Shown here: positions 1-64,000 of the stretch, one piece after another
Layout of the letters: each line of letters begins with the position of its first letter
Numbering within the stretch: position 1 is the stretch's first letter
From: Dioscorea cayenensis subsp. rotundata
Lineage: Eukaryota > Streptophyta > Magnoliopsida > Dioscoreales > Dioscoreaceae
Length of the DNA stretch: 64,000 nucleotides
Assembly (NCBI RefSeq): GCF_009730915.1
Contig: NC_052486.1
Location: 23,217,589 to 23,281,588, forward strand
Direction: 5' to 3'
Notes under the pieces: model-generated
Told to the model about the DNA's origin: nothing
Seen by the model: only the letters and a program-made list of their open reading frames with translations
The model's database searches: none
Position numbers and translations under genes: made by a program

Positions 1-157
1 TTCATGCGATGGCTTTCATTGAACTCGGGTTATCTTTTAACTTGTGCAATCAACTTATCTAGTTCATTTCTTGTCAAATGGTTTTGGATTTGAAATGATG
101 TTCATGTTATTTACTTGCGGAATATGGTAATTGATATGGTTCAAATTTACTTTTTAG

Positions 158-3100
158 ATCACACCAGTCCTGGAAGGGAGTTGTCATATCCAAGGGCCCT
201 GTGGATGAACTAGAGGACGAACTGCAGCAGACGAATTGTGTAATTTGCTTGCTTCTTCTGACTTTCGATTGAATTTTATCTTCCAAAGCAGAACCATTTA
301 TCATTGAAAAACTGTTGTTGCTTCTGCATTTGGCATTGGTATAAATGATACTGCATCACTGTAGCTTGTGTCATATAAAGAAAGTTATAATTATATGAGT
401 TTTCTTCCATCTTGATGAGGAACATTCTCACCATCCTTCTGTATGCATAAAAGAACAACTTGATGGATAATATGTTTTTGTACTGATATTCTTCTGTACA
501 TGCTCATAGTTTGAAACTTAGGTATTATAAACTCATTGATAATGAACTGTTTAACTTGTTGGTTTCACACACTATTGCCTTATCCATTATCCTTTATTTT
601 TCATTTTCCAACTGAGCCATTTTGAGACAATGCTAATGCATTTTTAGATGCAACTTATTTGTCATATTTTGGTTAGTCTTTGTAAGAAGGTGGGTGACTT
701 TCAACTTTCAAAAGGGAAGGAATATGCCTTCTGAGGTTTGAAGGAGGGTATATTAGGTCAATGGGCTTGCTGATGGTACGATGTTCTAAAATCATGATAA
801 CAAATTGTAGTTAGTTGAAAGTCAAAGGAAGAAGTTGCTTGTATGATTGAGCACCTGTGTGTGAAATAATCACTTTGTCTTGTGTTGCATGGTACTTTTA
901 TATGATTGGCTTTTTGTTTCTCACAGTGAGAAAAATTATGGGCTCTGTTTTTCCTTGCTTATTAATTAAATACATTTTTTTAGCATTTTTAGATTGCTTC
1001 CCTCTTCCTTTCATACCATATTTCTCTGCTACGGATTAATTGCTTTTACAGAGAAACTCTGATTCTTACTTGAAACTCTTGCTTATACTTTTTTTAATGC
1101 TTGGTCTTTTTTTGTTTGGTGCAGTATATCAAAATGTCACCTGTTTGTCTCAAGTAAAAACTTGTTTCATTCAAAATACTTATTTCTAGGTGTTTCTTCC
1201 CACATCGATTGGTTCCAAACTGGTTTGGGTGGATTGAGGTTAGTGGGCTTTAGGAGTATCCATGAGTGGACAGGTCTTACACATTTTCATTTGTAAGCAA
1301 AATAATGAACTATCGAAACTCATTTCAGGCTGATGTTAGATATAAACACATATTTCTGCAATTGGTATTGGCTCATTGTCATATATATATACATATTATT
1401 TTTATTTATATTGTAAGCACAGAACCCAGAGCTGTGCTTGTGCCTGCTATGTTTTACTGTATGAGTGCAGAGCCAGCAAGCTGTTTTGAGTTGACAAGTG
1501 TCTTCTACATGTGTTATTCTCTTATCTTTTTTTCCTAATCTATGTTTCTATAGGTTACTCCTCCAGCTGAGAAAGGATACATGATTGTTAATCAGACTAC
1601 CCGTACAAGGGTGGAGTCTGGGACATGCAACGTTTGCTCTGCTCCGTGCTCATCTTGCATGCACATCAATAGAACCACATCCGTCATGGAATCTAATGTG
1701 GAGGGTACTTATTCTATAAATAAGCTTAGGAGGGAAGAAGCTGATTCCTGTTCCTATGATGGTCCAGGGGGTCATCCACTGTATAAGAGCAGAGCTTGTG
1801 ATGATCCACAACATGCGACCAGTGAAACAAGTAATTTATTAAGTGTCAGTTCAAGTCATGATTCGTATTCTGAAAATGCTGAAAGCAAATCTACTTTAAT
1901 TGCAACCAATGATGTGTCTGAAGATGTTGAAATGCATCCAAAGTTGTCAGTTGAAGCAGTTGGAGAAGGTGGTCTCCTTCCAAAAGAGACTAATATCTCT
2001 TCTAGTTGTGTTTTATCCTCAAAGAGCGATCCCATATCTGTCCCACGCCAGGACCCATTTCGAAGTGGAAAGGAAGAGCAGCGTGATCTAGAATGTCATG
2101 GTGACAATATCTCATGTGCCACTGGAGGTCTAGATGCCGCTATTGCAGTCAATGTCTGTAATGTGGATGTGGATGGCAAAGACCCGGTAATTGGTGTGGC
2201 ATCCACCAAGAGTGAAATTGCCGAGGGAATTGAAAGAAAGACTCAGCTAGAAGCTGGTAATCTGTGTCTTGATGATGAAATAAGGGAATGTAAGGTCAAA
2301 GTTGAAGAGCCAAATACCTGCCAAAAAGATATTCTGCAAAAGAAGGATTCTGGTTCTTTTGTAAATGATCAATGTTCCAACAAATCGGATTGTGTAGATC
2401 ATTCTTCCTTGAAACTGAATTCTGCAAAGGTAAGGTATTTCTTATTCCATTTAATTGCAGCTTTCCATCTTAGTGCTCATGGAGAATATCTGGAATAGAG
2501 TTTAAAATTTTGATCCCTAAGTTCAGGTTGAACCTTCTGAATACTTCATGGCGGACATGGAATTGTCAACCAGAGTAGCAGAGGCTTCTGCTAATGTCAA
2601 AGGAGAGAAAACCATCCTACCAGACCAGGAAGACCAGAGAACATGCCAGCTTAAAAGTGTCTCCCCATCAGGAACTCAGAAAAGCAGCTATTCTTGCTTA
2701 GAAACTAGGAATCACAGAGAAAATGATGTCACAGGTGACAAAGACTGTGAAGCAGTTAAGAGTAGCACAATCAAGCAGTCATCCAGGATGTCGAGTACTC
2801 TGGTCGAAGATTCTGAAATTCAGGCACTGGAAAAGCAATCTCAACTGATGTGCATAGGTGAAAATTCTGAGTCAGATATCGAGGATGATGTGAGCACTTA
2901 CTTTATTATTTAACTTGCATATTCTTCAAAATCTTTCGTCACATTTTACTATTTCTGTGCTTCAATTTTATATATATGGAATGTTGGGGGGTTAAGTGAA
3001 TTTTTTCAGTGTATGGGGAATGCTAATTGCAATTATAATTATTTGATCTTCTGTGCCTTCTTTTCATCTGAATTGAGTCCATGGAAAGGTAATCTCTTAT

Positions 3101-6100
3101 AAGTTTTTCAATGCGCTCTTTGTGTTCTGTGTTCTGTTGTTTTATTTTAACACTTTTGACTTGCCATTTTTTTCCCCATATTCTAAGATCATAAGGTTAT
3201 GAAATTTTTAGCCAGCTTTGCAATGGTACTTTTGGTTGGTTGAGGTAGGTTGCTTCTTTATTTGCTTATTGTACTTGGTTCTTAAAGTTGAGCAAGGGTG
3301 GTAATATGAATGGAAAATTATGTTCATTTTCATTTGTAGATTTTATCTACCTTTTTTTTTCTCCTTCCTCTGTAAAGAGAAGGATATATCTTGTTTAATT
3401 AAGCTGTCTAATGCCAGAAAAAATGCTCTTTAACTTCAGTATATGTGACTTAAGTTGGAATTCACAACAGTAATTTAGCTAACATGGGTTGAGTTGATTT
3501 TAAAGTTGACCTCGTCAAAGTTGTAGATTGGTGAATCTAGTTAGTGTGAATATAGAGAAGCATGTTAATTATGCCATTCTGATGTTCATATTGAATAATT
3601 GATTCCTAAATAAAAGTGGGGACATATTTACCTTCATTAGGTTAAACTCTCAGATTCTGAAATTTAAGCCAAATTTTATCTTTGATTATGACATATGACT
3701 TGATTTATTTGGTGAAAGTACCCATGTTCAAGAAATTTTTCAATCAACTCTTGGTTTGTATGAAATTTAACAATGAAACAATTTATGTATTGAGCAAATG
3801 GTACTGTGCTTCCAGCTTAACATTGTGAGTAGCATATCCGCCTATGTGTGTAACTTACCATTGTCATCTATGTGATTGTTATTTTTCACATGCTACCTCT
3901 TTACAGGTGAAAGTTTGTGATATATGTGGTGATGCCGGTCGAGAAGAGTGTCTGGCAGTATGCAGTAAATGCAGTGATGGTGCTGAACACACGTAAGCCC
4001 TGTTACTTTTTATCCACTGCTTTATTATGATTGACATATTTTTTGAATTGGATTGTCTTGGAGGAAATCACATTTCCTTTCTGATGCCAAGCAGTTACTG
4101 CATGCGGATTATGTTGGAGAAAATTCCTGAAGGTGACTGGTTATGTGAAGAATGCAAGCTCAAGGAGGATACTGAAAATGATGAAGTGGATAGAACTGAG
4201 GTGATACAGGAGAAATTAGAAGTTCAGTCCTTGAAAGAAAATATTGTGAGCTCTGAAACTGTTCCCAGCCCCAAGGTTTCTCTTAGGTTGGACTTAGAGG
4301 CGAATGATCAGGAAGCAACAGGAGTTCTTAAGAGAACCCACAGTCAGCATGTTTCTGCCCATAGGCTCACAGATAATACAGAGGTTTCTTCAATTACTGG
4401 CAAAAGATCAGCTGAATCAAATGGTAGTTCCATTGAGACATCTAGTCCGAGGAAAAAAGTTGCCCTGTCATGTGATAGCTCATTGAAGAAGCTGGATTTA
4501 ACTAAAGGAAAGCTGGCCAACATGACATCATCAATTGGAAGTCACTCTGGACATAGTAGTCCTCAGGCATTTGTGAAAGCGCAAATGTCTGGTTCTTACC
4601 CCTCAAAGGTTCAAACCCAAGTTCAGACTCCTCGAGGTTTGTTTGGTTGCTAGTAATGCTTTATTTAATTCATAGAAATTTCTGCTTTGGGTATGGTTTC
4701 ATTAATGTAGATAGTTACTTCTGCTTTCAATCTTCAACTTTCAACAGGTTCTTTGTCGAGATCAATGTCTTTAAATAACTCAGGCATGAAGGGAAAAGTA
4801 AAACAGTTGATTGAAAATATACCTCATAAGACAAAACTCACCAAAGAATTTTCTTCCAAAGACACAAGGAAAGATGGAATTGTCAGAACAGCAACCAAAA
4901 ATGCATCATTCAGAACTATTGGTTCATCCCGGTTAAATGTTGAAACAACAATTAAAACACAGTTTCTTAATTCCCCTAGGTCTGAAGATTCAAAAAGCTT
5001 TAAGCATCCAAAAGACAGAAATCCATTGGAAAAGAAAAATTCTTTTAAGTTGGATCATACCCCTGCGATACCATCAACAAGTAATGCCGTTCCTTCAAAG
5101 GCGGAGCTGAAGGGTGCTCAAATAAGCGGAAAATCAAATAATGTGTCTGAATCAAACATTGTTAGTGTGACTAAAAGATTGGGGGATGCAAATGACTTAG
5201 GTAAGTATATCTTTTTACATCAATAGCTCATAGTATATTTCTCATCTTTGTTTCTTTGCTCCTTAATAATTTTTTTGGTTAATGGGTGTTATTCTTTCAT
5301 ATATTAGGGCACAGTGAGGTGAAGAAACAGCCATTGAATGCACCAAAAGCTTTGGGAAGTTCATCTTTAAGCAGTTTAGGTCAAAAGTCATATAGTATAC
5401 GAAGCGCTAAATCTTCCATTCAACCTGAAACAGTACCACAACATGAAGATAAATCCAAGGACTCTAACTTATTCAGCAGTTCAAGGCAAGCAGGCCCAAG
5501 TGGTGGTCGGGTATTACGCTGTCAAAAATGTAACGAAACAGGTCATGCAACTCAGTTCTGCTCAATTGACAAGCTTCGTGTATCTGCTCTGAAACCATCA
5601 GCTGAACGTAATTTAAAGGAGGCAACTGTCAAAAGTGATAGGTGGAAGGATGCAGTGGAAGCTTTGCTTTCAAAGACTAAGGTGCAGAAGGATGGTAGAT
5701 CACTGGATCATGCTGATTCCACCACAGTAACTCCTAGGTCAAGTCGTGAATCAGGTCCTAAAGACGTTACAACAAGTTCCTCAAACTCTTTTCAAGGAGG
5801 CCTAATTTCTAGGCAAGAGGTTTTTAGAAGCTCTGCCACTTGTCCAGGCCTAATTGGAGCTGCCATTGGTGTAAAGCAACCTGATAATCACCAGGTGGAA
5901 ACCTGCATCCCAGTTGATAGACAGCCGAAGGCGTTGCCTACTGCCTTGAAAGAGTCGACTGGCCTGCCTTCTGTTCCAACCATGACTGATCGATGTTCTG
6001 ATCAAGGACATCCAATGAGAGTTTCTGTTTTTCCGGAGCTCGAGTTCATATGGCAGTATGACACACTTCTCATTTTTCTGTTTATATGGTGTATTTTTGA

Positions 6101-9100
6101 ATTGTGGATTTCTTCCTGGATCAATGAACCGAGTGACGCCTATTATTACTGTATATGTTTGATAAATCTTGTTTTCTTTCTCCTTTTTTCTTTGCAGGGG
6201 TGACTTTGAGGTGCTGAGAGCTGGTAGACTGCTTGAACCATGTAATGGTGTTCAAGCTCATCTGTCAACCTGTGCATCACCCAAAGTCCTTGAAGTTGTG
6301 AATAAGTTTCCTGGCAAAGTTAAATTGGAGGAAGTACCTCGCTCTGGCTCATGGCCATTGCAATTTCAGAGAATCAGCCCTAAAGAGGATAATATCGCTC
6401 TTTTTCTGTTCGCTAGAGATATCGAGAGGTTTGTTGTTGTTGTGGAGTCTTTTCATCACTTCTATATGCAAGCATAACTTGTGTTTCATAACTGTTTTAT
6501 TTGGTACAGTTATGAGAAGAATTATAAAAAGCTGTTGGAAAATATGCTAAAAAATGATTTAGCCCTCAAAGGGTTTATTGATGAGGTTGAGCTTCTGATT
6601 TTCCCATCCGATAAGCTGCCAGAGAACTCCCAGCGTAAGTACAGTATTTCTTCATCTAGTCACAGCCTGTAGTTTTTTTGTATTGTAGTTTTACATTTCC
6701 GAAATGAATTTCACAACGAAGGATCCTCTCTTGTTCTTCAGGTTGGAACAATTTATTTTTTCTCTGGGCTGTATTCAGAGAAAGGAGGATTGATTGCTCA
6801 GATGCATTACCTGGTCCCCAGAGACCTTGTAAATCCAGTTTGCAAGAGGAGCTTTTGGTGCAAGATTCTCCATCGCTACTGGCATCTGATTTTTCCACCT
6901 CCAAGAATATAAATTTGCATGAGTTTCCTTCGACAGATTCATCCAAGTTTGAAATGTTGCCTAAGGCAGGGATCATTGAACACAATACTCAGGTAAATAT
7001 TCCTCCAATTCTATCTTCTGCAATTAATGACAATATTCGCCTTACATGGCTTTTACCATTTGGTCAGATGTCCTCAGAAGCTGTGGTCGAGCCACAGTGT
7101 GAAATCAGTCCTTGTCCTGATTTAGGCAATCAAATAACCACTTTACCTTTGTGCTTAGAACAGAACAGTGGTGTTGCTTCTCCGGTATCTTTTTACTTCT
7201 TCCTATTATTGTTATTTAATTGGGGAGTTTTGTTATTATCTAAATCTCTGACTTGCAAAATTTTTGACTATAGCATACACTTAAACTGCTTTTTAAATGC
7301 TTTGTCCCTTCATTTTTGTTTGTTATGACATTGATTCACTTGTGGTACGTCTATGATGACAAACGCATTATGAGATGGTCTATCTCTTAAGGTTGTCTTT
7401 TGGTTATCAGTAAGTCATCTTAACATATTTGGGATGTTTCGTTTCATCTGTTATATGTAGTAATCAAAAAGCCTTTTGGTCCCTGTTCAAGCGACAAAAT
7501 TTTCTTTTCTATATTGCTCACATTGTCATGAATCTCTCAAATCTTGATTTGTACAAAAGTTGTGAGGATGGAAGCCCTCCAGATGTTATTTCTGTCAATC
7601 CAAGGGAAAGCAGGATAGTTGAACATTTTTTTCCTTCTTTCTACTTTTAATTTCTTGCTTTCATTGCAGACAGTTTTAGGAAAATACATAGGAATATATT
7701 CTTTAGCCTTTGATTTCCATGTTTTCCAATAGAGTTTTTCCCTTCAATAAGTGGAGCATATGTGTTCTCTCTATATTTTTGACAAGAATTTAATGTATAT
7801 ACTTTTATGCAATTAAACTAATAAATTTTCCCATATGAGTATATGTTGTGTGATTCTACTTGAAAATGCCTTCAGCGCTGAACTAGTGCAGAAATTGTAT
7901 GGTTATATGATAAGGTATGGACTCTCTATTGTCCATCTCTCCTAAGCATGACATTTTGGTGATGATGTTGTGATTCTCAGAAACTTGTTGATTGAGTTAT
8001 TAGTGGCTGGAATGCTTGCCCTACTTAAATTCTTTGATATGGGTTGCTCAGACACCAAGTTTTGAGTTGCTCATGCACTGCATTTCATCTCTGTATTTAG
8101 TGGTCCCTATTTTGCTTATGTTTTTGAATGTCTATTTTTAACATCATGACAGCTAAGTCATACCTGTTTTCTTCCAGAAAATATCAGCGCCAGTTCAGGT
8201 TGATAGATGTGCTGAACCTCGAAAAAATGTACAGTCAGTTCTTACCTATTATGTTTGTGTTGTTTACTTTTTTAAGAGAAAGATGCATGTTGCCGTGTTA
8301 TAATTGAGCCAAAATTGCTTTTATCTATCTTTCTTATCTGTTGCCTGCAGAAAATTTTCGGCAATGATGCAATGGGTGGAATAGATGCTGAAACATCAAA
8401 TAATGTACAGAATAGTTTGAATAAGCATGGTGCATTGCCCATTTTGCCTGTTACATGTGCTTCTACTGCTTGCGGAGATGGTTATATTTCTTTGACTTTA
8501 ATATGCAATATTTCATTTTATTTTGACATGTGTGTATTACTCATTAGATTCCTGTATTTTGCATAGGTTGTGAATTCAGTGCAAACCTGGAAAAGCTACA
8601 AGAGACCACAGTGCTAGGTAGTGACCCTCATGATTGTATGACATCAGCGGACAACCTCAGTTGGGAATCAAAGTCTAGTAGGAAACGTGCTCGCTCATGT
8701 TCTGTGGATGTTAACCTTCAGGCTTCTGGTGAAACATTGAAGGTTGTGGATGAAACCATGACAGGGAAGGAGAATATGAATCATGGAGCTGAACATATTG
8801 AGAAAGATCACAAGAAGGCAAAACTTTGTAATGATGATGGGCTTGCTGATTTTCCAGAGCCACAGCGACATAGAGAGATCATCATGGATGAAACAAAAGA
8901 TAACCCTGAAAGCTCGAGAAGTGTTGAGAGGTTTGTCTTTCCGTTTGATTTGAATTCCGTAAGCTGTGAAGAAACAGAAACCGAAACCGAGATTGAAAGG
9001 GTGATACATGTTTTATCTTCGGATGATGAGGACATCGGAGAACCGGTTATCCCAGATCTCGAACTAGCTTTGGGGGGCAGGAAGAAACCTGTGAAAAATG

Positions 9101-9279
9101 AAAGGCAGCCCTTAATTTTCCCTATTGTCAGCAGCAAGATTAATCAACACCAGAGGCCTGCAGTCCGACAGAATGAATATGCGTCAGCATCTCTCTCTTT
9201 ATCTCTTGCAATTCCTAAATCTGAGAATGAAGAAACAGTAGCCGGTGACGTTCAGCAGCCATCATTTTGGCAGCTTTAA
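158..9279 (+). CDS. AIPP2/PAIPP2-like PHD-finger protein (5' end outside window)
   Basis: Nuclear PHD-finger protein of the AIPP2/PAIPP2 family. In Arabidopsis these bind unmethylated H3K4 and work with AIPP3/BDT1 and the phosphatase CPL2 in gene repression. Exons read with phase-consistent GT-AG junctions: 158-239, 1554-2429, 2527-2889, 3907-3992, 4095-4636, 4748-5200, 5308-6055, 6198-6428, 6510-6634, 6742-6992, 7068-7184, 8178-8228, 8351-8480, 8567-9279. The exon at 1554 encodes the family hallmark ESGTCNVCSAPCSSCMH. The PHD is split over 3907-3992 and 4095 onward (CDICGDAGREEC, EHTYC, WLCEEC). A CCHC knuckle CQKCNETGHATQFC lies near 5519-5560. The family's conserved C-terminal domain starts at about 6198 (GDFEVLRAGRL). 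The C-terminus has an LxLxL (EAR-like) run, SLSLSLAIP. From the Met at 1581 the product is about 1552 aa. The exon at 158-239 carries a one-base frame break (see findings), so either translation starts at 1581 or the break is a sequence error. The 240-1553 intron shows no gene. Confidence 0.85.
5519..5560 (+). other. CCHC zinc knuckle inside the PHD protein
   Basis: The exon from 5308 encodes CQKCNETGHATQFC, an exact C-x2-C-x4-H-x4-C retroviral-type zinc knuckle, preceded by a Ser/Lys-rich low-complexity stretch. Knuckles of this type bind single-stranded nucleic acid or protein. Its presence next to a PHD finger is a normal property of this plant family, so it supports the family call rather than marking anything foreign. 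Confidence 0.75.
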
Positions 9280-10563
9280 TGATACTTGAGTAGTTGAATT
9301 CCCCCAGGAAGATGCATGCCCTGTAAATTATGCCGAAAATGGTCTAGGTAGAGTTATACTGATCTTTGAGGATATCATCATCTCAAGGGGTGATTGCCTA
9401 ATCCATTCGCCTATCTATCTGTCTATAAACATATACCAAATCCTCACCTTTTTTTCATACCCATTTTTTGTATTTTTTTTGTTTTTTCTTTTAAAAAAAT
9501 ATTAGTAGACTAGCAGCTCTGCTTTCAGAGTGCAGAGCGTCAGCTCTTTTTGTATATACAAGAGAAGAAAGTAGCCAGCTTTGTCTGCGAGAAAACAGGG
9601 CTCTCCAGGTGTGCATCCTCAAGTTTTTCATTACTAGTAAGCTTTTCCTGAACCCTAAAGTATCTGTGTATAAATCTGTTGGCTGGATGTTTGTTTCCCT
9701 AGCTTTCATTAGAATACAATTTTGAAACGCTTCCATTTTACTTTAGTTTGGTAAAGAAGGTTTTTATATTCAAGGTTATTTGTCTGACAATGCTTGTGGT
9801 GTACCATTCAAAATTGTACTGGTATATAAGGGCTGTTAGGAGGCTGGGTGCTGATTGATCTCATTATTGGTATTAACTGATACAATCATTATTGGTATTA
9901 ACTAGTCAGGCAGAGGCTGTATAGGAAACAAACTGGCAAATTGTATGGGTTGCCTTCCTGATTGTGCTGTGGTGTAAGAGCCTGTGTGTCAGGTTGGCGA
10001 ATGATGCAGGTTTTCTTGTTTTCAAGGTCAGTCAGCAGCAGCCAGGAAGAAAATTATTATGCTTTCTTATTGTTGTCATTCTTTCAGACTCTCCTGACTT
10101 TCCTTACCCTTTGGAGAATTACCTGTGTTGGTTCCACCACTGTTTTTTTGGGCCTTTTGGTGGGATGGGTCAAATGCCACAGGTGATCCTTAAAGCCAGA
10201 TGTCGTTTTGGTCTATTTATTATTAATAATAATAATTATTATTATTGTAATTAAAAAAAAATGTTTTTGGTTTTTGAACTACATGAATTTGTTGTTATTG
10301 AAATAAATTCATATGAGTGAATCGGATGAGATATAGGAACTGTAAGAGAGGTCTCAAGTTTGAACCTCTCAGATTATACTTTATATTTAATATTTATGTG
10401 GGAGTTTTGAGTGAAGATATCTCTCGTTTCCTCTTTCCGTTTAAGCGACTTTGTAAAAAAAAAAGAAAAAAAATTCCAGTGGGATATGTTTTGTGATGCA
10501 CTAAGCCCTTATAAGAGCATCTTTATTGGATCATAGAGTAAAACAACTGGTGGATGTGGTGGT
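9280..10563. other. 3' flank of the PHD gene, no further gene
   Basis: Untranslated trailer and intergenic DNA. The first 500 bases are probably 3' UTR (T-rich, with a small inverted repeat around 9510-9545 built on gcagctctgctttcagag and gtgcagagcg). Short open frames here have no recognisable content. A run of TTA/ATT repeats lies at 10215-10245. Confidence 0.5.
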
Positions 10564-11248
10564 CTAGCAATCAATGTTTTTAAAATCGGACCGGATAGCG
10601 AACCGGTCTTATATTTGGGTCATGGGTCGATCCGATCGGATGGCCATTCTAGATCGGATGACATCATAAATAAATATATATATATATATATATAATAACA
10701 AACTTTATCATATTTTTAATTATAAATTATCTTAAATATTTATCATAATATCATGATTTTATCAAAATCATTTGAAGATTCAAATAACTAATCTAGATAA
10801 AGCAACAAATACAACTCCCTAAACTTTTTGTTTTTTAATCTATTAATCATAAATGGATGATGATAACTACATAAGTTAAACCACTAATTAAATTACTAAT
10901 TATGTGAGGATGAGACAAGACATGAGCAAAAAAAATTCAAAACAAAGTTAGAACTAAGTATGCTTAATTTAATTCTTATATTTGATCGTAATTATCATTA
11001 AAATAAAAGTATAAAATAAAATAAGTCATAAATGATCTATATCTCTTAAATAATTTACGGGTTTGGCTGGGTTTGACCGGTCAACAATTATACTAAAACC
11101 GGACCGAGCTATGGGCCAGTTATTTCGGTCCGAGCTGCGGGTTCGAGCCCCGTCAGTCCCGAACTAGGACCATCAATTCATCTCTCTATTCTCTGTGAAA
11201 AAGGGACACTGACCGGTTAGATCCGATTTTAAAAACATTGCTAGCAAT
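10564..11248. mobile_element. hAT-type MITE with 8-bp target duplication
   Basis: Element body is 10572-11240 (669 bp). Both ends carry the terminal inverted repeat CAATGTTTTTAAAATCGGA, 19/19 matching, with further subterminal CCGGT motifs. It is bounded by a perfect 8-bp direct repeat CTAGCAAT at 10564-10571 and 11241-11248, the duplication length of the hAT superfamily. Subterminal regions are G+C-rich (gatccgatcgg, gaccggtc) while the centre is AT-rich and has no coding potential, so it is non-autonomous. The intact target duplication indicates a fairly recent insertion. It lies about 350 bp upstream of the mitochondrial carrier's predicted promoter. Confidence 0.85.
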
Positions 11249-11667
11249 AGAGGATCATCTCCACCTTCATGAAATTCAGAGCTATTTTGATTTACGGTAT
11301 ATTTTATAATGTAAAAAATATTTTATCAAAATAAATTTCTGTTCATTTCAAAATAAAATAAAAAAAGGGGGAAAACATGGCGACACGCCAACAGATGTCC
11401 AAGTAAAATGAATGGCGGCGCGTGCTTTAGCATGAGAGAATGAGTATCATCCACCGTCTGTTATGCTTCGTGATGTTAAACCACAAGGATGAGATGTCAC
11501 AAATCTCAAAGCAAAAATGGATGGTGGATGAAGGTGCTCCAGAGTGAGAAACCAAGGCAATTCTGTTGCATAGGAATCCAAGCCAACTGAATGGGGGGTG
11601 GGTGGATCTCCAACTCCTCCTCATCATCTCGTTTTGGAAGCTCATGGCCACGGTGCTCTCCGATTCA

Positions 11668-11680
11668 CCCTCTATATATT
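11668..11680 (+). promoter_or_regulatory. Probable TATA box of the BOU-type carrier
   Basis: CTATATATTCAT sits in a C/T-rich context, followed by a CT-rich leader. A likely first non-coding exon ends at about 11764 at a GT (ttcctg|gtaata). The coding ATG is 1.6 kb downstream, so the leader is probably split by a long intron. Confidence 0.5.
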
Positions 11681-12000
11681 CATCCTTCTCTCTCTCCCTC
11701 TCATTGGATCCATCCCCACTGAGAAAAGGAGGATTTTGAAAGAACCACTCATCCCCAAATTCCTGGTAATACCTTTTTCTCCTCTCTCTTTCTTTCTCTT
11801 TGTCTCTTCTATGTTTTTTTCTTTCAATCATAATGTTTTGTGTTTTTGAATCATGTTGGATTGGATCTTGGTGATTCTTTGTTATTCTTTCACTTGAATC
11901 TGTGATTATTAGTTCAAGGATTTTGGGAAAGGCGGCGCCTTTATTGGTTTTCGTTGGTTCATCTAGTGATTTATGATGAGGTTTTTGGTGATGAGTATTT

Positions 12001-12480
12001 GTTTGAGAGATTGGAGAAACTATTCAATTGAGATGGGATGTCTAGTCTTTTGGTTTGAATCTGTTGGATTGAAAAGCAAAAGATATGGGCTTTTCTTTTA
12101 AGATGTTGGTATGAGAGAGCTGGATTAATCGCTGTTCTTTGCAAACAAAGTTGTGAGCTTTTTATTAGATTTTTCTCCTGGAACGTTGCCAACTGATGTG
12201 TAAAATGTTTTAAAATTTTCTTTGAGAAAGAGAGGCAAGATTATTAGTTTGAGAGATTGGAGAAACTATTCAATTGAGAGGCATGTCTAATCTTTTGGTT
12301 TGATTTTGTTAAAACGTGGGCTTTTTTTTAAGATGATGTTGTGAGAGAGCTTGATTTCTTGCTGTCCTTTGCAAAAATATTGTGAGCTTCTTATTAGATT
12401 TTTCTCCTGGAACATTGCCAACCTGATATGTAAAATGGTTTTGGAATTTTCTTTGAAAAGGGAGCCAAGATTATCATTCT
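12001..12480. repeat. Tandem duplication, 246-bp period, two copies
   Basis: Copy 1 is 12001-12246 and copy 2 is 12247 to about 12480. Both start GTTTGAGAGATTGGAGAAAC and share blocks such as ATTAGATTTTTCTCCTGGAAC and CTTTTGGTTTGA along their whole length, with several small indels and scattered substitutions. They lie in the presumed leader intron of the carrier gene. Neither copy has terminal inverted repeats, so a local duplication is more likely than an insertion. Confidence 0.8.
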
Positions 12481-13295
12481 TTTCCCAGATTCGTAATAGT
12501 TTTCCACTGATAAACGAAACATATCTTGCATTTCTTCTGAACTGGTCCCTGCCCCCCGTTGAGTATGAGTTGGAAGATTTAGAAAAAATTAGGGGCTGAA
12601 TTGGAATGTTTACGAAATCTTTCATCAGAGGTTTTAATACTTTGCTTCTATTTGCAGTGTTTAGTCCCTTTTACTTTTCCTTCAGATAATTTGGCGTCTT
12701 CTGGTTCAAATCTATTTGTATATATATGCCCACTCGGTAAATAGCATAGGTAGTTATGTTGCAATGCCAAGTTCTATGGTCTTTGTCTTTGTTCTCCTTG
12801 ACACAAAGAGGTTATGATTAATTTAGATGAATTAATGTTACATATTCCACTTCAAGAGAGTCACAAGTATTTTGTTGCTTTCCATGAGGGTCTTCATTTC
12901 AAGCATTATCATTTTCAAATGAAGGTATTGCAAGCGCAAAAAGAAAATGGCTTGATGCTATTGGTCGTCATTCACATTCCTTCTTTTAGCATGTAGCTCT
13001 GGCATTTGTTTCATCTTTATTGTTCATCTCAAAGTTTCAGTTGCTAATTATCATTTCAAACATGCTATTGGTCAAGTATAAATTTTTAAGTTGCATGGTC
13101 ATCTCCAAAGTAGATAAAATTTTGTATATCTGAGCCTTTTCATTCATCATTGGACCAAATAATCTTCCAGTGTACTTAATAGGACAAGTACACTCCTGCA
13201 TGTGCTTTCCCATAACTTGAATAAATATGAGCTTATTACGTCTGAAAAATGGCACTTTGCGAAAGACACTTACTTGGACATTTGAACTCTTGAAG

Positions 13296-14364
13296 ATGGG
13301 AGAAGTTGCAAAGGACTTAACTTCTGGCACTATTGGAGGGGCAGCACAATTGATTGTCGGTCACCCCTTTGACACTATCAAGGTCAAACTGCAAAGCCAG
13401 CCTGCACCACTGCCTGGGCAACTTCCCAAGTATGCCGGTGCACTCGATGCAGTCAAGCAAACAATTGCAGCAGAAGGCCCAGGGGGCTTATACAAAGGGA
13501 TGGGAGCCCCGCTCGCCACTGTTGCAGCTTTCAATGCCGTTCTTTTTACTGTCCGTGGTCAGATGGAGGCACTGCTGAGGTCCGAACCTGGCGCTGTGCT
13601 CTCAGTGAACCAGCAGATTGTTTGTGGTGCAGGAGCTGGTGTTGCAGTTTCTTTTCTGGCATGCCCAACAGAACTCATAAAATGCAGGTCTGTGACATGC
13701 ATGCTATCAATTATACTTGTTAAGCTTTTAATCCTTTTCAATGGATATATATAGTCTGTATGTTGTTATTTACTTGCTGTCATTATGTGGATTAAGTTTT
13801 CAATCCTTAAACAACAACTCATTTGGTTCATGTTAATTTACTTTTCGGTTTTTGCTTACTCTATGAAACAGGTTACAAGCACAGAGTGCTCTAGCAGGAT
13901 CCGCCTCCTCAACCGGAGCAGTGAAGTATGGAGGGCCAATGGATGTGGCAAAACATGTTCTTAAGGCCGAAGGGGGTTTAAGAGGTTTATACAAAGGCCT
14001 TGTACCGACATTGGCACGAGAAGTCCCAGGAAATGCTGCAATGTTTGGCGTGTATGAAGCCCTGAAGCAATACTTCGCAGGGGGCAAAGACACTTCCGGG
14101 CTAGGAAGGGGTTCTTTGATGACCGCTGGAGGCCTCGCTGGTGCAGCATTTTGGGCTATAGTGTATCCGACTGACGTAGTAAAGAGTGTAATTCAGGTGG
14201 ATGACTATAAGAATCCAAAGTATTCGGGCTCTATTAACGCCTTCAAGAAGATTTTCGCATCTGAAGGCGTCAAAGGCCTTTATAGAGGCTTCGGGCCTGC
14301 AATGGCTCGCAGTATTCCGGCCAATGCTGCTTGTTTCTTGGCTTATGAAGTGACGAAAATCTAG
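13296..14364 (+). CDS. BOU: Mitochondrial carnitine/acylcarnitine carrier-like protein, BOU type
   Basis: Mitochondrial carrier family member closest to Arabidopsis A BOUT DE SOUFFLE, an inner-membrane carrier needed for photorespiration and seedling establishment, with glutamate reported as a likely substrate. Exons 13296-13687 and 13872-14364 give 294 aa, the usual length. Three tandem carrier repeats are visible, each with its signature: GHPFDTIKVKLQ (about residue 22), CPTELIKCRLQ (about 125) and YPTDVVKSVIQ (about 225). The half-signatures GGLYKGMGAP, GLYKGLVPTLAREVPGNA and GLYRGFGPAMARSIPANA follow. I chose the ATG at 13296 because MGEVAKDLTSGTIGGAAQL aligns with the family N-terminus; the in-frame ATG at 13227 would add 23 residues not seen in the family and is probably leader. 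The intron 13688-13871 interrupts the Arg codon after the second signature. No frame damage. Confidence 0.93.
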
Positions 14365-16229
14365 TTTGGGATGATGAGCTCAAACTCACTGTCACTGCAT
14401 TCTGAAATTTCTTGCTCATTTGTGATTCATCATGTAATCTCCTCTCAAAACAGGGGTATCATGACACATTTTGGTTTCATTGTTGTCTTTGTTTTTCCTG
14501 TCATAGCTAGCCATTGAATAATGTTTTATTTTCTTCTTCATCTTGTATTGCAAATTTGTGATAACTAACTGCTAAGATTTATCATTTTCTGCAGGATAAG
14601 AAGTAAAATTTGATATCATCTTCTTTCATTATGTATGCAATTATAAGTTTTGGCAGGGCTATGAATGCAAGATGTTGCTGCTTTTGAGTAGAATCCAGTT
14701 GGCCAACTGACAAAGCCTGCACTGACAGTCTGGGAATTGTGAAGATGTAATTATAAATTTGTTGAAGGGTGTATATGCATAATAATTGGAATGATAATAA
14801 TAAAAAGCACAACAGGGGCTGTTATTATATATATATATATATATGTATGTATTCCATTGCACCCTTGCTCTTTTTTTAGTTAAAGATTGCTGAAAAAGAG
14901 GAGTAATGGAAACATGAAATATACTAAAAAAGGAAATCATATGAATTATATATATATATATATATATATAACTTATGAGTTATTGAGTGTGGACTCCACC
15001 AAATGTCTGTCAATTGGTTCAATCCTTAAACCAAAGCAACTGCATTCATGTATGAACCTTTCCTTTTTCTTTTTCCTTCTTTATATCTATATAACTCAGT
15101 AATTTTTATTCTTTTGATATAAATTTTTTATTTATTCTGTACATTTCTGTTCTGATTAATGCAATGTTGATTTATTTATTTGTTAAAAATATTAATAACT
15201 TGGTTTATTTATATTTTGAAAGTTTATATACATGATTAATTCAAGAAAGTTTTTTTACAGAGTTTTTAGTATTTTGTTTCGGTTTTGAACTAATTTAAAA
15301 TGTGGCTTCTAAGAGTTAGTTCAAAAAAATAGAGACTTAGTTTTTTTAAGATATTAAAAATTTTTTTTATATTTTTAAGGACTATTTTAAAATCTGTGAT
15401 CTCTAAAGAAATTGGTGGGTAAAAAAAATAACACATATGTTCAATGAAAAAAAAAAATTGGTTAATGAAGGGAACTGAAGATTATGAATTAATGAGTTGA
15501 TGCAAAGGATTAAAAAAAACAGATACTAAATGGAGCCAAGTACTTGGAAGACTCCATATCAAAATGAAACATTTCTTTCTTTTTTAAGAAAAAAATGGAA
15601 ACAATTTGAGCTTTTAATGATCCCAAATCTTCGTCCCTTTTTTAATCACTGTGCATTCCAATATTCCTGCATTATGAGATCGAAACAATTACTATTTAAA
15701 TTATTACTCAACATATGATAATAAATATTTTTGGAAATATTTTTTTAATTATTTGTGCACACATGAAAATTATATTGAAAAAAAATTAAAATAAATAATT
15801 TTATTAACAAATTTATATGTCAATGACCTCTTGATCTATTAACATTTGTTTTCTAGTAAAAATTGCTTATTTTGTGGAGAACTCAAATCTTTTGTCTATC
15901 TAATTAGATAAAAAAATTATCTTGTTTATTTTTTTTTATAATATTCCACAAACTAACCCAAAAAAAGAAATCTAACTATTTTTTTATTATTTTCTCAAAC
16001 TAATTAATTCAGCGCAAATTAAAAAAAAAATTAAAAAATTAAAAATGGACAAATCTTGGGCAGAATAATACCGAAATTCAAAATTTCAAAACAAAAGTAA
16101 ACGATGGCTTTTCCGTAATATTGTACGCAAATCAGGGGTAAAATATTTATTCCAAAAAAGACACCGGAAAAAAAGGGTTTAGAAAAGGACCGGTTTGAAG
16201 CTCTTCTTCTTCTTCTCCACGACGGCTCA
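14365..16229. other. AT-rich intergenic region
   Basis: Convergent space between the carrier (+) and the ABA receptor (-). Holds (TA)n microsatellites at 14826-14846 and 14949-14971, and long A and T runs. I see no protein, RNA gene or transposon ends in it. Confidence 0.6.
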
Positions 16230-16869
16230 GCCTCATTTCTCCGCCGGCGCCGCCTCCGCCGCCGCCACCACCGCCGTCTCCGCTACGGAAGCCAGCTTCT
16301 GTAGATTGAGCCTCACAACAGTGTCAGCGAACAATCTCGTATCCTCCTCCGTGTTCCCATCCGGCACATCCACAGCGTACGATTCCAAAACAACGGACCA
16401 GATCTCGCCGGCATCTCCACGGAACTCGGTCACCGTCGTCACTGATCGGTAGTTCCGAAGACGATGCTCTCCGCCAACGATCGAGAAGCCGAAGACGAGG
16501 TTATCATCATCTAGGATATCGAGGCGTTCGGTGCTGGTGCTCGCCGGGAGGCCAGAGATGACGCTGACTTCTCGGAGGCAGCCGACGGTGATCTCATCCG
16601 CCTCGACGGCAACGGAGCAGCTACGGACGAAGTGCTTGTAGACCTGAGGCCGATCGAAGCGACGAAAGCACAGCCCAGACGGCGGAGGCCGGGGAACGAA
16701 CTCGTTGGGTGAGTAGTGAGGAGCAACGCCCAGGGCCTACGCGATACTGATGGTGAGCTTCGATCGTGGGCTTTAGCTGCTCGTACTCCTCCTCCATTAG
16801 GTTTGCCGGAGCTCCGGCAATCTCCATCTCCTCCGATCTCAAGCTCTCTTCTCCGCCACCGCCCTCCAT
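16230..16869 (-). CDS. PYR/PYL/RCAR abscisic acid receptor (one-base frame break)
   Basis: Soluble START-fold ABA receptor that inhibits clade A PP2C phosphatases. It is intronless, as usual for the PYR1/PYL1-3 group, and spans ATG 16869 to TGA 16230. N-terminus MEGGGGEESLRSEEM, then EAHHQYRVGPGRCSSLLTQR, then the ABA-contacting lysine in QVYKHFVRSC, the gate SGLPA, the latch HRL in GGEHRLRNY, and the C-terminal helix DTVVRLNLQKLA, followed by an Ala-rich tail. PYL1/PYL2-like residues place it in the dimeric subfamily. The frame is interrupted once: after SAVWAV there is one base too many in a run of three A on the plus strand (16665-16667), and without it the expected RRFDRPQ follows directly. 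Nothing else is damaged. The conserved frame corresponds to about 212 aa. Either an assembly error or a very young null allele. Confidence 0.85.
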
Positions 16870-18499
16870 TGCTCTCTCTCTCTCTCTCTGAGATCGGGAA
16901 TTGGTTTTTTTGTTTTCATTTTATAAAGAAAACGTTTTCTCAGGAGGGTTGGAATTTGAGATTTGGAATCATTGGAGGGGTGGAAATTGCAAAACGGGGC
17001 GGAGATTGGGACACGTGTCAGTCGGATGGCTTCGCTAAGGGCGATGGTCGGCTTCGAGCCGACAGGGATTCACTCTACTCAGCTGAGCCAAATAAATAAA
17101 TTAATTAAAGAAATATATTTTTTTTTTGCATGTCAGCCCCGCTTTTAATTTTTATTTACTTTTTTTAAACTCTCAGAACTGTTCTATCATGTAAATTTAC
17201 TTTTCAATAAAATGAATAAAATAAATATACTTAAATAAATAATTTGAAACTCCAAAATTAGTTTATGAAGAATACGAAAGGTTAATTATGCTATTTTAAT
17301 GTTTAAAAAAATTGGTCAATGCTTTAGTCATGGAGGAATGATGTAATACATTTGCTTTGAATACTAAATAAATGTTGCTTCAATTAGTCAAATATCCTTT
17401 TAAAATGGAAGATATATGATTTAATTTATTATTATTATTATTATTATTATTTTGAATAAATAATGTTATATAAAAATTAGTTTTTTATGAAATAAAAAAT
17501 AAAAAGAAAATGTAATAGTGATGAGGAGCTGATGTGGAGCATGACATGCATGGAAAGCAACAGAATGCGGCTCCACTGATAACTATGGTTAATTGTGAAA
17601 GGACCAAAATATCCTTCATCTAATTAAGAGCTCATCAACAAATAAGAAGCTCATTAATAAAATAAAACCATTGATTATCTAAAGTTAATCAACTTTTAAG
17701 CTTTGTTTCTTTGCATTCATTTGTTAATTGTTATGGAAGTCCAATTAGATGGAATCTTGTTTCTCTTATCACTAATTGGGCACACAAACAGAGCACTAAT
17801 CACTTGTGTTTATTTAAATCAAGATATCATTCCACTCAATTCCACAATATTAAAATGAAAAAATGAGTACAACTTTAGGGAAATATGCCATATATTTTAT
17901 TGATTGTTCCTCCATGCTAATTATTTTTTTAACATTAAAAAATGTGAGAATATCTTCAACTTGACAATTAAGAATAATATATCAACGCTTTAGAATTACA
18001 ACTTTTTTTTAGTGTCATCAAATCCCCTAAAGAAAGGACAAGAAGCATGCGTGTATCCATTGTTTTACGTACATGATATTTCCATTAATATTATCAAACA
18101 TTTCTGTTTTGAGATAATGCGCATATTGCGTGTATATATATATTTATAAAATTAAAATTCTTATTACATCAATGAAAACAGTTAATTTTTTGGATTTAGG
18201 AATATTCCTTCTTTTTATACATAATAATAATTTTTTTTTTTCTATTTTTTATTTAAACTTTAGATCAAAAGAGTACTAATGAAATGAAAATGCATGTTCG
18301 GTTGTGAATTAGAAGTGTTAAAATTGCATGATGACATTTTACAGATAATGGTTACAAGAATATAAAAAATTGATAAAAATATGAAAATGGTTAAATAAGC
18401 TTATCCACTTCCATAAATTACATAGAACTTTGGTTTAATTAATACAATCTTAAATTTATATATATATATGCATGATAGAATATTTAAATAAAAAACTAT

Positions 18500-18567
<68 letters not shown>

Positions 18568-19087
18568 ATAGAGTCATATTTCTTCGGGGTATATTAGTAT
18601 ATGAAATTACAAATATATCATCCCAAATATTATCCTTTAATTTATATTGAGATTGCTATACATAAATATTTAAATAACTTTAAAGTTATATATATTTGTT
18701 ATTGATGTGATTTTATTATATTTTCAGTTATAATCATTTAAAAAAATAATAAATTTATACTTTATAAGTAATATTTAATATTTATAATAAATTTAATAAT
18801 ACAGGATATTTTATAAACATAATAAAAAAACGTTTTTTAAATTTTAATTATTATTTTTCAATTAAAAAAAGCTCTATTTTCATATATATTTTATTCACCA
18901 AACGATACGTTTTGAATTTTCTTCTCTTTTTTTATTATTAATAATAATAAATAAAAAAAATTTGGGTATTGCGACTGTTTTGTTTTTTTCTGTAGATCAC
19001 GCGCGGCGCACGTGCCTCAAGCGTTTGATATCGAGAAGGCTCTCGAGGGTTTTCTCCAAAACCCTCGCTAACCCTCGCCGGCTTCCG
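16870..19087. other. Divergent intergenic region between PYL (-) and RIN13-like (+)
   Basis: A (CT)n tract at 16872-16891 lies immediately upstream of the PYL ATG and is likely in its leader. Beyond 17100 the sequence is very AT-rich, with (TTA)n at 17428-17451 and an (AT)n tract of about 60 bp at 18502-18563. No gene or transposon ends recognised. A tRNA-like half (D-arm and T-arm motifs) near 17035-17092 is discussed under rejected items. Confidence 0.55.
18502..18563. repeat. (AT)n microsatellite
   Basis: About 31 uninterrupted AT units, the longest simple repeat of this type in the window. Likely polymorphic and self-complementary. Similar shorter TA tracts occur at 10676-10694, 33775-33796, 35381-35400, 53470-53491, 54485-54503, 55349-55368, 60649-60664 and 61002-61027. 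Confidence 0.9.
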
Positions 19088-22071
19088 ATGGCCAGAGACG
19101 GCAAGCCACCGCCTGTGATTGCGGTCCTCTCCTCCGACGAAGAAGAGGATTATCATCGTCGTCATGTGAAAAGGGAAGGTGAAAGGCGGACGAGAAGGGA
19201 GAAATGGCGGATGTTCTCGGGTGTGGAGGTGAAGACTGCGGAGGAGAAGCTCGGTGACGATGATGATTGCTGCATCCTTGGGTGTAATCTCAGTTATGCG
19301 TTGATGAAGATGAATCCCTTGCATGAAGAGAAAGATGACGATGTCTCCATTGTCTTCGAACGAGGCCAGGTAAAGGTTTTTCTTTTTTTCTTCTATAGGG
19401 TTTCTTATTGATGATGTTTGGTTTAATTCAAAACTAGATTGAATTTTCAGACAATTTTTCAACTAGATTCAAATTAACGAAGAAAATAGATTTTAAGAAC
19501 TCAAGCACGACTTGATTTTGCATAGAAGATGATCATAGCTTATGGTTAGGGTTAGGATTTTAGAATTACAAATTTGATTGAGAGATTAACAAAGAGATGA
19601 GAGTTGTCGTTGGAGAAGAGAAAAAAAAGTCGTTTTTGTGATTAAGTTGCATTAGAATGTCATGAAATGAAAATGGATTTGGCTTTATGGAAGAATGCTT
19701 AAATTTGTCTAATTAGAGCATCATGTTCAGAAGTTCATAGATTGCGGATTTGATCGACAAACAGTGTTATTAAAAGCAAGAAAGGCGTTCGTCTAGGTGC
19801 GTAGACGAGGCGAGGCAAGGCTCTAGCGCCTCAACACCCCCGGGCAAGGCACCTCCAATGAGGCTAGCCCAGGACCCCTTTTGTCCAGATGCTAGGCATA
19901 AAAAAGGCTGTTTTTTTTCTTCTTGCTATCGGCTCTATATTTAATGCTTTCAATTAGTGTTAATTGGGATTTTAAAAAGGCACACTTATTAACAAAGAAG
20001 AAAATAAATTTAAGAGAAAAACTAGGTGATTTTTAAAAAAAGGCACATTTACTTATAAAGAAAAGAAATAAGTTTAGGGAAGAAAAACTAGGTGATTTTA
20101 AAAACAAAAGGCATATGTACTAATAAAGAAAGAAATAAATTTAAAAGAGCAAGAACTAGGTGATTTTAAAAAGACATACTTACTAATAAAGAATGAAATA
20201 AATTAAGGGGAGTAAAACTAGGTGATTTAAGTGTATAGTTGCTTTTTTAAAAAAAAAATAATGAGTGAATTAAATGATTAACTAATTAATTAGAGAAAAT
20301 TGAAAAGACAGTAAAAGTAGCACTCTAAAACTACTGATGGAGTTGAAGCTATGGCTTAGATGATGAGGATGATGATATTGAAAAATTAGATGACTTTGAA
20401 GATAAAGTTTGCACTCTAAAAACTTGAGTAGTTTTAGAAGTCTTAATAGTGTTTTTCTTGACAAATGTTTTATGTTGATAGCTGTTTGTTTGTTTTGCTT
20501 TGTGCTTGGTGTTTTCCATGTCTTGTTCTCTCATAAAAAAGACGAGCAAGGAAGTAGAAAGCTCAATTGATGAATGATGATATTGATGCATCAGATATGA
20601 CTATACTTTATCATGTTATTTGGTTTTTGGGTTTTTAGTGTTGCAAGAATTAATTTTGAGTGTTAAGCTTCATTCTGAATTTGTCCAGTCTGCTGCTTTT
20701 TTTAAAAATCCTTTTTTGGCATTCTGTTCAATTTCTTTTTTTTTTAACTGAAATGATTAAGTACCTTGCAAAATATGTTTGTAGGTAGCTTGCAAGGATT
20801 TCCCTCACTCACGGCATTTATGTGTGAAATATCCCTTCAGCAAGACATCCCATGAGAGCTACTGCAAACAGGTATGGTTTCTCATCTGTTGTTTTTTTTT
20901 CAGTGTTGGTATATCAGATTGATGTTGAAGACCATTAATGTATTGTTTCATATATGTGTATCCTTTTCTGCGTCAGATTGTAGCTAAAATTTCATTAAAA
21001 ATTTCCAGGTGGTAACTTGTAAGTGGTAGTAACTTGTAAGAGGAGATGGTGAGAAAAGGAGAGAAGCCATTTCTTATTCTAATTATAGTTAAAATGAGTC
21101 CATTTTAGAGATTTTTTTTAGATCACCAAAAAAAATAGTTGTGCAAACAAAAACCATAAAGATTGGTTATTACTCAACACTTATGTCTTGGTATTTGCTT
21201 GCTCAACTACACCTTAGTTTATTCAGATCATATTGTTTATATAGCTCAATGCTGAAATTGTTGTCTATTAGAAGTTTAGAGCTTTACAATTTTTCTTGAG
21301 ATAACCTCTTACAATGTTTGACCATTTTTATCAAGTATATTTTGAGTATTTTAAATGCTGCTCATAATTTTACGGATTTTTGTACCCACTCATACCATTC
21401 GGTTTTTGGTGTAAGTGGAAATTTTGATCTTTCACCTCTCCTTTTCTCAGTCATAGTAAATGGGTGACTCCTAATTTAATCATTAGAATGTCCTTTCACT
21501 GATGCTTTTTAACATTGATGTGCAATGGCAATTTTTTTCATTTGTCAAAGAGACAGGAGGTAAGTTTCTGATATTTGACAAACTATGGGTTGATTAAATT
21601 TCGAGGTTCAATCGATTCGACAGTAAATGTTCTGTCTTGTAGAAACACACAGATCATTTTGTTGCCAACCTGCACTTAAAATGGACAATTTAGAGGCATG
21701 CAACTTTGCGGTTTTAGCGGTGATGCAGGTAGAGAGATTCATTACTGTAGATATATAGTAGAAGACTCTTTGATGACAGATATTTGTATCTCGCATAAAT
21801 TATTATCCAAATGTTTTACTATTTTGTCTCTTTGAAGTGAAGGAATAGAAATTGGATTCTTTCTCATACCCAATAATTATGTAAAACTCCATAGTTTTTA
21901 TATGCTTGAGAATTTTCGATTCTGATTGCGAGTTTTTGTTAACTGGTGCAGTGCTATTGCTACGTCTGTGATGCTACGGCTCCCTGCAAAAACTGGACTG
22001 GATTGTTAGGACATTGTCATGCATCAGATACAGGCAGTAGATGGCAGGATTTGAGAAAATCTAGACCCTAA
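19088..22071 (+). CDS. RPM1-interacting protein 13 (RIN13)-like small protein
   Basis: Three exons (19088-19369, 20785-20871, 21952-22071) give 162 aa with consistent phases. The N-terminus MARDGKPPPVIAVLSSDEEED is acidic and charged, and the middle contains DDDVSIVFERGQ. The C-terminal half has a compact Cys/His module: CKDFPHSRHLCVKYPF, then CYCYVCDATAPC, then GHCHAS. Spacing of these Cys and His residues suggests zinc binding. The module matches what I know of plant RIN13-like proteins; Arabidopsis RIN13 interacts with the NLR RPM1 and affects cell death. The biochemical role is unknown, and the homology is recalled rather than searched. An upstream in-frame ATG at 18962 is considered leader. 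Intron 1 (19370-20784) carries a 65-bp-period minisatellite and a G+C-rich island; intron 2 (20872-21951) has nothing recognisable. Confidence 0.65.
19973..20229. repeat. Minisatellite, about 65-bp period, four copies
   Basis: Four degenerate copies each end in ACTAGGTGATTT (about 20025, 20090, 20157 and 20218) and contain a GGCACAC/ACATAC-type block followed by TAATAAAGAAAGAAATAAA. Unit length varies from 62 to 67 bp. It lies in intron 1 of the RIN13-like gene and is purine-rich on the plus strand. Confidence 0.75.
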
Positions 22072-23122
22072 ATTACCATGGTGAAGATATCTGTATGGGA
22101 AGTTTTTGAGATTTTATTAGTGGTGGTAAGTGTAGATTTTAGAACGGCCGAAAATTTCAGATGAGTGCAGGAAGTCTCGAGTCTTTTACTTATTACACTT
22201 CTTTACTAGTTTCAGGAAATGTTTTGGTTTTCGTATTTCTATTTCAATATAAGTTAAATCTAAATTTCAATATGTATACATATATACATATGAGTATCAA
22301 TCATCTAGAGATGTCCCACAACATTCATCATCCAACGATTGTTGTTTTATTATAAATATAAGTTAAATCTAAATTTCAATATGTATACATATATATACAT
22401 ATGAGTATCAATCATCTAGGTGATTTAACGGTTGCTATAGGGACGTCTTTAGATTTATTTTTTTTTTATGTTTTAAAATATATTGTCTTTATATATAAAG
22501 GGTGGTTTATGAGCAGTTTTTTTTAATAAATTTTTTTTTTCACGAAGTACATGCATACCATGCACGAGAAGTGAAATTACTTGCCACTCCCTCCGCTTTT
22601 CTGAAATGTCATGTAATTCATTAAAATTTATTTCATTTGTTATCCCTTGGGCTAAGACTCATGCCTCATGCCCTCGAGGATGGAAATACAGCCGAAATAT
22701 TTAAAAACTATTAAAGAGGGAAAATCTGTGGGAAAAAAATATTTTTTGAGTTTTTTTAATATTATATAAGTTACTAAAAAAAAAGTAAAATTAATGGTTT
22801 TTTTCATCTATTATTAATATTTAATTTGGTGTTCATTTCTGGAGATAACATGAGACACATGTTCGTTTGGGAGAGAACATGAGACCCTCGTATGCACATT
22901 TACTCTATATTGTAAAAATAATAATAAAAATGGGCAGGAAAGTAAATACAAATTAATTAAGGTGCTATAAAGAAAAGTATTCTCGTAAATAAAGGTTCTG
23001 TTTACCAAATTTTTATAATTTTTAGGGGTTAATAAGAAAAAAATCCTTATATGTTTTTGGGGTCATCCTTTCCGAGGCTTTTCTCCGCTGGTGCTTCTCC
23101 TTCCCTCCATCCCTCTTCCGCC
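22072..23122. other. Intergenic region with a direct repeat
   Basis: Contains the 3' flank of the RIN13-like gene, the paired repeat described separately, and the T-rich 5' flank of PIGW. No gene seen. Confidence 0.5.
22246..22419. repeat. Direct repeat, about 64 bp, two copies
   Basis: Copies 22246-22308 and 22355-22419 both run from AATATAAGTTAAATCTAAAT to GAGTATCAATCATCTAG, differing essentially by one TA unit in the (TA) stretch. A 46-bp spacer separates them. High identity suggests a recent duplication. Confidence 0.85.
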
Positions 23123-26100
23123 ATGGATCTCATCGCGAAGCCTTTGAATCCCAACAAACACCTCAAAGAAGAGTACCATCTCTATTTTGATCTCGTTCTC
23201 TGCTGTAGATTCAGTTCTTTTGCTTCTTTTTCATATGATTTTTACCAGGTTTGTCAGCAATCTCACCGGCTCTTCGATGCTCGAGATCGCCGCCCTCTCC
23301 ACCATCGTTCCCGTAATTCAATCACCTAATTTGTTCATTTTTGCAATTTTTGGATCATCTTTTACTGTTTACAAGCATTTCTCGACTTGTTCTTTGGATT
23401 ATTGTTCAGGCTTTGGTTGTTATCCGGCAATGGAGCAGCTTCGGGCATGCCGAAAGTAAAAGTAATTTTCATTTTTTTAATGAGATTAAGAATTGTTTCA
23501 AGTGATTGGAAATGACTCTACTTGTTTCTTTCTGTTAATTGTAGATTGGAGAAGCTCTTTAACTACTGTCACTATGGATTTCATCTGTGTTGTTCTGCCT
23601 GTTCTGCTTATATTCACTGTAGGTGCATTGCTGTTTGAAATTTATGCTTGTTCATTCAACGTTCAAAAAGTTTATAACTTTGATCTTTTGTGGCAGGTTC
23701 TTGCTGACTGGGTTTATATCTTTGCACTTCTGTTGTTGGTTTTATTGCTTATCTGCATTTTATCAAGAAGGTATTTTGTTCTTAACTAATTGTTTTATTT
23801 ATATTGAATGAGATCATTTTAGATACTGTAGTTCATAAAGAACTCTGCTGTTTTGCAGTATTTAAAACTTCATGCTTGGGTACAGGTCTTCTGCTTCTCA
23901 TTTTAAAGGAAGGATCACAATTTTTGTCCTCTATTAGAGCTACCATTCTCTCATACCGAGTTTCAGTGGTATTTATAGTTGTCGCATGTGCATAGCTTGT
24001 AATTATTTTTTCATCTGAGTTAATGTTGTTTTCTCATAATGAAGGATGGTTCTTATTATAAAATAGGTGGTTGTGACCTGCCTTTGCATATTGGCTGTTG
24101 ACTTCAGAATTTTTCCTCGGCGATATGCTAAGACAGAAACCTATGGTACTGGTCTGGTAAGTACTTCTCATTAGTCATCTATGTTCGTAGGTCTCTTTTT
24201 ATGTACAAAACTAGGTGATCTCATCCTGCTGGCAATAGATCCCAAGTAAAATAAACTAAAGAAAGTAAATAGGATCAGTCGTCCTAGTTGAAGAGCTTCA
24301 TGATATCATTCTATTGCCTTTGCTCTCATTTTAATATTTCACTGAATTGTTGGTGTCAGGTCTTATGCAAAACGCATCAAATGTGATGTATCTTATGAAT
24401 GAATATATGTGTTTTAACAGATGGATCTCGGGGTGGGCTCATTTGTTGTGGCTAATGCATTGGTTTCCAGACAAGCACGTTTTGCCCAGCCAGTGTGAGA
24501 TATGCCTTTCATTCATTTGATTTTAATAGTACAAAACAATTCTTTGCTGAAAATGGTCTTACAGATAAAAGATAAAAACTTCTGATCTTGATTGTGGTAA
24601 TTAATGAATTTCAAAACTGAAAATAGAAATGTGATCTGCTATGCATAGGCAATGTAATCTTTTATTGTGAACAATCTTTTGATTGACTCCCTGATGCCTG
24701 CATAGCCTGCACCATTGTACTAATATTCATGCATTTCAACCTTCCCCCCTTCAGAAGTTTGAAGTCTGCTTTTCGGTCTGTAATTCCACTTGTAGTCCTT
24801 GGTTTTGGCCGGCTCATTTTCACAAAGGGTGCAGATTATCAGGTGTGGCTCTTTCCTTTGTTTTACGTGATGATTCTACAACTGTAAGCACATGAATGTA
24901 AATTCTGAGCAAGTGACTTGCAATATCTGTAGAAGAGGATATCTGGTTGCCATCACCCCCTGCTTGTCAAATGTCTATCAGTACATCTATATGTACATAG
25001 AGGTATGCATATGCACATAGATATATGCATATGCACATTCTAGGCAAGAGTCCCTCAGCTTGACAAACTCTATTTAATCATACTGAAGTTTTCTGCACTG
25101 AAGTTTTTGTTTATCTCTTGCATTTTCAACTGTCTATCAATAATCCATATGCACAGTTTAGGCAAGAGTCCCTCAGCTTGACAAACTCCATTTAGCCATA
25201 CTGAAGTTTTTGCTTGTCATATGTCTATCAGTACATTTATATGTACATAGATATATGCATATGCACATTCTCGGCAAGAGTCTCTCAGCTTGACAAACTC
25301 CATTTAATCATATTGAAGTTTTCTGCACTGAAGTTTTATTTGTCTCTTGCATTTTCAACTGTCTATCAATAATCCATATTCACATTTTAGGCAAGAGTCC
25401 CATAGATTGACAAACTCCATTTAGCCATACTGGAGTTTTCTGCACCGAGTTTTTATTTGCCTCTTTCTTCTTATGAATCTCTTTTTTGTGCATCTTTTTC
25501 TTATCAATGGTTGTAGGTCCATGTGGGAGAATATGGTGTTCATTGGAATTTCTTTTTTACTCTTGCTGGAGTGGTTATGTTAGCATCCATGATTAATATC
25601 CATCCTAAATATTGTGGAATGTTTGGGTTGCTGATACTCGGAGGTAAGTATTCAATTAATGCTTTTAAGGATGTTGTTCAATAACCTAAAGTTGTCATTT
25701 TATTATTGTATTAATCTATTTTTTGTCCAATTTCAGGGTATCAAACATGCTTGAGAAGTGGCTTAAGTGTGTATCTGCTTTCCAATGAAAGGGCCTTGGA
25801 TTATATTAGCCAGAACAAAGAAGGGATTTTTAGTATATTTGGTGAGTATCCTTCTAGAAACATTTTTCATGTTATTGCTTCTTCTAAATGTCTGACCTCA
25901 CACTCACAGTAGAAGGAAAAGTTATGTTGATGAGACTATAGCCCAGCGCAACTCAGTGCCTAGTCCTTCTGTATTTCAATGTTGAAATGCCAAGGGAGCT
26001 ACCTAGATTGTTTATATTATGCTCTACTAGCAACCGCTAAAATAAAAGATGAACTTGTTAATTTCAGTATTCCCTTATTCAATTCTACCGTAGTGGCCCA

Positions 26101-27511
26101 TACATGTGTATTGTGGCTAATTTCTTCAGTTGTGTGGAAATTATTATAACTGTGTGCCAATGAGAGTTGTATTTTCACAAACATGCCAACTTGCTTCCCT
26201 GAATACAAATTCTTATTTTTTCTCATTTTATTCGTGGCCTGTTGCATATTGTTATCTTTAATTTCTGGGGACAAATATTGGAAGTTTTGAACTTTAAATT
26301 AATTTATGCCAGTGAGTTTTGGTAAATGTAAGTTGCTTTTATGTAAAGATTCTCATTTGTAAAGATATTCATTTATATATTCATTTGGGTTTTGTGCTTT
26401 TATTCATTTAGTTAACTTTGTCAATTTAAAGATTAAACTTAGTTACCTACTGACAAGCATACCCCCTCTTGTAAGTTAGGTTTCCTTTTCTTGAATTAGG
26501 CCTTTGATTTTGCAATTTCCAATCACTTGGTGGTTGCAAAACATACTTCTAGGTCCTTCAAATTTCTTTTCTCACAATTTGTGGATATATATATTGCAGG
26601 ATACTGGGGCATGTACCTGCTTGGTGTGAACTTAGGGCACAGTCTATTTTTTGGAAATGTAGCATCAGCTAAGTATGAAAATTTTCAGTGGACAAGACTA
26701 CGAGTTTGCACCTTTTCCTTTCTGATGTGGTAATAGTTTCCTTATGCCGTTTACATTAGAAATTCCTTTTTGTAAGCCTTATGTTGATTTGCATCTGGGC
26801 AGGTTATTGACCCTTGTTCTGAACAATCATGTAGAAAGAGTTTCTCGTCGAATGGTAATTCCTTAAATGAAGTCTTACTGTTGTTTTACAGTTCTTTGAA
26901 TTCGTAAGTAGTAGGTTTTTTTCTTTCGTGCAGTGCAATTTTGCATATGTCACCTTGGTGCTAGCACAGAACTTCCAGGTAAATGAGTAATACCACTTCA
27001 TTCTGGTATCATTAGTTTAAAGAACTATACCAGTCAAACTTGCCGTGATGCTATATTTATGTCAACATGATGGGTACTCTAAAAATTTTATCCAAATGAA
27101 GAACTTGGAAATTCTTGTTTACTTTAAACAGTTTGAATGTGTTATGGAGCTTATGATCAGAAACCTTTTTCAGGTTCTATCAATTCTCATGCTTTCTGAT
27201 TTTATTCCTGGGAGAAAACCTTTAGAGCTTGAAGCAGCATTCAATCAGAATTTACTAGGGTCATTTCTCTTGGTGAGTTAAATACTTTTTTTTTTCTCTG
27301 TTTCTTTTCATGTGTGAACACCTTATAGCCTATGATTTTAACCATCTTTTTCTAAGTGCAGGCGAACATATTAACCGGAGTGGTGAACTTATATGTTGAT
27401 ACCCTTTCAGCATCTTCGATCATAGCTCTGGGTATCTTGTTAGGATATGCCTTTGCTTTGGCTGCTATAGTTTGCATTCTCTGGTTTTCCCGCGTGAAGC
27501 TTGCGCTTTAG
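23123..27511 (+). CDS. PIGW: PIGW/GWT1-type glucosaminyl-PI inositol acyltransferase (one-base frame break)
   Basis: ER multipass membrane enzyme that acylates the inositol of GlcN-PI, an early step in GPI-anchor synthesis. Sixteen exons: 23123-23172, 23249-23312, 23410-23455, 23545-23618, 23697-23770, 23886-23968, 24067-24156, 24421-24494, 24755-24842, 25517-25643, 25737-25841, 26600-26729, 26803-26854, 26934-26978, 27174-27272, 27362-27511. Diagnostic blocks: [18 protein letters not shown] with [95 protein letters not shown]. About a dozen hydrophobic helices are distributed along roughly 449 aa. Exon 23886-23968 is 83 nt where 82 is needed: after SSASHFKGR the frame must step past one extra base (about 23905-23915) to continue as [17 protein letters not shown]. 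Every other junction is in phase. The intron at 24843-25516 contains a nested duplication. Confidence 0.9.
24961..25450. repeat. Nested tandem duplication, 250-bp period, in a PIGW intron
   Basis: Copy A starts at 24961 and copy B at 25211, both with TGCTTGTCA(A/T)ATGTCTATC. Inside each copy the motif GGCAAGAGTCYCTCAGCTTG occurs in two half-units (near 25041, 25160, 25273 and 25390; the last is slightly diverged), so a roughly 120-bp half-unit was duplicated first and the pair later. Rich in TATGCATATGCACAT palindromes. Confidence 0.8.
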
Positions 27512-29740
27512 TAAAGGTCGTGCCATGTTGTTATAGTTTCTTTATTTTTGTTTTTCTGGTCGTTAATTTTACAATACTTAGTTGAGCACATGTTTTAAAG
27601 ATCGGTCACATATATTCTATTGTCTTAATTGATTTCCCTTTTCTCTGTATAGTCTGGATACATTCTGTCAATAATAATATAGATTGCAGACATCATGTTG
27701 AGTGAGATAACACTTAGATCTGAAAGAGTCCCGTTTTTGTTTTACCAAATGATTCTAATGCCTCGATGATCACGGGGAAAGCATTTATTATTTGATATTT
27801 TGGTTGTTTACCCTACAAGATGCCTTTTCAAGGTACAAGCCAATGTTTTTTTCTTTTTCTTACTCCATTGATGGCCCAACCTTGTGCTGGGAACTGTCCC
27901 ATTCTTAGCTTCTTGACAGTGAAATCTTTATGTCAGCTGTCCACACCGTTCTGATAATTGGAAATTGAATATGGCACAAACATTAAATCTCTTTGATTAT
28001 TTCAAACATGCGGTTCATTGAATTTTTCTGCATTCAAGTTCTACGTCGTCTTTTTCGCATTGAACGATCTATTGTCTGACAGGGTTAGGTTAATTCTTTG
28101 AGGAGCTGTAGAAGAGAGATTGAACACAACTACAACCAAGTTCTCTGGCAAGTCATTTCTGTTCTTTCTCTTCTTTGTTTAATTACCATTGAAGAAGTTA
28201 CTGTTGCAACAAATGACTGATAATAATTCTTTGTCACACATGAACATGTGATACATTATCATTGCCAAGTAATATAAGATTAGTTTCTTGTTAGTACTCG
28301 CCCGTGTTCTCATATGACACATACTTGACCTTTTCTTTGTTAGCAGTACAAATATGTCACACACTATCTAAATAAGTACATGGGCAAGTGCCGTTTGGGC
28401 GAGGGAAATGAGCAGGAATATGACATGATTTTATGGAGATGATATCAAAAAGCAGAGACACCATTGCCACCAACCATTCATGATCCAGAGCAATAGCAAA
28501 TCCAAAGACTCTGCAGAGCTCTGGGCCATTGAGTGTTGGTCCCCCAAATGATGCTTAGATCACTGAGTCACATGTCTCAGAAACCCTTTGTAACTTCTAC
28601 AGTGATTTTCTTTGTTTCCTTCTTATTATTCTGTCTATTTTTTAAAATACACTGTCATTATCACTCTTGTTCATTCACCCAATCAAGTACTCAGTTTCTT
28701 ATTTATGCTAATTGCTCAGCTATACTTTTTTCTTTCTTTTTGCACAAATCATTCAACCAAATCTTTATTGGTCATCAAATTTGTTTCCATTGTACTATTT
28801 CTCATAGCAAAATACACATTTTTGAAAAAAATTTAAATAATTGACACAAATGTATTAAATATCAAACTCTGTTATTGCCCATCATATCAGGTAATGGTTA
28901 AATTATTATCATAAATCAATGAGTATTAATTTTAATTAAAGTACTTGTTAAACCTAGATGCTGACTCATAATAGTTGGGGTTATACTTGTTAAATTTTGT
29001 ATACAGAACAGGTGTATGGAAGATTTTCTTCCTCTAATGTAATGTACTTATTTCACTGTATACACAATATATATAAATATATAAATAAGTTTGATGTTTT
29101 CTCTCTCTTTCTCTCTGTGATGAAGTCTGATGTGCATGCATACCGAGGTGGTGGTGTCACATGGATTCTCTGACATGTTGGACCATAGACCAAGAGAACC
29201 TTAGCCCCTTCTTACTTACACCCTCTCTCTCTCTCTCTCTCTCTCTCTATAGACATATATCCTCTACTATTGACATCTCTCAAATTCACTCATTCTAATC
29301 TTCACCACATATCCCTAATCTTCCCATCTCCTAAAACTTAGAACATCAACTCCAATGAATAATAACAAATAATAACAATAATATATATATATATGACATA
29401 ACATCACCATGTGTTGAAACAGTGGACATGGTTTTCCCTCACCCAACTCATCTAGTATTCTTCTATCTTAACCCCAAAATGTACCAAGCCATTGCTTTAT
29501 CATATCACTCCTCTCTTTCCATCTTCTTTGTTTTCTTCCTCTTTTTGTATATAAATAAAAAAAATAAAATAAAATAAAATAAAATGCTTGTTATCATATC
29601 ATTTGCCCATCTGCAGTCTTTTTGACAGGATCTATAGATTTGGGAAACCAAGAGACCACCACCACCACCTCCACCTCCTCAGCTCCATCTCCACTTCCCC
29701 CCTTTTTCCCTCACTTCCTTGTTTCTCAAAAAGCCCTTCC

Positions 29741-29771
<31 letters not shown>
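27512..29771. other. Intergenic region between PIGW and bHLH
   Basis: 3' flank of PIGW and distal promoter of the bHLH. Contains (CT)n tracts at 29099-29118 and 29224-29250, an ATAAT-rich stretch at 29358-29393 and an AAAAT repeat at 29559-29584. No gene or transposon ends recognised. Confidence 0.55.
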
Positions 29772-29773
<2 letters not shown>

Positions 29774-29795
29774 CGTGTCACCTTCTTATATAACT
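29743..29795 (+). promoter_or_regulatory. CT tract, G-box and TATA box of the bHLH gene
   Basis: A (CT)n tract (29743-29771) runs directly into CACGTG (29772-29777, extended as TCACGTGTCACC). TTATATAAC follows at about 29786-29794, 49 bp before the ATG. The compact order Y-tract, G-box, TATA implies a short leader and control by bZIP or bHLH factors, possibly including its own family. Confidence 0.55.
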
Positions 29796-29842
29796 ACTCA
29801 TTGTCTTCTTCACTTGTTAATTTCATCTCATTGTAACCAACA

Positions 29843-31526
29843 ATGTCACTTGAAGCTCTTCCCACTTCCAATGACTTCCCCAACTTCCTCATCTACGACA
29901 CCATTTCTGCTTCTCCAACAAATTTTTTCTTCCCAAACAACAACAACATCAACAACATCAACAATAACAACAACAGTGTGCTTAGTTTTTCCGGTGAGTT
30001 TGTATCAACACAAACCTCACCGGATATCAAACCAGGACAACAAAGAAGAAAAAGAAGGCGAAAAGCCCAAGAGTTCCAAGAACAAAGAAGAAGCCGAAAC
30101 CCAACGAATGACTCACATTGCCGTCGAACGCAACCGCCGCCGTCAAATGAACGAGCATCTCTCCGTTCTCCGCTCTCTCATGCCCGATTGCTATATTCAA
30201 AGGGTATACCTACATATATTATTCAATCTATATATATATATAAGTCTAGATTTCTCATTCATCTTCTTTCTTCTGCCTGATTTTTGACACAGGGAGACCA
30301 AGCATCAATTGTTGGAGGAGCAATAGATTTTGTGAAAGAACTTGAACAACTGCTTCAATCACTTGAAGCTCAAAAAAGAAAAGTTTTACAAGAACAAGAA
30401 TTGGAAGAAAGCAAGAACAAATCTGAACTAGATCTGCCACCATTTTCAGACTTCTTCACTTACCCTCAGTACATAAGATTCCATGCTCCTCGTGACTACT
30501 TTCCCTCGCCGCCGTCGCCGGAGACTCATCATCATCATCGGACTCCGGCATTGGCCGACATTGAGGTCACTCTAATCGAATCACATGCTAATTTGCGCAT
30601 CTTGTCACCAAGAAGACCTCGCCAACTTGTCAAACTTGTTGCTGGTCTTCAAGCTCTCAGTCTCACCATTCTCCATCTCAATGTCACTTCTTTGGATTTC
30701 ATGGTTCTCTACTCTCTCAGTACAAAGGTACGTATTTTTATACGTATTTTTTTTGGGTTTAATTTCTCATATTATTATTATTATTATTATTAGAGAGGGT
30801 GGATTTCCCAATGTAAGTATGTTTGTCTGTGTGATCAGTGAGAAGAATCAATGTCTTCTTGGTAATTGAGAAAAAAGTGTCAGATATTCCAGTGATTAGC
30901 TTTTTAAGTAAGAGTGATTAGTGTTATTTAATTAAAGTGATTAAGTATGAGTGGGAAATTTTGGAATTTTCTTGGAAGTTGGAATTCCAAGGGATTGGAA
31001 TCTCTTATTAGACTATCCAATCATATGAGAACTATGATTGGACTCTTGGTCTATTGAGTGTGAGCCCTTTTTTTGGTTTTGGGTTTGGATTCAATCAAAA
31101 TAGACCAAAATGTGAGTTTGGTTACACCACCATTCAAGTCTTATCCCTTCTTTTGAGAACTTTTTTTTTTTAAAAAAAAAAATCTTATTTATTTATTTAT
31201 TTCTTCTTTTGTGATGGGCATCATCATACTTTATGCCCCATCACTGATTTGACATAAGGTCAAAGCTCAATTTTTTTTTTCTCATAAATTCTTGGGAATA
31301 AATTCTCTCAATTAAATTAGCAAAAATCAACTTGTAATTTAATTTAATTAAGAAGATGAGAGATGGGATTTGATTTGATTTTTTTAATTGATTCAATTGA
31401 AATCAATTTGGGGATTTGATTCAGGTGGAGGAGGGATGTGTCTTGACCACGATAGAGGAAATCGCAGCCGCGGTGCACCATTTGCTCTCTCTTATTGAAG
31501 CAGTCACACCCGCTCATAGCCAATGA
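29843..31526 (+). CDS. Group Ia bHLH transcription factor, bHLH94/96-like (one-base frame break)
   Basis: Nuclear basic helix-loop-helix factor of the group containing SPCH, MUTE and FAMA; residues around the domain match the bHLH94/96/70 side rather than the stomatal trio. Exons 29843-30203, 30293-30727 and 31425-31526. N-terminus [16 protein letters not shown] with an Asn-rich stretch, basic region [20 protein letters not shown] with the H-E-R residues for E-box binding, then [20 protein letters not shown] and [19 protein letters not shown]. An ACT-like C-terminal domain begins at [17 protein letters not shown] and ends [18 protein letters not shown]. Exon 1 is 361 nt where 360 is needed: the N-terminal frame and the basic-region frame differ by one extra base near 30060-30069 (cgaaaagccc). 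The conserved frames sum to about 298 aa. The intron 30728-31424 holds nothing recognisable. Confidence 0.85.
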
Positions 31527-31539
31527 GAGTTTGTGTGGT

Positions 31540-31682
31540 CACGTGATCACCTGAGCTTTTTGCACGTGCGACGAATCTCGAATATTCCCCTTTGTGATTC
31601 TATGGGCCTCCACTTTGCTTTTATTTTAATAGGCCTTCCACTGTTCTTTTTTCTCAATGGGCCAAGTTTAATGTAAGGCCCA
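31540..31682. promoter_or_regulatory. Cluster of CACGTG and TGGGCC elements without an obvious gene
   Basis: Just after the bHLH stop lie CACGTG at 31540-31545 (in the near-palindrome GGTCACGTGATCACC) and 31563-31568, then site II-type TGGGCC at 31603-31608 and 31658-31663 and GGCCCA at 31677-31682. Site II elements are typical of proximal promoters of housekeeping genes, yet no coding region starts nearby on either strand. Confidence 0.4.
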
Positions 31683-32104
31683 TCATTCAAACGTTGTTGT
31701 TAATGGCTATCAAATCAACGGCTCTCGTTCTCTTGTGATAGTGATTCCACTTTGAGATTTGGATTCCACTTGTGATTGTGTATAATATAAGTCTTAGGCA
31801 TGAAAAGGTTTTGATTATTAAATCATTTTAAGATTTTTCTATTATATTCAAATATTTATTTAATCTAAACGTTTGAATGATTTAATCATTTTATTATTTT
31901 TTACTTCCTAAAAAAAATAGAGAAGACTTTATACTTGCACTCATGCCTTAATACATCACATAGACTAAAACTTATATGTTTTTTTGAAGTCATGAAGACC
32001 ATCTTCTACTTTTCTTCTCACCAAACTTCTTATTCAAATTAAAATACAAAATGTATAATTAAGCATTTAAATCAATTAAATTGATAAATACTATTATTAA
32101 TTAT

Positions 32105-32397
32105 AGGTTTAATTATCATAAAGGTCCCTATAATTATGTACTTTTTGCCCTTTTAGTCCTTATAATATTTTTAGGTACAAATAAGTCATCATATTTAGTC
32201 GAATTGGGTTGTATTAGTCCACATCAATATTTTTAGGTATAATTAATTCCTTGCAATTTATACTTGTTCATCTACACCGCAGGACTAAAATTACCTAATT
32301 CGACTAAATATAAGGACTTAATTGTACCTACAAATATTGCAAGAACTAAAAAGGCAGAAAGTACATAATTACAGAGACATGTACAGCAATTAAACCT
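32105..32397. mobile_element. MITE / foldback element with long inverted repeats
   Basis: The 293-bp segment starts AGGTTTAATT and ends AATTAAACCT. The inner sequence is also inverted: TAATTATGTACTTT against AAAGTACATAATTA, TATTTAGTCGAATT against AATTCGACTAAATA. The arms are about 110 bp each with roughly four-fifths identity, leaving about 70 bp of loop. Flanks ttaattat and taatcata resemble each other but do not give a clean target duplication, so the superfamily is not fixed. It has no coding capacity. Confidence 0.75.
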
Positions 32398-33363
32398 TAA
32401 TCATACATAGATTGAACATTTATCAGAGTTTATTTGATTGTTTTATGTTATAAAATTTTCTTATAATATGAAACTAAAGTAAGATTAGGTGAACAAGGCC
32501 TTCTTGACAAAGTGAGGCATATAGAATGTTAGCTTATTAAATGCATAATTGCTTGATTTGGACTAATAGTTTTTTTTTAATCCATTGGTATTAATGTGTT
32601 AGTTAAGTAAATTTTCCACATTTTAGCATTAATACAGATCAAATCTAGAACATTAGCTTATCGAGTACATAATGACTTGATTAAGACTAATACCTTCCCC
32701 CCACCCAAAAACCATTAGTAGTGATTGGTTGGATATATATTTGGAAATAAAACATGGTTGATCGAGATCAAATTTATAGAAATCAATCTAGTACTAATAA
32801 AATAAAATTAAAAAAAGGAAAAAATTTTATATTCGCAAGTTCATGTTACATACATTTGCAAATTTAAACATTTTCTTCAAACACACACACACACACATGG
32901 TGGACTGGCATTGTATATGGTGGCCCATGTGAAACCATAAGGGTTACAAGATTAAAAAAAATTATAATAATATCATATATTCAAAGAGATGAAAATAATA
33001 AAGAATTAGAGTAGATAATATAGAGAATAATAATTGCATGGAGATTAACAATTAATTGAAGGAAAAAAAAAACACTGATTGCAATGAATAAAAAAGCACA
33101 CAATTTAATTAATCAAAATTAAAATTTTAGAATTAGTGACTAACTACTAACAGTAAACTACATGGTTAAAAATATAATTTTATTATTATTTTTTAAAATC
33201 ACCCATATTAATCCTCCAACTATTTTAGTACTCTATATAAATACATTAGTGCCATCTCATCCAACTCCTCAATGCTTGATATGGACTCTTACCTACTACC
33301 TCACCCACATAATAATTTCTTCTGAGCTTCAAAACCAAGTCAATGTGATCTCCAATCTTTTTT

Positions 33364-33369
<6 letters not shown>

Positions 33370-33405
<36 letters not shown>

Positions 33406-33408
33406 GTT
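33370..33408. repeat. (TTA)n microsatellite
   Basis: About 13 TTA units, close to the ATL 3' end. Similar short ATT tracts occur at 17428-17451, 30770-30793 and 51966-51983. Confidence 0.85.
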
Positions 33409-33807
33409 ATTTAGCACAATTTTTCTAAATTCCCTCTTGTTGAGGCTTGCCTTTTGTCACCGCGTCAATAATAGCTGAACGATAAGATATTTGAGTCTTG
33501 TATGTTGGAGTTTAAAGGTTTAATTTGAGGCACAATAGATGCTAGACTTTTAAAATAATCACAAAAATATATATGTTAGAATTAGTGAAACTTCCTGGAG
33601 TTCTAAATTTTAAGCATCACAGCTAATTAAAAATGTGGCAGAACAGATTCAAGCATATGTTAGGGCAAAAACATTATCAAACAAAAAGAAACAAATTCAC
33701 ATTCATTCAATAAAATCCCACAACATAAAAGATCATTTAACCTTTCATAGTGAACACATAATTGGTTGATCTTATATATATATATATATATATATAACTT
33801 CTCAAAA

Positions 33808-34920
33808 TCAAAGAGGAAGAACTGAAGTTTTCTCCCTTGCATTCCTTGTGAAGCAGAATCTCCCACTTGAGAATGATCTCTTCATTGGAACAGGACTAAT
33901 CACACAATGCAACCCTCTAGTTATTCTGTTGCTACTGCTTCCCTTATTCTCTGGTCTTGCAAATTCAAGCACTTGAGACTCGTCGTCGTCGATGCTCAGC
34001 CGGAGAACATCAGCGATAGAGACACGACCACGGTGTGACGACGATGATGAAGAATCCATAGAGAATGATCTCCGAATCACTTGAACAGTTTCATCTGTTT
34101 TGTCTACATCAATCTTGTGATCATGATCCTCTTGTTCATTACGTTTTGCCGCATCATTATTCGGCTCATTAATCTCCTCCTCTTCTTCTTGTTCTTCTTG
34201 TTCTTCTCTTGTGTTTGATTCTCCAATTGACACAACTGCAAGCTCAATACTACTCTCCGGCTGTGGAGGAGGCTCGGGTGGAGCCGGTAACTGAAGAGGT
34301 GGTGGCATTTGATTCACTGAAATAATACTAGCTCGGCAAAGCGGGCAATTGGAATGAGAAGTGAGCCAAGTATCAATGCAGTGAAGATGAAAAGCATGGT
34401 TACACTTTGGTAAAAGCCGAAGACTCTCATCTTCTCTAAACTCACTGAGACAAACCGAGCAATCAGTAGAGTCAATAAGCCCATCATCTCTTTTGTATGT
34501 ACACACAGTAATCTTATTGATCAATGCTTCATCAAGACCATTTGATGGAGAATTATACCAAGTTTCATATCTCCGAGAAGAAGCACCTATTACATCTTCT
34601 TCAATATTACCTTCAGGGCCAACGTGAAGGCGGCGGTGGAATCTCCGGCGAAGAGTGCTGAAACTAACACAGTATTTGGAGATGATAGTGTAGTAACTAA
34701 CTAGAAGAAAAGCGCTAGCAAGGACACCGATGATTGTGATAACAAGAGGTGAAAAGGTCCTCCCCGACGAGCTTTGGTCGTTGTCGGAAAAGAAGGGAGG
34801 AGGTGGTGGGAAGATTATGTAGCACCATTGAGGGCAGTAAATGGAGCAGAAACCTTGAGAACAATCTTTTGTTGGTTCAAATGGTATCAATGGTTCTTGG
34901 TTGCCTACACTACTGCCCAT
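33808..34920 (-). CDS. ATL-family RING-H2 E3 ubiquitin ligase (ATL51/52/54-like)
   Basis: Membrane-anchored RING-H2 E3 ligase, intronless as usual for ATLs, 370 aa. Order of parts: Cys-rich N-terminus ([14 protein letters not shown]), Pro run, one transmembrane helix at about 56-80 ([20 protein letters not shown]), basic juxtamembrane segment ([10 protein letters not shown]), the GLD motif at 128-130 ([10 protein letters not shown]), and the RING at 154-195. The ligands are C154, C157, C173, H175, H178, C181, C192 and C195, with the ATL-diagnostic Pro before the third Cys (LPKCNHAFH) and the Trp in DTWL. The tail has a Pro block, a Glu-rich acidic stretch and a Ser-rich patch ending [12 protein letters not shown]. 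It is probably in the plasma or endomembrane, with substrates unknown. Frame intact. The closest subgroup is judged from the N-terminal Cys pattern and the EPT and PP blocks and is less certain. Confidence 0.9.
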
Positions 34921-37172
34921 CTCTTCAAAATGAGAAACAAAGACAAAGAGTAAGAGAATGACAAATTAATAGAGAGATCTATGTGAGTTTCAGAGCCAAA
35001 TGATTAGAAGCAAAATAGTAGAGAAGGCTTGACACATGACTTTTGAAGGTAGTTGAGTTGGGAATTGGGAGGTGGTGGGAAATCATAGTTAGAGTGTGTT
35101 TTTAGTTGTTGGGAATTGTGAAGAAGAGAGTGAGAGAGAGAACAAAGTGCTTGATTTCAAAGCAAAGGCTAGTGGGAGAAGAATAGAGAAATGGAGAGAA
35201 GGACTTTGTCTCCTTTTTTTCTTTTCTTTTTTTTTATATATATATATTTTTTTCTTTTCTTTTTTTATAGCTTTCCTTTTATTTGGTTATTTATTTATTT
35301 ATTTGGTTGTTCTTTTCTAATGAAGTTAATTAATGAATGATGTTTTGTTATTGTTGGGAGATGGAGGATGGTAGTGTGTATATATATATATATATATATA
35401 AAAGTTTTATCACAACAAAGAGAGGGAAGAGAGCTTTCATTGTCTTCAAGGTGAGACATGACCAATAGGGAGTATTATTATTATTATGCATCTTTGTTTG
35501 GTATTTATGATTTCAAATTTAATTTCACATGTTTTGTGGTTAGTGGTTATTCTTTTTCTGATTTCAAGATTAGTGTCTTTATTTTGCTTTAGAGGGCGTT
35601 AAAGAGATGTTTCAGGCAGAATAGTTAAAGAGGGAACAATAACTTGGCTTTAATTTCAGTCAAACAAGTTGCTTTCTTGGTCAATGCATTCAAACAAGTA
35701 AAAGAAAGAGGAATCATCTCTCTCTCTCTCTCTCTGTGTGTGTGCGCTTTGTTATACAATTTCTTTTACTTCACTTTATCATTTGATTTACTTCAAATCA
35801 AGTAGTTTCTTGTAATAGGCTTAAGTTAGATCTTCTTAATTTGTTAGGAAGGAAATTGATTCAAAGTGGAAGACCATGGATTTTAATGACTATATATATA
35901 TATATATATATATATAGTTTTGCTCTATTAACTATATCTATATATCTATATATTTTTTTTAACAGTTTAAAAAAATTATAAGTCATTAAATCTTATTCAT
36001 TAAGATAAATTAAACACAGTAAACATTATAAAGAAAATGATAAACTTTGAATAATGAATATTTGTCTCATGAGTTTGATGGTGTTTTATCTGAACTATAA
36101 TAAATGATGATAAAAGAACTCAAATGAATATCGATAATGAGTCGAGAATTAACAAAGATATTTATTAGTGAAACATCCCATATGTCACTTAAAAAAAATT
36201 AAAAATGAAGCAAAAGTATTGAATCAAATTTTTTCCTTTTGCCTTTGAATTGATCCAATGTATGTATGCATGATTATATCAAATGTACTGGTCAATATAA
36301 TTTGACAGTAATATAATTTATTTTCATTTTAAAAGTAAAAATATATATATAAAGAAAAAGAAAGAGAATTGTTGGTGGGTTGCATTCATGGAAAGCTGAT
36401 TGTGAACCAATTGATATGGAATATATCATTGTCTTTTGGATCAAGATGTTAAATATTAAAGCATAAGCATGTGTTTGGTGGATTAGTTTATCAATCAATG
36501 TATATAAGTTCATACATTATTATATAATAATTATATGATCTTAAAAAAAAAGGCATAATTAATCCATTTTTCCTGCAGATAAATTAAGTAGGAAACAAAC
36601 TCATATTGTTGGAAAATATTATATAATTATATATTTATATGCTTTTCCAAAATTTTAAGGTATGAGAAGTCCAAAGAATAATAAAAAGTTTTAGATGTAT
36701 TGCTTTAGACATGCAGGCATGGTATCTCCAGATCAACATAACATTTGACATTTGATTAGAAAACATAAAACAAAAGAGTATGGAATAATTAAAGGGGCAT
36801 GGTTAGTTGAAACTATATGTTTTAAAATTTTAGAAATATTAACATTTGATACAGCAAGGTGTAGCCGCGGTTCCACACGAGACGATTTCTAGTCAAAATA
36901 CGGTGTAAATTTTGATGTTTTCATTTGTTGTTCGAAGGAACTTCTAATACAGTTTTAGTTGTTTTTTTTTTTCCATAATGTTTTTGTGATGTATTTCACA
37001 TATAGTGAATATTTATCTTTCTTTTTATACATTATTAATTTTTATTGTAATAATTTGGGTACTTTTTCTAATAAATGTTATTTTTTTATTTTAAAAAATA
37101 TATATTATAATTAATTTATTGTATCCGGAGTAATAATAATAAAATTTTCTATTTATTATTATTTTTTAGTGG
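34921..37172. other. Intergenic region upstream of the ATL gene
   Basis: Promoter side of the minus-strand ATL gene, with GA-rich sequence at 34920-35200, long T runs at 35210-35270 and (TA)n tracts at 35381-35400 and 35891-35917. No gene seen. Many short inverted AT stretches, none with clear element ends. Confidence 0.5.
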
Positions 37173-39365
37173 AAATTACCAAAAACACCCTCCCTCTAAG
37201 TTTGCAATATGTACAAATTGTCCCTCTAAATTTGATTATCCATAAAAACCCCTTCATTTTGAATACAATGAATTTGAAATCCCCTAAGCATGTAATGGAG
37301 TTAGTTTTAATTGTTTTGGACAAAATTATCCCTTGCATGGGAAGTTGTGGCAAATGAGACATGGTTTGACCATAACGCCCTTTGCTGCAATAATTTTTTC
37401 TCTTCAAGAGGAAGTAGTTTTTTTTCTTGGTTAATCCCCCGAGAACACCATTATTGGCGCTGGTTTCCTTTTTCTCTCTTCATCTCTTCAGCTTTTCCTT
37501 TTTCAAAGTTATCGTTGCATGGACATCTTCTGTAGGATTTGACCACTACCTCGAAGGAGAACTCCCGCTCAACTCTTCGGCATTTCATTAGTTTGCGCTC
37601 CAAGGTATTGAGGCGAGGTGGACGTCGTTGAAGATGTTGTGCAGTTTCCTTTTGTTTTGATATTATGTGGGTTTCTTTCTGGTTTGATTTGTAAAGTATT
37701 CTTTGCAAGATCTACAATTGTGTCCGCACTCGTGGTAGTAAAGTAAGTTTTTTAAATAGTTAGTGCCAACAAAATGTTGCCCGACATACAATGACAAAAC
37801 TTCAAAATGATCTACCGAGAAATGAATGCCTACTAAACCGTTAGGGTGGCCCTGAGGTGGAACGAATACGCTCGTAGAATCCGAATACCTACTAAAATCA
37901 TTTTTGTTTAAACAGAAACTTATTAAATTTAAACAGAGACATAACATTTTAAACATAAACTTGATAAATTTAAACGAATACATTTCTGTTTAAACAAAAA
38001 AAACTATATAATTTTAAACGGAGACAGGGACATGACAAGGATAGCTGAGAATAAACATAGGTTTTAAGCGGAAATTGGGATAATTAATCAATAATTAACT
38101 TGTACAATTATGTTTCAGTTTAAATATAATCGTTTCATTTTAAATTTGTGTTTATTTATGGAAACGATTTTCATAAATAATGAGCAAAATGTATAATAAT
38201 ATGCGATAGTTTGTGGAAAACATACGTAACGAATATAAGTTGTCCTCTATGCTTAGTTGGCGGCAGCTTTTTTGCAAGATCTACGATTGTGTCCGCACTC
38301 GTGGTAGTGAAGTGAGTTTTTTAAATGATTAGCGTCTACAAAACGTTGTCCGACATGCAATGACAAAACTTCAAATTGATCTAACGAGTAAAGAAGTTCT
38401 ATTAAACCGTCATGATGGCCCTGAGGTGGAACGGATACGCTCGTAGAATCCGAATACCTACGAAAATCATTTCTGTTTAAACAGAAACTGGATAAATTTA
38501 AACAGAAACATAACATTTTAAACAGAAACTTGGTAGATTTAAACAGAAACATTTCTGTTTAAATAAAAAATAGTATAATTTTAAACGGAAACAGGGATAT
38601 GACAAGGATAGCTGAGAAAAAACATATGTTTTAAGCGGAAACTGGGATAATTAATAAATAATTAAATTGTACAACTATGTTTCTGTTTATATATCATCGT
38701 TTCATTTTAAATTTACGTTTATTTATGGAAACTATTTTCATAAATAACAAGCAAAATTTATAATAATATGCGATAGTTTGTGGCAAACATATGTAACAAA
38801 TATAAGTTGTCCTCTATGCTTAGTTGGGGACAGTTTTTTCTAAGACCTACGATTGTGTCCGCACTCGTAGTAGTGAAGTGAGTTTTTTAAATGATTAGCG
38901 CCTACAAAACGTTGTTCGACATGTAATGACAAAACTTTAAATTGATCTAACGAGTAAGGAAGGCCTACTAAACCGTCAGGGTGGCCCTGAGGTAAAACTG
39001 ATACTCTCGTAGAATCCGAATACCTATTAAAATCATTTCTGTTTAAACAGAAACTGGATAAATTTAAACAAAGACATAACATTTTAAACAGAAACTTGAT
39101 AAATTTCAATGGAAACATTTATGTTTAAACAGAAAACCAAAAAAAATGTAAAAATGTATGCAAAAAGGTTTAACATTATGTGATTGGGCGAGTTGTTTTT
39201 CCCACCATTTTTTTAAAGAGCGAGGATGAAATTTCATAACATGGAACCAGGTCTCAGTGACTGCGGTGAGAGTGAAAACGATAAAGGAAGGGTTGTCTGA
39301 AATATTCAAAACTCACATGGGCTATTTGACAAATTTTGAAATTGTTGAGGGGTAAACTGTAATTT
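37173..39365 (-). mobile_element. Putative non-autonomous MULE-like element with internal tandem array
   Basis: The ends are imperfect inverted repeats: the left reads AAATTACCAAAAACACCCTC with a later CAAATTGTCCC, and the complement of the right end reads AAATTACAGTTTACCCCTC with CAAATAGCCC. Between them lies a tandem array described separately. In each unit the minus strand encodes LHVGQRFVDANHLKNSLHYH followed by ECGHNRRSCK. This resembles the start of the MuDR-type transposase DNA-binding region (VGxxFxxxxxLKxAL) or its zinc knuckle. No clean target duplication is visible; the right flank is a T run. No DDE-type catalytic core is present. Transposon origin is therefore likely, and the MULE assignment is inference. 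Confidence 0.5.
37700..39145. repeat. Tandem array, about 567-bp period, 2.5 copies
   Basis: Landmark AAGATCTACRATTGTGTCCG occurs at 37706 and 38275 and, slightly changed, at 38841, giving periods of 569 and 566 bp. Each unit has a 5' part with a conserved minus-strand open frame of about 95 codons, then an internal short repeat built on GTTTAAACAGAAAC (four to five times per unit), then an AT-rich part with GCGATAGTTTGTGG. The third unit ends soon after the GTTTAAACAG block. Units are close in sequence (the three translated frames share most residues), suggesting recent expansion. Confidence 0.85.
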
Positions 39366-40001
39366 TTTCTTTTTTTTTTAAAACTTATCTCATAACCAAA
39401 GAAAACTCCCCATAAAAAAAATACTAAATACGTTTAGCTAGCAGTGAAGCTTTGAAAGTACAAATAACTCAAAACAAGAAGATGGTGTGACACTGATGTG
39501 ACATAATCATAAGCTAAACTATCTCATGTTGCTTAATATTATTACAAATTTATCCATAAAACTCAACAATATCTCTTATGGGCAAAGGGGGGCCATCAAC
39601 TCATTCCAAAGAGATATATGCATCATTTTTTAATAAATTCTTGTAATCACAAACAAAAGGCAAAGCTGAGAGAAAAGATTAAATGAAAGAAATTCTCAAT
39701 CCCATTTAGATTTATATAGTCTGAAACATTTAGATATTGTATAGATAATTATGTGCAACAGGATCACTGAATTCACTTTTAAAAGGATACCTTTAAAGTT
39801 TGAAAGGCATAAGAGGTTAGTGAGAAAACAGCTTGGAAAAGCAAAATATGATTCTCTAACTTTACTAAGCAATTCACAAGACTCAATGTTAAAGAGAAGC
39901 AAAAGTAATACATCCATTCATTCTCACCTTCATTCTCAAGCAAAACATATACAACATTTATTCAAAATTCAATCTCATCATCTTCTACATCTCCTCTTAC
40001 A
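39366..40001. other. Upstream region of the tetraspanin gene
   Basis: AT-rich promoter-side sequence. No TATA box could be chosen confidently and no other gene is seen. Confidence 0.45.
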
Positions 40002-41087
40002 ATGGCACTTAGCAACAACATCGTCGGAGCTATAAACTTCGTGGCGATGCTTCTTTCAATCCCTATCATCGCCGCCGGTATTTGGCTCTCTTCTCAGTCC
40101 GATAACTCTTGCTTGAAACTCCTCCAATGGCCTGTGATCTCCTTAGGTATCTTAGTTTTGTTAGTAGCATTAGCAGGATTTATCGGCGCATTTTGGCGGA
40201 TACCTTGGCTACTTCTCTTCTACCTTATAGCTATGCTCATAGTGATATTTCTCCTAGCAAGTTTAGTAATATTCATCTATGTAGTCACAAACAATGGTGG
40301 TGGTCACACTGCACCTAACCGAGCTTATTTAGAATATCACTTGGATGACTATTCGGGATGGCTTCGACGAAGAGTTGAGAGCTCCTACAAATGGAATCGA
40401 ATCAAAGCATGTCTAAGCTCAACAACAACTTGCTCGGTGTTGAATCAAACTTATCGTTCCGCTCAAGATTTCTTCATCGCACCTCTCACTCCCTTAGAGG
40501 TAATTAAACTAGTTTATCTATATTAGATTGTTACTTTATATAGTTATAACAACAATGAACTTGCTCGGAAATGAATCAAACTTACTGTTTTATTCAAGAT
40601 TTATTGTGAACTAGTTATCTATATTAGATCAATAATGAAGAGAATAGTAGTGAAAAGATATTTCATTGTATTTCATTGATCGATATATGTCAACCATTTT
40701 GTATAAACAATTTGTAGCATGTAGATACATGATTGAGTCTAATATATATATTGAATGATGCGCATTTTTCAGTCGGGATGTTGTAAGCCACCGACGAAAT
40801 GCGGGTATACATTTGTGAACCCGACGTATTGGATTAGTCCTATCGACCTCAGTGCCGATCTTGATTGCTTGCTATGGAGCAATGAACAGACAGTTTTATG
40901 TTACTCATGTTCTTCTTGCAAAGCTGGTCTACTTGCAAATATAAAGAGGGAATGGAGAAGAGCAGACCTTATCCTTGTTCTCACATTGGTGGCTCTCATT
41001 GTAGTCTATGTGCTTGGTTTTTTGGCTTTCAGAAATGCTAAGACTGATGAACTCTTTAGGAAATATCAACAAGGTTATACTACTTGA
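40002..41087 (+). CDS. Tetraspanin-2-like membrane protein
   Basis: Plant tetraspanin, 270 aa from exons 40002-40499 and 40773-41087. Four transmembrane helices are visible: about 7-29 (INFVAMLLSIPIIAAGIWL), 44-66, 70-95 (LLLFYLIAMLIVIFLLASLV) and 236-258. The large extracellular loop has the plant-specific GCCKPPTKCGY motif just after the exon junction, then CYSCSSCKAGLL, the Cys pairs of plant TETs. The C-terminus FRNAKTDELFRKYQQGY is close to Arabidopsis TET2. Tetraspanins organise membrane microdomains; TET2 is linked to guard-cell and developmental expression in Arabidopsis, which cannot be transferred from sequence alone. The intron position directly before the CCKPP block is the conserved one. 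Frame intact. Confidence 0.9.
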
Positions 41088-42086
41088 AAACATATATATT
41101 TGACTACATGTATTTTATTTCTATCTATCTATCAATACTTTGTGATCAAGAAATTAAGATTTGTGTTCTTTTGAGGGAATATTTGTTTAATTTTTTTGGT
41201 GTGATATGATAATGAAGGTTAGGGTTTTTAGTGGGAAGGGAATAAAGGAAATAGATCTCTTTAGGTTTTTTATGGATATGTATCATGTGTACCTCTTTTT
41301 GCTTTCTTGTAAACATTTCATGTAGATATGTTTTTTTTTCCTTCTCCTTTGTATGACTGTTAATTAATTAATTATATTAAAATAAGAACAAAGTGCTATA
41401 TCATCCAAAAAAAAATAGTATGAATTTAAATGAGTTGTTTATTAAATTCATTTACATGTTATATGTCCAAAATTAAGAAAGAAAAATAGATGTTTTAAAA
41501 AAAAAAAAAAACTGGTAATGTCTTGGGAAAAGTTTTTAGCCTGAATTAATATTTGAAAATGAATTTTATTCTCTATATAAATGAGCATATCAAAGATTAA
41601 AAGACGATCGAGCATGATAGATCTTTAATTAGTTGAATAAATAGTCATAAACATTTTTTTTCTAAAATCAAATTGAAAGTTGATATGTTTGTTCCTAATT
41701 ATGGAGAAAACAACTATTGATAATATGCAATTTTTTTCCATATAATTAATAAAACAAAACTTTGATTATGAAGAATTAAAAAATAAAAATAAAAACTCAG
41801 CAAGGAACAAAATGAAAAGTTGGAATTCATTAACATTATAAAAGTATGTCTTCATGCTTAACCCAGTTAAATGGGCCTAATAAAGGCCCATTTGTCTATA
41901 ACACGATGGATTTTATTGGGCCTTATTTCTTACCAGCCCAAAGGCATCTTTCTTTCATAATCCCAAAGGCTTCTTTCTTTAAATATATTATGAGAATGTT
42001 TTATTTCAATAAACAATTCAGTTTAGATAATTGATAGGTGATTCATTGTTGTGGCATTGTGTACAAGCCAACCTATTCATAAAATA
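41088..42086. other. 3' flank of tetraspanin and left edge of the gap
   Basis: AT-rich, no coding region visible. A group of site II-type elements lies at 41872-41940, listed separately. The sequence then runs into the N stretch. Confidence 0.5.
41872..41940. promoter_or_regulatory. Site II-type TGGGCC cluster next to the assembly gap
   Basis: TGGGCC at 41872-41877, GGCCCA at 41885-41890, TGGGCC at 41917-41922 and AGCCCA at 41935-41940. The first two form an inverted pair (ATGGGCCTAATAAAGGCCCAT). Such clusters mark proximal promoters of ribosomal, mitochondrial and cell-cycle genes in plants. The start they would serve is not visible and could lie in the N stretch that follows about 150 bp later. 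Confidence 0.45.
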
Positions 42087-43086
42087 NNNNNNNNNNNNNN
42101 NNNNNNNNNNNNNNNNNNNNNNNNNNNNNNNNNNNNNNNNNNNNNNNNNNNNNNNNNNNNNNNNNNNNNNNNNNNNNNNNNNNNNNNNNNNNNNNNNNNN
42201 NNNNNNNNNNNNNNNNNNNNNNNNNNNNNNNNNNNNNNNNNNNNNNNNNNNNNNNNNNNNNNNNNNNNNNNNNNNNNNNNNNNNNNNNNNNNNNNNNNNN
42301 NNNNNNNNNNNNNNNNNNNNNNNNNNNNNNNNNNNNNNNNNNNNNNNNNNNNNNNNNNNNNNNNNNNNNNNNNNNNNNNNNNNNNNNNNNNNNNNNNNNN
42401 NNNNNNNNNNNNNNNNNNNNNNNNNNNNNNNNNNNNNNNNNNNNNNNNNNNNNNNNNNNNNNNNNNNNNNNNNNNNNNNNNNNNNNNNNNNNNNNNNNNN
42501 NNNNNNNNNNNNNNNNNNNNNNNNNNNNNNNNNNNNNNNNNNNNNNNNNNNNNNNNNNNNNNNNNNNNNNNNNNNNNNNNNNNNNNNNNNNNNNNNNNNN
42601 NNNNNNNNNNNNNNNNNNNNNNNNNNNNNNNNNNNNNNNNNNNNNNNNNNNNNNNNNNNNNNNNNNNNNNNNNNNNNNNNNNNNNNNNNNNNNNNNNNNN
42701 NNNNNNNNNNNNNNNNNNNNNNNNNNNNNNNNNNNNNNNNNNNNNNNNNNNNNNNNNNNNNNNNNNNNNNNNNNNNNNNNNNNNNNNNNNNNNNNNNNNN
42801 NNNNNNNNNNNNNNNNNNNNNNNNNNNNNNNNNNNNNNNNNNNNNNNNNNNNNNNNNNNNNNNNNNNNNNNNNNNNNNNNNNNNNNNNNNNNNNNNNNNN
42901 NNNNNNNNNNNNNNNNNNNNNNNNNNNNNNNNNNNNNNNNNNNNNNNNNNNNNNNNNNNNNNNNNNNNNNNNNNNNNNNNNNNNNNNNNNNNNNNNNNNN
43001 NNNNNNNNNNNNNNNNNNNNNNNNNNNNNNNNNNNNNNNNNNNNNNNNNNNNNNNNNNNNNNNNNNNNNNNNNNNNNNNNNNNNNN
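42087..43086. other. Assembly gap of exactly 1000 N
   Basis: Unknown bases. The round length suggests a placeholder of arbitrary size rather than a measured distance. Open frames across it are artefacts. Confidence 1.
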
Positions 43087-43224
43087 ATTGTTAGAATGAA
43101 CTAGCTTCATTATTAAAATGAACATATATAATGAGTTTTTTTTTCCTCATCTGTTATAAAATTTTAAAATTAGCCGCAGGTGCAGCAGAACGGAGAAAAG
43201 ACCAAAACGATCCGACTCAGTCAG

Positions 43225-43270
43225 CACGTGGACTGTAATAAAAACACGTGAACATTACTTCAATCACGTG
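43225..43270. promoter_or_regulatory. Three CACGTG boxes spaced exactly 20 bp
   Basis: CACGTG at 43225-43230, 43245-43250 and 43265-43270, in the contexts CAGCACGTGGAC, AACACGTGAAC and ATCACGTGACA. The first resembles an ABRE. The stretch is about 140 bp right of the gap and 450 bp beyond the UTP13 stop codon. Confidence 0.6.
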
Positions 43271-43720
43271 ACAAACATGTGTTGCTAATCACGAGGCGAC
43301 CACCAAAATTACCACAGAGCCCCTACTTCTTTAATAGTACCCAAAAAAAAACCATCACTCTAATTATATATCAACCGTTCCAGTAAACACCTGAAGCAAA
43401 ACAATGAGAATAAACATTTTTAAATAATACGTGACAATAAAATAAATAATAAAAATCGAATCACAATCAGTGTCTTATCATACCTTAAAACCAGGGTTTG
43501 ATAACATTGTTTATAAAAAAGAATGACTCAGTGCTATTCTTTAAATATGATTTGGCACATTGCTAACAATATACTAAGCATGCACTAGATTCAAATCTGA
43601 GAACAACCTAAGAACCCAACACAGACAAAATTTTTGCTAAGAAACAAATGCTCAACTATACATTTCCGCAAGATAAATATAACTTTAATTCTACAACAAA
43701 GTAAAATTTGAACTTATCGG

Positions 43721-46700
43721 CTATACGCTAATTAGAGTCACATCTCTCTGTTTCTTCTTTGATTTGCTGCTTTTTCGTTTCTTCAGGGAAGCCGGCTCAC
43801 TCACCTCCGATGCAAGTGCCGTCGGGACTTTGATGTTGTTATCAGAAAGTGAGTTGTTAGTTGACCCATTTTCCTTAGGCGATGCATTTCGGGGATGTCC
43901 GTCTTCTTCTTGGTGTAATCTAGGATGAGTTTTCGATGAGAAAACACTGGTTTCGGGTTCTAAGACTTTCATTTGAGTAAGAGTATAGTCCAACAAGAAG
44001 GTGTTCCTCACATGTCTGTCCATCCTGGTGAAGTGCCTTTTCGAATAAGGTAGAATACCTTCAATGAGTTCACCGATTCCTTTTATCTGAATAACCAAAA
44101 AGGTTCAAACTTCAATCATGAGTTGGCTGCACTTTCAAAAAACTAAAATTCTAAATTAAAAAAAAAAAATCATAGCCATGATTTACCTATCTGCATTGAG
44201 TCTAATATCATCAGGAAACAAGAAGAATAAGTCTGCCAAATGAGGTCATTGCTTTATGACAGTTTAAGAATGGTGAATGACAAAATAAACGGAAATTATC
44301 TCAACTTCCATTGGTTATCCACCGAAGTAGTTAAGACTTAAGAGTCAAAATTAATCTTGGTTTTGAGTCTTTTGACCATAATATTATAACCTAATTTTCA
44401 ACTAAGCGGGATTTTCTCATGCATTAGCAAAAGATATTTTGGATCTCTCGATCGACTGCTTAAGTCAATATGTCAAAAGTTATAATGGCTAGGATAGCAT
44501 GAAAAGGCAATAGTAATTAAGTTCCTCTAAAGTTATAATCAACTGTGCAGATCAAAGTTACCTCCAGGATCTCCTCCGGTGGGAAGATTTTAAAAAATCG
44601 GCTAAGGATGAATTGTGCAACGTGGCAAAACTTTGGCTTTGTATTCCATTCCCGAATATATTCAAGAAGCACGCGGAGCTCATCCTTCCCGAGAGCAGAA
44701 ATGGCCTTTCCTATAGGATCCCCATCACCTCCACTCCTGCACATTTTCTCCCCAAAATAAGTTTGAGCTGGAAATTGACAAACAAAACCAGATTCACAGA
44801 CATACCTGAACGTTACTGAAAACAAATCCAAAAGTTTGTGTGGTCTCCGAAGTTCAAATGCAAGTTGAATGGCCTTTGTGTAGTCAGAATCAGTTACAGC
44901 ATTCTCCAGTTCTTGGCCTCTCAAAATAGCTTCTTCCTACAATGACAGCAAATTAAATTAGAATGATAATTACAAGTTAACAGAGAAGAAACCATTGTTT
45001 CCATATATGCTACCAGTGCAAGAAGGTAATTTTGAGGAATGCTACAAGCAACATCCACCCAAAAAAGGGGAACTCATGGATATACACAAACCCCTCCTTC
45101 AGTCTCTCTCGTTACCATCGAGAGAATATTCTGAAAATATTCATCATTTTATATTACTTTATGAATTATAATTATTCTAAACATCCAAACTATCCCTTTT
45201 TAAAAAAAACATGGAATAAAAATAGACACAAACATATATTCCAACTTTTTGAAAAATATAAACAACCCAAATATCCTACAAAATTAGGCTATCTTCATCG
45301 TTCCACACACATCTCTATTTGTTGATTTGATTATTCGCAATGAGAGTTGACAAAGAGCAATTTTTTCTTTTTTATTAAATTTAGGTGTTACCATAATAAA
45401 CACCAAAAACATGTGGCTATATGAAAACCCCATAAATTTGACTCGTTTTCAATGACTGATCACCCTGGTCATTTACAACAGTGTACTGGAAGTACATATG
45501 CAACCCAAATAGTCATTATGGGTGAAGTGTACCGCAAACTCAGAAAACTCAGAAAAAAAAAAAACAAGAGCAGAAACCAAAAGAAACGATAGCCTCAAAT
45601 GCTCAATAGGAAGTAATACGACAGCTATGCGCCTTACCACATGCTCAGAGATGGTAAATGATGCATCCAAAGAAAATGGAATAGAAATTCAGAGTAGGAA
45701 GATATAAGAATTACAATGTTCCTGGTATGTGACAAGGGATGGGCAGGGTAAGCTAGATTCCAAAGCCAAGGGTGTAATTTTTTACTATGTAATAAACATG
45801 AACAATTTCTTAAACTCTTTGCATTCAAATCTAGTTCCTAATTAAATACATTGTCAAGCTAGTGACATCTGTGTTTTGAACTAGTCAAGGTATATTCTTG
45901 AGCGAGAGACCAGGCGGGGAAAAATTCACCACCAAGACTTATAGGTCCATTTTGACAAACTTACTTCTTTATGGAAAGCTTCCTCCTTATCTGCAGCAGT
46001 ACAATCATGCCACATATTAATAGTGGCATCAGTACCACCAGTTGCAAGCATTTCTGTCTTCTTGCCAACAGCCAGTGCCCAAACCTGCATGCACACAGCA
46101 GATGAGTTAAAGCACCGTACAAAAAAGAAGCTGAATCCAATGTCTATTTGGCCCATCTTAGGGAGATCAGATTAGCTCCTCAGTTCTAAAGGTTGTCTAT
46201 GCACAAAACACACTGAATTCCCCCAGCAACTTAATAAGAACCCAAGTATATGAGAATGAAGTCACCTGCAACTTGATTAGCTTTACTTGATATGGTCTTT
46301 TTAAATTGAACCTTACACAATCCAGCAATTATCAAACACTTTACATCATTATAGTTTACCAATTCCAGTAGAAGTGGCACTACATGCACCCACAAGGTGG
46401 AACAGGAAAAATATAGCAAATAAATAAGCCTACATGACCCTCTACTTGCCTTGAGATTTTGACATTGGAAACGGTTTGGAATGGACTAGTGCCCATTGTC
46501 TTAAATAACACAACCATGCAGAAAAATGCATTCACATTGGCAAAAATAAAAGGAATCGCATGGTAATAGTTTCTACGAGTAACTTCATAAATTTTATACA
46601 CATGAAAAGGCGAAGAGCAGTGTACAGCAATATGACTATCTCATGGTAAAACAACTACAAGACAAATTTATTTCTAACCTTGCCTTCATGTTGGTCATAT

Positions 46701-49700
46701 GTTGCAATGCATTCACTTGCTTTAACAGTCCACAATTTGACCAACCCATCACCACCTGAAAGAAAAAGGGTGGCATTTTAAAGAAAGTGAAATGCAAAAA
46801 GTTGATCTGATAGCTCCCCAAGGTAAACCCATTTTACCACATGAAATCAGTTGTGTGCCACGGGTAAGGAATGCAGCTCTCAACACACTTGAATTATGTC
46901 CTTCAAATGTTCTCAAGCATGAACCATCAGAAATGGCCCATATTTTTATGGTTTTATCTCCAGATGATGTCATAACACACTGATCAACAGGAGAAAACTC
47001 AACTGACCAAATTCCCCTTTTGTGACCTTTAAGCACATGCAAAGATACCAGATCAGGAAGTCTCCATATACAAGCAGTCCGATCCTAACGAACAACAAAT
47101 TACAACCATTTCAAATAAGGAAAGAATAGTTATTCTGATTCGACAGTCAAAGAGCAATATATGATGGCTTACTAACCTCTGAACCACTACAAAGGAGACT
47201 ATCATTTGGAGCCACAGCTAAAGAGTTTATGTCTTTGTCATGTGCAGCAACAAAAGCTTTAACTTTAAGGGTACTCTCATGATACGCATCTGATACACCA
47301 TCAAGGCTCCACACCCTAATCATACGCTCACTGCAAACAAAGGGAGATCCATAAGAAAAACAAGACAAGAACATTGTTTGTTCTGCATGAACTATTTTTA
47401 CCATAATCTTTCTGAGTTTCTTTTCCATTTACACAAAAAGAATCACAAATTGGTTAAAGGAAGTTTCCGGGTCTCAGATGTAGAGGTTAAAATAATTGCA
47501 AGCACACTACCTCAAGGGTAAAACAAGAAATTACATCTCTGCTAATCCTCAATAGATAATGAGAAAAGCTCGAAGCTTGCACAACATATTGCCTTCCATT
47601 CTTCTCAATAAAATATGCTCTACTTTAACGGAACCCAATGCTAGGAGTCCAAATAATATCAATAACTAAACAAAATTTTCAAATTTCATTGAATAAAGCT
47701 TTTCTTGCCACCTTTGTAAATTAATTAGTAAGAATCTTTTAGAGCTAAAATTTTCAACAAAGATTTCAGAGCAACAAAACATTAAGTCATGTTCATTTCA
47801 TGTGTTGCACAAGTGTTGGTCAATATAAAAGCGTTCACCCACTATTATAATTCTCAGAACTGCCGTAAATTAAGGTTTTGAGAACATTTTTTATATTATG
47901 AGAAATATAAAACTTGAATGAGGTGAAGGCACAAAAGTGAAAAGCACAACAAGTGTTTTACTAGGCCCAAGAATGAAGATCTCAAGCCAAGAATAAAAAT
48001 GATAATATTTGAAATATAAAGATCAAAGCTTTCCAGTGTGTTACAAAAGCTCACCAACTGCCACTGACAAAAAAATTTCTATGCTTCCTTGAGAATGCAA
48101 CAGCACCAACAGCTCCCATATTGTTTTTACCAATTCCTATGCAATTTTTGCTCTCAACATCCCACACTCTCACCTACAACGAAAAAAATATAAGTTTATG
48201 TGAAAATGTAAAAAATTGGAGGGACTAGTTCAATATGAAATGGTAATTAGCAAACAAAACAAAATGCAAGAGGGAAAATGTAAGTTATCATTGCCACCTA
48301 CTAACACCCTCTATTTCAAGAGCATTACAATTAATTGTCCATTTTCAATTGACATATATTTCTTTTATATTAAAACGATCATCACTACATGTATTAGAAA
48401 TTCAAAACAAGATAAGGCCAATAAGGGCATCAGTCTTTGTATCATTTCATACAAGTCTCCCAGTTTAACAGCTTGATATTAGGCATATGACACATTACAT
48501 GCTAATAAAGTGATTAAAAAGTTCTATAACCAAGCACTTATGAGGAATTCTGAGTAATAGCCACCACTCACAGTATTGTCCTTGCTTCCAGTAACCAAAA
48601 GTGCACTACCAAGACTTGAGATGCATGAATCAAGGCACACTACAGTATCTGTATGCCCCGCCAATACATAAGAACAAGACATTGACGACACCTCATAGAC
48701 ACGAACCTGTGGAAGAAAAATCTCAGATATAGTGCTTAATATAATTCATGTCAAGAATTAGCTTAGGTAGTTGGAAACATGGCATATGAACATCAGACTC
48801 CTAAGCAATTGAAGCTTCAAGGGTCAGTTTCCAATAATATTACAAAATCCTAAATAACAACAAAAATTTTTAACAGATGTAAGGCAACAATCAAGATGGT
48901 CATGAAGAACAATTGATAGCACAAACAAATTGAACAATTATCTACCTGTTCCTGATTGGTAGCAACAGCAAGGTATTGTTCCTCCTCTCCCAAGAACCTC
49001 ATATCAAGAACCTCTTCATTGTAACCAACAAGCCTTCTATAAAGGTTCAACTGAGATGTCTCTTCAGAAGATTTCATAGCAGAATAAAATAGAAATTGTT
49101 GGTCAGCAGTAACGCAGATAAGTCCTTGATCAGAGGGTAGCATAACAGCTGATCTGAACCCTCTCCTAGACTCATCGGAGCTAGGAGTTTCATCTGAAGA
49201 TCGTTGCTCATATAAGCAAACTGCACTGTTGAAAAGGTAAGAAAATAGTTTAAGAAACAAGTAGCCTTCCAAACAAATTGGGATAATACAAAATATAATC
49301 ATACCCTTCAGAGCTCCATATGCGTACAACTCCACGTTCACCAACTGTTAGAAAATGAATTGGTATTGAAGTTTTGCTTTTCCTCTTCCGTGTTGATAGA
49401 TTACTCACAAGTGTAGAAAAGCAGGTCCCAGCAGGAATAACGCAAATGCTTTCAACCATCTCATATGTCGGTACCGTCTTCAAGCTATAATCGTGCAGAT
49501 CCCAAACATTCACCACCTGAATTGGTATTTTTTCAACAATGTAATCTCAGAAAAGGGGAATGATGCTGAGACCACAAATTAAAGTTTTAAAGAGTAGTTC
49601 TTTGGTTCATGATTTTTAAAATAGAAAATCCAAGACCTCATTCAGTAAAAAATCAGAAAAGGACAAGAAATTTACTAATCTTGAGCTACTGCAGATGGAG

Positions 49701-51736
49701 AAATAATTAAGAAAAGAACAAATAACTCACACACACACACACACACAGAACCCTCATGGCCTCAGATAAGTTTGGTCAAATGCAGTAACAATGACTGAAA
49801 AAACACAACCCAAAGAACAAGAATATTGCAACAACAACAACAACAGTAAGAGGGCTTCAGTAGCCTGTCAGAATAACAAAATGAAAACAATATTTTGTCT
49901 TTAACTGCTCAAGCAAAAACCAGGCAGAAAATTCAATTCAATAAACATTGTACAAATTTTTCAAAATACCATATAAAGAGGTAAGAATGAAAGGTTTAAC
50001 CATACCTTGTCTCTGCTAGCACTAAGCAAGGTATTTCCATCTTCAGATAATGCCAAAGAAGTCACTGGCGAGAAATGTTCCTTTAAAACAGTAACACACT
50101 TCTTGCTTTGAAGGTTCCAAATCCGGACACACGCATCATCACTTCCTGAAAATAGCTGGGAACAGAGATTTTGTCATTAGCCATATATGAAACTCAACAC
50201 ACAGAAAAACAAGGATTAAAAAATAATCAGCAAATGGCTGTTATCTATGCTACTAGCGCAGAACTTCACTTCCAATTGACCGGAAAGTTTATTTCTTTAC
50301 TTACACGGAAGCTACTAAATTTTCTAACATGTTATTGAGCAAACAACCTTGGAATTGTAATATACATTTTAATGAACAAACCAATGAAATACAAATGGAG
50401 GCATCTTAATCTAAGATGCTCAGAGCAGCACAATGCTGCATTAGATATCTTATATAACCACGTGAAATTCTTAAATAAAGCTTTTCTTGGGGGCAAATTA
50501 CATAAACCAACTACAACAATCAACTGAATTTAGCAAAACAATAAAGATTACTTGGCATCTCATGCAGAAAACTCTACACCTCAAACATGAAAAACCATCC
50601 TCTTAACATGTCTAAATTGCACTTACAAGTAAATTATTTGGATCATTGTGGAACATGACATTTGTCACAACCCCCTCGTGGCCTTTAAAGAAATGAGTGC
50701 AAAAGCCACCATCCACATCCCAAACACAGACTCTTTTATCTGCACCTGCTGTAGCAAGCAATCCACCCGAAGCATGGCATGCCATACCCATCACTGGACC
50801 ATCATGCCCCTAGCAAAAGATAATATAGTTTAGTAATAAACTTCAAAGGGGATAACACCATCAACAACTTAATATATTAAAAACAAATGACCATTGTCTA
50901 GCCAAAGATTACAAGCAACGGTGGTTTTCCAATGCCACACATTTCTCTTCAATGGCCATGTACAGCTTAAAATAATCTAATGCACAAGATTTATCCTTTC
51001 CCAAACAAACTAATACAGAACATGGGATGCACCTAATATATCATCAACATGAAAAGAATTCAACTAAGCAGAAATCAGAAATAAATGACCATAATAAAGA
51101 CTCCCTTTCCAGCATAAGCTCCAAAAGGATTGCATTATTGTGGCATCCTTGTTAAAAACAAGCAAGTAAAATGCCCATAGAAAGGACTGTGTTGATTTTC
51201 CTATGATCATATAGCTCCCAGAACAGATACCAAAGATGAGCCAAAAATAGAGTTCTCCGACAATGATCCATTGGCAAACGAATTACGCAGAGACAAGCAG
51301 TTTAGTCCAGACGTTCAAAACACCGAAATGGAAAAATCCCAACTTTTGTCCATTTATACTGCATCCATTGTTGAGTTTAAATGAAAAAAACATAGAACAA
51401 CAAAAAAATTAATTATAGTTCGTGATATACCTTCCAAGATCGGAGGCATTTCCAAGAGGGGATATCCCAGACCCTGATAAGCCGGCTATGACCAGCAGAG
51501 TAGAGAAGACGGCCATCAGAGCTAATTGTGATAGCCGTCACAGCCTCTGAGTCACCTTCAAGGGTTCTCCGCACAGCGGCTGTGGAGGAATCGACGATCT
51601 TGATCTCTTCCCCGCAGCCACAAGCGAGGAAAGAACCATCCGGGGAGATGGCGAAGGGTCCACCGCTGTAGAACTGCTGCAATGACTGCACGCATCGATA
51701 GCTCCTCTTCAGGGAGTGGGTAGCCCGCGCCACCAT
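43721..51736 (-). CDS. UTP13: UTP13 / TORMOZ, WD40 protein of the small-subunit processome
   Basis: Nucleolar WD40 protein of the UTP-B part of the SSU processome, needed for 18S rRNA maturation; Arabidopsis TOZ mutants have misplaced embryo divisions. Fourteen exons, all in phase: 51736-51431, 50809-50627, 50155-50006, 49516-49305, 49225-48946, 48706-48572, 48173-48055, 47330-47177, 47084-46838, 46755-46679, 46084-45965, 44936-44806, 44736-44562, 44086-43721. They give 884 aa, the family length. Tandem WD repeats run through the first ~650 residues (GHDGPVMGMACHASGGLLATAG, LFSGSDDACVRIWNLQSKKC, VTGSKDNTVRVWDVESKNC, LKGHKRGIWSVEFSPVDQC, ATGGTDATINMW). The helical UTP13 C-terminal domain follows (KAIQLAFELRRPHKLLDLF, LLEYIREWNTKPKFCHVAQ, FTRMDRHVRNTFLLDYTLTQ). 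A Lys-rich nucleolar-type tail KKRKSSKSKKKQR ends the protein. Two telo-boxes lie in the leader. Introns contain nothing recognisable. Confidence 0.95.
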
Positions 51737-51758
51737 TGAATACGAAGGTGAAGGTCTC

Positions 51759-51794
51759 TAGGGTTTTGGAAACGAAGGTGCTGGTCTAGGGTTT
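51759..51794 (-). promoter_or_regulatory. Two telo-boxes in the UTP13 leader
   Basis: Read toward the gene, AAACCCTAGA occurs twice, at 51766-51757 and 51794-51785, 20 to 60 bp before the ATG. The telo-box is the known element of plant ribosomal-protein and ribosome-biogenesis promoters, which fits the gene's role. Confidence 0.65.
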
Positions 51795-53809
51795 TTGGAG
51801 CGAAAGAGCTTCGATTTGGACAGGGGTTTTATGGAGGAATTTTATTATTAGCCCCCTGAAAGTTCTTAGTTTTAGTTATATGTCCCTCGCTTTGTGAAAC
51901 TTTCATGTTTCCCCCTCTTTAAATTTTAAGTGGGATATTATACGATTATCTCATAAAAAAAACATTATTATTATTATTATTATTTTTATTTTTATTTTTT
52001 TAACTCAATCTCTACTCCTATAGCAGCATTTTTCTTTTTCTGTTCCCCTGGGACTTCGGCTAAGGCTTTTTAGGATTGTCTCTGTTTGTTCTCTCGCTCT
52101 ATTTTTATTCTTATTTTTGTGGTGGTGATTTTTGTAGTTCAGTTTCTCTGATTGTTTAGGTTATGGGGGTTTTTTCTTAATTTTTATGGTTCCTTTGTGT
52201 TGTTTTTGTCGGAGTCACCTCTGGTGAGCTGGCTATTGGTGGTCCTTGTCTGGTTATTACTTTTTTGTTTAATGATATTTTGAGTGATTTATCCGTTTTT
52301 TTTAAAAAAAAAAACTTCGACTTTGTTGAGATATAATTTTTTTTTTCATGCTCCTTATATCAGTTGTGTTTTGCCTCTAATTTTTTTTTATTACCGTCCA
52401 CATTTAATAGATACTATGTAATACTCTTTATTTTTTTTTTTACCCTTGAAACACTTGTTTGGTCTTTTAATATTTGTGGTTTATTTATTTTATAAAAAAA
52501 AACTTTTTGTTTTTAAAAACCCCTCAAATAATTAATTTTGTATTTCTGTATTTATTCATTGTTATTTATTTTGTGATTTAGTAGTATTTTATTACAACAA
52601 ATAAATAATATTTAATTAAAAATACTTAGAAAACCAAATAACAATAAACATTACTTAAAAAATGCATACCATTCAAAATACAAAGAAAATAACACATATT
52701 ATATATGATTACAACATCAAATACACTCACACAAACATAATATATCAAATATAAGTTTTATGTGAATGAACTACATTTAAGTACCGAAAGCCTAAAACTC
52801 AAAATGATTGATAATTACTAAATTTAACACATTGAAACCCAAACGCAATAACCTCAAAAAAGTTTGAAAACAAAACATGTACCTAATCCTTTTACAGCAT
52901 TCTCAATCACCACATTTTTTTTCTTCCAAAGTTTGATATAATTCTTTGAATCAAAAGAGAAACCACAAGAACAGTAGTAGTAGTTTCATTTTGATAGACT
53001 TTAATTAATTGAGTAGTGTAAGTCAACATATTCTTTTAAAGAGTTGGTAACTTTGTTGTTTTTTTTTATATTTCATGGTTTACCTACTCATATCATGATA
53101 TGATTTCCCTTGTTGGACAATATTTGGATTGTTGTGATAAGAGAGAGATTCTTTGTTTTGTGATTGATCTTCCATTCAAGGAAGCAATGACATGATGATA
53201 AAGAGATTTCATTTAAAACCATTAATCTTTGTTTATGGGAATAAGAAAGATTAAACAAGAACCATTAATTGAATATTACATTTTAAATATATATTTACAA
53301 ACTAACTCTCTTACTTGCAAAGATAGTTATATGCTTAAACTTAAACCAAGACATGCATGCAAAGTCAAAAGGTAACATTAAGAAATAAGTCATACCTAAC
53401 GAGAAACTAATTATATGACTTTGTGATTAATTAATAAACACAAGTGTAACAAAATGTAGCTTTTCGTTATATATATATATATATATATATTAAACAATAA
53501 TGATCATCAAAAGTCTCAACTAACTTTTGATATAAGAATTCATAATTCACATAAAATAATATAGCAATGAACATGATGACTGAAAACTCAATCCATAAAG
53601 ATTTTAATGCATCACTTTACATCAAAACATTATTCAATGAAGTTTTCTAACAGTACAAATTTAATTAGTAATCTTTGATCTTCTCTTCTTTCTCTACCAT
53701 TTGTCAGACCATGATATTTGGCTGAAAACAAAGAAGAAGACAGAAAGAAAAACATTAATCAATGAGATGCTATTTAAAAAAATTGAAAGATTTAACCAAA
53801 GTAAATTTC
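51795..53809. other. Intergenic region between UTP13 and MYB
   Basis: AT-rich. 52010-52318 looks like the 3' tail of a LINE (separate entry). Beyond it lie long A/T runs and a (TA)n tract at 53470-53491. No gene seen. Confidence 0.5.
52010..52318 (+). mobile_element. Possible LINE 3' tail
   Basis: T- and G-rich 3'-UTR-like sequence ending in GAGTGATTTATCCG, then a T run and a run of ten or more A. The LINE fragment at 62910-63407 ends in the closely similar GTGATTTATCCACTTTATTC plus A run on its own sense strand, so both probably come from related L1-type elements. No target duplication could be found and the left limit is a guess. Confidence 0.35.
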
Positions 53810-54804
53810 TTACTCTAAAATGTTTTTCCAAGAAAAATCAATGTCTAGATCATCAAGACTTGGCTCATCTGACGATGAATTTCGCTGAAATATAACTTGA
53901 GTTAATTGGCTCTCTCATTTGATCTCCGGTGAACATCCCCGGTGAAGTTGGGAGTACTAATGAAGGCGAAGAATTGTTCATCGGAGTAACAAAGGAGTTG
54001 AATAATGCATGATTACTACAATCACCAAAAGAGGTACTATTACTTGCATCGATTTCTTGTGTTTGAAGATGAAAGTTTGGATTGGCACAAGTTTGATAAT
54101 GGTTGGAAAGTTGAGGCAAGCTCAAATCTTGCATGAGGACATGATTTTGAATGAATGAAGAATCCAAGGAATTCAAGAAAGTTAATGTTTGGAGTAGAAG
54201 AACTAGAAGACATTAATTGAACCAAACTTTGGAGAAGTTGATATCTAAGTGTGTTCAAGTTGCTGACATTAATATTAGCACTAGCAGTGATCAAATTAGG
54301 AATACTAGCAAGTATGTCAAGATCACTTCTTCGACGATGAGTCATGGGATCAATTCCATTGAGCATGAGCTTCTTTTTCAGATGTGTGTTCCAATAGTTC
54401 TTGATTTCATTATCAGTTCTTCCTTTTAATCTCCTTGCAATTGCAGACCACCTACAACATATAAATACATATATCAATATTGAGATATATATATATATAT
54501 ATAGTAATTGATTTCAAGATAAAGAGAAAAGTTTATATTACTTGTTTCCAAGAAGCGAATGAAGTTGAATTATGAGCTGTTCTTCATCTTCAGTGAACTT
54601 CCCGCGCTTGATATCGGGACGGAGATAGTTAATCCACCGGAGTCTGCAGCTCTTACCACAACGGTTTAGGCCGGCATTCTTCGGGAGGTGCCTCCAATTA
54701 TCATGGCCATTCTTTAGAATATACTCGACGAGCTTCTTGTCTTCCTCCGGCGTCCAAGGGCCTTTCTTGATGCCAAAATCATCGCAACATGGAGACCTTC
54801 CCAT
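53810..54804 (-). CDS. R2R3-MYB transcription factor (two one-base frame breaks in the C-terminal part)
   Basis: Exons 54804-54542 and 54451-53810. The N-terminus [22 protein letters not shown] and the R2 and R3 repeats are intact: R2 has the three Trp ([24 protein letters not shown]), R3 starts with Phe in place of the first Trp (GKFTEDEEQ) and continues [20 protein letters not shown] and [11 protein letters not shown]. The linker [20 protein letters not shown] resembles subgroup 24/11-type MYBs (MYB53/92/93, MYB41/102), several of which control suberin and root or stress responses; the subgroup is tentative. Exon 2 is two bases longer than its frames allow: one extra base near 54168-54176 (between NINFL and [16 protein letters not shown]) and one near 53893-53902 (before [19 protein letters not shown]). 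The conserved frames sum to about 300 aa. The DNA-binding part is unaffected, so even as written the gene would encode a DNA-binding protein with a changed tail. Confidence 0.85.
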
Positions 54805-54857
54805 TGCTCTTGATTTGAGCTTGAAATGCACATAAGAACTTCAACTCTCTCTAGTGA

Positions 54858-54867
54858 GTTTTATAGT
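54858..54867 (-). promoter_or_regulatory. Probable TATA box of the MYB gene
   Basis: ACTATAAAAC on the minus strand, 54-63 bp before the ATG at 54804, followed by a CT-rich leader. Confidence 0.55.
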
Positions 54868-56402
54868 GTGTTTGAGTTTGACTCTTGTCTCAAATATGTT
54901 TTATGTTTTCATTATCTTCATATGATTGTATTTTTCTTTTCATGCATGCAACTACGTATATACATATAATTGTAAGTATTTTTCTTTTTTCTAGTGATCA
55001 CTTCAATTCAAACATGAAAGAAATTTAAGACAAGATTAATTAAACACTTGTTAGGGTTGTTAATAGCGTGTCTATGGTGCTAAATTGCTTAAGCATCAAG
55101 ATTAAGAGTTGTTAATTGATAATAAGGTCCCACATGCATGGCATCAAAGATTTTTACTAGTGATACAAGCAATAGTGCAACCACCCTCTCCTAATTCCAT
55201 CACTGCATGTTACTTTTTGTTTAGGGTTAGGGTTAGGGTTTCATATATATGACTTAGTGGGACCTCTCCTATCAATTTGGACCTTGTTGTCAAAGTTCAT
55301 GATCTCATGGTGCTACAAGTTGCAGATAATTCAATGAGGAACTAATTATATATATATATATATATATAAAGGTTATTATGTTATTGTTTATCATTTGTTT
55401 CGACTTCGTTTAGTGTTTAATTATAATGAAATTAGACCATGTGCTTGTGACCAAGCAAATTTTTGGTTATCTCCTCCACCTCATTTCATATTGATTAATT
55501 TTTCATGACCATAATAAAATAGTATATGTGAGACAATCAAGTTTGATTGTCGACGAAGAATAATTTATCGAAAAATCGATTAAAAAAATTGATTAATTGA
55601 TCAAGTCATATTAAAATTTATTTGTTCTTAGAATTGTCAGTTTGATGAGGCGGCTTTGATGTGAGACTGGAACTTGTTGACAGAAATAGCAGGATGTTTC
55701 TTTCAGATATTAGTAAACGTTGTCAAAGATGATTTTAGTATTTGCAGTAACTTTCTGTCGATGATTTCTGTGATAGTTTCGATCAATAAACATACAATTG
55801 ACAGAAAAAAAAATATTTGCTTACATCATGATCTAAATGTATAGGAAGTTACCAAAAAACTAAATTATTGATAACTTCTCAAACTTTGCTATCTTTTAAA
55901 GACTTTAGACTTCAATTATGCAAGAAGTTATGCTTTGCTAATTGAGTTTCAAGTAGAATTTATCATGAAATTTAATTCTGATGGTAAAACATGATAGTCA
56001 TTGTTAACTTTTACCTTTTTCATTTGCGAATTCGATCCCGGCAAAGCAACTACTGAAATTTATCATGTTCGTTTTAGAAGAAATTAAAAAGTTTCAATGT
56101 CTGACAGAGTTATCTTTCTGATTACTTGTTGATTCAATTTGTTACATCACTTTACCAACTAAACCTGATGTAATAGCATCCAATTTTGTCAAATTTTCAC
56201 AATGTCAAGTCTGTGGTTTATCATGCAGAAAGAATCTGATGTATGATTGTTATTTTAACAACAAACACAAATCGGTTTCTTACGACTCAATAGATCGATC
56301 GCACTTACAATTTATTTGCATTCAAGCATACTTATGTATATATATAGATGTAATTAAATACGCACATTTTACTGAATTGTCGTATTGTTATACAGTAAAT
56401 TG
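54868..56402. other. Intergenic region between MYB and ABCB2
   Basis: Promoter side of the MYB gene and 3' flank of ABCB2. Contains a short telomere-like tract at 55219-55241 and (TA)n at 55349-55368. No gene seen. Confidence 0.5.
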
Positions 56403-59400
56403 CTACCTCTGCTGTTGTTGCTGCTGCTGCAAACTGATGAGCTTGAAATAAGCTCCATCTGTGTTCTCAACCAAAGTTGAATGATTGCCTTGTTCAATGA
56501 TCTTGCCATCTTGCAACACCGAAATCACATCGGCATTTTGAATAGTTGACAATCGATGCGCAACCATGACTGTAGTCCGGTTCTTCATAACTCTATCAAG
56601 AGCCTGCTGAACAATGCGCTCTGACTCAACGTCGAGTGCGCTTGTAGCTTCATCAAGCAACAAGATAGCCGGGTTTTTTATGATCGCTCTAGCAATTGCG
56701 ACACGCTGCTTCTGCCCACCGGAGAGTTGAACTCCTCTCTCCCCCACTTTAGTCGAGAAACCTTCAGGTAATGCACTAATGAATGAATGAGCATTTGCAA
56801 GCTTGGCTGCTTCAATGATCTCCGTCTCGGTTGCTCCGTCCTTACCGTATCGAATGTTTTCATATATTGAGGTCGCAAACAATGCCGGTTCTTGTTGAAC
56901 TAACCCAATATGCTTCCTCAGTGACTTTAACTTCATCTTCTTGATATCTTTCCCTATATAAACGTATATATAAATATAACAGTTTAATCAGAATAAATGA
57001 TTGAATGAGGAACAAATGCAGATTACCATCAATTAAAACTTTTCCAGTAGTTGGATCGTAGAATCGGAGAATGAGAGAAAGAACAGAGCTCTTTCCTGAA
57101 CCACTAGCACCAACCAAAGCCATGGATTTGCCTGATTTAACTTTAAGATTGAAATCCTTGAAGATTAAAATGTCAGGCCTTGAAGGATAACTGAATTCAA
57201 CTCCTCTCATCTCAATAACACCTTCAATTCTCCCAACATCCTCACCATCATCACTAACAATCTCACTCTTCCTATCCAACACTTCAAACACTGAACTTGC
57301 CATTTGATTCCCTTTAATTAGATCAGGAGCCATTGCCAAGGTCTCTCCCATGGCCAATGCAGTCACAATCATCACCATGAATGTCTTCATAACTGACTTT
57401 GAAACTTGCCAATTCTTTTGCCATCAACACTGATCCATACCACAATGCCAAAGCATATGAGGAGAAGAGGAAGAATTGAGATACACCGTAAAATATCCCA
57501 GCCGCTTGTCCTCGCCGGAACGAATGCTTCGATGGCTCCTCGAGCTCGCCCGCATATAAATCAATCACCTTCTTCTCCGAACAGAATGCCGCCACCGTTC
57601 TTATATTACTTACCGCCTCCGTCGCTAGCATGTTCGCCTTCAAGTATGTCTTGCTCAGATTCCCTCCATATCCTTGCATGAATAGTTTCTACAACAGATT
57701 AAAAATAACATCAAATTACATGACATTCATCTCTGATCAAATGAATTTATAACACATACATACATAGATACATACCTCACTGATATGGCCACTGACCATC
57801 AATGGATACGTAGCCAACATGACAAGAGTTAGTCTCCAATTCAAGATGAATGAGATGATGAATGAGGTTGCAATCATTCCTACATTTTGAAGGAGAATTG
57901 TTGATCTATCGGCAACAATGGTCTTAAGAAGAGTCGCATCGGTCTCGAGACGAGAAGAAAGTATTCCACTTGCGTTGTTCATATCATCGAAAAATCCGAT
58001 TTCATTCTTCAATATAGCTGCGAACATCCTTTCTCTGACTCTGAGTGTGAGTCTCTCACCCATGATACCAAAATTAAGATGTTCAATGGTGTAAAACATT
58101 ACTGCAACGACTGCACCACCACAGAAAAGAATTGCTATCTTTTTAATTTCCCTCTGTGTGGTTTCCCAATCCATGTAGTATGAAACCAGAGCTTGTGTTA
58201 TTCCAAGTGCAAACAATGGCATTTGAGAGCCAGCCACAAAGGCACCTAAAGTGCCGAAAAGACCGAAAATCCAATCTGGGCCAACCATTGAGTATAGTCT
58301 CTTCAAAGAAACATACTTCATCTTCACTTCTTCACTTGTTTCAGCAATGTATCTGCTAACAGAGTCTTTATCTGATCGAAAACTAGCACCGAAACTCCCT
58401 GCTCTACTCGATAATTCTCTCGAATACTTCATGCTAATTGTCATCAACAAAGAAACAGTTTTCAGTTATATTTATTCAATAATTTATGCATATATGTAAG
58501 TACATATTCTGTTTTGAAGTCACCTCAAAGGCCTGCTCATGCTGATACTGTCAGAAGGCGCAGCTCGATGAACGGAAGCTGCCTCTTGAAGCTGAACAAG
58601 TGAAGCATAAGATGATCGAGGATTGGACATTAGTTGCTCATGTGTACCAGTTTCTATTATCTTTCCACTTTGAACAACAGCGATCATGTCTGCATTCCTT
58701 ATTGTCGATAATCTATGAGCAATCATGACGGTTGTTCGGCCGACCATGACTCTGTCAAGTGCCTCTTGAACACTCTTCTCAGATTCTGCATCGAGTGCGC
58801 TAGTCGCCTCATCAAGCAGGAGAATTGTCGGGTTTTTAAGTATTGCTCTTGCTATTGCAATGCGTTGTTTTTGCCCTCCAGATAACTGAACTCCTCGCTC
58901 GCCAACCTGAAACATGTAAAGCTCTATATTTAGTAGGAGAGTTCATTTTTCATTCCTCTGCCTAATCAAAGGTCAAGTTTCAATTCATTTTTACCTGAGT
59001 CTCATACCGATCAGGGAGATTATTGATGAAAGTTATTGCCTCTGAAAGCTTGGCGGCACGGGTAATTTCATCAAGAGTTGCATCATCCTTGCCATAGAGA
59101 ATGTTCTCCCGAATAGTCGTCGCAAAAAGAGCAGGCTCCTGATTAACCAACCCCACTTGCTGCCTCAACCACTTGAGCTCAAGGTCCTTAATGTTGTGTC
59201 CATCTAAGAGTATCGATCCGAAGAGAGGCTCGTAGAACCTTTCAATAAGTGAGATGACGGTGCTCTTCCCCGAGCCGCTACCGCCTACAAGTGCGACAAT
59301 CTTTCCTGATGGAATTTCAAGATTGAGGCCATTGAAGATGATAACATCAGGACGAGAAGGATAACTGAACTTGACATTGCGGAACTGAATATGGCCATTG

Positions 59401-61487
59401 ACATTTTCGAGTATCTGCCCACTCTTTGCACTCGACTTGCTCACCGTATTCCTTTCGATCATCTCAAATATCGGATATGCAGCTGCTCTTGCTCTCACAA
59501 ACGTAGATATGCTCGGCGCCGCCTGGCCTAATGATCTGCGTGTGTTGATATGAATATATAAGCATGAGTTTCTCATTCTATCAGTTTAAGCTTTTTAGAT
59601 TGAATTGAACTTACAAGCCGGCTATAACTACATTGAGCATGGTCGTGAAGCATTCTCCACCATTAGAGATGCCCTTATGAATGATGATACTAGTGAACCA
59701 CACGAGCAACGACCATGACAAGAAGAGGACGCAATGCACCGTGCCAAGTCCTAGTCCCTTTGCAAGCCCGGCTTTTTTCCCGTATTCATATGTCTTTAGC
59801 AATGCATCTTTGTACATTTTCACCGACTTCTCTTCTCCGACAAATGCTTGCACCGTGCGAACATTCCCAATCACCTAAAAAAATACAAGAGATCATTTAT
59901 TGAAAAAGCTTTTCACATAAATTGAAGCAATTTGCAAACTACCTCTTCGGCAATCTCTCCGGCTCTGACATAAGACTTACGCACTCTAGCAATGAGGCCG
60001 GTGGCAGTGTAAGCATAGACGCCTCCGGCAATGGCAATGACAGGGACGATCGAGAGTGTTACAAGGCTTATTTGCCATACACGAACAAAACCGATGGCGA
60101 AACCGGCGAGGAACCGGCTTAGGTAGTGCATCACATTGCCAACCTGCAATATAAAATTTATCAAACTCAAACTGAACTAACAGTAAAAAACATTCTTCCA
60201 ATTCTTAATATGAATAGATTAAATAAATCCATCAACATTTTTTTTTGTTTTTTATGAATGTGGTTTACCTACTTTAATCAATACATCTCACAATTCAAAC
60301 TGCAAAAGCTAGTTAATTCAGAGTCCTTGATAAAATGAAATCTCACAATCATCTACGGAACTTATTAATGTTCTACTTTTGAATATTGTGATCTTTCATA
60401 TTTCATAGTTTAGAGAATCTTCTCATTTAATGCCTTTGATCTTTACCTTTTCAGATAAGAAATTTTTTTTTTATATAAAATTAACAAGAAATTGCATTGT
60501 GATGTAATTGTTTATTTCATGAACAAAACAAAGAAGTGACAGACCCATAAATGTGGCAGATGAGTTCTTGCTGTGAACCCCTTATAAATCATGTGAAGCG
60601 GTCCCCCTAATTATCCATTTTTTAATCTAATTAAATTATATTATACATATATATATATATATATGCAGATATTTCAAGAAGTAGATGAAGTGATTAAATC
60701 AAAGTAAATGCAAAGGAGAAGGACAAGCACCATCTCCATGAACCATGCAAGTTTTTTACTGTAAAAACTCACAGACCTTTTCAGATATTGCATCTTGAAC
60801 AACAATGATATCACCAGTGATTGCGGCAATGACCTCGCCGGTAGACGCTTCAGTGTCGAACAAAGCTATGTCCTGATCAAGCATCGACCGGAGATACGCC
60901 AGCCTCATCTTCGCCGCTTGTCGTTCTCCGGTGTGCATCCAGCAAGCCACCTCTACAAACATAATAACATTCATTGATTAGCCAACACTGAAGGAAAAAA
61001 AATATATATATATATATATATATATATGACAAAAATTACTATTAAAAGTTCATGCATACCTGCCCATGAAGAAAACAATATGACAGTAGCAAGATAAACA
61101 AAGTCCAGTGAATACTGCATGGGAAGATATATAAAAGAAGACGATAAAAATGATATATAGAAGGGAATTGATATGAATGATACAATAAAGAAAAAGTATC
61201 GATACCATTGCGACACGGTGAGAGACAGTGGTTGGGAAAAGATAAGCGATGCCGATGATGTTAATGAGTTTGCCGAAGAAGATGAAGAAGACGGGGACGG
61301 AAGCACCATGAGCACAAGCTCCGAGTGAGCCAATGGTCATGAGGAGGTAGTCCCAACCGTCGGCGAAGGCGAAGAGCTTGGCAAAAGGAACCTTTTGAGT
61401 AGTGTTGGTGGCCATTTCAGGCACTGCTTCTTCTTTGGTAGTAGTACTGTTTGGTGCTTCTTCATTGGCATTTTGGCTCATCATCAT
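56403..61487 (-). CDS. ABCB2: ABC transporter B family member, ABCB2/ABCB10-like (one-base frame break)
   Basis: Full-length P-glycoprotein-type exporter, arrangement (TMD-NBD)x2, plasma membrane; substrate unknown. Ten exons: 61487-61206, 61114-61060, 60952-60777, 60143-59943, 59874-59615, 59535-58995, 58906-58524, 58433-57776, 57688-57027, 56953-56403. About 1255 aa. TMD1 starts at [23 protein letters not shown]1 has Walker [11 protein letters not shown], signature LSGGQKQR and Walker [13 protein letters not shown]. The linker carries [18 protein letters not shown], and TMD2 [23 protein letters not shown]2 has [18 protein letters not shown] and [12 protein letters not shown], with H-loops AHRLSTI in both. 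The poly-Gln C-terminus [10 protein letters not shown] is shared with Arabidopsis ABCB2. Exon 9 is 662 nt where 661 is needed: an extra base in the three-base run 57398-57400 separates ASFK from [19 protein letters not shown], and otherwise the gene is intact. As written, the product would lose NBD2. Confidence 0.92.
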
Positions 61488-62893
61488 CTTTTTTGTGTGA
61501 GTGAGCTTAGTGAAGGTTAGTAGTTACTAGTTAGAGAGAAAGAAGGGGTTTGAGAAGGAATGGAGTGGCTTTTGTTGTTGTGCCATTAGTGATGCTTAAT
61601 CAATAGGTTGACTTGGTAGGTTGAGGCTTTGTTGCCACACTTTTGTCCAAGGGAATTGTAAACATGGTATCAAAGCTTAGAAAGTGATACATTCAATATA
61701 TTTTTGAAAATAATTTATTAACACTAATTATATTATGTATTTCTTGTTTGTATATCTATTTAAAAGTGATATTTATTTATAAATCATTTTTTATTTATTC
61801 ATTTATTGTATGATTAAAATTTAGACAAAAATTTTAATGAAATCTTTTCTTTTTATGTTGATTTATTAATATTAATTATAGTAGGATTTTTTGTTTGCAT
61901 ATCTCTACAAAAATGATATTTGATTATCTACTAATCATTTGTATATTTTTATATACTGTATGATAAAAAATTAATTAAATATTTTGTAAAAAAATAAACT
62001 ATTATTTACACTTATCTCTTCAATATTCTAGAGAAAGAGAAGAAAAATATATGGAATTTATAAATATTTTTTCAATTATTAAAGTATATCAGATGATATA
62101 ATTTTTATGAAAGTATATTAGGAATTGCACTTTTATAGTTTATATATATTACTTAAAGATAATAATAAGACAAACATTGTTGTAATCACCTGATACTATA
62201 AGTTGTTAGCATGACTAAATACTAGTTTAGTTTTTTTTTTAATTAAAAAATCATGTTGATTGGGTTTAAATTCAATGCATTAAAGAAGAGATGGTGATGG
62301 ATACTAATATTTTATCAAAGAACTTGAATGAAATCTTCATTTGTGTTAATTTGTTACTTTTTTTTTTCTTTTTAATTAAAGACAAGGTGTTATATCATTT
62401 TAAGGATGAGCAATTTTGGTGTCAAAGTATGGAACATGGGCATTAATTGGGAGGAAAAAGATGGTTGAGATATAGATGGGAAAATTAAATGCAAACAATG
62501 TCAGGCAGGAGTATGAGTGAGAAAGGTCTGAAAATTTAGAGAAAGAATTATTGCTGCAACAGATGTCAGACATACACACACTCAACATGAGGGAAACATT
62601 ACTGTTTCAAATGTTGCTCTCTAAATATATATTCAGATAAACTTTTTTTTCCAAAAAAAAGAGATTTTTAAAATAGTAACTATATTATGAAAAAGATTGA
62701 AAATGTACAGAAGATGAGTCATAGTTCGATTAAGTGACTCATCAAAATCTAATTAACAAGAAAAAAGCGAAATAGGCTTCATAAAATAATTGCTAATTGG
62801 GTCATCTGTTCATGGTCATTTTATCAGTTTTTGGGATATCAGATTTCATTGAATTTTTTCTAGGGCTCCCTCCAACTGTCGAACCGCATAGGA
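61488..62893. other. Upstream region of ABCB2
   Basis: AT-rich promoter-side sequence without recognisable gene or element ends. The first 100 bases upstream of the ATG are GA-rich on the plus strand and probably leader. Confidence 0.5.
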
Positions 62894-63423
62894 AGTTAAT
62901 ACTTTGTTTTTTGAATAAAGTGGATAAATCACATATTTATTAAAAAAAGATAGAAAGTAACAGTGAACAACAAGTACAAAAGAAAATTAAAAGTACTGGG
63001 GACATAAGATAAAATAAAAAGATCGCTTTTTCTCACCAGGGAATGAGGAAAACAAATCGAGCGAAGAAAAAGAAAAAAAGCAGAAAAAGACGAGGAGAAA
63101 GCGATATAGCCGTCTCGCTGAAAGTCAACCATCGGGAGACACGAGGCTGCCCGTAAGAACAACGAGAGCGGATTACTCCTGACTAGAGGTATGCACGGAA
63201 TCCCCAGCGGGATCGGTTGATCTAGAGCTTAGGAAATTAAGGGATCTTTTAATCCTCTGAACAACATCTGAGGGTTCCTGCTGGTGGGCCTCCGCGTCTG
63301 CAGAAATCCAAGAAAGAAGCAAATTAGCTGTTTTGTAGAGAGCAGAAAAAAATGGGAGACTGAATTTGATTAAAAAAAACGGTTGTTGCAAAAAATGAGA
63401 GAAATCCAGTTAATACTTTGTTT
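62894..63423 (-). mobile_element. 5'-truncated LINE (L1 type) with 16-bp target duplication
   Basis: Element 62910-63407 is flanked by a perfect 16-bp direct repeat AGTTAATACTTTGTTT at 62894-62909 and 63408-63423. On the minus strand it ends in GTGATTTATCCACTTTATTC and a short A run, as expected of target-primed reverse transcription. The minus-strand frame at its 5' part reads EPSDVVQRIKRSLNFLSSRS, which looks like the C-terminal end of a plant L1 ORF2 protein. A 3' UTR of about 300 bp follows. Only the last ~0.5 kb of the element is present, so it is dead on arrival. The intact target duplication indicates a young insertion. Confidence 0.75.
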
Positions 63424-64000
63424 GATAACAATCACGAGATTTCTTTGTTTCATCCTCTTCTAGTCTTTGGTTTCAAATGACTAAAATAGAAAAATATGAT
63501 TAATCTTGATAAGAATCAAAATGAGTAGCAAGAGATACGGTTTTTTTTTTCCAACCAAATAAAATTTTAATTGACTTGGTGTTCAATAGACATAGAAGTA
63601 TATAATGATAATTTACAGAAAATATAAGCAACTATTATTTTTTTAAAACAACAGGGATATATTAGTACTTACACACTGTTTGCATTACCCAGTGAAGTGT
63701 AGTGTTGAAATTCTAGACAGAATTTAATGCCACATTGCCAGGAAGATGAGTGTAAAAGTTAGAGATAATGATTTAAGTACTGATTGCAGTTGGCAAAAAT
63801 AAATTTCCTGTGTTTGGTTATGGTTGAAAGTTAGAGCTTCATTAATCACATCAAGACTAAATGTAGTACTGCATTGCATGTTATCTTGATTAATTTCAAT
63901 TCAATGCTTAAACTACCAATATGTCTACCTACTAAACACACACACAAAAGATATATATGCAAAAGAAGAAACAACATCTTTTTCATGAAATCATTGAGAT
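63424..64000. other. Right-hand flank, no gene seen
   Basis: AT-rich sequence without coding potential, RNA gene or repeat ends that I can recognise. Confidence 0.5.

Follow-up and report, generated by a model that had tools for sequence, protein, structure and literature searches.

Surplus single bases in conserved genes of a Dioscorea assembly point to probable insertion-leaning consensus errors

Several conserved genes that lie close together in one genome appear to be broken by one extra base each, which raises the question of whether the damage arose in the plant or in the assembly. The stretch concerned is 64,000 nucleotides of plant nuclear DNA from Dioscorea cayenensis subsp. rotundata (C16:23217589-23281588 of the assembly; hereafter the window), for which an initial annotation had claimed seven surplus bases in six genes. 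We built 11 gene models covering ~18.0 kb of coding sequence in the window and searched the whole assembly (584,211,761 bases, 2249 contigs) for sister copies of these genes and for gene families. Surplus bases were confirmed in the deposited sequence at six of the seven sites, distributed over five genes: PHD, PYL, bHLH, MYB (two sites) and ABCB (Table 1). The surplus is exactly one base at the PHD, PYL, bHLH and ABCB sites, and is defined modulo 3 at the two MYB sites. Sister copies in the same genome keep one open frame across all six sites, and local DNA alignment between window and sister gave a lone 1-base gap in each of PHD, ABCB and bHLH. The seventh claimed site, in PIGW, is unproven, as an in-frame splice exists there.

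Table 1. Features of the window, with the position of each frame change and the comparison on which it is based.
Feature	Position	Strand	Frame change	Basis
PHD-finger protein exon	158..239	+	one +1 near 196-200	L028 in one frame; 1-base gap; further exons to 9279
PYL/PYR1-type abscisic acid receptor gene, single exon	16233..16869	-	one +1 within 16665-16668	PDB 5ujv on both sides; C577 sister copy
PIGW/GWT1 gene	23123..27511	+	+1 at 23905-23915 unproven; in-phase alternative intron 23771-23937	GWT1 profile, splice candidates
bHLH gene	29843..30727	+	one +1 near 30060-30070	L022 in one frame; HLH Pfam match past the change; 1-base gap
N gap, exactly 1000 N	42087-43086	.		read off the sequence; between the tetraspanin and UTP13 genes
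R2R3-MYB gene	53812..54804	-	two +1 (modulo 3), within about 54040-54215 and 53865-53917	L009 in one frame
ABCB-type transporter gene	56403..61484	-	one +1 at about 57398-57400	PDB 8woi on both sides; L006; 1-base gap

Two of the sites were placed against solved structures. In PYL, residue 61 of 5ujv corresponds to 16669-16671 and residue 63 to 16662-16664, leaving four bases for one residue; the sister copy on C577 carries both pieces in one frame with three bases at the joint. Local DNA alignment for PYL shows a 1-base gap together with others of 9, 3 and 3 bases. Similarly, comparison of the ABCB gene with ABCB19 (8woi) revealed that the first piece stops at residue 946 (57401-57403) and that the second runs from residue 948 at 57396, so that four bases again stand for one residue. 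In L006, the ABCB sister on C11, one frame spans the site; the match for the 13 residues before it is weak when taken alone (E 0.09).

The other four changes were located by means of sister copies. In PHD, ITPVLEGSCRIQGPVDE lies in a single frame in the sister L028, and the window switches frame before VDE. The window bHLH gene, which is FAMA / bHLH Ia-like, is matched by L022 (C4:1.55 Mb) in one frame from MSLEAL through RRKRRRRTRSCKNKEEAENQRM and up to the basic region; in the window, the frame switches between these two halves. For MYB, the single open frame of the sister L009 (C4:1.83 Mb) corresponds to three successive frames of the window, in order: the DNA-binding part, a middle segment with NSFVTP and a tail ending in FSWKDILE. 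One frame in the sister against three in the window means that there are two MYB changes, each +1 modulo 3. Their intervals were set by stops, which do not permit finer placement. No stop interrupts the middle MYB frame for 88 codons, a length reached in 0.25% of simulated background, and its codon likelihood is mildly positive; codon likelihood by frame was uninformative for PHD and bHLH.

Doubt about PIGW is confined to exon 4, the exons on either side of it being in phase. Splicing out the alternative intron yields an unbroken protein that needs no extra base and scores 419 bits against the GWT1 profile. By hand count, this unshifted splice fills the 19 profile positions 89-107 with 2 residues, and the acceptor chosen in the initial annotation, combined with the shift, supplies 19 residues over the same positions. 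Loop length thus favours a surplus base at this site, though loops vary.

The rest of the window agrees with what had been claimed for it, namely that the other junctions stay in phase without further stops and that five neighbouring genes are free of shifts. In the gene models, BOU, RIN13-like, ATL, tetraspanin, UTP13 and the remaining exons of PHD, ABCB and PIGW are all in phase, with the UTP13 and RIN13-like joints judged by eye. Neither deletions nor further stops were seen in the window gene models, where homologs were compared for parts of ABCB and PHD only (PHD against its C4 copy), and a small deletion elsewhere in these models could have been missed. The 1000-N run is probably a scaffolding gap. 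The last exon of the bHLH gene, expected past the donor at 30727, was not recognisable by eye in 30727-31000; the usual C-terminal end may be missing or may lie further off.

Some frame calls were discarded. A codon-usage Viterbi model with splice sites and equal +1 and -1 penalties was too weak, and produced false introns in PHD, PIGW, bHLH, MYB and ABCB; with the same penalties, the ABCB break is masked behind an invented intron. In PYL it called an insertion (near 16640) as well as a deletion (near 16315), which solved homologs did not bear out, and an insertion that it placed near 19061 in the RIN13-like gene lies upstream of the likely start. A text search of the literature for the family motifs gave no match.

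Inverted sister copies of the window bHLH, PYL and PHD genes were found at C4:1.54-1.62 Mb, and sister copies of MYB and ABCB at C11:4.19-4.22 Mb, a pattern that an old duplication would leave. The PHD copy on C4 matches the window exon by exon and in one frame, except for its last exon, which is split over two frames with 85 bases between them. The C4 copy of PYL (L003, C4:1576651-1580137) has three frame changes, and the colinear copy on C577 (L002) is unbroken. Measured against C577, two of these changes add one base each and the third removes two; insertion is therefore not the sole kind of change. Over the 28 kb in which C577 and C4 are colinear, the share of mismatches in 2-kb steps varies between 0.2% and 13%. 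Such a jumpy rate suits patchy correction of noisy sequence, and the divergence could also be real haplotype structure. Clean one-base gaps between C4 and C577 numbered 178 in one direction and 176 in the other, and the comparison was set aside as a test of insertion against deletion, being symmetric and unable to tell which copy is wrong.

We then compared the window with its own assembly through a whole-assembly search for three families, GRAS, HSP70 and KCS (PF08392), in which the joints between adjacent pieces were judged from match coordinates. The 63 GRAS matches fell into 47 loci, and 28 of these were full-length, single and stop-free. Of the sixteen joints obtained, two keep the frame and two span intron-sized gaps (one +1, one -1). 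The remaining 12 have short gaps; they are spread over 9 of the 47 loci and consist of 11 +1 changes and a single -1. Ten of the 12 were inspected as sequence; nine proved to be +1, with segments on both sides that were recognised by eye as GRAS, and the tenth was a -1 in a diverged stretch. Eleven events in 49.8 kb of GRAS domain, set against 6 in 18.0 kb of window coding sequence, give an expectation of 4.0 events for the coding length of the window. The probability of 6 or more is then 0.21, indicating that the window does not stand out within its assembly.

HSP70 contributed only four usable joints because of its introns; three were +1, and two of the four lay in a stop-rich locus (73 of 152 candidates scored). 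The HSP70 loci without stops supplied two +1 joints, with an excess of 1 and 34 bases. In KCS, +1 was found in one of five clean joints, each of which lies in a locus with at least one stop in the match. When the three families were pooled, 15 of 21 clean joints were +1 (P = 0.039 if both signs were equally likely). Without the loci that have three or more stops, the share was 11 of 14 (P = 0.029, by hand); this removed GRAS C15:1311369 (2 joints), HSP70 C18 (2), KCS C2:23.51 Mb (2) and KCS C1469:46073 (1). GRAS and the window show a clear lean towards +1, which was not seen in KCS. The claim that the change is always +1 describes all six confirmed window sites, but it does not carry over to the genome, where 6 of the 21 family joints, including most of those in KCS, are -1.

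Very probably, the surplus bases are insertion-leaning errors left in the consensus of a draft assembly, which is the best explanation of them. Noisy long reads that were incompletely corrected would leave one-base insertions in the consensus, the surplus bases would be absent from the plant itself, and annotation pipelines would be expected to truncate the proteins or to invent introns. The initial annotation had likewise preferred insertion-leaning assembly error to six pseudogenes, and its preference is supported by the sister copies, by the GRAS rate and by the deletion bias reported for Arabidopsis in an excerpt of PMC8145854. For four Arabidopsis groups under heat or warming, that excerpt lists 25, 17, 42 and 22 deletions and 4, 3, 11 and 13 insertions, respectively; the small indels were mostly of 1-3 bases, and insertions made up 31 of 137. 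At this share, six insertions out of six would occur with P = 0.00013, a figure that serves as a guide only, coming from another species under heat or warming. To the same degree, as a guide, the +1 excess of the window runs counter to the bias of natural indels. In addition, a portion of PMC9010478 gives 595 conserved gene families as missing from D. rotundata and 53 from D. alata, which would fit gene-breaking errors in D. rotundata.

Genuine pseudogenes, with insertions that exist in the plant and are perhaps tolerated through duplicate copies, are an unlikely alternative in our judgement, although all five genes have sister copies, so that losing one copy could be tolerated, and PYL offers a broken copy on C4 next to an unbroken one on C577. 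The pieces that flank the shifts are free of stops and conserved on both sides, and six +1 changes out of six stand against the deletion-biased natural indels in the excerpt of PMC8145854. Furthermore, short-gap breaks are also present in the GRAS loci assembly-wide, and the unbroken sister copies, together with the compatible GRAS break rate, argue against a local cluster of pseudogenes. What the window shares with unitary pseudogenes is a frameshift in a conserved gene; it differs from them in that no further decay was seen in the gene models, in being all +1 and in having similar breaks across the assembly. It also resembles the residual indel errors that fragment genes in long-read assemblies, the subject of PMC12007338, with single-base indels, conserved protein on both flanks and many genes affected, whereas the window and GRAS lean to insertion.

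We give very little credence to the idea that the gene models were misread and that, at some sites, an intron takes out the disputed segment and leaves nothing surplus. An intron does work for PIGW, and the splice finder also returned shift-free models for PHD, bHLH, MYB and ABCB. In PHD, PYL, bHLH, MYB and ABCB, however, it would cut conserved protein, since the residues at issue are present in the sister copies; in PIGW the shortfall against the GWT1 profile counts against it. Slimmer still is the chance that the bases are real and that insertion-biased mutation, or tolerance of +1 changes, disrupts a noticeable fraction of the conserved genes in this lineage. Programmed +1 frameshifting by the ribosome is scarcely conceivable: it accords with the uniform direction of the confirmed window changes, but the window sites have no sequence in common (contexts compared by eye), the sister copies lack the shift, and we know of no programmed +1 frameshifting in plant nuclear genes.

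Assembly error is an ordinary phenomenon, yet gene catalogues are misled by it. If the present rates hold, coding sequence would contain about one spurious break per 3 kb by the window figure, or per 4.5 kb by the GRAS figure, and a considerable fraction of the long proteins in this assembly would be truncated, hormone receptors, transporters and transcription factors among them. Better correction, or a check against transcripts, would be needed before this genome is used to study gene loss, gene families or candidate knock-outs. As a minor observation, TTTCG occurs on the coding strand at no fewer than 3 of 15 +1 sites (9 GRAS and 6 window; by eye), namely L038, L039 and window 16660-16670, and may be a systematic context near CpG.
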